A DNA stretch of 64,000 bases from Prosopocoilus inquinatus. Taxonomy: Eukaryota > Arthropoda > Insecta > Coleoptera > Lucanidae. The notes below the pieces were generated by a model. The model was not told the origin of the DNA. It ran no database searches and worked only from the letters and a program-made list of their open reading frames with translations. The stretch covers positions 69,130,212 to 69,194,211 of the forward strand of contig CM069870.1 in NCBI GenBank assembly GCA_036172665.1. Direction: 5' to 3'. The stretch's first letter is position 1; each line of letters starts with the position of its first letter. Of this stretch, positions 1 to 64,000 are shown piece after piece. The position numbers and the translations under genes are program-made.

Positions 1-654
1 TTGCCGAAAACGGAGTGTTTGTCGTGACTGAGGTAAATTTCAAGATTCCACTACTTGCAACGCCTCAGCTTTGCCAAGTACTATCACGCTCAATAAAAAC
101 GATCCTCCTCGTGCAAACTGCACCCGACCTTCTAAACATTCGGCGACAAGCACTAAAAAACAGTGCGTCACAACCAACCCCCTAAAGTGCTACAAGGCTC
201 AGGAAATCGTGTTTTATCTGATGCAAATGAATTCTATGTGAGGGATAGAGTACTTTATGTGTCGCATTTGTGTTTCGGATTCTTACCGGCTCCTTCAAAC
301 TGGGTTTTCTGTGTTTCCCCAGGACGTAAGGCGAATGCCCAAGGAGATATAACAGTAAGACGACCGCAACCGTAAACCGCAATAAGGGTCACTGGCCGAC
401 AAGCTGAAAAATCTTGGGGCTTAGAACGGTGTAGAATAAAAAAAAATGTCACTTGGTATCGTTTTGATCCAGCATGATAGTACGTTCTTTAATAATTCCC
501 TGTTTATGTAATGCGTTGTGGCGCAAGGTGGAGCTTATGCTATGGCTGAGGTACATTTCAAGATTCGCCTACACGCAGTACTTCAGCATTGCCGACGTAT
601 ATACGTTCTTTGAATTCCCTCCTGTTTATTATTAACTGAACTTCTTTTTAATCC
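1..654. other. intergenic, no gene seen
   Basis: I see no coding exon here. Two stretches resemble each other: about 25-80 and 545-600 both carry a 'ctgaggta.atttcaagatt' block followed by a 'cagc.ttgcc' block, so this is probably a diverged, duplicated repeat. The short ORFs have no recognisable family. Confidence 0.5.
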
Positions 655-659
655 ATGTA

Positions 660-1189
660 CAGTCGCGAGCAATAATAAATTTTGATCGTCGCAGGTTTGT
701 ATGTACTGGGTGATTAAATATATAGAACTGTTTGAGTTGGCTGGCAACACAAGAGCATTTACTGTTTGCAATACTGCACCCGGATATGGTTTGTTGATTA
801 ATTTGACGGATATTTGACTTAGCTATAAAATTGTAGATTACATCCAGCGTTTATTTTAAATCTGAAACACTTGTCAATACTGAAGGCTGTCAATTTGTTA
901 ACAAAAAGGAAGTTACTCCGGGTTTTATCATTTAAAAATAAAATTCAGCATTGCCAACTCAAAACAGTTCTACTTGACTAGTTTGTACGTATAATACTTG
1001 ACTCGCATTTGATTAAAATAAAAAAGAAATCGACGCCTTAATTTTTTAATACTAAGAGTGATTTCTTAAAAATGCAATTTATTTCTGACCTTTTTTTTTT
1101 TGCAAAATCCAACAAATTTATATGAAAATTTCTCCTCGGCGGAATTGAAACATTTGACAGTGACGACCAAAATTTATTGCTCGCGATTG
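660..1189. mobile_element. TIR element with TA duplication (mariner-type MITE)
   Basis: The left end CAGTCGCGAGCAATAATAAA is matched in inverse orientation by the right end (..TTTATTGCTCGCGATTG), giving imperfect inverted termini of about 30 bp. TA flanks both ends (658-659 and 1190-1191). There is no transposase ORF in the 530 bp, so it is non-autonomous. A partial copy of one terminus lies near 29550. The TA target and terminal repeats fit Tc1/mariner-superfamily MITEs; the exact family is not known. Confidence 0.65.
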
Positions 1190-1906
1190 TACAAACTTTT
1201 ACATTTTTTTTTTTTTTCCACTTTAGTTGAATGGAATTAAGGGAAGTTGTTGAATTGGGTTAACCTGTTAATCTTAAAATTTGTTTTTTAATTTAATTTC
1301 CCTTTAGTCGAATGGAATTAAGGGAAGTTATTGGATTGGGTTGATCTGTTAACCTTAAAACTTTTTTTTTAATTTAATTTCCAATTTTAAATTTTTTGCT
1401 GTTTCTCAATTTTCGATTTTTCGCTCGGGTTGATTAGGTTTGCACTTAGTTTTGGGTTGGGCTGACCTTGAAATTGGTCAAGCTTCGTCTTAATCGTTTT
1501 TTTTTTAATTTCTAGCCTTTCTTCTATTTTTAATGTTTTTTTTTTGCTTCGATTGAATAGAGTTCTAAGATTGAGTTTGGCTGAGTTGGACTGATCTTTA
1601 CGTTTAAACTGATTTTTAATTTTTAGGACAATTTTTAGGATAAAGGCAGAAATCAATTCAGAAATCGACGTATCGCCGCGCGTCGACATGATTTTGAATC
1701 GACTTTTACTTTTATTTATTTTAACATTCATTGTAACTACACGTTTTATTTTTTGTTACAAATAAATAATTTTAATTTGGGCAGATTTGGCGAATTATAG
1801 GGAACTACGGAAAGTTGACGCAGTGTTGCCAACATAAAGAAAAAATCGTTAAATCTAGAGATAATTTCAAACAAAAAGGAAAAAAGGGACGAATTACAAA
1901 AAAATC
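1190..1906. repeat. AT-rich stretch with an 83-bp tandem duplication
   Basis: Positions about 1217-1300 and 1301-1384 are near-identical direct copies (shared landmarks 'gaatggaattaagggaagtt' and 'ttaatttaatttcc'). The rest is A/T homopolymer-rich sequence with no gene signal. Confidence 0.6.
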
Positions 1907-2098
1907 ATTAAAATCTAGAGAATTTTTTAATTTTTCGAAGAAAACTAAATATTTTTGTTTTGGAATGTTCATTTCTTAAGCCAAACATTCCACGCGACGG
2001 TTCGGCTTGACATAATCACCAACATTAAGAAATGAACATTCCAAAACAAAAAATATTTAGTTTCTTTCAGAAAATTGCAAAATTCTCTAGATTTTAAT
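1907..2098. mobile_element. foldback MITE with ~70-bp inverted repeats
   Basis: The left arm starts ATTAAAATCTAGAGAATTTT and contains TTTTGGAATGTTCATTTCTT. The right arm is its reverse complement, ending CTCTAGATTTTAAT. The arms take up most of the 192-bp element, leaving a spacer of about 45 bp. No ORF. Superfamily not determined. Confidence 0.65.
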
Positions 2099-2289
2099 GA
2101 ATTTTGAATTGCTTCTAATCAATGTTTCCAACCGTAAGATTGCAGTCGTATACGTACGATTGCTTAACAGTTGGTACGACGTATAATTTCAGCTTCAAAA
2201 TCAAATGCACATTAAATATGATTATTTTTTAATAAACATATTTCGGACGAAAATAAATTTAAAAAAAAATCAGGTTCAAAATTTTTCAA

Positions 2290-3086
2290 AAAAGTAATTA
2301 ATAATAAACCTTCAAAGTGAAATTCACAACGAAAAGAAAAAGGGGAAAGAAAGAGATAATCGCTATATTTCGAGAGAATGAGACGGGAAAAGCGTAAACA
2401 ATCAGAAATAGAAAAAAAAACAAGAACATTTCTGATGATTTACAATTATTAATTGTAATTATTATTCCATTTCTAAAAAAATCGCAAGCAAAACGAAAAT
2501 CGTTTTTGACAATCGAGAAACAAATTAAAAAAGAAACAATTCCTGACAAAAGTAAGAAAAACAAATGACTATCGTGTGTAACGTACAAAAAAAAAGAACA
2601 CAAAACGAATTGTAGATTTGAAATTATAAAAATAATTCGAACTAACAAACAAAAACAAATCAGTATCATAATACTTATTTACGAAACGAACGTTTCTGAA
2701 GAAAGCAGAAAGAAACAAACGACGACTGTAATTAATCGCGAGGGAAAAAGGAAGTGCAAAACATTTTTGATTGATTGATTTGAGAGAACGAAAGAAAAAA
2801 CAAATGACGATCGTAAATTTGAGAGGGAAAACCAGGAGAAAAGGCAAAACAAATTACGATCGCAAGAAAAAAATAATGAAAAAAAGGGACGGAAATGTTT
2901 GAAGACGAATTTCAAGCTTAAACTTAAAACAGTAACAAACAGTACAGTAAGTGCAAACAAATTTTAAAAATTTAACCAAACCTAACACTCTTAATTTTAA
3001 CCTCCACTTTAAATTAATTTAGGGAATTCTAGGGAAATACGGTATGCTGAAAAAAGAATTTTTGGTCAAGTCAGTTGGCAACAATT
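2290..3086. repeat. A/G-skewed repeat, inverted copy of 29170-31060
   Basis: The + strand is almost entirely A, G and C, with recurring 'aaacaaa' and 'acgatcg' words. Landmarks such as 'gggacggaaatgtt' (about 2886) and 'tgctgaaaaaagaatttttggtc' (about 3047) recur in reverse complement at about 30460 and 29190-29215. This is therefore one repeat in two inverted copies about 28 kb apart. The minus-strand Phe/Ser/Leu-rich ORFs are composition artefacts. Confidence 0.55.
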
Positions 3087-3097
3087 GCATATATGTA

Positions 3098-3433
3098 ACG
3101 AGTGTTCAATTAAAAAAACGGTCTAGATAACTATGAATTTATTCTGAACGTCTAGCGTAGGGTTCTTCATACGACGAGCGGGAAGCGTCACTTGCATTTC
3201 TAACCTCACTTTAACTCAAAGAAGACATTTCAAATAAACGTTTATTACCGAATATTTATATTAAGTATAAATATAAAAAAAAATGCAGGAGCAGCTTTCG
3301 ACTTTTATTAGTTAGGTTAACCATCAACTTGTCAAAGTTGTCAAATTCAAATGATGTTAATCGCAACATGCGTTCCCGACAACAAAAGCCTGCTACAGCC
3401 TACTTGATCGTTGTTTTTTTATTGAACACTCTT
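3098..3433. mobile_element. mariner-type MITE, copy 1
   Basis: The element begins ACGAGTGTTCAATTAAAAAA and ends with the inverted match ..TTTTTATTGAACACTCTT. TA flanks both sides. It is 336 bp with no ORF. It is a full-length relative of the copy at 8303-8639, with which it aligns end to end (shared blocks such as 'gaacgtctagcgtagggttc'). Confidence 0.75.
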
Positions 3434-3458
3434 TACATACAGTTTTATATACGATGTG

Positions 3459-4601
3459 TTCATCTTAATTTGTGGTCTAGTTACCGTTGGAACTGTTAAG
3501 CTTACGTCGGGAATTAAATCAAACGGCTTACCTTTTAATTTGACATTTGCCCAAAATAATATGCAAATTTATGATAAGTCATTTTTATTTACAAAATACC
3601 ATTTATTTTAACTCCATTGCGAAAATAACACTTTTAGAAATACACGTTCGTTTTAAGTACGATTTTATGGAATACTTCTAGCAGTGCTTCTAGGATAGAA
3701 ACAAACACATCTGACACACGCCGGTAAATAGACTGACGTGCAGTTTTGCCAACTCTTTGGACTGAAATAACCCACAAAATCGCTGATATTTCCTCTTTAC
3801 CCCCACATACAAAAGTTCCCCACATTTTCCCCATAAAATCAAAGAATGTTGATTTTGATTTTTTTTCTTCACAAACAAAGTAAAATAAATGTATTTCTTA
3901 ATAGTAAAATACAAAGTTTTATTTTTTAACAAAAACCAAAATTTTATTAACAAAAATCAATTTTATTTCTTAACCAAAATTTTATTTTATAATAGAAACC
4001 AACATTTTATTTCTAACAGAAAACAAAGTTAACAAAGGAAATTTAATTCTTGTAAGTATATGTATATAATAAGGGAAACTTAATTCTTAAAAGTATATAG
4101 AAGTAATATTTTGGAAAATGTCTCTAGTTAAAATCAATGCAGGGTGTTATTACTGTTACCATTGCTATTAGGTTCTTTTGGATCAAATCACAGAAAAATA
4201 AATGGCAGTAATAGAACGTTTCGTATTAGTAAATCGGTAAACGCAACGTAAATGTACAACTTGACCAAAGCAGATTGACATTTTCAAATTTTTTGAGGTA
4301 CCAATCGGAAAAAAACAAAAACTTTCCGAAAATGTTTGTTATAATTATTTTTTTTTTTTTTTCATTTTTACATGTGAAAATGTTACAAAACTTTTACTAT
4401 TTTTCCCCATAAATTTACATATTTTTGCTTCTCTCCCCCTTCTCCCCATTTGCTGTTTTTTAAGATTATTTTCCCCACAATATGGGAATTTCCTCACGAG
4501 TTGGCAACACTGCTGACGTGAAAGTGCGAGTGACATACGCTACGACATACGTCCACAGCCGTCAAAGCTCACTAGACCACAAATTAAAATGAACACATTA
4601 T
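3459..4601. mobile_element. candidate 1.1-kb TIR element, non-autonomous
   Basis: TGTTCATCTTAATTTGTGGT at about 3459 has its inverse ACCACAAATTAAAATGAACA near 4577-4600, giving 24-bp imperfect terminal repeats around 1.1 kb. The interior is AT-rich and without coding signal. Internal blocks with 'ccccacattttccccat' and 'ttggcaacactgc' look like further repeat debris. No target duplication was confirmed. Confidence 0.4.
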
Positions 4602-5569
4602 ACATACACATAGTTGGAGATGCTGTCCGCCAAAGAAATAAATATTCAATTTTTATTTTCCCACTACTTTTAAACATGTTTGCGTAAATGAATAGAAACA
4701 AAAGCACACTTCTAAAAACGACGGACATCCGTTTGGTAAATAGTTGAAAGTTAACTTTCCGTTTATAGGACAAAATAAATACCGAAACGCCTCATTCTGG
4801 TGAATGCGGTCAAGGCGCTTTCGTTTCCGAGTTTCTGAAATTATCCTAATCCGATCTATTCAAACATATTTACAAAATCATGACGTGTTTGTTCTTATTA
4901 CAAACAAAAAGGCCTGTTCTTTTTGCCAGAATTTCAAGTTTTGAACTGTAATCGTGCGCGTCTATTAAATTCGTGCATTGCGCTTGCTCGGTACGGATTT
5001 GAACGGTTCCAGAACTTGAAATTCTGGCGAAAGTAACGAACCTAACAGCATCGTTCTTGGAACATTCCATCGTAAACAGTCAAAACGAAACACTCTAAAA
5101 ATATTTTCACTCACCTGATTCACTTTAGAGGTGCAATTCTAATGTCCGGTGTTCTTCTTAAATTTGAGGTTACATTTCCCTCTAATCTTGATTCCAAGAT
5201 CCGAGCGTGCAAAACACAAAATGATAAAATGTTATTCTTGACCACTTAGTTGTACACACACTGATTTAGTTACGAAACGAAATGTAATAATAAAATCGTA
5301 CGAATCTGAACCTGATTTAAACCCGCCGCGTCGTATCACCAAACTCGCTTGGCGGTCTTTGCGAAACTAAATGGAACTAAACGAAACATGCAAGGGTGAT
5401 TGGCAACAAGTGATATTATTTTATAATAAACCAACAACCAACAGGCATTATTTCATATTAATAACTGTGTACTTAAGTGAAATTGGATTTAAAAAAATAA
5501 ACGCACCGAATTTATTAATTCTTGGTTACAAGAGCTTTGGGATGCGTGCAGGAACTGAAGCGGCCATCT
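4602..5569. other. intergenic, with one small foldback
   Basis: No exon is recognised. A hairpin-forming pair lies at about 4921-4943 and 5010-5033 (GCCAGAATTTCAAGTT against AACTTGAAATTCTGGC), probably a short MITE. The short ORF across it is an artefact of that repeat. Confidence 0.45.
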
Positions 5570-5765
5570 TTTTTCTGAACGTATACGATCGACGACCAAT
5601 GGGATCGGCCGCGTCGCGTTTTTAAATTGCCGGCGCGAAAGTCGTCGGACTCGCAAAGAGCGTCGTGTCGCGTCGCGTCGTCGCCTTAATCGATTCGGAC
5701 TTACGAAATTGGACGTCGTTTTGAATTGTTGAAAAACGGCGCGCCGCAAAGCGCGATTCTAAAAT
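5570..5765 (+). promoter_or_regulatory. CpG-dense block, putative F-box gene promoter
   Basis: This block is exceptionally rich in CpG (runs such as GCGTCGTGTCGCGTCGCGTC) in an otherwise AT-rich region. It contains a CCAAT word at about 5597 and lies 130-320 bp upstream of the proposed first ATG of the F-box gene. No TATA box or start site can be fixed by eye. Confidence 0.4.
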
Positions 5766-5892
5766 TAACTGGCGGAACGAAGCGATGGCCAAAACAGCTT
5801 ACTTTTAATAGTTCGGGATATATTTAGAATCTCTGCACAAGCTGGGAATTATGTAAGCCGGTGGTGGTGCACTTTCAGTTTGCGTCCGGAAA

Positions 5893-8800
5893 ATGAACAG
5901 AGGGTGTTGGAAAGTTGACGATGACGATAAAGGTACTTGTGCAAGTAAAGCCTGTAACACGTAGAATAATAGAAATCATGCCCCCCATTAACCACCTCGC
6001 CCATTATTTGCGTATATAAATAAATAAATAAATAAATGAAGAAATAAATGCGCAGGACATCGTGTGTTGTTAGAACGCAATTTCTTCTCGTCCGTTTCGT
6101 GCATCATTAAGTGTAGTAAGTTAACTGGAATTATTGTTTTATTTGCCAGGTCATACACACTGTGATCGAATCCACAAGTTCGTTCCGAAAGTGTGGAACG
6201 ATCAGTATATGCAAGTAAAATATAAGACTAAAGGTACTCAAAAAAGAATAAAAAAATCCCTCCCCCCTTGCAGACTGTGTTGTTAGTATCATTCGAACAA
6301 TTTGCCCAAGAACGGTAAATCTAAATCTGATTTTTTCCAATAACACAACTAACTGGATTTCGCTTTAATTCCCCCTTTATACTAGTGAGACAGTAGTACC
6401 AAACTCCCAAGAAATCTTATGAAACGATCATTTTTAATTATTTGGTGCGCACAAGTATGAATGTATGTATTGATTATTTACTTACCTAACAAACACTCTT
6501 GACATTCTGTGTGGTGGATCTTAGCACAATCAAATTTTCGTTTCGTTCGTTTCGTTGTGCAACGCAGATTTTTCTTTTGGGGGGTTTACACCGCAATACT
6601 TTCAGCTATTTACATAGACATTGAGGAGGACGAGGACGATGAAAACAAAGAGTACTCCAAGTGGTCAGAGCTGCCGGATCTTCTCTTAGAAAAAATCTTC
6701 TCCTACCTCACCATTCGCGAGAAATACTACGCCAGTTTGGTCTGCAAGTCCTGGTACCAGGCCTTTCACTTGCCCTACGTTTGGTCACGCTTCGTCTTAG
6801 GCGATACCACTCTAACAAGGGGCAGGTATAATTACTATTCAGGATGGCAGGTAATAAGTAACTTCTGTAAAATAACCTATTATTTCGGAACAAGTAACTT
6901 AAAACTCGATGCAGTACGTTTTGGATCACCTGCGAACCCAGATGTGCCTCTCGACAGTCGGAAGAAACTTCCGCCACCTTACCTTCGAGCCCATGCTAAA
7001 CTTCTACAACCTCTACGAATTCATGAACATGATCTCCTGGTACATAGAGCAATCGACGAAGTGCAACCTCCCCCCGGAAATCGTGGGGGTCGGAGGCAAA
7101 ATCAAGTCGCTCAAGTTCACCTTCCCCTGCAACATGGCCAACCGAGAGGAATCCGACAGAATCCGGCTATTCGGCACCGGAGGAAAACTACTGGCGGCCC
7201 TCAAGAGGTTGATGGCGAACTTGAAGCTGCTGAGGCGACTTGAACTCATCGATTTGATGCTCGACCCGAAGGAGGCCGAGCATCTCCTGGATGAGGTCTG
7301 CGAGTTCTGTTGCTTGACCTTGCACACGCTGAGCATAATCAACGCGACCAGGGTGCAATACCAAATCCTTCACGTGGGGGTGTTTTTGAACATTCAGGTT
7401 AGTGCGAGGGCAGTTGTGAGGTGACAATACAATGAACTGGTGTTTTGCAGGTGTTGATCATAAGCCCGCAGAATTTGGGGAATGACACGGTGGAATTGAT
7501 CGGGTACACCAAGCTGAAGCACCTGCACATTTTTCAGAACCGTTACACCCCGAGTGATTTGGTGATTAAGCCGGCGAGCGAGAGGGCGTGGATGACGTGC
7601 CGGAAGAACAATCCGGATTTGCATGTGCATCTGGAGTTGGAGAGCGTGAAATCCAAGCAGATGCTGTGGCAAGACGGTGCTCCAGTTAACAGCGTCCTCT
7701 ACAATTCGCCTCACATTGGAGTGAGTAATTAAAAAAATTATTGAGCTTTTGATGTTAAGACAAGACAATGCCCTAGTTAACAGCGTTCTCTACAATTCGC
7801 CCCATAATTGAGGGAGTAATTAAAAAAATTACTGAGCTTTTGATGTTGTGGCAAGAAATTAACAGCGTCCTCTATAATTCGCTCCACACTGGAGTGAGTA
7901 ATTAAAAAAACACTGAGCTTTTGGTTCGAGTGTGAAACAAGAAAAAAGGTTTTTTGTTTATTTTAAAATCAAAAGAAAAAAAACAAAACAGTAGTTTCTG
8001 GGGGTTGTTGAATGCTAGGGTTAATTTCTGAAGACGTTAATCACACGAGTTAACAATATTTCTTTCGAGAAAAATTTAGAACACTAAAAGAAAGAAAAAC
8101 AGTTTTACGTGCCTGTCATCTCTTGGAAATAAAAGCAAAAGGAATTGGCTCGATAAAAACTTCACAGATGGCGCCACTAATTTTTTACCCGTTCTTTTTG
8201 CCAACTTTACAACGAATAAGTTGAATAAATAAGAGAAAAGATTAGAAAGTGATTTAATGTGATTTTAAAATAAACTCGAAATTAATCAAAATATAACATA
8301 TAACGAGTGTTCAATTAAAAAAACGGTCTAGATACCCATGAATTTATTCTGAACGTCTAGCGTAGGGTTCTTCATACGGCTAGCGTAAAGCGTCACTTGC
8401 ATTTCTAACCTCACTTTAACTCAACGAAGACATTTCAAAAAGAAACTTTTATTATCGAATGTTTATATTAAGTATAAATATTAAAAAAACATTGCAGAAG
8501 CAGCTTTCGAGTTTTGTTGGTTAGGTTTAACCGTCAACTTGTCAAAGTTGAAATTCAAATGAAGTTAATCGCGACATGCGTTCCCGGCAACAAAACCCTG
8601 CTACAGCCTACTTGACCGTTTTTTTTATTGAACACTCGTTATAAGGGAAAAGAAAATATAATCAGACATTTTCGCCAAGCGGAGCGAGAATGTACTGCAA
8701 AATTTGATCACGTGGGATACAATTATGAAGACACTGCATACCTATTTCTTTTTTTTTAAGAAACAATTTGACATGCCATAATTTATGAAAAAGAATTTAA

Positions 8801-11800
8801 TTCGGCAAAGATCCCACAGGTGGCGCCATAAAAAAATTCTGACGATAAAATAAGTTAAACTAAAAAAAAAAAATTGATTACATCATTTAATAATTTTTAC
8901 ATGAACCAGCAAGAAATAGATCCAAAACATAAAGTAAATAATAAAAGGAAATAACAGTGTCGACATCTATTGAGAAAACGAATACAGAAGAGGGATTTGT
9001 ATGGCGCTGTTTTTTTATGATGTTTAACACAAGTAATCTGATTTACTAAAAAAATAAATAAACAATTTGACATACCTCCCTCTACAAGAAGTAAACGCAA
9101 AAGAATTCAGTTAACGGAAATTTTACAGATGGCATAATTAAAAAAAAATTACTAACATTACGAAAAATAATTAAATGCAGTTAATAAGCAGGAACTAAAC
9201 AAAAATATTAATTAAATAACAATAAATAAAAGTGTAAATTGTTAACATTTCTGCCACCTGTTGAGAGAATGATTACAGAAGAAGAATTTGACAGAGGTTC
9301 CACAGATGGCGGTATTATTTTTTTTAAGTTGTCATCTCTCGGAAATGAGCGCAAAAGAGGTCAGTTCGATAATAATTTCACAAATGGCATCACTAATAAA
9401 TAAAAAATATAAGTCAAGCAAAAAAAACAAAGGCCTCCCTGCATTGGAAATGAATATAAAAGAAATTGTCGTCTATCGGAAAAGAATGCAAAAGAGATTG
9501 GTTGGTTAATAATTTCACAGATGGCACCACTAATAAAAAAAATTGTGACGGCTGGCGACAAAATTTAAAAACGCAGTAGCCTTATGAACAACAAAAAATA
9601 ACTTAACTGTCATTGCAATTCTTCATATTTTGATTTGTTTATTAAAAAGTATTTCTCACATCTAATTGAGATTTAATATACAAATCACCACAAAATATAA
9701 GTTAAACAAAACGATGACAAGGGCCTCCCTCTGTTGGAAATGAATGCAACAGAAATTAGTTCACAAAAATTCCGTACCTCCTGACATTGTAACAAATATT
9801 GCAAGTTAAAAAACTGAACTTAATAGAATTATAACAAACAATAAAAAATCAATTTAATAACAAGAAATTAAAACCATAATCTGACATTTTTGCCGTCTAG
9901 TGAGAGAATGAACGCAACATGATAAAAATTTGATAGAGGTTCGGTAGGTGAAGCTGTCATTTAATGTTTATGTAATTAAAAAAGAAACAATTTGACTTGT
10001 CCGCCGTCTATCTGCTGGAAATTAATGCGAAGGAAACTGACTTACTTATTGTAACGATAAGTTCAACTTAAAAAAAAAGATCTGTCATTTGACATAAACG
10101 AAAGAAATTGCTTCGCCAAAAATCCCACAGATGGCTCCATAAAAAAAATCTGCTAACGTCAGAACAAATTCAATAAAAACAATAATTACAAAGTCATTTA
10201 ACATAAACAAAAGGAACTGGTTCGGGAGAAATCCCATAGATGTCAAAACGTCAAAACGTAAAGTAAAACACAAAAACAAAAGCAATTTGATTCCTACTTC
10301 CTGGAAAGGTTTTCTTTAATTATTACTAGATAAAATAGCGACATCTTACTATCGCTTTTTGACCTAACATTGCAGTAGGATAGACAAATTGAAGCGGGAT
10401 TTGCTCCTAATAAGTCCCCCATGCAAGGCGGCCATGCTTGCTGTCAAAGCATAATGAAAGTTTTTAGAAAAATTTTGTGCAAATCGTTTTTGATTGCAGT
10501 GGGAATGTCGAGCTACGCCTCTGCTGAAGAAGCCCCAAGCAGGGCTGAAACAGCTGTCTAGAGGCTGCTCGAGGTTTTCACTGCAATCAAAAACGATTTG
10601 CACAATTTTTTTTTTAATTATTACATTAGTGTATGACAATTTATTTATTGCAATCGTTAAAAAAAAAATAATGAACTGAACTTTTGACAATAAATTAAAG
10701 AGAGGAGTTTCAAAAAGTTCTGCAAATTCTTGTAAACTTAGGAGTTAAAAAAACCACTTAAATTGAATATTATAAAAGCAAGAACGAAAACAATTTATAA
10801 AAAAAAAAACAGAACGTCGCAAAAACACGGAAATAATAATCGAAAACGTTTTAAAAATAGACGACACATTATAAACACCGCTGCTTTTTTTACCGTTGAA
10901 TAAATATTTGGCATGTGTTGATATTTTGCAAGTGGCAGAACAAACAAAAATAAACCAACAAACTATACAGGGTGCTCTAATTACTTTTGCAGAAGAAAAA
11001 AAAAACATTTTAGGTATACGATACGATAAGGAATTAATGATAAGAAAATTATTAATTAACTTCCAGTAGCGTTCCACAGAGGGCGCAACTAAAAAAAAAT
11101 CAAGGACGTTACATTGGAAATAAGTTCCAACTACAAAATAAATTTGACATAATTTTAAAACACAAACAAGAAATAAATTTAAAAAAAAAAACAAATAAAC
11201 CGGGCTCCCACTTTATTTTCATTGAAACATTCCCTGACTTTTCCAGGTTTTCCCCGAACTTTTAATCAAGAAACTTACACTACAGACTGCATCTTTATCA
11301 ATTTTTACGTGTTTAAATAGTTTTTCCCCTGATTTCAGAACAGAAATAACAGATGCGCAAAAAGTAGTAATTAATTTATTTTTTATTATCACGTGTGGAG
11401 AAAACTGTTCCAATTACCTCTAAAAACTATAAGCAATTAATTTTAATAGCATGCTCGTTCGTTAAAAAAATAATTAAAAAATAAAAAAAATTCTCAATAT
11501 TGGCAATCCATTGAACGCATTCGCTTGTCTGGTTGCCTATAGCATTCAAGACGTGAGACATTTTTTTACAATTTACTAACATTATGCATTCCTTCTCTTT
11601 TTTTGATATTTAAGAAAATTTTCCATTTTTTTCTTCTAATTTTAGAAACCAAAAAGAGAAACAAACTTGCATTTTACAGAAGAAAAAAACGATTTTAGTT
11701 GACAGGATCAATAAAAAAATTATTAACTTCCAGTAGCATTCCACAGATGACGCCACTAAAGAAAATCACCGACGTTACAAGAAACAAAAAATGAATTTAA

Positions 11801-14440
11801 CATAATTTTAAAACACAAAAAAAAATAAATTAAGAAAAAACCAAGCAACCAGGGATACACTTTCACACTTTCTTTTCATTGAAACTGACTTCCCTGACTT
11901 TTCCAGGCCTTCCCCGGACTTTTAATCAAAAAAAAAACTTTTACTTTGGACTGGAATTATGCATCTTTTCCAATTTTTACATGTTTAAACATTTTTTCCC
12001 TTCTGATTTCAGAAATTACAGAAATGTTAGACGTTCAAAAATTAGTAATTAATTTCTTTTTTTATAACCACACGTATTGTGGAGAAAAATGTTCAATACC
12101 TAAAATTAAAAATTATAAAGCAATTAATTTTAATAACATGTTTGTTTAAAAATAAAATAAAATAGGTTTTCCAAAAAAACGAGAAGTCTTAGTGTAGGCA
12201 ATCCAATGAACGCATTCGCTTGTCTGGTTGCCTATAGCATTGAATACACTTAACAATTTTTTTTTGTTAAAAACGTGAGACGTTTTTTTACAATTTACTA
12301 ACATTACGCATTTCTTCGCTTTTTTTGATATTTAAGAAAATTTTTCATTTTTTTCTTCTATTTTAGAAAACAAAGAAAAAACAAATTTGCATTTTACAGA
12401 AGAACAAAACGATTTTAGTTGAGAGGATCAATAAGAAAATTATTAACTTCCAGTAGCATTCCACAGATGACGCCACCAAAGAAAATCACCGACGTTACAA
12501 GAAACAAAAAATGAATTTAACATAATTTTAAAACAAAAAAAAATAAATTAAGAAAAACTAAGCAAACAGGGATACACGTTCACACTTTCTTTTCATTGAA
12601 ACTAACTTCCCTGACTTTTCCACGTCTTCCCCGGACTTTTAATCAAAAAAAAACTTACACTTTGGACTGGAATTATGCATCTTTTCCAATTTTGACATGT
12701 TTAAACATTTTTCCCCCTCTGATTTCAAAAATTACAGAAATATTAGACGTTCAAAAATTAGTAATTCATTTATTTTTTTTTGCTTGTTTGTTTAAAAAAA
12801 AAATAAAATAGGTTTTCCCAAAAAAAAAAACAAGAAGTCTTAATGTAGGCAAACCAATGACGGCAACCGCTTGCATGGTTGCCTATAACATCCAAGACCC
12901 CGACAATTTTTTAACTAAAAAAATCACCGTGAATGACCGACGTTACAACATAAAAATGAATTTAAGATAAAGTTAAAACAAACAAGAAATATATTTTAAA
13001 AAAACAAACTGGGCTCCCACTTCGTTTTCATTTAAAGATTCCCTGACATTTTCAGGTTGTTGCTCATTAAAAAAAAAATAAAAATAAAGATTTTTCAAAA
13101 AACAAGAAGTCTTAACACAGGCAATCCCATGAACGCGGTCGCTTGTATGGTTGCCTATAACACTGAAGACTCCAATATTTTTTTTTGTTAAACACGTGAT
13201 AATTTTTTTTTACAATTCACTCACATTACGCGTTCTAATTTTAGAAGACAATTTTGTATTTTACAGAAGAACAAACCGATTTTAGTTAATTAAGAGGATC
13301 AATAATAAAATTATTAACATTTTGAATAAATTGGGCAAGTCGTTTTTGGTCTGCAGTGGGAATGTCGAGCTACGTTTCTGCTGAAGAAGCCCCAAGCAGG
13401 GCTGAAACAGCTGTCCAGAGGCTGCTCGAGGTTCTCACTGCAATCAAAAACGATTTGCACAAAATTTTTCTAATAAAATGATTATTCCACAAACGGCGCC
13501 AAAAAAAAAATAACCGACGTTACAAGAAATAAATTCAAATTATGTCAAATGAATTTGACGTAATTTTGAATCACAAGCAACACTCAATTTAGAACAAACA
13601 AAAAACAAACGGGGCAACCACTTTATTTTCATTGAAACATTCCCCGACTTTTCCAGGTTTTCCCCGGACTTTTGATCAAAAAATAGATTCTTCGAAAAAC
13701 AAGAAGTCTTAGTCTAAGCAATCCCACGAACGCAGCCGCTTATAGGGTTGCCTATAACATTGAAGACACCAATTTTTTTATTTTTTTAAACGTAATAAAC
13801 TTCTTCACAACTCACTTAGATTATTCAGTTCAGCTATATATATATATTTTTTTTTTGATAATTCAAACGATTTTCCATTTTTTTTAATTTCAGAAAACAA
13901 AAGGATTGATAACAATTTTTTTTAAATTAACTTCCAGGTGGAGAATGACTCTATAATGACGATCATCGAAATGTACAGGAACGACTTGAAAGTCTACGGC
14001 CACAAGTCGCTGCCCAGAGGCTACCGCTCCAGGTCGTTTCATGAAAGAATCGACTGTTCTTTGCTGCTGCTCTGTCGTCAGTGCCCCAAGCTAACAACTT
14101 TGGTAAGTCCCGGCGTTTTAGTGGTCGGTTTAATTTAAGCGTTGCTCACGCACAGGTCATAACCGAACGCATTTCAACCGCAACCGTGCTCCTCTTGGCA
14201 CACTCGGCAAGGAGAATGCGTTACCTCTACATACGCAGGAACGCAGTGATTAAACGATGTGATTGGCCACAGAGCCCCGAATGGTCTGACGAGTTCTACG
14301 ACTGGTTGAGAGCGAACAGCCAGTCTTACGAGTTCGTTGAGAGGGAGGTCTCACAGATTCTGGATTACAAATGGCACATGCTCTCCGACAAAGAGTTCAA
14401 ACAAGTAGAGATCCACTTACATTCTGATAAGCTCTACTGA
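5893..14440 (+). CDS. F-box only protein, FBXO33/39-like (5-6 exons)
   Basis: Putative substrate receptor of an SCF (Skp1-Cullin1) ubiquitin ligase. Exons: 5893-5932 (proposed), 6606-6850, 6915-7397, 7451-7720, 13938-14102 and 14156-14440, giving about 495 aa, open throughout, stop TGA at 14438. The F-box is in exon 2 (WSELPDLLLEKIFSYLTIRE ... LVCKSWYQAF, about residues 28-60). The rest reads as leucine-rich-like segments (KLLAALKRLMANLKLLRRLE; VLIISPQNLGNDTVELIG) as in FBXO33/FBXO39. Introns 2-5 have clean GT-AG sites, all phase 0. The first intron is inferred: the reading frame upstream of 6606 has no ATG, whereas ATG at 5893 (MNRGCWKVDDDDK) ends at a GT donor in phase 1 that matches the AG at 6604-6605. 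Intron 4 (7721-13937) is 6.2 kb of repeats including two sense hammerhead motifs. The gene converges with INTS5. The family is clear; the specific orthologue and the start are not. Confidence 0.8.
7667..7925 (+). repeat. triplicated exon 3' end plus splice donor
   Basis: The last ~50 bp of the F-box exon ending at 7720 plus about 35 bp of intron recur twice in tandem (about 7750-7838 and 7840-7922). Each copy carries 'ttaacagcgt.ctct.aattcg' and then 'gagtaattaaaaaaa.. ctgagcttttg'. Copy 3 keeps an intact GTGAGT-like donor; copy 2 reads GGGAGTAATT and has lost the GT. The copies are exonic sequence relocated into the intron. Confidence 0.8.
8303..8639. mobile_element. mariner-type MITE, copy 2
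   Basis: Starts ACGAGTGTTCAATTAAAAAA and ends ..TTTTTTATTGAACACTCGT. TA flanks at 8301-8302 and 8640-8641. It is 337 bp, homologous over its length to the copy at 3098-3433, and inserted in the large F-box intron. No ORF. Confidence 0.8.
8640..10320 (+). repeat. F-box intron: dispersed 'AGATGGCGCC' repeat array
   Basis: Successive degenerate units of about 150-250 bp contain 'atcggaaatgaatgcaaaag' and 'cacagatggcgccacta' modules separated by A-rich DNA. Core motif hits include about 8166, 8818, 9304, 9516 and 10131; an isolated one is at 8165 between the MITE and exon copies. The same modules recur in INTS5 introns and at 58.4-58.9 kb. No exon is seen. Confidence 0.6.
10328..10602 (+). mobile_element. 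hammerhead-bearing foldback repeat, copy A1
   Basis: The copy begins with the family's terminal cassette (AGCGACATCTTACTATCGCT, then 'gacctaacattgcagtagga', 'ccatgcaaggcggccatgc') and continues into the hairpin module bounded by GCAAATCGTTTTTGATTGCA and its inverse ending at about 10602. It lies in the F-box intron. There is no transposase or RT, so it is non-autonomous; class unresolved. Confidence 0.6.
10507..10574 (+). ncRNA. type-I hammerhead ribozyme motif, copy A1
   Basis: The conserved core is present in order: CTGAAGA (10524-10530; CUGANGA box), stem II AGCCC/GGGCT around loop CAAGCA (10531-10546), GAAA (10547-10550), then short self-complementary stem III ACAGCTGT and cleavage triplet GUC ending at 10558. 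Stem I is CCTCTG (10518-10523) with TAGAGG (10559-10564), extended by TCGAG/CTCGA beyond an internal loop. It is in the sense orientation in the large F-box intron. Activity is inferred from the fold only. Confidence 0.65.
11220..13860 (+). repeat. tandem ~430-720-bp repeat units with conserved hairpin
   Basis: Units in the F-box intron share 'ttccctgacttttccaggtt' (about 11228, 11889, 12607, 13042, 13641), 'ccagtagcattccacagatg', and a hairpin: AAGTCTTA.TGTAGGCAAYCC paired with GGTTGCCTATARCAT..AAGAC (about 11505, 12185, 12835, 13106, 13703). Unit spacing is irregular (about 435-720 bp), which suggests internal deletions. Two more hairpins lie at 17461-17592 in an INTS5 intron. No coding signal. 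Confidence 0.65.
13364..13431 (+). ncRNA. type-I hammerhead ribozyme motif, copy A2
   Basis: CTGAAGA at 13381-13387, stem II AGCCC/GGGCT, GAAA at 13404-13407, stem III ACAGCTGT, triplet GUC with C17 at 13415. Stem I TTTCTG/CAGAGG uses G-U wobbles and is extended by TCGAG/CTCGA and then by a long outer stem (CTGCAGTGGGAA with TTCTCACTGCAATC). It is in the sense orientation in the F-box intron, 0.5 kb before the next exon. Confidence 0.65.
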
Positions 14441-14680
14441 ATCCCCCTCGTAAAAATGTAATTAAGTCGCAAAGGTATTGAGACATCCGACTTCCTTATT
14501 ACATTATCAACCTCTTAAACCTAATCAAATTGTGATGTAGATAGTTTAGGCGTACAATTTCTCTAGAGAATATTTTTTTAATGCATTTTAAGATGATGAT
14601 GATTAATGGTTAAGCTTTGTATATTTTAGTGATCAAAGAATATATTTTTTATGTACAAACAAAAAGAAAACTGGTTTCTC
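14441..14680. other. convergent 3' spacer, F-box / INTS5
   Basis: Only 240 bp separate the F-box stop (+) from the INTS5 stop (-), so the 3' UTRs must abut or overlap. I see no canonical AATAAA on either strand here, only variants such as AATATA. Confidence 0.6.
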
Positions 14681-17600
14681 TTAACCGTCCTTGGGAATAT
14701 TTATGAACATCTGCGCGTACAAGTGGCCCACGGTTTTGATGTTGCGTTGCATTATGATGCGCAGGGTGTTGGTGTAGACTTCGGGGGGCCTTGCCACGGT
14801 CGGATCCCTCCAGTAATATCCGTTTGGATCGCACACGAATAGAGCGGGTGAAGGTATGTGGTCTCGCATGTAACTCCAGATGCAATCTCTTAATATGGCT
14901 ACAATCTGAAAAAGATCAGAAGGTACTTATATATCAAAAGAAGAAAAAAAAAAAGTCCGAGTTTTGGTGACAAATAAGAAGCGATTTTGTAATATATTTT
15001 ACATTTTCTTCTTCTTTGATAAGTTCTATAATTTCCTGCTCTTTTTCTTTTGGTATTTCTTTCGCCGATATTCATTTTTAATTCCCATCTCGGGTGTTGG
15101 TTTGACTTTTCTGGTTTTACGTTTTTTGCTGTTTGATTGCCAAATCCTTTGTCTTTCCTTTAATTTTCTTCCTAGTTCTTGATTTTATTCTTTATTATAG
15201 TTTTTTGCTTCTTTGCTTAGGTATTTCCTCCACGTCGTAGTCTTTCTTTTACACGGTTTTTCATTTTTTGGTTCTGTTTCTTCATAACACATTTTTTACT
15301 GTTCTGCTTTTACCTTTTAATGCTTCTGTTTGTTAATGTTTACCATTTTGCGTCCAAATACAATTCCTTAGAAATTAATTTTTCCTGCGGATTTAATCTT
15401 CTTTCCGTATTTTTTATTGTTTTGCTTATTTTTTTCGTATTGTAATATCATTAACTTATTTTTCTTCTTTACGCTCTACGCTCATTTTGACGTTGCAAGA
15501 AGGTTAAACACAAAACAAAATTAACATAAACGAAAGAAATTGGATCTCTCAGATGGCGCAACTAATAAAAAGCTACCGTGAAAACACACAAATTAATCAA
15601 AAAAACGAGACATTTAAGATAAATGAAAGAAATTGTTCCGACGAAAATTTCACAGATGCCGCTACTAATTAAAGAGCTAACGTAAAAACAAATAAATTAA
15701 TTTATAAAATACCAAAAAGCCAATTAACATAAACGAAAGAAATTAGTTCGACCAAAATCTTACAAATGGCGCCATTAATAAAAAGAAATAAATCAAAAAG
15801 TATAGTAAAAGTAATAAATAATTTTCTTCTTTAAACTAATTTTGACTGAATTCAAAATTTAAAAAAATATCTTGATGTCTGCCATCTATCGGAAATAAAA
15901 AAATTAATATAAAATAAAAATCCTACAGGTGCCGTTGCGAAAAAATTGCTAGCGTTGCAAAAAGGTTAAATAAAAAAAAATAAATTAAAAACTCATGTAA
16001 CGTGAAAGAAAGAAATTGGTTCGACGAAAATCCCACAGGTGGCGCCACTAAAAAAAAAACCTTGGCGGCATAATAACAAATTAATTCACTAAAAAAAAAT
16101 AAGTACTAAAAATTCGTCATTCATTTCATTTCATTTCATTTAACATCAACATAAGCAAGCAAGAAATAAATCAAAACATAAAACAGAAATAAATATTGAC
16201 ACAAAGAAATTGAAAATATGTATAATTTGACAGGTTCCGTAAATGGCGTTGTTATTTTTTTAAGTCGTTGAACATAAACAAGATATAAATAGAAAAATAA
16301 AAAGTATTTCGCAAATCCGCAATCTATTGGTAATTATTGCAAGGAAAATTGATTCGGGAGTAATTCCGCAGATGGCACCACCTGACGGTACATAAAATAA
16401 GTTAAATTAAAAAAAAAAGATTAAAAAACAACTTGAAAAAGTCAAGACAGAACAGTATAATGTATGATATGCTAAAAATTCCACAGATGGCGCCACTACA
16501 AGAAAAAAAACTTATTAGAGAAAAATTCTACAGATGATGCCACTAAAATTCGCCCACCTTACAAGGAACAACCTCAATTAAAAAATTAATTTAACTCAAA
16601 AAACAAGAAATAAATCAAAACATAAAAGAAAGAAATATAGATACAAAAGAAATTGAAAAAGAAAAATCTATTTGACAAGCCCGCAATCTATTACTATTAA
16701 TTATTGCAAAGGAAATTGGTTCGTGAAAGATTCCACAGGTGGTACTACAAAATAATTGCTGACGACATTACATAAAATAAGTTAAATTTTAGAAATATTA
16801 AAAAAACAATTATAAAAAAAGTAAGTCAAAACAATATAATGTATGATTTGGGAAAAAATTCACAGAAACCGCCACCAAAAAGATCTCTGCCATCAGTTGA
16901 GAGAGAAAGTACCCAGAAGAAAAATTCAACAGATTTTTTTTTTAAATCCGTTGACATCGAAACAAACAAATATAAAATAATTTATTGAACACAAACAATA
17001 AAATTAAAAAAAAAAAGAAAAAACAGTTAGGCATTGTCGGTATAGTTTGGAAATTATTGCAAAAAAGAAACAGATTCGGCAAAAATTCCACAAATGGCGG
17101 TGCTAAAAAAAAACATCACCGGCGTTACAAAATTAATTCAACTATGAAATAAATTTTAAAATAATTTTTACACAAACGAGAAATAATTCGAAATGACCAC
17201 TTTATTGTCCCAATTGAAACATTCCCCAATTTTTCCAGGTTTTCCCCGGTCTTTTAATCAACAAAACTATCGACTATGGATTGTAACTGAGCAACTTTCC
17301 TAATTTGTTCTTAATTCCAGAACAAAAATAATACACATACAGAAATTAGCTATTTATTTATTTTTTTATTATCGCGAGTTTTGGTGAGAAAATAGTAGAA
17401 TTATCTTTCAAAATTATAAGGGATTTTAATAGCAAAATATAATCAATCTGTACTTCCCAAAAACAAGAAGTTTCAGTATAGGCAACCATATATGCTGTTG
17501 CGTTTATTGAGTTGCCTATACTAAAACTTCTTGTTTTCAATGCAGGCAACCGCACATGCTGCTGTGAATATAGGGTTGCCTGTACTGATGACTGCGTAAC

Positions 17601-20600
17601 AATTCTTTTCGTCAAAAACGTGACTGACTTTTTCAGAATTCTTTCAGATTATATTCGCATGGAATTTTCCAGTCTTTCAAGATAAATTTCACCGACTTCC
17701 ACACTGACACAAGCAATTCTCCCTCCCCCCGTCTTTTTCCCTCTGATGTTGCGCTCATTTTTCTCAATTCCCTGACTCTTCCCAATTTTCCAGCTTTTCC
17801 CGGCGACAAAATAAACGAAGAAAAAAATGAGTTTAACTTAATTTTAACACGAAACAAAAACAAGAAATAAGGCGAATTTGAGAATTATATGGAAGAACAG
17901 CCCGGTTATCAACGTCTAAAAGACGGAAGTTATACCTTTTTATTATAAATACAATCGGAAAAAAAACAAAGCAAGCAAAAACATATAAAAATAAAATTTG
18001 AGCTCTTTACCATCTGCTAAGAGAAAATGCAGAAGGACTTGACAGAGTTTATTAATTAGATGGAGCTGCAATTTTTTTTTTATTTTGCAAGTCCGTTGAT
18101 ACTACTTGATACCAACACAACTTAAATAAAAAATAATTAAAAAACAATTTGGTTTGGGGCCTTATTATGGTCATATTGACGAATTCAGAATTATAAAATT
18201 AAAAAAAAGACACTTACCTCAAACGAATTGAAGTGCGATATGACATCCCTGATGCTGAACAAGGGCGGCGGCAGCAGTTGCCCCAAAGCCATCACGTCGA
18301 TGACCTTGATGGTGGTGTCCATCAGCGATTTGTAATTTTTTGTGTCCGCCGACTTGCTCTGCTCCCCCATGCTGCTCCACTGGTGCATCAAAGTGGCCGT
18401 CAACGCACGGATTATAACAGAACAGTAACACAAGGCCGGACGATACACAGCCACCAAAGACAGAAGGTCCCACAGGAGAGGGGTGCTACTGAACAAACGC
18501 CGAATGAACAAATCTCTTTCAATGGTCACCTAAACAGAAAAAAAAAAAATCATACACAGAATGTGCATCAAATTATACTTGGAGGTATGTCTCAAATGTA
18601 CCCCCTGTCCTGTCTGTGCATAAAGAATGTCCCCTAAGTGTACACAAAATGTAGTCTAAATTATACATGTAGTGTGACCCAAATTATATGTGAAGAGTAT
18701 GCCCCATTCAAATTATATATACAGTGTGCCCCAAATCATACACGCATACAGTGTTCCCCAAATCATACATACAGTGTGCCCCAAATCATATATACAGAGT
18801 TTGTCCCAAATATAAAAAGGAATTTAACCTTTGAGAATTCTTCCTCTGGCCACGGTAGTCCGTTGTACATAACGTCAGGGCTGACATACTGCACCAAGAG
18901 CAGGGAAACCTGTATGATGCTGTCCTGTGACACGTCGGTTTGTGTGTTTTCGGGGGGCAAAGCACAGCACGCCTTGATCACACGGATCAACTGCTCGGTG
19001 TTCCCCGCAATATTATTTTCTGGAAGGGCCAGGGCCGAAATTGACTTTCGCTTTCCGGTCCCGATGACGCCCCCGTTGTAGACGGACGAGTGCTTGGTCA
19101 GCGGGATCATTTTGCTCTGCAATTAAAATTGAAATGAAAGGCTCAAGTTTAATTCTGGCTTCAAAGTTTTACACAATTACAATCAAAAGCCGCGGCTTCA
19201 GGGTTAGGTTCAATTTACCTAATACAAATAAATAATTTAAAAAAATATATTAAATAACGGTATTGCGATCTTTTTAGATTACAATTTTTAAATCGCACAG
19301 ATGGCGCTGCTAACAAAAAGCTAACGAAAAAACGAATAAATAAATTTTAAAAAATACCAACGAGCCATTTAACAAAACAAAAAAAAATGGTTCGACAAAA
19401 ATCCGACAGATGGCGCTGCTAATAAAAAGCTAACGTAAAAACAAATAAATTAAGAAAAACAAAATACGAAAGAGCCATTTAACATAAACGAAAGAAATTG
19501 GTTATTCTTGTCGAAATAACACAGAATGGCGCCACTAATAAAAAGTTACTGTGAAAACAAAAAAATTAATCAAAAAAAAACCAAAGAGTCATTTAGCATA
19601 AACTAGAAATAAATCAAAACATAAACGAAATAAAAAGAGGAAGAAAAAGAAAATATAATTTGACATCTCTGTCATCTATTAAGAGAAAGAATGAAGAACG
19701 TTTTGACAAAGGTTAGGTAGATGTCACTGGTTAGGTTCGTTGTTTATTTTCTTTTTTTTTCAGTTATTGCACATAAGCAATAAAATTTAAAAAAGTAACA
19801 ATTTGAAATGTCTCCGTCTTTTAAAATGAACGCAAAAAGAAATTGGTTGGACAAAAATCCAACAGATGGCGCCACTAAAAAAAAAGTTGGTGACGCAGAA
19901 ACAAAATGACTTAAAAACTAAAAATTAAAAAAAAATATCTCGATGCTTGCCGTCTATCGGAGGAAATGATTTCAATACACAATAGTTCCGACAAAAATCC
20001 TACACGTGGCGCTGGCGTTACAGAGATTAAATTAAAAAAAAAAAAAAAATGTTAAAAAGTCATTTAACGTGAACGAAAGATATTGATTCGACGAAAATCC
20101 CACAGATGGCGCTGCTAATAGAAACCGACATAAAAACAAATAAGTTAATCTGAAAATAAATAATACCAAAAAGCCATTTAATATAAACTAGAAACAAATC
20201 AAAACATAAAGGATGTAAAAAGAAATGAAAATATAATTTGTCATCTTTGTCATCTATCAAGAGAACAAACGCGGAAGGTTTGGCCAAAGGTCAGGTAGAT
20301 GACACTTCGTTATTATTATTATTTTTTTTTTAGTTGTTGCACATAAGCAATAAAATTTAAAAAGGAACAATTTGAAAAAATATGGCCGTCTATCGAAAAT
20401 GATTGCGAAAGAAATTGGTTCGGCAAAATCCCACGGGTGGCGCTACTAAAAAAAAAAAAACGATTCGAGAAAAATTGCACAGATGGTGCCTCTAAAAATT
20501 GGCGACCTTACAAGAAACAACCTCCGTTAAAAAACTTCATTTCACATAATATGCAATGGCTCCTTTTAAATCAGTCGTTCCTACGATTTCAATTGTTTCT

Positions 20601-23600
20601 TTCGATTAGCAAAAAAAAAAACATTGATTGTTTCCACAATTTTTTTTACGATTTTGGCAACCATGCATGCAACTTGTTTTTCACAACAGTCATTTGACCT
20701 CGGCTCGACCCGATTTTCATTTTTTTTTTTTAGTCAGCAAAAAGATTTTTCAATTATTTTTCATGAACAGAAAAACGATTAATTCAGAATTTTTCATTTT
20801 ACTTTTTTGCTGAACGTCATTATTTTGAAGTGTCTACGAGACACTCAAGATTAGATGATTTCCATTATTTTTTTGCGATTTTCTTGGACGGCCGTGCGGT
20901 CTTTCACTTGTTCTTCACAACAATCGTCAGTCTTATAATTTTCAATTGTTTTTTTTTATCGTCAGCAAAGAGCAAGAAGATTGGATTCACTTGTTTAATG
21001 ATTTTTCAATAGTTTTTCATGATCGGTAAGACGATTAATTTAGAATTTTTCGTTTTTTTTGCTGAACGTCATTATGTTGAAGTATTAATGAGGCTCTCAA
21101 GATTTTGATGACTTTCATTATTTTTTGCGATTTTTCTTAGGCGACCATGCGATCTTTCACTTGTTTTTCATAACAATCGCTATTTGTTACGATTTTCAAT
21201 TGTTTTTTATAGTCAGTAAAGAGCAAGAATATTGGGTTCAGTTGTTTAATGATTTTTCAATTGTTTTGAATTTTTCATTTTCTTCTGCTAAACGTCATTA
21301 TGTTGAAATGTTAATGAGGCTTTCAAGATTTTGATGATTTTCATTCGTCGTTTTATTCATAATTTTTTTGGGCGGCCATGTGATATTTCACCTGTTTTTC
21401 ACAACAATCGCTCTTTCTTACGATTCTTACGATTTTCGATTGTTTTTTATATTATAAGATTCGGTTCACTTGTTTCATGATTTTTTAATTGTTTTCCATG
21501 ATCGATAATTCAGAATTTTTAATTTTTTTGCTGAACGCCATAATTTTGAAGGCTCTCAAGATTTTGATAATTCTCTTTAATTTTTACTATTTTTTTAGGC
21601 GGCCGTGCGATCTGTTACTTGATCTCATAACAGTTGCTCGTTCTTACGATTTTCAATTGTTTTTTATATTATAAGATTCGGTTCACTTGTTTCATGATTT
21701 TTTAATTGTTTTCCATGATCGATAATTCAGAATTTTTAATTTTTTTGCTGAACGCCATAATTTTGAAGGCTCTCAAGATTTTGATAATTCTCTTTAATTT
21801 TTACTATTTTTTTAGGCGGCCGTGCGATCTGTTACTTGATCTCATAACAGTTGCTCGTTCTTACGATTTTCAATTGTTTTTTTTTTTACAGTCAGCAAAC
21901 AGCCCTGCCGATTAGGTTCGTTTGTTTTAAGCAGCGTCATCGTAATTTTCAATTGTTTTTCACAATCAGCGAGATGATTTTCACTTTTTTTTTTATTAAA
22001 CGTCATAATTTTGTAGTGTTAATGAAGCTCCCGAAATTTCATGATTTTTATTACTATTTTTTTGCAATTCTTTTTTTTAAATTTCGGGTAGTCATGTGAT
22101 CTTTCGCTTGTTTCACAGCAGTTGCTCAATTGTTTTTTTTTATACAAACAGCAAACGGCAAGAAAATTGAGGTCATATGTTTTAAAGAGCGCCATCATGA
22201 TTTGATTCAATTGTTCATTTTTAATTGCGATTCGCTTTATGTTGATCCTCAAAAGTTGCAAGTTGTACACTCATGTCAACAAAAAATGCGTACAGGCGGT
22301 CAGACACTTTTGGGTACTATGTAGGTCATGAGATCAAATAATATGTAATTTTAATGACTTACAAACTGGGGTTGCGAGGTTGTATCTGATTTAAATAAAC
22401 TTGAAAAATAAATGTAAAACAAATGAATATGAAAATTCTGACGATTTTTTTAGACTGTTTGTTAATAAAAGGTTTTGTTTTACGAGCCGAAAGGCAAGAC
22501 AGAACTGAAAAAAAAATAAAAACCTAGAAAGAGAAGTTTTACAAGGGGTGGGAGACTTACCAATTTCTTGTTTTGCTTGAGCAGCAACTTGTCGGTTTGC
22601 TCGTGCGAGAGTGACACCTTGTGTTCGGCCCCGAATAAAACGTTGTGGCTCGAGAAGAGGGACCTCTCTATTAGTTCCCGCAGGGCCAGAATTCTGGCAA
22701 CGTTCGAGTGAATGCAGAGGCGGGTTAGAATTTCTACAGTCCTTTCGAAACCTTTCAGACGGATTGTTGTATCTGAAAACGAAATGATTTTGAATAATTA
22801 AAAAAATTTAATAGCATTTTCAATTGACTGTGCCATAACACCCTCATAGTATTTCTATCTTGTTTTAACTTCAACTTCATAATATGTTAACAAGGAACAG
22901 AGATACTCTCACAATGCTCTGCAGCAATGAATTAAATTGTTAAAATTATTCTAAAATTTATCTTGTAATTGAATTTATTTGTTGTAAGGTCGGTGATTTT
23001 TTTTAGTAGCGCCATCTGCGGAATTCTCGTTGAACCTATTCTTGCAGTAATTTCCATGCGATGGCGAACATGTCAAATTGCTTTCACTTTTTCTTAATTT
23101 TATCGTGTACGTTCAATAAATTATTTTTTATTTATTTGTTTCGATGACAACGGACTTAAAAAAATTCTTCTTTGAATTCTTCTGTGTACTCTTTCACTCA
23201 ACAGATGGCAGAGATCTCAAATTATATTTTAGTTTCTTTTTATGTACTTGTGTTTTTTTTCTTACATTTTTTTTCAATTGAACTTATTTCTTGTGACGAC
23301 ATTTTTATTTATCAGCGCCATCTGTGAGATTTTTGTCGAACCAATTTCTTTTGCAATAATATTCAATAGACGGCGGGCATGTCAAACAGTTTTTTTAACC
23401 TGCCCACGTGCTGCATTAATTCTGTCAATGCATGCCAGAGAATTTTCAAATTTATGTTTCAGTTTATTTTTATTTTATTATTTATGTTTTGATTTAATTC
23501 GTGTTTTTTTGTGTTCATCTGCGGATTTTTTCCCAAATCATATATTATACTGTTTTGACTTGTTTTTTTTTTTTAATTGCCTTTTAATCCTTTTCTTTTA

Positions 23601-26600
23601 TTTGATTTAAGTAACGTCGGCAATTATTTTGCAGTGCCATCTGTAGAATTTTTTCAGAACCAATTTCCTTTGCAATAGTTACCAATGGATTGCAGATTTG
23701 TTAAATAGTTTTTTTTTTAATTATGTCTTGTTTAAGTTCTATAACTTAAAAAAATAAAAACCCCATTAACCGAACCTGTCAAATTATATTTCAAACTCAA
23801 ACACATTTAATTGTTTCTTTACAGAACACAGTATCTATATTTATTTCTTTTATGTTTTGATTTATTTCTTGTTTGTTTACGTTGAAATGATTTCTTTTAC
23901 AGTCATTTGTTTTTCAATAGACGGCGACATTTAAAATTGTTGCTTTCTTAAATGTTATTCTTTATATTTTGATTTGTTTCTGCTTTATGTTAAATGGCTT
24001 TTTGGTATATTTTTTTTTCTGATTAAATTATTTGTTTTTACGTCGACTTTTTAGTAGTAGCGCCAACTGTGGGATTTTTGTCGAACCGATTTCTTTCGTT
24101 CACGTTAATTTCAAATTTCAATATATTTTTTTTTATTTAACCTTTTAGCAATTTTTTCACAGCGCCACTTGTAGAATTGTCTTTGGCAATTATTTCCGAT
24201 AGATGGCAGACATCGAGATATTTTTGAAAACATCATTGTAAAATGGTTAAGGCGAGTTAAATGGATGTAAAGAAGAAAAAGGGAGAAGAGTAGCAAGCAA
24301 TACAAAGAAGTCCGAATTTTCGAGACACTTACGAACCTTTCTCCACGCAACACATGAAAAAGTAATTCACAATTCCGTGGGTGTAGTTCAGAATGACTTG
24401 CAGCGGGGGACTGTAGGAGCGTTCCCCGTTGTAAGTCGGAATGTTCAGCAGCTCCAAGATCTCAGCGATCACATGCACGATCCTCCCGGACATTTTATTC
24501 TTGCTGAAGATCGCGGTGAACGAAACCAAGTTGTGCTGCAGGGCCCTCGTTACGATCTGCGATTTCAAAACCTGGGTCTTCCCCGATTTCTCCCACCTGA
24601 AACGATTCTTTTTTTTTTGAAACAATCAAACGGTGACCTGGTGGAGGGTCATACTTAAGCAAAGTCAATAAATTCAGCCACATTTGAAACTCGTCCTCGC
24701 TGCTCTCGTGCATTTGCTGGAGGTGATCGCTCAAGATCTGTTCGAGGACGGCCGAGAAGTACCCCCCTTTATTCGTGTAGGGTTGAAGCGTCTTGATGAT
24801 TAATTCGTCGGTTAGAATCCGGACCAAGAGGGCGAGGTGACCGTCGGTCTTTGCGCTTTGAAATAAAAACTTGGCAGACTTGATCAACATGGAGGGGTTA
24901 TCATGGCCTAGAAATCGGGGAAAACAATTGAATTACGTGGGGGCGCAACGTAACAAGCGTTTACTTATGAAAATTATAATCCGAGCTGCGGTTTGCGATT
25001 TGATTGTTTCGGGGCTCAAGAGCATCTCGTGTATGTCGCCGATCTCGTAGATCAACGAGTTTAATATGTGGATGGGGGTAGAGGGGTGGGACGAACGGTG
25101 CCTGACTGCAAAGTCGATTTCTTGCAGGACGAACTCTGCAATTATTAAACAAATGTGGGGGCGCTTTCGATTGGGGTAAACTACGTGCATGCGCTGAGTG
25201 TTTCTTCATCTCGTTTTAATTTCGTGGAATAAAATGAGATGAAGATACACCGAGTGCGCTTAGTGCACCCCAATCAATCAAAGTGTAATGTGGGAAGAAG
25301 GCCTACCTAGAACATCCCTTGCGTTGACCTGGATGGTGTTCTTCATTGCCTCATCTGTCGTGGGGGCTTGCTCCAGGAAAATGCAGTCCAACAGCAAATT
25401 GATGATCTGCGAGCCCCCCTTTTCGCACTTCAAAATCAAATTCACTATCAAATCCTTGAAGACAGAAAAAAAATTGCATTACGCCTCACAACCACTTTAC
25501 TTTTACGACGGTAGTCACCTCGAGGGCCTCGGACGACCCGAAATACTTGCACCATTCGTCCGTGAAATTATAAAGCTGCAGTATTATGTCGATGGGAACT
25601 AAAAACCAGGAATGAAATTAATTTCTTCCTGTCTGCAAATTTTTTTTTGTAGACAGACTTGTTTGCTGAAGTTGACTGCAAATCGTCGACAGCAACGTCG
25701 ACGATAAGAAGGAGAGTTGGAGGAGAAACGGGACCGTCGCTTTCTTCTGGGATTTCACGGCTTCGCCTTCTTGGAATGTCGTCGGTGTTAAACTCCACTG
25801 CGAACACAACAAGTTCAAGTCGCAGACAAAATTTAATAATAATAATAAGTAAAAAGTTTTTTTTAATCTTAAACCGGACGAAATTGTGATTGGAAATACA
25901 CTCAACGTTTCGCTACAGATTTATAGCTTCATCAGGAGCGAATAAATCTATAGCCAAACGTTGAGTGTATTTCCAATCATAATTCTGCCCGGTTTAAGAT
26001 CAAAAAAACTTGTAACTTGTTACATATCTCATCTGAGAAGAAACAACTTCATTTAATAATAATAATCAGACTTGGGATATTTTGAGTGTTGCCATGGTTA
26101 CATATCTTACGTTGAATAAATCTAAGAGAGCGTTCCGGATGTCTTCGCAGTGGCTGCCGGCGAGATGGCCCAGAATCCCCACCACCGATTTCAGCTTCGG
26201 GGAATCACAGCCCTGCTCGTACGACTTGTTCTGGCAGAAGTCCTTCAATCCGCAGGATAAAACCCTGGTGATCACGGTGTTGGGGAAACAACTGCCGACG
26301 TGCGCGACGACCCAATCGAAATTCGGCGAGTGCTTCACCGACGTGTCTGGCGGCAACAAAACAAACGACAATTTAAATTGAAAACATTCTACCACCGCAA
26401 TAATTGTTCAGGAGGCTGACCTAAGAGGGCGCTGATGCAAGCTTCGGTGTCCGAGTGCATCAAGCAGGATAGGCACTGCGTGGTGATGTCGATTAAAGTC
26501 CTGGTCGCCCTGCAGTTCATCCATAACTGCAACGTTTCGTTCAGACCTGCACGTATACGAATGCTTAAGATCCTATTGGGTCTAATTTCTTTAAAAAATC

Positions 26601-29600
26601 ACTCTGTTTTCTTTGATTGATTCTAAATTTGACTTGAATTTTTGTGCACCAAAAAATTTAAAAAAAATTGCAACCAATAGTTTAAACAGCGACATCCTAC
26701 GATCGCTTCTTGACCTAACATTTTTTTTTTTGTCACGGCCAGCTGAATTGATTAAATGTCATATACGGCCAGTCCAAAGAGCAATAAAAAATGTTTTTGG
26801 AAAAAATTGAAAGCGCGTGTCAAGTGGCGCCCTCAAATTCAAAACTAGTGTCAAAATTTCTGTCATCTTGGAAATTTTTGGTTATGAGAAATATCTATTC
26901 GTCTTGATGGATAAATTCATTTTAAAGCTCAGAGCACATAAAACGCACAAATTCGTTATTTTTACTGCACGGAGTAAACTCCGTTACGTTCGAGATGACG
27001 CTCAAATGGTGCACGGAGTTTGCTCGTTGTGCTCGAGACTCATTTGTGGAGTTCGGAGATCCGCATGCGCAGTTACTTTGTTATTGTTGACATATCAGCT
27101 GATACAGGGAGAGCAAAAATGGCTGACGTGTGCCGTTCCATACCATTAGGGTATTTGCCGCATCTTTTGACTTGTGATTTGTTAAAACGACCAAATTCAA
27201 TGAATAAAGTGGAATTAAATTAAAATTAATATTGTTATTAATTGAAAATGTCTATGGATTCCTTATTGCATTTAAATTAAATCAAACTTCCAAAACTAAA
27301 ACCAGGGAGAACTTGTATGTACGTATGTGCGCTACTGAAAGGTCAATGACACTTACGTTTGACAGCGTTTGACATGCATGGAAGTAAATATTGGTACAAT
27401 ATTGATAAGTGGAACACATTTTCGATATATGGTTGGAACAACTGCAACTTCACACGTGTCAATCATTGTTGCTCTCAATGTACTTGTATATGTGTGCTTC
27501 ATAGCTTCAGTATCTTCACATTTGAATAAAAATACTTTGAATTTCATGTTACTTTGTTGTTATTTCGCTACCGATTACGTTTTATGCTCTTTATTTCGTC
27601 ATTTAACATGTTTGACATAACCTAAAAATCTGACAGTTGATTAATTTGCTCCAGTCACGCTCCAGTATGTTCGCCATAAACGGAAAACACTGTTAGTGAC
27701 GTCGTGAGAGCTGGCTGTACACTGGTTTTGAAACGACCTTAGCCGATATTTAAGTTGTCAAAATAAGCGTCGGTGTCGTAACCATGGTAACAATTAACTA
27801 ATGAGTATAAGAGGCCGCTAGTTGCAACGCTCCGTGACTTGCTTTACGGGAACACATTTTTAGCGAATTGGACTGACCGTATTTGACATATCAATTCAGC
27901 TGGTCGTGCTTTTGGTCAAGACCAGCTGAATTGATATGTCATATACGGCCAGTCCAAAGAGCAATCAAAAATGTTTTCGGAAAAAACGAAAAGCGCGTGC
28001 CAAGTGGCGCCCTCAAGTTCAAAACTAATGTCAAAATAACTGTCATCTTGAAATTTTTGGTTGTGAGTAATATCAGTTTCAGTCTTGATCACAACCTACT
28101 AGATTTCAGGAGAGTCTGCCTTGTGAAATCCAGTAGGTCGTGGTCTTGATATTTAAGTTGTCAAAATAAGCGTCGGTGTATTAACCATGATAACACTTAA
28201 TTAATGAGAATGAGAGAATGACATTTTTACTTAAAAGTGTAATTGGTAACTCCGATGCGAGATGTCGCCACTTGAGCTGTAATTGGTAATGTTACGGTAA
28301 CATTACCGGTAACGTAACATTAAAAATAAATTACCGGTAATTTAACAACACTTAAAGAAAAGATCGAACATCAAAACAATTCCCAGCTCAAATGCATTCA
28401 GTTTTTTGACAGCTGTTCAGTATGGCCAACTGCCATAAAATGAATTCGCCAGATAGCGTCTGGAAATTCGCCAAATTTTGAATAAATAACCTACATCTAA
28501 GCTGTGATAAGCCTTTAAATCATTTGACATTTAGCAGTTGCTCAACACACCTCATGAGTCAGTTACTGCCAACAAGTTTATTAATGAAAAAAAAAATCAA
28601 TTTTCAAGTTTTGTAAACGGCTAGGCACACTTCAGACGTGCCTCATTTATCGTAAGAGGGTCACAATCACTGGTTAAAAATCGCTACTACAGATAAATTT
28701 GTCAAGATGGCAACATTGCTTAGGAATCTTGAAACAGATCCTTGTCATTACGCCGTCTAACTTTTCTAACTTCTAATGTCCTGGAATAGTTTCTAATTTT
28801 CTAGGATAGATTCTAACTGTCTAACTAACTAACAAACTTTTCTAACTTCTGATGTCCTGGAATAGTTTCTAATTTTCTAGGATAGATTCTAACTGTCTAG
28901 GATAGTCTCTAACGTTCTAGGATAGTTTCTAAATTTGTAGGACATCATAGTTGAAATAGATAAGTCATTGCTCGTCAATTCTAACTTTGTTACTATCATT
29001 TTTTTTTATAAAATTTACAAGTCATATGAATTTTTTATAACATTTGTAAGTCATATTTCTGCTGAACAAAACGCGAAAATAAGCTAAAAAAATCCGCCAG
29101 CAGCTAGATGGAAAATTCTGTCTCCAGATATGATTTCATAAGCTAGAACTAGCGGGAAATCCGCTAAGTTGGCAACAATGGTTGCCAATCAACTCGACCA
29201 AAAATTTCTTTTTCGGCATACAGCGTTTCCCCAGAATTTTCTAAGGCAACGTTTCTCAAACTTTTAGATACTTTTGGGTTTCGCGACCCCCTTTTGCGTT
29301 GTGTTATGATTCACGTCCACCCCCCTCTGTCTTGAACACTGATGCTAAACGATTGTTTAATGCTTCCTTCGTATTTTTTAAATATTTGAGACTCATCATT
29401 ACATTCTATAAGTGACAATAATAGCAAATTTGTTTTATTGAAGCTTGTTTGCATATCGTGCAATCCATTGACCTGCTTTTTTTTTCTAAAACTGAACGTG
29501 GGAATATTTACAAGTATGTTCAAAGTAAAAAAAAAACTCACGGTGTATGTACAGTCGCGAGCATTTATGTTTTACCACGAAAGTGTCAAAATAAATTAAA

Positions 29601-31785
29601 TATTTAAGAGACTATTCCTAGCATTCAAAAGAAAGACACGGATCTCCTTAGTTTTAATAAAATATGAGTTCGGTGCCAACCTAAGCAAATTAATGTGTAT
29701 GCAACCTCTTGTAAAAAAAAATACGATAAATTAGTTGCAGTTTGCGTTTTTTTTTTTTTTAATTTATTCTACTGCGCCCCCCTTTAAAGTTTTATTCTAT
29801 GGGGGTATGGGGGCGCGCCCCACAATTTGGGAAACGCTAAGCTAAGAGCTTAAACTGAAAAACACAATTAACAATAAATAATAGTTAAACACAAATTTTT
29901 GAAATTTTTCTGTATTAATTGTAAAAATAAATGAAAGGGAAATAAAAATACAAACCTAACATTACACTTTGATGCTCATTGCAGCAATCAGGAGCGCTGT
30001 TGTCAACTGCATCAAATTTTGAAGTATGTCAAGTACAGTTGCGGCCCTTGAAAACTGGTACACTGAGAATTGACATCAGTGTCCAAAATTCTTAATTTTG
30101 TAATGTGTAAATCAAACCTTAATCTATCATTTTAATGTCAGTGTCATATTTGACAAATCCATGGTAGAATTTAGAGAGATCTGAGTGACGTTTACACCAC
30201 CAAAACATTTGACAAAGTGTATCAGTTTTCAAAGGCCGCAACTGTACGTGCCTTTTTTTTAGAGAGAAAATCGAATTTTCACGTTTAAAAACGTATTACC
30301 TCGAGATGACGTGCAATAATAAACAGAAAAAAATTGAAATAAATTATTATCGAATAAAGCGTTTTGGTTAGATTTTTTTAAATTCTGTCATCGGATGTAA
30401 CGCGATGGTTACTTGTTTACGGATTATTGTTTTTAATTTTGAAATTCGTTCTCGAACATTTCCGTCCATTTTTGAATTTTTTCTTACGATGGTTATTTGT
30501 TTCTATTTTCAAATATTTCTGTAACTTCACAATTTTTTTGACGCTGTTACCGTTATTGTTTGAAAGAAGACTGCCTCGCAGTACTTTTGAGTTAATCATT
30601 TGCTTTTCTTCTCTTTTCATTTGTTTACCTTGGAATTAATTTATTCTTTTTGCTTTCATATTGTGGTTTTCTTTCGCGAAAAATTACAGTCGTCATTTGT
30701 TTCTTTTTTTCTGCTTTCTTCAGGACTTTTCATTTCGTAAAAGTACCTATTATGACAGTGATTAGCTTTTGTTCGTTGGTTTTCGTCAAATTCAAATTAT
30801 TATTAATAATTTGTCTTGAATGTTTGCTATTATTATTTGTTTTAAATTTTAAATCTGCAATTCGTTTTAAGTTCTTCCCTTTCAATCGTCATTTGTTTTT
30901 CTTTTCTCTTGTCAGGAATTTTTGTTTCTTTTTCCATTTATAGTGAGTTTTTCGTTTGTCAAAGGCGTTTATCCTTTTCCTGTTAAATTGCTTACATTTT
31001 TTCAGAAATCGACTAGTTAAAATTTCTTTGGAAATTTTCCTTGCCATGAAATGAAAACTCTATATTTATTTATTTGAATATTTTTCATATTACCTTCAAA
31101 TTGTATTTTTTTATTTAATAAGTAATTTATCTTCTATCAGAAATTGATAAATATGACATCAATTTCTCATACATTATTTATTTCTAATTTCAACATCGAT
31201 GTGAACTTTCGATGTTAACATCGATGTCCCATCCCTAGTTTGCACTGGAACTCTCGAGCTGATGAAGCCCCAAATAGGGCTGAAACAGCTGTACAGAGGG
31301 TTCTCGAGGGATTCATTGCAATCAAAAACGATTTGCAATAATTTTTTATTTAAAAAATTACCTGTAGAGATGTGTGCACGTCCTGCATACTTTGAAGATA
31401 TCTCCCCCAGCAGCTCCAAGGACCACGTGCTGATGATTGGGGCCCAAGCTTCGGCGTTGCCCGCGACGAAGCTGCACAGAATCGTGTGTATCTCGGTAAG
31501 GGTCGGCTCGTCGTATTCTGGAACCGGCGGTAGGGTTCCCGTAGCTATCTCGGTTTCAATGGCGACCACGTAATTTTCGGCGGCCGCATCAAAAACAGAA
31601 CGGAAATACTCAAGCACGGCGTCTCTGGTAGCCGGTAGGGTCTTCAACAGAGACAGAGCGGTTTTCGTCAGATCCAGGGGGTTACATTTTACGCTCTTCG
31701 TCGCCCCCCCGATGAAAACTCGCATTTCGTTCAAAAGATCTTGCTGGTTGGTGTTTCGAAACACGGTCGCTTGAGAAGACACCAT
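14681..31785 (-). CDS. INTS5: Integrator complex subunit 5 (13 exons)
   Basis: A scaffold subunit of Integrator that sits with INTS8 in the phosphatase (PP2A) module and acts in the nucleus on snRNA 3'-end processing and promoter-proximal termination. Exons (transcript order): 31785-31362, 26546-26421, 26346-26111, 25797-25659, 25598-25519, 25454-25307, 25135-24965, 24907-24655, 24596-24337, 22772-22561, 19116-18829, 18529-18218, 14905-14681. All junctions are GT-AG with matching phases; 957 aa, stop TAA. Diagnostic stretches shared with the family: [97 protein letters not shown]. The donor of exon 9 (AAAG|GTTCGT) was preferred over a nearby GTAAGT because only it keeps frame. Length is close to human INTS5 (about 1019 aa). 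Introns 1, 9, 10 and 12 (1.6-4.8 kb) are filled with repeats. Confidence 0.93.
15480..17180. repeat. INTS5 intron 12: dispersed 'AGATGGCGCC' repeat array
   Basis: About ten degenerate units of the family also seen at 8.6-10.3 kb: 'aacgaaagaaattggttcga', then 'aaaatcccacagatggcgcc', then A-rich spacer. Core hits include about 15549, 15768, 16036, 16376 and 16486. The part from 14906 to 15480 is T-rich sequence with no feature seen. Confidence 0.55.
17461..17592. repeat. two tandem GGCAAC hairpins
   Basis: CAAGAAGTTTCAGTATAGGC pairs with its near-exact inverse (GCCTATACTAAAACTTCTTG) across a loop of about 25 nt. A second, weaker hairpin (GCAGGCAACC...GGTTGCCTGTAC) follows immediately. They belong to the hairpin family of the F-box intron units and are preceded at 17217-17260 by the same 'tttttccaggttttcccc' module. 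Confidence 0.6.
18545..18822. repeat. minisatellite filling INTS5 intron 11
   Basis: Eight to ten imperfect copies of a 23-33 bp unit of the type 'atacagtgtgccccaaatca' occupy almost the whole 299-bp intron (18530-18828). The copies nearest exon 11 are the most alike. Only the splice sites are spared. Confidence 0.7.
19260..20510. repeat. INTS5 intron 10 (left): 'AGATGGCGCT/C' repeat array
   Basis: Repeat units of about 110-200 bp with 'acagatggcgctgctaataa' and 'aaaagctaacgtaaaaacaa' (core hits at about 19300, 19410, 19866, 20104, 20435). Adjacent units here are more alike than elsewhere, so this part has probably expanded in tandem. Confidence 0.6.
20560..22290. repeat. ~217-270-bp satellite in INTS5 intron 10, 7 copies
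   Basis: The landmark 'ggcggccgtgcgatct' or a variant occurs near 20656, 20886, 21140, 21371, 21598, 21815 and 22086. Each unit also has 'cgattttcaattgttttt', 'gctgaacgtcattat' and 'ctctcaagattttgat'. Two neighbouring units (about 21442-21658 and 21659-21875) are identical over about 217 bp, which indicates recent unequal exchange. Confidence 0.75.
22960..24240 (-). repeat. INTS5 intron 9: inverted 'GGCGCCATCTGT' repeat array
   Basis: The same dispersed family as at 8.6-10.3 kb but in reverse orientation: 'agcgccatctg.g.aatt' followed by 'gaaccaatttctttt' (about 23008, 23316, 23635, 24060, 24160), separated by T-rich spacer and 'gacggcgggcatgtcaaa' modules. Confidence 0.55.
25173..25275. mobile_element. 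~100-bp foldback in INTS5 intron 6
   Basis: The two halves are near inverse copies (GATTGGGGT..CTGAGTGTTTCTTCATCTCG.TTTA against TAAAATGAGATGAAG...ACCCCAATC), with arms of about 45 bp and almost no spacer. It lies within the 171-bp intron 6. Confidence 0.6.
25868..26000 (-). ncRNA. hammerhead-like core in a 59-bp-arm inverted repeat
   Basis: On the minus strand the centre reads CTGATGA (25936-25930), stem II GCTA/TAGC around an 8-nt loop, GAAA (25911-25908), then CGTT. CGCTC upstream of the core can pair with GAGTG after CGTT, giving a short stem I. One extra A sits between CTGATGA and stem II, so the fit is imperfect. Arms of about 59 bp (ATCTTAAACCGG...) enclose it. It lies in INTS5 intron 3 in the sense orientation. 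This could be a degenerate or non-canonical ribozyme, or simply a foldback element centre. Confidence 0.45.
26735..26900. repeat. dispersed repeat, copy 1
   Basis: 'cagctgaattgat..atgtcatatacggccagtcc' followed by 'agcgcgtgtcaagtggcgcc' and 'tgtcatcttgg' matches 27918-28070 closely. The DNA just before it (26690-26720) holds a fragment of the AGCGACATCCTACGATCGCT cassette of the hammerhead family. Confidence 0.55.
27868..28160. repeat. dispersed repeat, copy 2, starting with a palindrome
   Basis: 27868-27957 is a palindrome with arms of about 38 bp (TTGGACTGACCGTATTTGAC... against its inverse). It is followed by the unit also present at 26735-26900. Near 28083-28140 a second small inverted pair (CCTACTAGATTTCA / TGAAATCCAGTAGG) occurs. 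INTS5 intron 1. Confidence 0.55.
28235..28356 (-). mobile_element. partial hAT MITE (TTACCGGTAA family)
   Basis: Reverse-orientation fragment of the family at 59598-60074 and 62909-63421: 'agatgtcgccacttgagctg', clustered TTACCGGTAA palindromes, and the terminus ..TTTAACAACACT. Only one end is present. Confidence 0.65.
28740..28945. repeat. ~18-20-bp minisatellite 'ttctaactgtctaggatag'
   Basis: About ten imperfect units, plus a longer direct repeat of 'tttctaacttctaatgtcct'. Related words ('ctattctagaaaattagaaa') recur at 61885-61930, where they again adjoin the 'agcggattctccgctagttc' repeat, so this is one composite repeat present at two loci in opposite orientation. Confidence 0.6.
28946..29237 (-). 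repeat. composite repeat shared with 61670-61930
   Basis: 'tccgccagcagctagatg', 'agctagaactagcggg' and 'ccgctaagttggcaac' are the inverse of the sequence at 61672-61775. It joins at 29170 to the inverted copy of the 2.3-3.1 kb repeat. INTS5 intron 1. Confidence 0.5.
29238..29850. mobile_element. hAT-like element remnant
   Basis: The left end AACGTTTCTCAAACTTTTAG and the right end ..CACAATTTGGGAAACGCTAA form imperfect inverted termini. Both are followed inward by C-rich 'gcgacccccttt' and 'gcgccccccttt' blocks, as in many hAT MITEs. It interrupts the inverted repeat copy 29170-31060. An exact 8-bp target duplication could not be assigned. Confidence 0.5.
30036..30244. mobile_element. 209-bp TA-flanked MITE
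   Basis: CAGTTGCGGCCCTTGAAAAC at the left is matched by GTTTTCAAAGGCCGCAACTG at the right, giving arms of about 31 bp. TA flanks both ends (30034-30035 and 30245-30246). No ORF. INTS5 intron 1. Confidence 0.75.
30405..31060. repeat. T/C-skewed repeat, inverted copy of 2290-2960
   Basis: Words such as 'aacatttccgtccatttttg' and 'acagtcgtcatttgtttctt' are the reverse complement of 2.7-2.9 kb. Phe/Leu-rich ORFs on the + strand reflect composition, not genes. Confidence 0.55.
31180..31240. mobile_element. hAT terminus fragment
   Basis: 'caacatcgatgtgaactttc', then 'aacatcgatgtcccatccct' followed by A, resembles the CATCGATG-rich ends of hAT elements that finish CCCATCCCTA. Only one end is visible; it abuts hammerhead copy A3. 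Confidence 0.45.
31251..31307 (+). ncRNA. hammerhead ribozyme motif, copy A3 (stem I deleted)
   Basis: Canonical core CTGATGA (31259-31265), stem II AGCCC/GGGCT with loop CAAATA, GAAA (31282-31285), ACAGCTGT and triplet GUA ending at 31293. The inner 11 nt of stem I (CTACG..CTCTG in other copies) are missing, so CTCGAG directly abuts the core and can pair with CTCGAG at 31302-31307 only across a bulge. It is antisense to INTS5, 55 bp inside intron 1. Confidence 0.55.
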
Positions 31786-32280
31786 CGTTAAATCTTATTT
31801 ACATTTTTCATTTCGCATATGAATATGATAAAGAGGTTAGGTTGTTTTGTTTCAATGTGACCAACCTAAACCTGAAGAATGATTTGAAGCAAACTTCATT
31901 TCGGTGTTACGCGGAATGATAACTCGCGTTTCGTTTTAAAAGATCTCGATGCTTCGGAAGACGGTATAAGTTTGAGAAGACATCTTCGTAAACAATTACA
32001 CTTTTCACTTCACGCATGATGATAAGGTTGGATTGTTTCAATGTGACCAACCTAAAGCTGAAGAACGAATTGAAGCAAACTTCATTTCGGTGTTACGTGG
32101 AATGATAACTCGCGTTTCGTTTTAAAAGATCTTGCTTCGGAAGACGGTATAAGTTTGAGAAGACACCTTTGTAAACAATTATACTTTTCACTTCACGCAT
32201 GATGATAAGGTTAGATTGTTTCAATGTGACCAACCTAAAGCTGAAGAACGATTTGAAGCAAACTTCGTTTCGGCGCTACG
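31711..32280 (-). repeat. three tandem copies of the INTS5 5' end and leader
   Basis: Unit R0 (31711-31913) is the real INTS5 start region. R1 (31914-32098) and R2 (32099-32280) repeat it with divergence: 'aactcgc.tttcgtt..aaaagatct', 'gagaagaca', 'tttcacttcacgcat', 'caatgtgaccaacctaaa'. R1 keeps an ATG in the equivalent position but stops after 14 codons; R2 has lost the ATG. R2 runs into the CFAP144 stop codon, so the whole spacer between the two genes is this repeat. Confidence 0.8.
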
Positions 32281-35200
32281 CTTTGAAGGGAATTCCGGTG
32301 AACTTTTCAAATTTCATAGTTATGTCCGCCCTTATTTTCATGTCGTGTTTGGTTACCTCGTCCACTATTTTCGGGAAGTACAGTCGCTCGTCGGTTCTGT
32401 CGAGTTCGACCAAGGGATCCACAAACCATCCATAACTATAATAAAGGCATTGAAATGTAAGTATCTTACGAAGTGGAAAGGCAACGCTCATAACGTAAAA
32501 CTTGCATTGCTGGCGCCGTAGTCAGGAGAGACAAGATCGTAGGGATCTCCATCTTTTTCTGTTTCGTGCGTTCTTATGGCGATTGCTTTAAAACAGTACT
32601 TATTGAGCATCATGTGTGTCAGACAAGGATGGAAACACCTATGACGCGCGGTTAGCGAGGCTACATGATTTAAGCAAGGCGCCAGGGTTGCCAGATTGGG
32701 CGAAATTCCCCCATTTGGGCTACATTTTAAACACACTTGGCGTTTAAAAATCTTATTCGACGCCTGATTTGGGCTACTTGTTACTACTTGTCTTCACATA
32801 ACACAAAAAATATATACGGTGTGATCAATAATGACTGTCTAGGGGCCTAATTCCCGAATCGACAAAATTGCCAAAATGAGCTAAATGAGTTTGATTCCTC
32901 GATTCGAGAATAAGGCCCCATGTCGCTACTTTTTATTTAATTTATAGCTCTTATATGACAAGAATACTTTGAGCGTCGTTTTCTTTTGTTTCTTTTTATT
33001 AATTTCATATTATTTCCTCTTTCTTTCTTGTTTTTGTTTCGTTTTATTAAACAATTGTTGTTTTGTACGTTTTACTCACGGTTCGTTTGTTTTATTTTGT
33101 CCTTTTGTTTCTTTAGTTTCATTGGGTGTTCGGCCGAAGAATCGTCGTTTTCTCATTTAATTATTTTTTTTCCATCCGTTCTTTTGTTTTTCATGTTTTT
33201 CGTATTTTTCTTCTTTTTAACCGAATTGATTTCCACATGTTATTGTCTCGTTTTTACAGCTCTCTTTTGTTTCCTGCGAGTGTGTTTTAACTTTATACGA
33301 AAACTATCGTCGATTTCCTTTTTTTTGTTCATCGTTGTACTCTAGTACCACGCGATCAACGGAATTTATAATGAGAGCAGGTTGTGATATTTTCCAAAAA
33401 GTTGGTAACACAAGCTTACAGTTTGAAATTAAAAATTTTATAACTGTCAAAATTGTGCCATTTATTTTTTAAAGGAATGGTAATAAACGGATCTGTCTTG
33501 TGGAACCTCCGCAATATTCTAAAAAAGCGTTTAAACCAGCATCCATACAAAATAAAATAAGAAAATAAAGATTTTATAAGGCACGAGCATAACCTCAAAT
33601 ACGACAACTGTCAACGTATTATTTATTTCTCATTGTATCCAACCAAGCAGCATAAAATAGCACCAATCAGAGCATCCTCTAATTATGAATTCCATTCCAT
33701 TCCCGGTACTTTTTTTTAAATTCATTTTATGCCGTTGTATTTCTTTTTTGTTTTTGTTTTTATCAAATTGATTTTTTGATTTTTCAGATTTTGATGAATG
33801 ACGGTCTTTCTACAGTAATCTTTTGTTTTCTATCAGATTTTTTTTCTAAATTTTTCATTCGGTTTTTGTTCACCTTAGTCGTCAATATTCTTTTGTTTCT
33901 TTTTACTGTTCTTTACGCTTTCGTACTATATGTATTTTCCTCTTGACTCATAAAACTGATTTTTCGCATTTCTTGACGCTTATTCGTAGTTCATCGTTTT
34001 TCATTTGTTTTGTGTCTCTTTTGCGATTTTCTTTTCTTTTGCGCACTGCATTTCGTTTCTCTTTTGCTTGTTTTGTATCGTATTAACGACTCTTTTACAG
34101 TTTGCTTTAATTTTCTACGAATTTTTCGTTTCCTCGGAAAAATTGTTGTTGTTCGTTCAGCTTGGTGTTGTCGATCATCTTTTGTTTTTGTTTTTGTTTA
34201 CTTCACACCTTGCATTTTGTTGCTGTTGTTTTCGAATACCTCGCTGTATAACTTATAACTGCTCCACTGGGAGGCCGGTACAAGCTCTGGTAATAGATTT
34301 CTCTTTTTTTCTGATTTTGTTTGTACAGATTTCGTTTGTTTCTTTTTTCATTTATTTCATTTACTTGGTATCCCAAGTCGCCGAATTTTTGTAATTTTGT
34401 CTTAAGCCGCCCTCCATTTAAATTCATTTCATCTGAAATCAAATTGATTTGATTTTGAACTAAACTGATTTTAAAGCAAACAGAAAGTTTCTTAAAGCAA
34501 TAATGGTTGATACTGATTGTAAATAAAAAAAAAACAGCTTGATCACTAGAGGGTGAGAGAGGAGGAACTCGGTTACTTCTTTATCACCGATCGCCAACTG
34601 AACAACTGCAAATAAAATCTAATCAGTGATTTTTAAGTGAATATGAATTGATTCGCATTCAAATATGTTGTAAATGGAGGACGGCTTTTGACTTTAGAAA
34701 AAATTTGGCGCTTTTTGTTTACATTTTGTTAACAAGTTGGCGACATTTGCCTGCAAAAAATCTGGCAACTCTGCTAGGCGCTGTCGTTCCATTCGTAGAT
34801 ATTTTCGTAGATATTCGTACATATTTTTCCTTAGTTCCGTTACACGTCATTGACAATAATGACGTAGAATTTAAGCATCGTTGCCAGGGTGTGACGTCAC
34901 TGCTGAACATACGATTTGTTACGGAATGTCGGAACAGTCTTGGCATTTGCGTTAATAAGTAGAATTATCGTACAGATGTGTATGTATTCTTATTTAAATA
35001 TGAAAGAAATTCAAGGCTTCGTAAAATTTTCGTGCTCGGAATAAGAAGTGCCATATATATTGAACACCTTTTTTAAGAAAAATTTTGTGCAAATCGTTTT
35101 TGATTGCAGCGAGAACCTCGAGCAGCCTCTGGACAGTTGTTTCAGCCCTGCTTGGGGCTTCTTCAGCAGAGACGTAGCTCGACATTCCCGCTGCAAACAA

Positions 35201-35958
35201 AAACGACTTGCCCAATTTATTCGCAAATGCGATTTAAGAGTGATGAACAGATAAAATAGCGACATCTTACTATCGCTTTTTGACCTGACATTGCAGTAGG
35301 GTAGACAAATCCCGCTTCAATTTGTCTACTCTACTGCAATGTCAGGTCAAAAAGCGATAGTAAGATGTCGCTATTTTATCTGTTCATCTTTTTTTTTTAA
35401 GGTTAGGTATGGTAAACTTCACAACATCTTCACAATTAAAATTTGTCAACAACGCAAATTACTGCCAACAAACTTTTAAAACAGACTGATTGTTGTTTTC
35501 ACGACGTGTAGCGGATTACGGAACTAAGGAAAAAAATAAGGAATGTAGACTTATTTTTAGCACCATTATTAGGTACCCAACAGAAATGAACTAACGTATT
35601 TTTACATTAAGATCTTTGGTGCCCACTTATAAGCACATGCAAAGAAAAATATACGAACCATTGGTTTTCCGTAACGGGCCACTTGTATTTTTCTTTCGGG
35701 CCCATGTCCCTGTACATCTTGATCGTCCTGACCAATTCCTCATCTGCAGTCGATAAGTCGAGGGCCTCGTGTCTGGCATAAAACTTTCGCGTTAGGGGAG
35801 GACCTTAAAGGAATTAATCTGGTTAGAGGAGAAGACGGGGCGTTTTCGTTCTGATTTTTTTTTTTACATTTGTAACACGGCCAGTAGTTTTCGTTGACGC
35901 GGAAGAACTTGTACTCTTTCGCGTAGAATTCTTTGATAATTTTCTCGTTTCGTTGCAT
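32276..35958 (-). CDS. CFAP144: cilia- and flagella-associated protein 144 (FAM183)
   Basis: A small axonemal protein; the vertebrate orthologue is a microtubule inner protein of ciliary doublets. Exons: 35958-35868, 35803-35659, 32435-32276, in phases 1 and 2, giving 131 aa (human about 134). Diagnostic C-terminal pattern: MGPKEKYKWPVTENQ, then YGWFVDPLVELDRTDERLYF, matching the family's GP..KY....TE.Q..GW...PL....D.RL signature. The start was set at the first ATG in frame; upstream in-frame sequence has only a TTG. Intron 2 is 3.2 kb and holds T-rich repeats plus a sense hammerhead motif. Same strand as INTS5, 490 bp upstream. In insects, expression would be expected in sperm and chordotonal neurons (inference). 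Confidence 0.88.
32960..34400. repeat. T-rich skewed array in CFAP144 intron 2
   Basis: Strong pyrimidine bias on + with recurrent 'cttttgttt' and 'ttttcattt' words; landmarks 'gttcggccgaagaatcg' and 'gttcagcttggtgttgtcg' recur (inverse) at 46.2 and 44.5 kb. It is part of the same low-complexity family as 43.8-46.4 and 48-51 kb. ORFs here encode only Phe/Ser/Leu strings. Confidence 0.5.
35080..35390 (-). mobile_element. hammerhead family, copy A4 with giant palindrome
   Basis: The hairpin module (35085-35215) is followed by 35243-35389, a near-perfect palindrome. Its ~68-bp arms (GATGAACAGATAAAATAGCG...) are each the family terminal cassette, joined head-to-head across about 10 bp. It lies in intron 2 of CFAP144, in the sense orientation for the ribozyme. 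Confidence 0.7.
35116..35183 (-). ncRNA. type-I hammerhead ribozyme motif, copy A4
   Basis: On the minus strand: CTGAAGA (35166-35160), stem II AGCCC/GGGCT, GAAA (35043 offset equivalent 35143-35140), ACAACTGT, triplet GUC with C17 at 35132. Stem I TCTCTG/CAGAGG plus TCGAG/CTCGA. Stem III has one change (ACAAC) compared with other copies. It is sense to the CFAP144 pre-mRNA. Confidence 0.62.
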
Positions 35959-36179
35959 TTTTGTCTCTTTGTTGGGGGTGAAAATCGCCGAGAATTTTGT
36001 CGTGATTTTTGAAAATGTCAAATTAAATTGTTTTGTTTTTTTTTATAGCGCGCGCAGATGGCACTCATATTCGCGTCATTTTAGAGAGGACCACAGAGAG
36101 GACGCACCACTAGCAAGAGGGGCTTGTTTAAATACGACAAGAATCTGAACTATGAACTAGTATAAAGAGAGATAGAGAA
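35959..36179. other. CFAP144 upstream region
   Basis: Short upstream DNA with a CpG cluster ('tagcgcgcgcagatgg', about 36046) that may be the promoter. No TATA box is seen. Confidence 0.3.
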
Positions 36180-36980
36180 AACGAATAAAAAATCGCCGAT
36201 TTGGAATGTCAAAAAGCAGAACAATTCAGAAAAAACACACTAACCTGCAAGAAAAATCAAAAACAAAAGAAAAATGAGAAAAAGACAGCAACAAAACACA
36301 AGGGGCCAAAAAGAAAACAAAAGAAGATTAACAACTGCAAGCAGAACGAAAAAGCAACAGTTTTCCGGATGAATCAAAATTTTCGTGAAAAATAAAAGCT
36401 ATAACAAGTTAACAATACAATTTAAAAAAAACGAAAAAGAAAGGGACAACGAAATACAGTGAATAAAACAAAAGATTATAACTGTGATGGACACAAAACA
36501 AGTGAAAAAAGATGAAGTAAGAAAAAGTATCAGTAAATAAATTGCAGTCAATTCGATGAGATAAGTAAAACAGAAATCCACATTACGAAAGCGTAAAGAA
36601 CGAAAGGAAACAAGAAAATTGATGACTAAGTGGAACAAAAACAAATGAATCTCACTGCAATAAAAAACGATTTGCAACAAAATTTTTTGAAAAAAAAAAC
36701 AGTAGAAAACAAAACACAGCTGTATAAAAAGCGTCAGTCAACATAATGTGAAAAATCGATTTGATTAAAAGGAAGAAAACAAAAATACGAGAGTACGAGA
36801 TGAATTACGGAAAAAAGAAACAGATGTATTAAGATGGACAAAAAATGAAAATCGTTGCAAATTCTGAGAAGAATGCGAAATACAGGAAAAAAAAAACAAT
36901 AATAGAATAAATGAAGAAAAAAACAGCCGAAAGCTTTTGCAAATCAAGAAACTAATAGAAAGCAAAAGGCTGTCCGTGTC
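36180..36980. repeat. A-rich skewed array
   Basis: 'aaaatcgccgatttggaatg' at about 36188 and 'aaacaaaaga' words link it to the arrays at 43.8 and 57.7 kb. A 29-bp fragment of the hammerhead family outer stem (CTCACTGCAATAAAAAACG) sits at about 36653-36681. Confidence 0.5.
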
Positions 36981-37139
36981 AAGCCAACAACAATCGAAAG
37001 TTACTCCACTTATTGATTATGATTAATTAATTTTTAATTCCAATCATCTGACAGTATGATGATGATGATGATGAGTATGACTACACTGCAAGCATAACAT
37101 AAACATTGAAAAGTAGCTCAAATCAGGCGCCAGACGCTA

Positions 37140-37830
37140 AATAAGTCTTTTGTTTAAAGTTTGATCAAACCCCGACGTACACGGTTTTCTTGTTCCTTAA
37201 ATTTTCGTACTGATTTCGATCGTCTTTTGTTTAAAAATCGAACATCTTTTCTCTACGGCTTGATCAAAACCTGACGCTTACGAATTTCTTGTTCCTCACA
37301 TTTTCGTATTGATTTCGATCATCTTTTGTTTATAAAAGTCGATCGTCTTTCGTTTTAAATGTTTTCCTCGTTCATCAAATTTTCGCGTCGGTTTCGATCG
37401 TCTTTTGCTTAAAGCTTGAAGATCAAAGCCCGACGCATACGATTTCCTCGTTCCTCAAATTTTCGTACTGATTTCGATCGTTTCTTGTTTAAAAGCCCGT
37501 CGTCTTTCGTTTCGAATTTTTCTCGTTCGTCAAAGTTCGCGACTGTTTCTATCGTCTTTTGCTTAAAGCTTGATCAAAGCCCGACGCATGCCGTCTCTTG
37601 TTCCGCAAAAAAAAATTGCGTATTAGTTTCGATCGCCTTTTGTCCAAAAGTCGATTTCAATTTTTTTTCGTTCGTCAAACTTTGGCATCGGTTTCGATCG
37701 TCGTTTGTTTAAAGCTTGAAGATCAAGGCGTGACGCATTCGATTTTCTTAATCCTCAAAAATTTTCGTATCGATTTCGATCCTCTTTAGTTTAGAATTAG
37801 ATCGACTTTTGTTCAAAAGTCGAGAAGGTA
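37140..37830. repeat. ~140-155-bp satellite with 'TTTCGATCGTCTTTTG' words
   Basis: 'gatcaaagcccgacgcatac' or variants recur near 37155, 37262, 37429, 37568 and 37721, with 'tttcgatcgtcttttgtt' twice per unit. About five degenerate units. No gene. Confidence 0.65.
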
Positions 37831-38276
37831 ACAAGTTTTAGAAATTTTCAGACCTTGTTACCTAAAAATTACTTCCGGTACTTACTCTTTGTAAACAGGA
37901 TTAATTTTTAGATATAAGACCCTATCAGAAAAAAATGAAGGCTTGAAGGATTATACAAATGGCACGATTTAACATGGACTTAACTGTCAAACTTGAAATT
38001 TGGGCGATAATTGAGATTAAATTTGGCGCGCTCGAGTCTCTCAAAGTTGGCAAACCTGGGTGTGGAATTCTTGGGAAACAGTGAATGTTCTATTATCAAA
38101 ATGATAGATGAACGTTTGATTTACGTATTACAAAAGGTCTGTTTGTTATCCTGCACTAGTGCACACTAAAACTATCTTCATGTCGTATTAATGTATGAGG
38201 TTAGAACTTTGATTAGATAAGAGAGAGGATGCCTTGCGTCCTTATCTAACGCATGAGCGACCGCTGTTACCAGAAA

Positions 38277-38462
38277 AGACCAAATCAAGGACACTTCGCA
38301 TTGCACAAACTCGTGAATTTCGGTGTTTTTGTTATAATAGTGAATGAAACAGTTACTGATAGTTTATAGAAACAATGTGCAATGTGTAGCAAAGCCGACA
38401 AGAGAAGAAAGAACCCAGAATAACATTTCAAAGGTAAAAAGAAGTGTCCTTGATTTGGTTCC
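38277..38462. mobile_element. ~185-bp nested MITE
   Basis: ACCAAATCAAGGACACTTC near 38278 and its inverse GAAGTGTCCTTGATTTGGT ending at about 38461 form 19-bp inverted termini. No ORF. Confidence 0.55.
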
Positions 38463-39569
38463 TTTTAGTATCAGATGTGCCTCGCTTGTTCTTCATCCCC
38501 TCTCTTACCTAATCTGAGGGTTAGCACAAGACGCAAATATTTTAGTGTACTTACACCATAGATAAGAAATATTATATTAGTACATAGATGGAATACTTCT
38601 ATTCATGAAAAGCACGGGGTGCGATCTTCAATGTACACATCCGGCTTATAAATTTAGTTTTTACTCCAGTCGCAAGAGGCACTAAGATCACTTCCAGAAG
38701 TTCGTTGCCAAGTGAGCTTGTTTTGAAAATGTCAGAATCGGTGAAAGTATTATCATTAATAAGTTTTTTTTTTTGGGGAATTTCTGTAAAACTTCGGTTT
38801 CTCACATTTATGGTTAGTGGAGTTCGTCCCAAATGTTAGTTATAGTTTGGTTTTGCTGTTACATTTCACGTTGCCTATCAAAAGAAGGTCAAATGCATAG
38901 ATTTACAAGAAAACAAGAAGCAAGTTGTAAGTGTGTCATTTTCTCAATTCGAATGATTTATAGAATATGAAAATTTTTACAGCTTTTATGCAATTTTTGG
39001 TTGAACAGAGGCGTTGAAGTATTGTGGAAAGCTTATCGAATTTGCGACATACCTACATTCCGATAATTATGATACGAAAACTAGAAGATCCACAATTACA
39101 TTAATTCGTTAAACGTTAAAGCTAACTACCAGAAATAGCGTTTTAAGCAAATGGACAATTATTCTTTCCAAAAATGCAATTTTTAATACTTTTCTGGAAA
39201 AATTGCAAATGTCAGTGTCAGTCATATCTGTAAATGCCTCATGTAATTATTTTTTAATACATTTTCTACATTTGTTTTTGTGAAAATATACGTACTTTAA
39301 ACAATTTTACATGGTAAAAGTTTAAAAATAAAATAAAAGTAAATCGGAAAAAATTTATTCCGTTAATTTTGACTCCAGTTGCAAGGCGGTGCTCCAACGC
39401 TTTGCTCATTTATTTTTCAAAGATATTCCGATCTGTATACTAATTATATTTCTCTTATCTATCCATGAAAAGTTTATTGTATACAGCGCCGAGTGCCACT
39501 AGCGTGAATCAAAGACGCGCGAAATTTAAAATATTTCGTTATGGTAACCCTTTTAATAAAACTATCTTA

Positions 39570-39795
39570 AGGCCGCAATAGGCGATTATAAATTTCATAT
39601 AATTCACATCAAATTTTTGACAAAACGTTAATATTTAATATGTATTGTAACGAAATAGATGTTCCAAAAGTTTCAAATCTTACATATGAAAACTCATAGA
39701 AGTTCTTTTTCATCCCAATACTTGTTAAAATTTACGTTTTGTCAAAAATTTGACGTAAATTACATAAAATTTATCATCGCCTATTGTCGGTATTA
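39570..39795. mobile_element. ~220-bp foldback MITE
   Basis: 'aataggcgattataaatttc' through 'tttttgacaaaacg' is matched by 'cgttttgtcaaaaatttgac' through 'tttatcatcgcctatt', giving imperfect arms of about 50 bp. Nested inside the 2.5-kb element. Confidence 0.6.
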
Positions 39796-40055
39796 GACCG
39801 AGCTTCATAATCGAACTAAAAATACGCTTTCAAATATTATTATTTCAAACATTAACATTCAAATATGCAACATATATCACATAGACATAAATATTTTTTC
39901 ACTTGTAGTTTCATCCTTCACTCACAGTGTTTCACCCAAATATGGAGAAGTATGCACAGACACATCCTTATTACTATTTTTACACGTTGATACGCAGCAA
40001 TTGAAAACCATTTTTAATATGTAAAGTAAGTAAATTTCTGAAAATGTATCTAGAA

Positions 40056-40372
40056 AGATTTTGTGCAAATCGTTTTTGATTGCAGTGACAACCTCGAGCA
40101 GCCTCTGTACAGCTGTTTCAGCCCTGCTTGGGGCTTCTTCAGCAGAGACGTACCTCGACATTCCCACTGCAAACAAAAACGACTTGTCCAATTTATTCGC
40201 AATTGCGATGTAAGAGTGCACAAAAATTTTCTAAAAACTTTCATTATGCTTTGACAGCAAGCATGGCCACCTTGCATGGGGGACTTATTAGGAGCAAATC
40301 CCGCTTCAGTTTGTCTATCCTACTGCAATGTCAGGTCAAAAAGCGATAGTAAGATGTCGCTATTTTATCTGA
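40056..40372 (-). mobile_element. hammerhead family, copy A5 (most complete)
   Basis: The order is the hairpin module, then 'tttcattatgctttgacagc', 'atgcaaggtggccatgc' (inverse), 'gaagcgggatttgctcc' (inverse) and the AGCGACATCTTACTATCGCT cassette ending near 40370. It is the inverse arrangement of copy A1, so it defines a unit of about 320 bp. Confidence 0.65.
40092..40159 (-). ncRNA. type-I hammerhead ribozyme motif, copy A5
   Basis: CTGAAGA (40142-40136), stem II AGCCC/GGGCT, GAAA, ACAGCTGT, cleavage triplet GUA. Stem I TCTCTG/CAGAGG, extended by CGAGGT/CCTCGAG-type pairing and then by the long outer stem. Intergenic. Confidence 0.62.
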
Positions 40373-41170
40373 AAATGTATGGTAAAATTTTAAATGAGAA
40401 TTCTAAGAACGCGTTCAATCGGTCACTCACTACCCGCCACATCGTTGCTAGGTAACCTATGTGATACAGCGACAGGTGGCAGTAGTACGAACTACAAAAC
40501 TATTCTACTCTATTGTATAAAACAAGCCTAGGTCCCTGTGTGATTGGTTGCTGAGATAAGCGCGCAACTAATACCGCGAAGAAAGGGGATATACCCCGTC
40601 ATGTTCCCCTACCATGCTAAGGTCTGGTATAAAAGATAAACGGGCATGACTTACACTAGTGCAGGATAACAAACAGACCTAAAATTCCGAATTTTTGACA
40701 CTAGTAGTAGCAATTATAAAAGCAATCATTGCAATGGGAATAAATTAACAATTAAACTAAACTTGCAATAGTTGATAATGATTTATCAATTTAATTCCAA
40801 TTAACCGATAAACAGATTACGATACTGCAAGCGTAACTTAAACATTGAAAAGTAGCTCAAATCAGGCGCCAGACGCCAAGTAAGATTTTTAAATGTCAAA
40901 TTTGTCAAAAATGTAGCCAGAATGCCGCCCAAATGACGGAATTTCACTAATCTGGCAACCCTGACTGGAACTTGGTTTCAAAATTTTCCGCCTGACTTGG
41001 AAGTTTTGAAGATTTCACAATAGATGGCAACACTTCCTATGTTTGTTGTTTCGAGCGTCAAAAGCACGCAATCAGCTGATCAGCAATAATAATGTAAATA
41101 AATAGTGAACGCTAATTGTTCGTAATTATCGTGATCATCATGAGCAGAGAAAACTTACTTTGCTTTTACG

Positions 41171-41243
41171 ATGAGTCTTTGGCAAAATCTACTTGAAGCA
41201 TATCTACTGCGAAATGGAGAAGTCCCCCGCCCCCCTAATTTTG
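41171..41243 (+). other. possible orphan first coding exon
   Basis: ATG at 41171 opens 24 codons (MSLWQNLLEAYLLRNGEVPR...) ending in phase 1 at a consensus donor, TTTTG|GTGAGTAC. The peptide looks protein-like, but I recognise no family and found no matching second exon before the carrier gene. It may be the start of a gene whose exons I cannot see, or a leader exon of the carrier (the phase matches its exon 2). Confidence 0.3.
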
Positions 41244-41474
41244 GTGAGTACACAATTCAAACTTTAACCCGTAATAATAATAATAACAACAATCCAATTA
41301 TGTAATTGTCAATTGTCTCTTGCAAACGGTATTGATAGTTATATGTATACAGCGTGTTCCTTAAATTCACATTTCACCTTCACAAGACAGGTGGGCCGCC
41401 AAGTTTTATTTTTATTTTATTTTTTAATTCAAGTTGTAGCGGTTTCTTGTTGATAATAAATAATAATAATAATC

Positions 41475-41718
41475 ATGGAGTTCCTCATCGGTGGCACAGC
41501 CGCAGTGTGCGCCGGATTCTTCACCAATCCTCTGGAAGTTATGAAAACGCGAATGCAGTTACAAGGCGAGCTCAAAGCCAAAGGGACTTACACGGTTTAC
41601 TATAGAAACACGTTGCACGCAGCGTTCCAAGTCATCAGACACGATGGGGTACTCTCGCTACAGAAAGGTCTGATTCCTGCGCTCTGGGTCCAGTTTATTA
41701 TGAACGGTCTTCGATTAG
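41475..41718 (+). CDS. duplicated first exon (1a) of SLC25A35-like carrier
   Basis: This 244-bp exon encodes the first transmembrane helix, the carrier signature ([13 protein letters not shown]) and the first matrix helix. It ends in phase 1 at G|GTTCGT. It has the same length and phase as exon 1b (42003-42246) and its peptide is roughly three-quarters identical. It has no downstream exons of its own, so it is either a mutually exclusive first exon of the 42003-43130 gene or what remains of a tandem duplicate gene. Both readings keep frame. Confidence 0.7.
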
Positions 41719-42002
41719 GTTCGTCCTGAATTGTGCCTCGTGTGTGTTTTCATAACGTTGCGTGATTTTTTTTTGTAATTTCATCTCTGTTGTTCTAAAA
41801 TCCCACTTAATAAACATTTTTCCCTTAAGTTTACAAATCATAGGTACTCTGTATTCATAAATAAGTAAGTATTTGAGCGTGCAATTGTATGTTTGCCATG
41901 TTTTTCTCTCCTGTCAGACAATCGTCTCTCAGCCTGATTGGAATTTGCGGATTTACCTCGGCTTTCCTTTGTAGATGAGTTAACCATAAGTGACAAAGCG
42001 TA

Positions 42003-43130
42003 ATGGAATTCGTCATCGGTGGCATGGCAGCCGTGTTTGCTGGCTTTTTCACTAACCCCCTAGAAGTAATAAAAACCCGCATGCAACTCCAGGGCGAGCT
42101 TCAGGCGAAGGGGAAGTACGCGGTGCACTATCGTAACATAGCCCAGGCCGCATACCAAATAGCCAGACACGACGGGGTTTTGGCCTTGCAAAAGGGGCTT
42201 GTACCGGCCTTGTGGGTTCAACTCATAATGAACGGGGCACGCTTTGGTTTGTGTTATTTTCTTTTTTTCCTTCCTCACGCATCACATCATTTTATTTAGT
42301 ACTCGTTCGCTCTTTCAAGTCTGATGTTTCTTTTAGGTTTTTATGATTTTGCGTACAGTCGTGGTTACGGCAGCGACACAGTCGGAAATAAAGTCTTATA
42401 CAAAGGCGTTGTCATCAGCGGATTCGGGGGAGTCATCGGCCATTACCTTTCCAATCCGTTTTACATGATCAAAACTCACTTGCAAGCGGAGGCAGCGAAG
42501 GCGATAGCCGTAGGCCACCAGCACCACCACGAAGGCACCCGCAAGGCCCTCCAGAAAATTTACAGGAAGCGCGGTGTAAGTTTGAAGCTTTCTGCTGCTC
42601 GATTTAAAAAAAAAAAAAAAAATGCTTCCAGTTCACCGGCCTATTCAGAGCGGGGGTGGCTGTGATACCACGTGCTTTCGTGGCCTCGAGTTCGCAGCTC
42701 ATGTCTTTCATTTACTGCAAGGAGTGGTTGAGCACGGCGGAGTATTTCCAGCGACATCCGATTGTAACTTCTTTCGTTTCGAGTATGATTGGCGGAGTGG
42801 CCATCAGCGTAATGACCACACCTTTCGACTTGGTTTTAACTCGATTATACAATCAAGGTAGTTACATATCGAAAAAAAGAAATGCAACAACAAGTTGTAG
42901 CGAGCATTTGATGTTTAGCTTTAGATGAAAAGGGCAGGGGCGTCCATTACAGAGGCTACGTGGATTGTGTCGTGAAAATTTACAAGACGGAAGGAATTTC
43001 TGCCTTTTACAAGGGAGTCGGTCCGATGTACTTTCGCCTGGGGCCTCACTCTGTGCTCTGCCTGATGTTCTGGGATTATTTCAGGGAGTTGTACGCGAAA
43101 TTCACGGCCGGGCAAAAAAAAGTGTTATGA
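42003..43130 (+). CDS. mitochondrial solute carrier, SLC25A35-like (gene 1)
   Basis: Inner-mitochondrial-membrane carrier; substrate of this subfamily not established. Exons: 42003-42246, 42337-42575, 42632-42857, 42925-43130, giving 304 aa, stop TGA at 43128. Three repeats of about 100 residues: the first signature is intact ([13 protein letters not shown]); the second lacks the acidic residue ([11 protein letters not shown]); the third lacks the basic one ([13 protein letters not shown]). These are features also seen in gene 2. Family landmarks: [51 protein letters not shown]. The acceptor at 42631 follows an A-run rather than a good pyrimidine tract. AATAAA at 43390. It could be translated from exon 1b or exon 1a. 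It is paralogous to 54534-55589; Drosophila likewise has a small cluster of such carriers. Confidence 0.88.
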
Positions 43131-43389
43131 TTTAGGTCGATTTTAGGTAATAAGGGGCCTATTCTGTCGCAGAAACGTTAAATTTAAAGGACTGTTACAT
43201 TTTTTTGCTGTGCCACCAATCGTAAAACTGCGTTTTAAATTTTAAAGCGCTTCTAAATTTTAACAGCCCGTTAATAAGTTACAGGATATCCCCTACAAGT
43301 AGATAAATTTTATTTTTGTAAACTAAAACTAGTCCGTAAAAACGATTTTCTTAAAACTAGTCTGACTTTGCTGTACAAATTTTAATATT

Positions 43390-43395
43390 AATAAA
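43390..43395 (+). terminator. polyadenylation signal, carrier gene 1
   Basis: Canonical AATAAA 260 bp after the stop codon. Confidence 0.6.
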
Positions 43396-43782
43396 ACCTT
43401 TTTGAAATTATCTTATTATTTTTTTTAAATTACACCAAGACTGAAAACATAATTCAAAAATTCTCACGTGTAGTTTAACTGAATATCAAGTTAGATTGAG
43501 GCGCTATCTATTACACGCATGCAAAAGTTTTTCTAAAGTGCCATCTATTATACAGAAGGTAACACTTTTTCTTTTTTGTTTATATGTTCCTATGTACCAA
43601 AGGATTGCGAATGAAAGCGGTGGAAAGTCTTGTTTTCTTGAGTCACAGCAGAGTGTCATCTGTTAGACGGAGGTGCTTCTTTTTTTTTTTTTCATTTTCA
43701 AAAGTAACATTAAAGCGTCCAAAGATGGATAAGTTTCTTTCGTTTATTTTAGTTTATTGTCCAATTAGCGCACGCAGTAGGG

Positions 43783-44560
43783 TTGCCAGATTTCCTGCAG
43801 GTAATGTGTCAACTTGTTGACAAAATGTAGCCAAAAGGCGCCAATTTTTTTGTAAAAATAAAGACAAAAAAAAACAAAAAATCGCCGATTTGGGATATCA
43901 AAAATCAAAACACAAAAAAAACTAAATGAAACCCGTCAAATAGTCAGAGACAAAAAATAAATGAAAACAACAGCGTCAAAATATAAGGCGTGAAGTGAAT
44001 AAAAAAACAAAAACAATAAAAAATCTACGAAATGGAGCCAAAAGGCGCCATTTTTTTCCAAAGTCAAAGACAAAAAAAAATCGTCGATTTGGAATATAAA
44101 GTCAGAGAAAATTAAAAAAAAATCAAATGAAACAGCTTAAATACAAGGCGTGAAGCGAATAAAGAAAAACAAAAGAATATCCACAAAATGGAACCAAAAG
44201 GCGCTAATTTTTTCCAAAATCAAAGACAAAAAGAATAAAAAATCGCCGATTTGGGATATCAAAATTCAGAACAAATAAAACAACAGCGTCAAAATACAAA
44301 GCGTGAAGTGAATAAAAAAAAACAAAAGAACATCGACAAAATAGTGCCAAAAGGTGTCAGTTTTTTCTAAAGTTAAAACAAAAAGAAAATATAGGTTATC
44401 AAAAATTAGAACAAAAAAACAAAAGAAACCTGTCAAAAAACTAGAGACAAAAAATAAATGAAGCGTTAAAAATAAAATACAAGGCATGAGGTGAATAAAA
44501 AAAAAAACAAAAGAAAATCGACAACGCCAAGCTGAACAAAAAAACAACAATTTTCCGGAC
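43783..44560. repeat. ~155-205-bp tandem repeat ('aaaaggcgcca' units)
   Basis: 'agccaaaaggcgccaatttt' or variants at about 43829, 44037, 44192 and 44347, each followed by 'aaagacaaaa', 'atcgccgatttgggatat', 'caaggcgtgaagcgaataaa'. Four units. The first follows the insect-repeat word 'gggttgccagattt'. Confidence 0.7.
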
Positions 44561-44799
44561 GAATCAAAAAATCAAAGCAAACCGTTATAAAGTTAATATT
44601 AATAACACGATTGAAAAAAAAAACGAAATATAGTACGCAAAACAAAAGAAAAACGATGAACTTCAAACAAGCGTTAATAAAATGCGAAAAATCAATTCTA
44701 TAAAAAAGGTAAAAGAACAAAAAACCTATACTACGAAAGCATAAAATCAGAAGAAAAAAAACCGAAGAAGATTGACGGATTAAGATGAACAAAAACAAA

Positions 44800-46080
44800 T
44801 GAATCTCCTGTACAAAAATTAAAAAATAAATCGTGTAGTAACAAAAGATAAACAACAAAATGTGATAAATCAAATGTGGTAAAAATAAACAAAAGAAAAA
44901 TATGACGGCATAAAATGAATTCGAAAGAAAAAACAAAAGTACCAGGATACGAAGATGAAAAAACTCGCAAGAAACAAAAGAGAACCGTAATAAAGAGTTA
45001 AAAACAAAAGAAAAATACGTAGTGCGAAAGTATTAAGAACAGAAAATAACAAAAGAAGATCGAGTGCTTAAATGAATCAAAAACCCAAAAACAAATGATC
45101 CTCCAGAGGAGAAAAAAAAACAGAACTTGTAGAAAACAAATGACAAAAAGCGTCAATCGACAAAATGTGAAAAATAAAGTAGATAAAAATAAACAAAAGC
45201 GAAATCAAAGCGCATAAAATGAACTTATAAAAATAGAAGCACCACGATGTTAAGATGGAGACAAAAAATGAGAAGTCAAAAACAAAAGAGAAAGACATAC
45301 TACAAAAGCATAAAAAACAAAAGAAAATCGAGTGCTTAAATGAACCAAATAACCAAAAACAAATGAATCTCGAGAGGAAAAAAAATAAACTAATAGGAAA
45401 CAAAAGACAAAAAGCGTCCACCGAATAATGTGAAAAATAAATTAGATAAGAATAAACAGAAGAGAAATCAAAGCGCATAAAATGAGTTTAAATAAATAGA
45501 AGTACCACAACGTTAAGATGTACAAAAAAATGAGGACGAATCAAAAACAAAAGAGAAACGCACAGTGCAAAAGCATAAAGAACAGAAAAAAAACAAAAGA
45601 AGTTCAACTGCTTACTTACACGAATGAATCAAAAACAAATGAATCTCCAGATTAAAAAAAAATAATAGAAAACAAAAGACAAAAAGCGTCAACCAACAAA
45701 ATGTGAAAAGTGAATTAGATTAAAATAAACAAAAGAGAAATCAAAGCATAAAATGAATAAACAAAATAGAAGTACCACCATGTTAGGATGGACAAAAAAA
45801 TGAGAAAAAAATGAGTCAAAAACAAAAGAGAAACGCAAAGCATAAAGAACGGGAAAAAACAAAAGAATATCGACTGCTTACCTACTCCAATGAACCAAAA
45901 ACAAATGAATCTCCAGACGAAGAAAACTAGTAGAAAACAAAAGACAACTGTAAAAAAGAGCGTCAATCAACAAAATGTTAAAGAACAATTAGATAAATAT
46001 AAACAAAAGAGATATACGAAGTATAAAATGATTTGTTTTTTTTTCAGGATGGACAAAAAAAGCACGTAAGTTTCTGCGAA
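44800..46080. repeat. ~270-bp A-rich satellite, 4-5 units
   Basis: 'aaaagcgtcaa.c.acaaaatg' recurs at about 45147, 45414, 45687 and 45960 (spacing 267-273 bp), with 'agcataaaatgaa', 'agaagtaccac.a.gttaagatg' and 'aaaacaaatgaatctc' in fixed order. The + strand is almost purine/C only. The minus-strand ORFs are Phe-rich artefacts. Confidence 0.75.
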
Positions 46081-48049
46081 TAAACACAAACCCATAGGAA
46101 ACAAAAGAGAACTGTTAAAACGAGTCAAAATAAAATGAGGAAAGCCAATTTGATTAAAAAGAAGATAAATGCGAAAAACAAAAGAACAAAAAAAGACGAA
46201 CGAATAGACAACAAAAAAAATAAAAAACGACGATTTTCCGGCCGAAAACGTTTGCAAGCCAAGAAACTGACAGGACACGAAACGGCAAAATAAAACAAAC
46301 GAACCGTAAATAAAATGCAAAACATCAATTCTTTAAAAAAAAAGGATGAACAAACAGGAACCGAGCAAAAAACAAAAGAAAACGTTGCTTGAAGTATTCT
46401 CGTCTTATAATATTGTTACAACAGTGACACGCAAATAGATCCATTTTTAATACGAGTCACCCCATCTTACGTCAGAGAAAGTTATCGCAATTTCTCGTTG
46501 GTTCGCGTTTATTCCAGCATATTCGAGAAAACAGAGATCTACTACAAAAGCCGAACCGGCCCGCCAGTTGAGTAGTTATAAGTTAGCAAGCGAAGTATGT
46601 ATACGTCGAATAGTAGAAAGTACATTCTGTAGAAGTGTTATTTGATAGAAAAGTGTTGCAGCTCATTACTATTGTGTTTTTAATTGCGTAAAGCGACAGT
46701 TTGTAATTAAAGTGTACTGAAATTTAACGACTGTAATTTGTGAATCCCCAAAGTAGCCGCACGGACGGTCGTTATTGATCGCACGGTATACAGGGTGTGA
46801 CTTTTATGAGGGGACAAACGTCAAGGGCTAGTTCCTCACGTCTAATTATGAAAAAAAGTTCATATAAACGTACGTCGGCAAGCGCATAGTTTCTGAGGTA
46901 CAAGATGGGGAACTTTTTTGTTATCAATTTCTCAAAAACATTTATTCTTTACGAAAGTTCCCGTATCTTCCCAAACCTAAAATACACTTGTCAAAATCTG
47001 AATATCTATCGTCATATACCGAGGAGATCGAAATGTTTGAAATCCACGTAAGAGTAAAGTACCTTTACTTTTCAAGATACGCGGAAATATTATTTGGGAA
47101 AGTTGTTCGGAAAAGTTGTGAGATTTGTAGAATGTAGACCAAATGGTAGATTTTCACCCAATCTGGCAACCCTGGCGATATGAAAATGAAAGTTTAAAAG
47201 ACCTAAGCGAATGGTATGCAGGCTTTTGTATGTTCGTTGACCAATCAACGCTCGAGTTGTCGGCGGTGCATTTAAATTTGTTACTATTTCGTGTATTTAA
47301 TAAATGGGATTTAAATCTGACGACGACGTTTCTGGTTTGACGTTTGTCGTCGGAATCATTGCACAAATGTCAAATACTACTGCGTCAGTAATAATTTTAA
47401 TTTTTTCAGGAAGCTTCACGTGAAAAATTCCAAAGTAATTGCGCCTCCGCCCGCGTCCACGAGCGCCGACAGATTAAATTTAGCTTTCTCAATGTGGGGC
47501 AATAATGTTTATAACTATACTTGAATGGATGCGTCAGAAGCGATTCATTACGTAAAGTGAACGCTCGAAAGCGTCGAATTCGCGCGAATGCATTACGATA
47601 CGATTTCATCGAAGAGCGCCTGAAATAGTCGACATTCGAAACTGAAATGCCCGAAAAACGAAGATATACGCCCGGAAATGGAAGAGTTTGCTCCGGGAAG
47701 TGGCTGTGCACGGTGTGATTGATTGATTAATTGACTTCATGTAAGCAAATAACTTTTTTTTTCTTAAATGGCCTTTCACCATTATCGTGAATGTTACACG
47801 TGCTTCTGATTATTGGTTTGCGTTATTTTATCTTTTAATTTAATTTGACGACTAGATTCTTGTCCGATGGAACAATTGGATAATTTCGTAATATCTGATA
47901 AATCGCGTGCCTACTTTTAAATCTCGACGTTTCACTATCGTTTGACAGCTTCAAGAGCGACAGTGAGCTTTTATTGAATTTACACAAAATGGTGTAAATG
48001 TTTACAAAAATAAAAAATAAGCACTTTATTAAAAAAAAAAAAATAGATT
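46081..48049. other. intergenic, no gene seen
   Basis: 46081-46410 is the tail of the A-rich array. 46411-46795 is of normal complexity, with CCAAT/TATA-like words but no exon. At 46790 'tacagggtgtgacttttatg' resembles termini of dispersed insect repeats. 47130-47700 contains an 'atctggcaaccctggcg' repeat word and short ORFs without recognisable family. Confidence 0.4.
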
Positions 48050-50420
48050 TTAAACTAATTTTAATCGTTGATATTTTATAATTTTTTTGTTCAATTAAAT
48101 CTCTGCATTTCATTAAGTATTTATTTGTTTTTAATTTGTCAATTTTCCGTCGATGTTTTTTTTCTCATTTATCGTTACAGCAGTTTTTCTTGTTTTATCG
48201 GTGATTTTCAAAAAAGCTTCCTCATTTGTTTGTTTTTCATTTGTTTTTCATGTCCAGATTATTCTTGGCATTTCACATTTGTCTTGGTTTTGTTTTTTCC
48301 CCCGCTATTTCGTCGTTTGTTTTTCCCCCATTATTTATTTCGTCTTTTTTTGTTTTTTTTCGTATTTTCTTTAATTTAATTTTTATTACTCATGCCAGTT
48401 TGATTGATTCCTCATTTGTATGTTACAATTAAACTGTTATTATTATATTATTAATTATTTGCTTTCTTGCGTGTCCAATTTATTCTTTGCGTTTAATTAT
48501 TTGTTTTTTTTTTCATTATTTCGTAGATTCCTCATTTGTTTGTTTTTCCTGTCGAAATTATTTGTTTCTCACTGTTTTTATTTTTTTGTAATTCCGCCCA
48601 ATTGTTGATTTCATTTGTTTTTCCTTCATTTTACTCTTGACATATCTTTTTTTTTATTAGCCCTTTTATTTTTAATTTATTTTTGTAGTTCATTTTTTAT
48701 TTGTCTTTTTTTTTGTTTGTTTCTATCGAATTAATGTTGTGTTTCATTTGTTAATGTTCTTTTCTTTTGTCTGTGATTTTTAAGCTATTCCTTGAAGCTT
48801 AAGAGCTGTCTGTTTTTCATTTGTTTTGTTGTCCAGTTTAACCTTTTATCACTGTTTGCTGTGTTTTAAAGTGATTTTAATCGTTAATTTTTTACAGTTT
48901 AAACTGCGACATCCTACGATCGGTTTTTAACCTGAAATTGCATTAGGATTGACAAATTGAAGCCAGTTTGCTACATATTAAGTGATCCCATGCAAGGCGG
49001 CCATGCTTGCTGTCAAAGCAAAATGAAAGTTTAAAAAAAATTGTTAATTTTTTACTACTTTTTTGTTCTCTGCATTTCATTAGATATTATTTTCGTTTTA
49101 CCATCGATATTTCTGTTTTTTTTTTACCTTTAATTTGCGTTGCTTTGTTTTCTCCTTTCTTTCATTTATCTTTACAGTTTCTTGTGTTATTGGTAATTTT
49201 CAAAACCTTTCTAATCATCATGTCATCATCACCTCATGTTTCTTTTCGTGTGCACATTATTCTTTGCGCCCTATATTTCTTTTGTTTTTTCTGTTTTCAT
49301 TATTTCGTCGTATTTGTTTCTTTCGTGGCCAAATTATTATGTCCACTTATTCCATTGTTTGTTTGTTTTTTTTTCCAACGATTTTTTGTTTTATTAAATC
49401 GATTCCTCATTTGTTTTTTTGTTATGTCCAAATTATTCTTCGTGTTTCATAGTTTTTTTGTTTTTGATTTTTTCTTCTTCATTATTTCGTCATTTCAGTT
49501 TTGTTTTTTTTTCGTTGTTGATTTTTCATTATTTTCATTATTTTTTGTCTACTTTTTATTCCTAATTTCATTTTTGTTTCCCTCCGTGGAATTAATAATT
49601 TTCCTTTAGTTGTTTGTCTTATCAATGATTTTCAGAAGCTATCCTCTTCCATCCAATTATCGATTCCTCATTTGCTTTTTCGTGTCCAAATTAGTCTACT
49701 ACACATTTCATTTGGTTTTTTTTTTTCATTTTCTACCGATTCTTTGTTTTGTTTGCTTTCTATCGCCAATCAATCCAATCATCTATTTCTCATTTGTTTT
49801 TTTTGCGTGTCCAAATTATTCTTTGCATTTTATTATTTTTTGTTATTTGTTTTTCTTTTTCATTATTTCACCGATTCCTCATTTGTTTATTTCGTGTTCA
49901 AATTATTTTATGCATTCATTTTATTGGTTGTTCGTTTTTTTTCCATTTTTCCAATGATTTTACGTTTTGTTTATTTTTTTGCCTACTGCTTGATTCGTGT
50001 TTCTTTATTTTCTTTATTTAATTTTTATTTCTCTGTAACGAATTTAATTCTTTATATCTCATACTTTGTAATTTTCAAAATCTTTCCTACTACTCCATTC
50101 AATCATCGATTCCTCATCGTTTTCTTTTGCGTCTAAATTATTCTTCGCATTTCATATTTGTATTATTCTTTTCATTAATTTTTTTTTGTTTATTTTCTCC
50201 CAACGTTTCATTGTCTTTTTGTTTGATTATCCAATTGTCGATTCCTCGTTTGTTTTTTTGCGTGTCTAAAGTTGTGTTTCATTATTTATTTATTTTTTTC
50301 GATAATTCGTCAATTCCTCATTTGTTTGTTTCTTTGTCGAAATTATTATTTGCTCACCGTTGTTTTTTTTTATTATTTCCGTCCAACTGTTGTTTTTCCT
50401 TCATTTTACTGAATAATTTA
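48050..50420. repeat. T-rich array, partly inverse of the 45-kb satellite
   Basis: 'cgattcctcatttgtttttt' or variants recur every 90-270 bp (about 48405, 48529, 49399, 49665, 49873, 50238, 50307), often followed by 'gtgtccaaattattctttgc'. The reverse complement of the word resembles 'aaacaaatgaatctc' of the 44.8-46.1 kb satellite. A fragment of the hammerhead-family cassette lies at 48898-49030. No genes. Confidence 0.6.
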
Positions 50421-50906
50421 ATCAGCGACATCTTACGATCGCTTTTTGACCTAACAAATTTTTTTTTAAACGTTCACTTTACTTTTTAGAAAAATTTTTT
50501 TTTGCAAATCGTTTTTGATTGCAGTGAGAACCTCGAGCAGCCTCTGGACAGCTGTTTCAGCCCTGCTTGGGGCTTCTTCAGCAGAAACGTAGCTCGACAT
50601 TCCCACTGCAGACCAAAAACGACTTGCCCAATTTATTCGCAAATGCGATGTAAGAGTGATGAACATATAAAATAGCGACATCTTACTATCGCTTTTTGAC
50701 CTAACATTGCAGTAGGATAGACAAATTGAAGCGGGATTTGCTCCTAATGAGTCCCCCATGCAAGTTCTTTCATTATGCTTTGACAGCAAGCATGGCCGCC
50801 TTGCATGGGGGACTCATTAGGAGCAAATCCCGCTTCAATTTGTCTATCCTACTGCAATGTTAGGTCAAAAAGCGATAGTAAGATGTCGCTATTTTATATG
50901 TTCACT
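50418..50906 (-). mobile_element. hammerhead family, copy A6 with 105-bp-arm palindrome
   Basis: A cassette fragment (50424-50457) is followed by the hairpin module (50497-50645), then a palindrome at about 50654-50905. Its ~105-bp arms run from the ATAAAATAGCGACATC end to 'gagtcccccatgcaag', with about 34 bp of spacer ('ttctttcattatgctttgac...'). It is two copies of the unit fused head-to-head. Confidence 0.7.
50531..50598 (-). ncRNA. type-I hammerhead ribozyme motif, copy A6
   Basis: CTGAAGA (50581-50575), stem II AGCCC/GGGCT, GAAA, ACAGCTGT, cleavage triplet GUC. Stem I TTTCTG/CAGAGG with wobble, TCGAG/CTCGA extension, and outer stem CTGCAGTGGGAA against TTCTCACTGCAATC. Intergenic. Confidence 0.63.
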
Positions 50907-52326
50907 TTACTGTTGGCATACTCAGTTATTTCTTTCATTTATTATTTAGTTCATTTGTTGTTTGTTAAATTCTTTTATTACATTTTATTTATTTCATTTT
51001 TTGTTTGTTTCTGTCGAATTAATGTTCTCTTTCGTTTCTTAGTATTCTTTTGTTTTTTCCTGTTCATTTTCTCATATTCATTTCTCATTATTCTCTGAAG
51101 CTGAAGAGCTACCCGTTTTTCATTTGTTTTATTTGAGTAATCTTCTGTTTTTTTTTAATAGAATTGTTTTTTTTCCTTTTTCATTATGTCTGTTTTTTTT
51201 AATTATAATTTCTAGAACGTCATTATTATCAACATTACAGTTCTTTTTGTTATTAATAGTCAAAACTTTCTTTCGACTTTTCGTTTGTTTTTTTTTTTTT
51301 TGACCAAATAATCTTTTGCGATTCATTGTTTTTCATTCGAATCGTTTCTGCGCTTTTTTGTAGAATTGTATTTTCACACAATGTTGCCGCTTCGCAAGTT
51401 TTCTCATTCCGTTTTGTGTTGGTGCTTAGGTTTGGTCTCGCTTTGCCGAAAAATAATCGGCCTTCTTCTGTTCTCTTAATTTGTTCTTTTTTTTATTTGC
51501 TTAACAAATCGTAGCATTGTTTTGTTACATGTAAGATCCGCATTTTTAAAGTTACAAATAAGTACGATGAATCTCGATCTAATAACCAATCAAAGCACGA
51601 GGTTTTAATTCTGCGCAGCCAATAGTGTCTTGTTTGTTTATTCAATGGCCAATCAAGGTGGAGATTTCGGCGGAATTTTCAAAAAAAAGTTCTAGCCAGT
51701 TGAAACAGGGTGCAAGGTGCAAGGTTTTTGAATTGAATTAGTTTTACCTATAGGATGAGCTTTAAAAACAAAACTTACTGCTGGCAATAGGCGCTTTCCT
51801 TTCGCCACAAATCTCACCTCAGCTCAGATAAACGTCATTTCGTACGCGCCAACAACTGACAACTAATGGAAGTGACAAGGTAGGAGATCGAAATCGCAAT
51901 TCAAACTTAGTTGTTCCTGCCAACGGAAATGACGTTTATCTGAATCGAGGTGAGATTTGTCGCTTAAAAGTTTGAATCGTGTTTCGAATAACTTGGACCT
52001 GAATTTCGTAGTTGTTGCAGCAAAACACCTGACTTGAATTTTTGATTGACAGTTCATTGGTAAATAACCATAATTCAATCCAAACAAGTTTTAAAAATAG
52101 AGAGATTCAAAGAAAATAATGTCTGTTTTTAAATCAAAACACGTTTGGATCACGATTTTGTGAGCGAAAGAAAGCACCTTACGTTATTATTAACAATGTA
52201 AACGAACCTTCAATTTAAGACGTCGTACATACGGGTATTGGATCCAAAAAGTTGGCCAAAATCATATTTTCGCATTTATTCGGTGACAATAAAGTATTTT
52301 AGGCTGAAATTTGTTATCTGTTACCA
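50907..52326. other. T-rich tail, then intergenic DNA with a foldback
   Basis: 50907-51530 continues the T-rich array. 51800-51964 is a foldback with arms of about 40 bp (CGCCACAAATCTCACCTC... against ...GAGGTGAGATTTGTCGC, and 'aaacgtcattt'), probably a MITE. I see no exon. Confidence 0.5.
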
Positions 52327-53161
52327 TATACAGGGCGCATACTTTAATTATGCATCACATGAATTTCTTTTAATTCCTGCCCCCCATTGAAGTTACTGTT
52401 GAAAAAGCAACATGAATTGATGATGATGATGATCTATCCGTTCGCCGCAAGAAGTCTCTTTAATTTCCGAGTTTATACAGGAAGCTCATGGGGAGCCGGT
52501 ACAGTAGCAAATTTCTTTATTTGAATTTTTATATTTTAAGTAACTTAAATTAGAAGTTTCAAGACTTTCCTGCTCGAATTTAGGGTACTATCAGAAAAAT
52601 AAATGACTCAGGTTTACGAGATTTTCTATTGTTTTCAATTTCTTTAAACAGAACATTACATTTTTTTATCATCATATCATTTAAAAAAGTTTAAAACAAT
52701 CGAAAATCTCGTAAACCTGATATTTATTCATTTATTTCTCCTCAGGTACCATAAATTAGAGCAGGAAAAGTCCTGAAATTTCTCTAATTTAAGCTATCTA
52801 CTGAAATTTCAAATAAAAAGAGTTAGCTATTGTAGCCATTTTCCGTGAGTACCAAGATTTAGTTACTAAATATAAAATTAAATTATATTCCTAAAATAGT
52901 AAGCTTTTGGAGATGATATTTTAAGAACATAATTAATTTAATATCCTGAACGCGATGCGATAATAAAATACCTAACATTCCATTTAAAATAGAAACAATA
53001 AGAAATAGAAAATCTCGAAAACTTGATAGTCATTTGTTTTTTCGAAATCACCATAAAATCGAGGAGGAAAGATCCTGAAACTTTACTACTAATTTAAGTT
53101 ACTTAGTTAAAATTCAAATAAGAAAGTTAGCTATAGTAGCGGATTTTCATGAACACCCTGT
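52327..53161. mobile_element. repeat element with TACAGGG ends and internal foldback
   Basis: It begins at 'tacagggcgc' and ends at 'caccctgta'. Inside, 52543-52793 is an inverted repeat (ACTTAAATTAGAAGTTTC..., 'aggtttacgagattttc' against 'gaaaatctcgtaaacct'), and a third, direct copy of the arm lies at 53000-53105. No ORF. Confidence 0.5.
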
Positions 53162-53738
53162 ACATGACAGTTTGTGTATGAATTCTTTATTCTGCTCTTC
53201 AGGATATGCATAATTTTTAACTATGTCGTTTTGTATAAAGTCTAGTTTTTTGCAAAGTTTTTTGCCTACTATTGCAAGTCACAGCATCAAGAAAATAATT
53301 GTCATGTATTTATAGGCAAATTTCGGCAGCCGAAATCTTCACATATTTAAAGTATCTTACCTATTGTAAAACATAACAGAAAAAAATCGACCCGGAAACG
53401 CCCTGACATATAAGAAAACTCTTTCGATATACACTAATAACCGGAAATTCAACGACATAAATTTGACATGACGTTAATCTGAAATATCTTAAATACTGAC
53501 ATTAGCATTTAAAAAATAATGGTTGATATGAACAGTGCTTACTTGGCTGAACATCTTCCGTTACAAAAATCACAGCATACAGCTTCAAAAAAGAAGTATA
53601 AACAGTTTGAATTTAATTATTTTTTGAGTTAGGCATGTACGTTTAACACAACCGACTATCAAGGTGCTTTGATCCCTTTGATAGTAGTTTGTTCATCTAC
53701 CCAAGGAAAAAAATAAGTTTACTTTCTTGATCCCTAAT
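53162..53738. other. intergenic, nothing recognised
   Basis: AT-rich unique-looking sequence; no exon, RNA gene or clear repeat seen. Confidence 0.4.
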
Positions 53739-54016
53739 GGCCGGTTGCACCAAACACTTAAGTCGAACTTAAATTTAAGTACTGCTTAAAATGTGACACT
53801 TGAGGTTACAAAACATTCATACCCGTTTGCACCACTTTCACTTAAAATTTAAGTCCTACTTAAGTGGTTAAATAACACTTTCTATTATGGAAAAAGTGTC
53901 ACTTAACCATTTAAGTGGGACTTAAAGTTTTAAGTGAAAGTTGTGCAAACGGGCATCAGTAAATCATATTCTAAGCGGTGCTTAAAGTTAAGCCGACGTT
54001 AAGTGTTTGGTGCAAC
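53739..54016. mobile_element. MITE with GGTTGCACCAAACACTTAA termini
   Basis: GGTTGCACCAAACACTTAAG at the left and TTAAGTGTTTGGTGCAAC at the right are inverse. A second nested inverted pair (CCCGTTTGCACCACTTTCAC against GTGAAAGTTGTGCAAACGGG) encloses repeated 'acttaa.tttaagt' words. 278 bp, no ORF. The type is common in insects. Confidence 0.7.
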
Positions 54017-54533
54017 TTTTCTTTTTTTTTTTTTTCGAAAAATTGAATGCAACCAATGGGGGTCAAGAGTGTTTATGCATTGACTAATCGGTGGGCAGGT
54101 TATTGGCGGCATTTTTTTGAATACTTAAAAGTACCTATTCACGAATTCGGGTTAACTTTAAATGGCATTTTCGATATCAGTTTAACTGTTCTTTTTTGAG
54201 GAAATTTCCTATTTTTACCTTACTTACGGACGACTCTAACGACATTTTATAATCCCCCGCCCCCCTTTTCATTCGGTTGGGTTGTACTTTTTCCCCATTT
54301 AATTTTAGAGACGAAAAAAAAAGTTTTACGAACTAGAGCATCTGATAACAACATTCTTCAAACATTGCTTAATACTTCCCGGCAATAAAAATTTTATCTG
54401 CGCTCTAAGTTTCGTGCAAACAGGACGGAAAATTTCGAACCAAACTCAGACAAGTCCGCTTAATCACGTCGCTTGCTTTTTTTAGCCCTGGCACGTTTCC
54501 CAAAGGCAGCGCTGCGTAATCGGATCGGCGCGA
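54017..54533 (+). other. upstream region of carrier gene 2
   Basis: No coding signal. A possible 5'-UTR acceptor (TTGCTTTTTTAG, ending about 54485) precedes the ATG by about 50 bp, so a leader intron is likely. Confidence 0.3.
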
Positions 54534-55589
54534 ATGGACTTCGTCGTCGGGGGCCTGGCGGCGGCCGGCGCCAGCGTCTTCAGCAACCCCCTGGACGTGT
54601 TGAAGACGCGCATGCAACTCCAGGGGGAGCTCAAGGCGCGCGGACAGCACGCGGTGCACTACAGGAACGTGTTCCACGCCGCCATCGTCGTCGTCAAGCA
54701 CGACGGCCTCTCCGGCCTTCAGAAAGGACTCGGCGCCGCTATGTTCATGCATTGCATAAGGAACAGTGTCCGCTTGGGGAGTTACCAGTGGCTGAACAAT
54801 AAGGGTTACCTAACGGACGCGAAGGGAAACACGATTTTCGTGTACAGTTTCGTGGCGAGCGCACTCTGCGGTGCGGCCGGGGCGTTTTTCGGCAGTCCTT
54901 TGTTTCTCATAAAGACTCAGCTGCAATCGCAAGCGGCCAGGAGCATAGCCGTAGGCCATCAACACGGACATACGAGGGCTATAACTGCGATCAAAGATAT
55001 ATATTCTAGTCATGGGGTAAGTTCATTTTGTTAAGAATTTGAAATTTGTGTCTGTCTGTCCGTCTTGTAACTGAAAGTTTTAGATTCGTGGACTGTGGCG
55101 AGGGTGTGCTGGTACGATGGTGCGTGCCTTGGCCGGATCTTCAGCCCAACTCGCCTCGTTTGCCAAAACGAAAGAATACCTCAGGGAATACAAAGCCTTC
55201 AACGAATATCCCATACTCAACTCATTCGTATCGAGCATTGTCGGCGGCGTATTCCAAACATTGTTCATGCAACCATTCGATTTAGTCTCAGTGCGTTTAT
55301 ACAATCAAGGTAACACTCGTTCTTTATTATGATTTCCTCAAAGCGTCACGACATCTTTTAAATCGTTGCAGGAGTCGATTCTCAAGGGAGGGGTTTACTG
55401 TACGGGGGCATCGCGGATTGCTTTGTGAAAACGTTCCGAGCCGAAGGGCTTTCGGGCTTTTACAAGGGGGTGACTGCGAATTACATGCGTCTAGCACCGC
55501 ACGGGGCACTCTGCCTAGTCTTTTGGGACATCCTAAAGGATCTGCAGGAAAAATACTTCAATGGCAAACCTCAGACGTTGAGTAGGTGA
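54534..55589 (+). CDS. mitochondrial solute carrier, SLC25A35-like (gene 2)
   Basis: Inner-mitochondrial-membrane carrier; substrate not established. Exons: 54534-55016, 55084-55309, 55372-55589, giving 308 aa, stop TGA at 55587. Exon 1 (483 nt) equals exons 1+2 of gene 1 (244+239 nt), so the first intron of gene 1 is absent here while the other two introns are at identical positions and phases (0 and 1). Signatures: NPLDVLKTRMQLQ intact; SPLFLIKTQLQ and QPFDLVSVRLYNQ degenerate at the same positions as in gene 1. Shared blocks: AVHYRNVFHAA, SIAVGHQHGHTRAI, VTANYMRLAPHGALCLVFWD. Much higher GC than its surroundings in exon 1. AATAAA at 55667. Confidence 0.92.
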
Positions 55590-55666
55590 TGACCGAGGCA
55601 GGGGCGTCAGCCCAAACCCTAACCCAATAATTTTTGTACTTACGTTACACAAAGTGACTTTTGTAA

Positions 55667-55672
55667 AATAAA
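55667..55672 (+). terminator. polyadenylation signal, carrier gene 2
   Basis: AATAAA 78 bp after the stop. Confidence 0.65.
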
Positions 55673-55783
55673 AATCCTGTTGTTATTATCGGCTGCTACC
55701 TTGTAATAAATAATTGACGAGGGGGGAAAGCTTTCGCTAAGGTGCACTAGGTGCAGGTGAAAAAACTAAAAACAAATTCCTGT

Positions 55784-55789
55784 TTTATT
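55784..55789 (-). terminator. polyadenylation signal, Adi1
   Basis: TTTATT on + (AATAAA on -), 115 bp beyond the Adi1 stop. The two convergent genes' 3' ends thus lie about 110 bp apart without overlap. Confidence 0.55.
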
Positions 55790-55904
55790 TATAAAGTTAG
55801 TCAACAAATGAAAGCCCCTTTACGTCATTAGTATACACCTAACATCCGAATAATAACAATTATTACATCGTATTATAACGAACAGTGATTAAAATATTGC
55901 AAAC

Positions 55905-56459
55905 TCACGCGGCCTTGACGAATTTCTTCTGAAGATTCTCGAGGTATAACTTGCGGCAATCCATGTCGTCGGCAGGTCGGTTGTGAGCGAGCCAGACCGG
56001 TTCGCCGATGAAAAACCGCTTGGCTCTTATGAAATTGCCCGTGTCCAATGTGAACCTGTGGTAGATTCCGCTGGGCAAGACGAGCATGTCACCTGGAGTC
56101 ACTTCAACTCTTACCCATTCGTCGTTTTTATCGCGGACATCGAAATAGCCTGAGCCTTCGAGGCAGAAGCGGATTTCTTCGTCGGTGTGCAGGTGTTCCG
56201 TGAAGAAAATTTTTAGTTTCTCCTCGTAATTCGGCAGGCGTTCCTTGGAGCAGACGAGTTCGTCTTCGTAGGTGTAGCCGCGCTCTTTCTTTATGTCGTC
56301 CAGAACTCCGTCCGTGTCGAACGTGTCTGTGTTCAGCTGGAAATATTCAACGCCTGTTGATGTACGCAGTTCCTCCAGGGTCAGGAATTTCGGAGGGTTT
56401 AAGTGATGCGGTAACCTCTGGTCTTCGCTGCTGTTATCCATGTACCATGCACGTACCAT
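55905..56459 (-). CDS. Adi1: acireductone dioxygenase (Adi1/ARD)
   Basis: Methionine-salvage enzyme. With Fe2+ it converts acireductone to 4-methylthio-2-oxobutanoate and formate; with Ni2+ the same protein family makes an off-pathway product plus CO. Single uninterrupted ORF of 184 aa, usual family length (about 179-187). It is a cupin: metal ligands His89, His91 and Glu95 in [27 protein letters not shown] sequence (residues 88-110), and His134 in [14 protein letters not shown]-terminal [10 protein letters not shown] and the HNRPADD block near residue 159 are typical of animal ARD. The absence of introns, unlike its neighbours, is notable; it has no poly-A tail or decay suggesting a pseudogene. 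Convergent with carrier gene 2. Confidence 0.95.
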
Positions 56460-57071
56460 TTTGTTCTAATTTTGTTTAACCAATGCGTTCCTTTGTAGAA
56501 TTTTTAATTTATTACTTTTCTTCTTCAGCTGTATGGTATAATAATCTTGAGACAATCACGTGATTGCGCAGTGGCAGACAATCGCATCCTTGATAAACTT
56601 TTGTAAATACGGGTTCTTATCAGTCAACCTTTTAATTATAAAGTGAACTTCAGAAGGACTAAACTGATAAAATTAAAAGATTTACGAGTTTTTTTTGATA
56701 ATTCAAATATACAATCCCATTTATATATGACAATTGCTTTCGATTCTTCGTCGACAGGTTTGCCAACTGCTTCGAATCGTTGCCCGCTTCTTCTTCTACG
56801 ACAGTTGACGCCAACACTTGAATTTGACATTAAAAATAAAAAAAGAAAATGGCCGAGTTAAGTGAACGGTCAAATTGCACAGAATCGTCAAGTCAACGGT
56901 CCGACTAAGCCCTCTGACCAATCAGCAATTGAGAAAAGTGATCACGTGATTTGGTCTGACCACTTCGACTGTTCACTTACCGCAGCCTTAAATTGTAAGG
57001 ACTACCAACTGGCATGACTTACTACTGAGACATCAGAAATAATTTCAAGTCACGTGACTCCGCCGTGAACG
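56460..57071. other. Adi1 upstream region
   Basis: Likely Adi1 promoter side; no TATA box evident. 'tcacgtgat' words at about 56558 and 56940 (E-box CACGTG) flank the region. No exon seen on the + strand. Confidence 0.3.
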
Positions 57072-57079
57072 CATGAAAC

Positions 57080-57539
57080 TAGAGATGGGATTCCACCCGG
57101 TGCAATCGTTTGCACCGGTGGAATCACCGAATGCACCCGGTGCATTGGATGCTTTGCTCGGTTGCGTACATTTACAGGAGACATAAAAAATGCTTCAAAA
57201 TGACACCAAATACTCGATATTTTGTACGGTCTATCGCTACACAATTATTTTGTAACGTTAATTTCATAAATTTACTCTTTTTGTTCAGATTTTAAGCTAC
57301 AAAGCTTCCAGTTTAACTTAAAAGTTTACTATTCAGTTATTCACCAAACACTATGAAACATTAAACCTGTAAACCACCTGCAAACAATTAAATAACATTA
57401 AGAAAAGATTGTTTCTCGTTCGATTTGCGCGGGAAATTTAAATTTTTGAATGCACCCGATACATTCATGTATGCACCCTGGTGAACGCACCCATGTGGGT
57501 GCTTTCAATGCACCGGGTTCATTCCCTGCCCCATCTCTA
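57080..57539. mobile_element. hAT MITE with perfect 8-bp target duplication
   Basis: TAGAGATGGG at the left and CCCATCTCTA at the right, flanked by CATGAAAC on both sides (57072-57079 and 57540-57547). 460 bp, no transposase. Subterminal zones carry clustered 'gcacccggtgca' palindromes. The 8-bp duplication and TAG..CTA ends place it in hAT. Confidence 0.85.
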
Positions 57540-57719
57540 CATGAAACCGTCAAGATTAAGACAAACAAATCGAAATCAAATACCGAAACAGGGATGCCGT
57601 ATTAGTAGTAGGCCAATTATGCCAAACTCCGAAAAAAAAATTAATTAATTGTATTACATTATTTGAAATGTAGGAGTCATAAACAAAAGAATGTAAATTT
57701 TCTGTAATAATAACACAAC

Positions 57720-58248
57720 ATAAAATAAGACCAAAGGAAAACAAAAACAAAAGCAAATAAAAAATCGCCGATTTAGAATATCAAAAATCAGAGCAAATTA
57801 AAGAAAAAAGAAAAATTAATCCGTAACAAATCAGAAACAAAAGACAAATGAAAGAAACGGCAACCAAGGCACGAAACGAAAAAAAACAAAAGAAGATCGA
57901 CAACACTAACTTCCACAAAAACGCAACAGTTTTCCGGACAAATAAAAAAATTTGTAGAAAATAAAATCAAACTCAAATATAAACGAACGAGGTAATAGGT
58001 GCATAAAACAAAAGATCACGACTGTTATGGAGGCACAAAACAAATCAAAAACGAACCAAAAAGCGCCAATAAAATGCGAAAAATCAATTCTACAAGAAAA
58101 GCAAACGAGAAAATCCTAGCAGGTACGAAAGCACGAAAAACAGAAAAAGGAAACAAGAAAATTGATGACTAAGTCGAACAAAAAACAAATGAATCTATAG
58201 ACCAAAAAACAAATGAATCTCTAGACGAAAAAACTAGTAGAAAAATTG
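57720..58248. repeat. A-rich skewed array
   Basis: 'aaaatcgccgatttagaata', 'caaaagaagatcgacaacac' and 'aacaaatgaatct' words tie it to the arrays at 36.2 and 43.8-46 kb. No gene. Confidence 0.5.
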
Positions 58249-58930
58249 AACAAAGTTACGACTCAACGTAACAGATAACGCCACGCCACAAATGTTAATA
58301 ATTTTTTTCGCTTTGTGTTTAAATTTTATTTGTTCAAAGTCGTTTTCAGAATATTGTTTTTGAACGTTCCTGTACTAAACGTTTTTCAATTTTTTTATAT
58401 CTTTTCACGGCAAATTACAAATACATGGCGCCGGTTAACAGATGGCACAGATTTATAGGTTTAAAAAAAACTTCAGAAAACCAGCGCACCAGCAAAAGTA
58501 CATTTCAGTTGTTCCTCAAGTACTTGTTTGAAGAAGAAAATTAGTTGCGACTGCAGATCAACAGATGGCGCCACTTATATTTGAAATTTCTTATATTCTA
58601 GCTATTTCCGTTCAACTTCATTTACCTATTCGAAATTTTATTTTATTTTCGTAATGTCATTTCTTGAATTTTCTTACCGTTCTTCAGTCGCTTAGAAATT
58701 TTCCCCCGGCAAATAAATTGGACAAAATTACGACTCGATGTAACAGATGGCGCCACAAATGCTAATAACATTTTTCGCCTCGCGTTTAAATTCTATTTGT
58801 TCGAAGTCGTTTTCAGAGCGTTGTTTTTGAACGTTCTTAAGCTTAACGTTTTTTAATTTTTTTGATATCTATTCTCGACAAATTACAAATATATGGCGCG
58901 GGTTAACAGATGGCGCTACAAACGTCGTGG
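58249..58930. repeat. ~470-bp tandem duplication carrying AGATGGCGCC motifs
   Basis: 58249-58465 and 58721-58930 align closely ('tacgactc', 'gaagtcgttttcagag', 'ttttgaacgttc', 'ggttaacagatggc'). Motif cores at about 58441, 58563, 58746 and 58911. Confidence 0.6.
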
Positions 58931-59597
58931 TGATCGGGCAATCCTATAGGTTAAGCACCCTTATTTTTCTTGCTAATAAAAATTTTGATTTTTACTGTAG
59001 GCTTCGAACAGTCGAGACGCCTATGGCGTCTTAGCGCCGGATTGTCTTGCAATTCCTGCAATCCTCATAACTACGCCACTGCCGTTTAAGGATAAAACGT
59101 GCGTCCGACGAATTCCCCTAGGAATCACTATACCTTATTTTTTAATTCGGAGGAGTACTTTGAATTTTTGGCGCTAAAAACGAGCTTTGTCATTGGTGGA
59201 TGGCCGGAGTTGACCAATGACAAAGCTCGTTTGACCAACGGCAAAGTTTTTTATAGTGCTGGTGATGCTGACAGATACGTATAGGCATGTTCTCTTATTC
59301 AGTCAGTTGAATTAAAAGCTTCATCGGTGTGTCGTCATCGATGAATGTCAAATAAGCCAACAATGACTACTAGATTGCGTTGACGGTGAATAAAAGAATA
59401 GTCAGCTGATCAGGGTGTCGTGCCACAAAAATTAAAACATTTATATTTATTAAAACTTTAAAAAAATGTATAGTACCTGCTTTACCAGTCTTTATCACAT
59501 CAAATGTTGACATGTCAATTTCTGTATTGAACATTTTATCTTAATACGTTAACATAACTGGTATAAAGCGCTCTTCATTAATTTCATTCATCTTTAT
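58931..59597. other. intergenic with a short palindrome
   Basis: 59177-59233 has 18-bp perfect arms (ACGAGCTTTGTCATTGGT and inverse) around a 20-bp spacer. Otherwise nothing recognised. Confidence 0.4.
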
Positions 59598-60074
59598 CAG
59601 TGTTGTTAAATTACCGGTAATTTATTTTTAATCTTACCTTACCGGTGATGTTATAGTAATATTACCAATTGCAGGTCATGTGGCGACATCTCGCGCCGGA
59701 GTTACTTTTAACTGAAAATGTGATTTTATTTTCTGATTCATTTGATTCCAAATACGCATTACATTTTTCGTTAAAAATAAGGTTTACAATATTTAATAAA
59801 TTCATGTGAAAATAGAAGTCATTTTAGGTTATGAAATATTTATTTCATTTTCTTAGTATTTACATTTTTCCTAAATAATCAAAAGTATTCCTTGTCCATT
59901 TGTTTCATTAGTTTACTTAAATTTTGCTAGTGTGTAACTCGAAATTACGTTATCTGAACGACAGAGGTAATAAACGGTAACGAACGGTAATAAGTAAGTG
60001 AATGTTACCTTACCGGTAACATTGGAAATTTACCGTAAGGTAACCTGGTAATTTCAGCGACTCACAACACAACA
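59598..60074. mobile_element. hAT MITE, TTACCGGTAA family, copy 1
   Basis: CAGTGTTGTTAAATTACCGG start and ..GACTCACAACAC.. end, flanked by ATCTTTAT (59590-59597 and 60075-60082). Both ends carry clustered TTACCGGTAA/GGTAAC palindromes; the middle includes 'gtggcgacatctcgcgccgg'. 477 bp, no ORF. Confidence 0.8.
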
Positions 60075-61275
60075 ATCTTTATCAAATAACGTTTTGGTGG
60101 TTTTGATGTTTACAAAATAACAAATATAACCTGTACAATGCTCTCTCCCTTCCCTAATTCATTGGTTCATCAGCAATAAATCCAGATGACTCCGATGAGT
60201 TTTAGATTACCTCACCGAAGCCTCGAATGATTATTTTAATCGCAAAATGTATGAAGAACAGAAACACGCTTGGATGTTTTTTCCAATGAGTGCGCTTAGC
60301 TCTTTGATGAATAAAGGAACTCGCCTCATTTCGGAAGAAAACAAACCCTGTTGTTTCCGAACGCGCCCCTCCGAAGCGCCAAATTCAAATCGCTGCTTCA
60401 ACGACCGCGCCGCGTATTTCATCCTGTGGTGAACTTTGCGAAAGAAAGAAAGCAAGCCAGAAAACCGTTTGCTTTAAGAATGCGGATGCCTCAATAAACT
60501 ATACGACATAAAATTAGATAATTAATGAAATTCAATTCTAGGATTCGAAGATTCCGCATAGAAATAAATAAGAAAGTATGAGTTCCTGATTTAAACTTAT
60601 TTGTACATATTAGGGATCAGGGAGGGTCTTTAATTTTTAATTGAAGCGTTTAATATTCGGAAAGAGGACACTCCACAGGTGGTTTTTGTTTTCTAGTAAC
60701 TTTGTAAAAGTGATTTGTTTTTTTTTTTTTTTTTAATGTAATCATCTCCGCCCGCCGTTAAGGTGTATTTAATTTGAGCGTCACGTTTAGAGAGATAGAT
60801 AGGTATAGCCTAGCGAATGCACCGCAGCAACGTACGTAAAAAGGAGGAAGAGCATGCGCATTTTCTAAAACCACCTGTAGAATTACCTATCCGTAGAGCG
60901 TAGTCGTCGGTTTGTTTCACCTAAAAGTTCATTGAACTATCCAGAAGTATGTTGATTTTTCTACGGTTCTGCGGTAAAAACACGGAGCTACGTAATGCAT
61001 ATTGATACACGGCGTGACGTTACGTGCAGGTAATGTTTTCCGTCGAATCCAGCCGGCGTAACAACAAAGTGAAAGCACCTTAAGGTGGGTTAACAAGTGG
61101 TTGTTATCGCACGTCGTCGTATGTGCCAGATTAGGACGGCAGATAAGGATCAGAGTGCGTGTAAACGTTTTTGTTTTTTCTTCTTTTTTTTTGGTTCGCG
61201 AAGGGCCCCCGCTGATCGCCGCCGTCGCGTTTCTTGCGTTGTTTTCGACGAGCGCGAATATGCGCACGCCGCAAG
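60075..61275 (+). promoter_or_regulatory. upstream region of melted
   Basis: No coding exon is recognised; a 60-residue ORF pair at 60231-60455 has no family. 61180-61275 is GC- and CpG-rich ('cgccgccgtcgcgtttcttg') and is probably 5' UTR/promoter immediately before the melted ATG. 60875-61020 also has scattered CpG. Confidence 0.4.
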
Positions 61276-61425
61276 ATGAACAACACCCATGAAGAGGCCA
61301 AGACCAACGGCGGCAGCAAAATGCACGAATTGTTTATGCAAGTTTTGAAAAACCGAGACCTGTCACGGGCGGGAGATTTGTTTTCCGTACCCGATTCCGT
61401 CATCGTTAGCGATCTTACACAAGTG
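61276..61425 (+). CDS. melt: melted (VEPH1 orthologue), first coding exon
   Basis: Melted is a membrane-associated PH-domain adaptor that tunes insulin/TOR and FoxO signalling and, in fly photoreceptors, opposes the Hippo kinase Warts. Fifty codons, MNNTHEEAKTNGGS then KMHELFMQVLKNRDLSRAGD, LFSVPDSVIVSDLTQV, end in phase 0 at a GTAAGC donor (61426). The block from MHELF onward is the conserved N-terminus of melted/VEPH1; the 15 residues before it are lineage-specific, and translation could also begin at Met16. The armadillo-like region and C-terminal PH domain must lie beyond 64000. The track of the frame past 61425 is intron. Confidence 0.88.
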
Positions 61426-62908
61426 GTAAGCGAAAAATTATGAATATTTCGAAAAAATTAGACCCCCGGACTTTCTTTCTTTTTTTTTTTATTTTTCCTA
61501 ACGAGCTGAGCAAATATAACGCCAGAGAAAAAAAAAGTTGACTTATGACATGATTGTGATTAGTTGCTGTCAGTTTGACAAATGAAATGACATGAAAAAT
61601 GAAACGTCAACTTGACGTTTGTGTTTGTGTGTTTTTTTTCTCTTATTCAATTGTTTTCCGTGTGGTGGGCAGTGTTGCCAACTTAGCGGATTCTCCGCTA
61701 GTTCTAGCTTAATTGAAATCATGTCTGAAGTACGAATTTTACATCTAGCTGCTGGCGGATTTTTTGGCTTATTCACGCGTTTTGTCCAGCGGAATTATGG
61801 CTTATAAAAATCAAATTATAGTAACGAAGCTAGAATTGATATGCAAATACCTACCTTTTCATCTATGATATAAATATGATAGAAGGTTACAGACTATTCT
61901 AGAAAATTAGAAACTATCCTAGAAGATTAAAAACTCGAACGTACTCGTTCAGTTGGAGTACCTTCAAGTACTTCATTTTATAATTAGAGAACTCTTGTAA
62001 ACAGCCGAAAGCAAAAAAGGTATAAGTATACAAAACAGTTTAGTTCTTTAAGATTACGTTTAGTAATAGTTCTTTCTCAAAATGGTATTGATTAAAGACG
62101 ACTGTACAGATTTTGCCAAAGTTTTAAAGAAGAGTTTAACTAGCGACATCCTGCGATTGATTTTTGACCTGACGCAAAAAGTAAAATTTTCAGTTTTAGA
62201 CTTGTCAACTTTAAAAGCTTTCTAATGGTTTACATGTTATATGGAGTCGTATTTCAACGATACCATTTTACAGAAAAAAAAAAATAATAAAAATTGCAGG
62301 AAACTGTTCTTTTCTACTTTTTTTTGCTTTCGACTGTTGGCTATATTTATATTTGTGTTCTGTTTTTTCTCCAATTCTCATCTGCGTCAAGGTAAATGTA
62401 TTTTTTGTTTTCATTGATATAATTTTTATATTCATTGCTACAGCTTATTTTTTAAATATTTGGCGGAATCTCAAGTTCAATCTGGTGGATTAATTTTTTA
62501 ATAGTTGGCAACACTAGTGGTGGGGGTTGCGGCCGAGTTGCCGATCGGTTTCCAGAAAAAGCCTAAACGTGAACATTCAACTTAAATAGCCACCGGAAGC
62601 GGACAGTAACTCACCGAAACTTAAAAAATTTCACTAGAAACAGCGCCGAAAAATTAAATTGCATCTGACGAGCGGCGTGAAGTTACCAACGTTTGCCGTC
62701 AGCGATTTCCCATTAAAATTAAAAAAAAAGTAGATAGCCAACTAGTAAGCCTAGTGATGTAAAAATTTCATGAAACATATTTTTTTAGAAATATTTCACC
62801 TTCAATGAAATATATTGTAATCTCATTTTTCTATTGCCATTAGATTTAAATAAAATACACCAAGTACGGTAAGAGCAAAAATATGAACGAGAAAGAATGT
62901 GTTTTAAT
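61426..62908 (+). repeat. melted intron 1, repeat-rich
   Basis: 61670-61930 is the inverse of the composite repeat at 28740-29237 ('ttgccaacttagcggattct', 'catctagctgctggcgga', 'actattctagaaaattagaa'). 62134-62175 holds a diverged AGCGACATCCTGCGATTG cassette of the hammerhead family. The remainder shows no feature. Confidence 0.5.
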
Positions 62909-63421
62909 TAGTGTTGTTAAATTACCGGCAATTTATTTTTAATGTTACATTACCGGTAATGTTACCCTAATATTACCAATTGCTGCTCAAGTGGCGACAT
63001 CTCGCGCCGCAGTTACCAATTACACTTTTAACTAAAAATGTGACTTTTACTCAATTTTCTGATTAATTTGATATGGGATGCGCATTACATTTTTATCTTT
63101 TGTTAATAATAAAGTTTACAATATTTAATATTTTGTATTTCCACTAAATAAATTTATGTGTAAACGAAAGTCATTTTAGATTATGTAATATTTATTTCCT
63201 TTTTTTTAGTATTAACGTTTTTCTTAAATAAACAAAAATATTCCTTGCCCGTTTCTTTGATTGGTTTACTTAGATTTTGCAAGTGTGTAACACGAAATTA
63301 CATTATCTTGACGACAGAGATAACAAACGATAACCAACGGTAACAAACGAACGTTACCTTACCGGTAATATTGGAAATTTACCGTAAGGTGACGTCGTAA
63401 TTTTTGCGACTCACAACACTA
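62909..63421. mobile_element. hAT MITE, TTACCGGTAA family, copy 2
   Basis: TAGTGTTGTTAAATTACCGG start and ..CGACTCACAACACTA end, flanked by perfect GTTTTAAT duplications (62901-62908 and 63422-63429). 513 bp, homologous throughout to 59598-60074. Inserted in melted intron 1. Confidence 0.87.
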
Positions 63422-63429
63422 GTTTTAAT

Positions 63430-64000
63430 GCATGCAAGAGTGAGAAATTACAATTGAAGAGTAGACCGAGAATCATCAACTCTTCGAATCCAAAAAAAGG
63501 GAAATCAAATTTTTCCACGTGTAAATTTTCACTTACCCTCGTCAAAAAATAATTCTTACCAATTTCCGCCTAATTCTAATAAATAGAGTTCGGAATCACA
63601 TATTTTGACGTCATCAATAGGAGTTTGGGTTTGCATGGAAAATTATTTTTAATACGTTTTTATTACGCAATCCTTTCCGGAATAATTCGGAAGAGGGGGC
63701 GTCCTACAATTGATTTGCGGATGTTCTTCACAATGGGCAGAGATAGCCCGAGATGGCCAACTCAATGTTAAAAATCGTATCGCAACAACTTATTTGAGCG
63801 ATTGTAATATGAAGCGCGCGTAGAGGGCAGAAAGATCGCAAACCGCGGCTTTTTTGAATATAGCAGTTACACCATTCCTTAAATTTTTTAAAAATAAATT
63901 TACATGTAAAGAAATCGACAATGTACACATTTGACTTTGTTTAAAAACAGATGTTTGAAAAACAAGTAAATAGAAGAAATTAGTCAAAAATGTGGTATAT
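63430..64000. other. melted intron 1, nothing recognised
   Basis: AT-rich sequence without exon, RNA gene or clear repeat; short ORFs have no family. Confidence 0.4.

Follow-up and report, generated by a model that had tools for sequence, protein, structure and literature searches.

Metazoan non-LTR retrozymes are, in the available part of PMC7229834, tandemly repeated units of ~170-400 nt that each carry one type-I hammerhead ribozyme, have a low GC content, are flanked by target duplications of >4 bp, number thousands of copies and correspond to strongly self-paired RNA. The enzyme that mobilises animal retrozymes has been left open, with Penelope-like elements (PLEs) regarded as strong or likely candidates (PMC7229834 and PMC7761336, in the parts available), and minimal hammerheads of PLEs have already been described (cited in the available part of PMC7761336). 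The purified Penelope protein of an anole cuts both target strands and extends them, with internal RNA starts at two sites, one at each boundary of the 'tail' (PMC11167929); rotifer Penelope copies carry inverted pLTRs, an optional one-sided tail and duplications of 8-10 bp (PMC3846280, available part).

The 64,000-nucleotide stretch of Prosopocoilus inquinatus DNA analysed here (the window) contains a 312-nt element that shares all of the retrozyme features listed above, its GC content being 43%. Unlike the retrozymes described in the available part of PMC7229834, the element has mostly head-to-head insertions with two fixed ends among those resolved, and it is known from DNA alone. The original prediction had recognised six type-I hammerhead layouts in the window, and we found them at all six places, with the CUGANGA box, stem II (AGCCC/GGGCU), GAAA and the U before the cleavage base intact in 6/6 copies, and with GUC in four copies and GUA in two, as had been claimed. 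Its suggestion of a retroelement context for hammerheads with such a short stem III is borne out, as the motifs belong to the 312-bp retrozyme; the larger insertions in which they are embedded, the 312-bp tandem unit, the head-to-head arrangement and the connection with Penelope had been missed. It had not recognised the repeat as a described ribozyme family; the kind is already described, as metazoan non-LTR retrozymes (PMC7229834, available part). The element is thus a retrozyme of a known kind that is very common in this beetle. What is new is the insertion rule that ties it to Penelope-type integration: no description of a two-end rule for retrozymes was found among the open-licence literature matches listed, and these matches included no paper on a beetle retrozyme (one query returned mostly beetle catalogues). 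Our main reading, to which we assign a probability of roughly 0.8, is that a non-autonomous metazoan retrozyme would be mobilised here by a Penelope-type enzyme priming from both nicked target strands. The features in the window are as follows.

10330..10612, no strand: head-to-head retrozyme insertion, ends at unit 132 and 306, 12-bp target duplication
10507..10574, plus strand: type-I hammerhead, core 10524-10558, predicted cleavage after 10558 (GUC)
13324..13473, plus strand: one-sided retrozyme piece, unit 161-310
13364..13431, plus strand: type-I hammerhead, core 13381-13415, GUC
31258..31346, plus strand: old one-sided piece, unit 217-306, 87% identical
31251..31307, plus strand: hammerhead-like motif, core intact, no stem I beside the GUA, probably inactive
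35072..35388, no strand: head-to-head insertion, ends at unit 312 and 141, 9-bp shared flank
35116..35183, minus strand: type-I hammerhead, core 35132-35166, GUC, stem III ACAACUGU
40051..40371, no strand: head-to-head insertion, ends at unit 309 and 135, 13-bp duplication
40092..40159, minus strand: type-I hammerhead, core 40108-40142, GUA
50484..50904, no strand: head-to-head insertion, ends at unit 312 and 139, 12-bp duplication (locus L001)
50531..50598, minus strand: type-I hammerhead, core 50547-50581, GUC, Hammerhead_1 23.8 bits

Judged by an invariant core and three stems with the opening at stem I, the core is complete in 6/6 copies and all stems are present in 5/6. Two parts of the predicted layout need narrowing. 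The self-complementary stem III is palindromic in most copies, and that of the copy at 35116 is not self-complementary because its sequence is ACAACUGU. The predicted re-pairing of stem I is present at its site in five of the six copies and is missing beside the GUA of the copy at 31251, which is therefore probably inactive; this copy passes only in another register, CUCGAG/CUCGAG, with the cleavage base in GGUU. A strict descriptor (core, stem II of at least 4 bp, stem III of at least 2 bp, stem I of 5 bp) matched exactly the six places in the window, as against three matches in 300 order-1 Markov shuffles, and a looser pattern gave 12 matches where 2.4 were expected; as the six copies are one family, they count as one event, not six, in any estimate of chance. 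In the proposed Rfam check, no site in the window reached the gathering score of Hammerhead_1 or gave a row at gathering scores, and at relaxed thresholds, of the two copies scored singly (50531 and 10507), that at 50531 matched Hammerhead_1 with 23.8 bits (cut-off 34; E 6e-4 for 161 nt), while HH9, the sole hammerhead row for that at 10507, stayed at chance level (16 bits, E 0.43).

Across the 650-Mb host genome (173 contigs), the core pattern CTGANGA-N16-GAAACAGCTGT has 18,255 exact matches (9,174 + 9,081), whereas the reversed control has none; a 34-mer allowing up to three mismatches has 20,138, and the core pattern was absent from the viral contigs searched. A DNA search with one copy returned at least 40 full-length matches at 98-100% identity and three partial ones (40 of 747 candidates scored). 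At several loci, units with one hammerhead each (GC 0.433) are repeated in tandem every 312-315 bp, and up to seven full units stand within a single arm. In the numbering used here, position 312 is the end of ...TTTTTCTAAAA and the predicted cleavage falls between 252 and 253. The unit is too small to hold an RT/GIY-YIG frame, and because of this the retrozyme is not itself a Penelope-like element; the mapped insertions show no LTR-like layout.

Loci from the one-copy DNA search and the copies in the window were mapped on this unit. Of the 45 resolved insertions, 44 consist of two head-to-head arms that represent the same RNA strand, with one outer end at site A (unit 301-312) and the other at site B (unit 132-141), both of which lie in predicted single-stranded stretches just 3' of a stem. 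The first set comprises 36 insertions with both ends resolved, 35 of which have one A and one B end; the exception, L010, has two B ends, and its duplication is not above background. Where several rows represent one locus, they were counted once (L030 with L029, L040 with L009, L043 with L017, L013 with L042, and window 50484 with L001), one of the 35 was traced across the two overlapping loci L003 and L041, and 27 unmapped bases were bridged in L036. As the loci of this set were found by unit 153-312, their B ends were unselected. Ten further loci, selected solely by unit 1-140, form a second set; they yielded nine more resolved insertions, and 9/9 obey the A/B rule; L071 and L073 are cut by the locus edge. 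Two of the nine come from L076, where one insertion is taken to lie within the target duplication of the other, given that a separate duplication flanks each; counted as a single insertion, L076 would be a second exception and the tally 42/44. Among 100 exact 34-mer places listed, hammerhead neighbours within 1.5 kb were in -/+ order in 18 cases, in +/- order in none and in tandem in five.

Such palindromic layouts, seen in many insertions, and a long inverted repeat (72-nt arms, 78%) with the hammerhead at its tip would also be expected of a MITE or foldback DNA transposon whose arms mimic a hammerhead by chance. We consider this highly improbable, since the outer ends are different unit positions and not inverted copies of each other, the inverted junction point varies between insertions, and the arms contain tandem multiples of the 312-bp unit; with no terminal inverted repeats at the ends, a MITE was rejected.

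The flanks of the first-set insertions share at least 9 bases in 31/35 cases and exactly 12 in 16, as against 23 of 1050 mismatched flank pairs; the insertion traced across L003 and L041 has a 13-base duplication. Of the nine second-set insertions, five have duplications of 12-15, one of 8 and one of 5, and the L076 pair has 7 and 13. The targets show a weak symmetric preference, AAC|about 12|GTT, around the duplication (27 insertions; eight of the 35 were omitted for repeats or a missing duplication).

The same genome holds an abundant PLE of 2604 bp, with tandem and inverted copies (two loci), whose frame of 788 aa has RVT_1 and GIY-YIG domains; the named relatives of its protein are mostly insect proteins. 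A genome search for GIY-YIG gave many rows in close -/+ pairs (150 of 2232 candidates scored), and 25 PLE loci were mapped, of which 16 were clean, four unmatched and five unclean (L044, with ends at 2603 and 2575, L047, L050, L051 and L052). In all 16 clean two-ended insertions, one outer end falls at 2599-2604 and the opposite one at 2562-2568, so that one end carries a tail of ~40 bp and the other is tailless. Selection accounts for part of their head-to-head layout, since 13 of the 16 had been chosen for lying in close -/+ pairs and another two for lying in long ones; the one-tail rule is unaffected by it. Their duplications are 11-17 bp, with 11/16 at 12-14 (null 2/480). The PLE has a minimal hammerhead with stem III AUACGUAU, the first pair of stem II being unformed, which lies ~47 nt before the tailless end (counted by hand) and gave no hammerhead row in Rfam. 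A second Penelope-style hammerhead, with the same stem III AUACGUAU and other stems, occurs in the flanking DNA of L049, L010 and L027 and perhaps belongs to another Penelope family. On the minus strand of L055, at 6814 of the reverse strand, a hammerhead-like motif combines the palindrome ACACGUGU with a stem II that pairs poorly.

Insertion in the Penelope manner, head to head with a tail at one end and a target duplication, is thus common to 44/45 retrozyme and 16/16 PLE insertions. As in the PLEs of PMC11167929 and of the available part of PMC3846280, the retrozyme arms are inverted with a tail at one end, duplications are of similar size, starts are internal and the hammerhead lies near the RT start. 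Unlike in PLEs, the retrozyme 'tail' (A to B) is 140 nt rather than 30-40, and a long helix I together with a regular stem II sets its hammerhead apart. Compared with the resident PLE, the distance from A to B is 140 as against ~40, the commonest duplication length is 12 as against 13, and the target bases differ somewhat. The ends of the two elements have no significant sequence in common; a motif found in both, TCGAGG..TTCTCACT, was discarded, its score being reached by 280/500 and 271/500 shuffles.

Inverted arms with target duplications are also described for L1 twin priming (in the part of the literature available), and LINE-type machinery could therefore have moved the retrozyme in an L1-like manner with no Penelope-type enzyme. 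Two fixed internal starts, one per arm and without poly-A, are instead the pattern of the resident PLE, and they also fit the published Penelope tail (PMC11167929; PMC3846280, available part); we thus regard movement by LINE-type machinery as quite unlikely.

For the Penelope-type reading, we propose a scheme that builds on what the mapped DNA demonstrates, namely the unit and its tandem repetition, the pair of fixed ends, the target duplications and the matching anatomy of the resident PLE. Tandem transcripts of the 312-bp unit would fold into a rod, with a helix I of ~43 pairs ending in the type-I hammerhead; by analogy with described retrozymes, the hammerhead would trim multimers to unit length and a host ligase would circularise the units. 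A Penelope-like RT/GIY-YIG protein would bind the retrozyme RNA and presumably nick both target strands ~12 bp apart, and each nicked strand would prime at a different fixed site of the RNA, either A, ~60 nt 3' of the cleavage site, or B, ~200 nt 3' of it. Reverse transcription might circle the template several times, and the two cDNAs would then join head to head at a variable point, leaving the ~12-bp duplication.

Variants common to both arms bear on whether a single template is used. In L003, a variant absent from all other examined loci is present in 8/8 units of both arms; L015, L036 and window 35072 have private variants in both arms, and a rare loop-2 variant (202 genomic copies) is in both arms of six insertions (by eye, among 100 listed places). 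Both arms thus often stem from RNA of one source. Many variants are nevertheless confined to one arm, and L002, L005 and L026 are mixed at unit 156, so that some insertions have no single clean template; L020, L023, L024 and L032 differ at unit 156 near the junction, a region of uncertain alignment. Uniform tandem arms are most simply explained by a circular template, and a tandem transcript in its place is also compatible with them.

The role of the hammerhead itself is a separate matter. The predicted circular fold of the unit has -112 kcal/mol, as against -71.6 +/- 9.9 in 60 shuffles, and contains a helix I of ~43 pairs that runs into the hammerhead; in it, a GCUG:CAGC pairing replaces the catalytic arrangement, as it does in three of the four hammerhead sequences that were folded individually. 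In the four sequences, the monomer needs 2.5-8.8 kcal/mol more than its minimum to adopt the catalytic fold, so that a dimer or a protein may be needed. Action as a dimer is plausible on these models, and the tiny stem III with its palindromic tip is dimer-suited, like that of amphibian satellite hammerheads (PMC7229834, available part), to which the retrozyme is unrelated in sequence and from which it differs in its helix I of ~43 pairs.

The same energy gap would suit a vestigial or uninvolved hammerhead, with uncut tandem transcripts as the template and the insertion story otherwise unchanged. It is also the case that hammerhead mutants of the anole element insert normally in vitro and that its ribozyme requires protein (PMC11167929), and in a small sample chosen independently of the ribozyme, 1/27 units has a core change (C3 to U), near the rate elsewhere. 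On the other side, core sites were changed in 0/1181 cases as against 128/29,317 for other sites (p 0.01) in loci picked by similarity and partly chosen for ribozyme identity. This count omits the copy at 10330, pieces shorter than 60 nt, pieces more than 8% divergent, unit 293-303 and sites 143 and 156. Selection on the hammerhead core is thus suggested by the similarity-picked loci, with no sign of it in the small sample. Among the eight one-sided pieces (the second piece of L010, L011, L027, L031, L037, L038, and window 13324 and 31258), the tandem retrozyme at L027 (1501-2187) has its 5' end exactly at the base after the predicted cleavage, without a clear duplication; this hints at self-cleavage, and a single such case in eight may be chance. 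Taken together, we find a vestigial or uninvolved hammerhead rather doubtful.

Retrozyme and PLE of one genome have an unusual insertion signature in common, and the two predicted start sites make the link between retrozyme and Penelope testable in vitro. That each insertion pairs one A end with one B end is also relevant to the integration of Penelope elements. For anole Penelope, no difference in start site between the strands was seen (PMC11167929), whereas here there is one of each per insertion. We put forward, at even odds, that twin priming is obligate and asymmetric: one RNA, probably circular, would be used twice per integration, once by an A strand and once by a B strand, the one-sided Penelope tail would be the footprint of this process, and a 312-nt ribozyme RNA would exploit the rule in trans, needing hardly anything besides its hammerhead and the two start sites.

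Several other features were observed in the window. Frames for the C- and N-terminal domains of Integrator subunit 5 lie at 24495-24932 and 31174-31794 on the minus strand; the hammerhead-like copy at 31251 is just past the N-terminal match, on the opposite strand, and is probably within an intron. An F-box protein (6509-7243) and mitochondrial carrier fragments (42300-42665 and 54486-55034) are on the plus strand, and an acireductone dioxygenase (55905-56465) is on the minus strand. The best match listed for the dioxygenase is an unnamed 312-aa protein (52% identity), and the following eight are beetle proteins at 72-78% identity, which makes a beetle the likely host. At 21424-21882, a tandem repeat of 217 bp is present in 2.1 copies that are 99% identical; it is apparently unrelated to the retrozyme.
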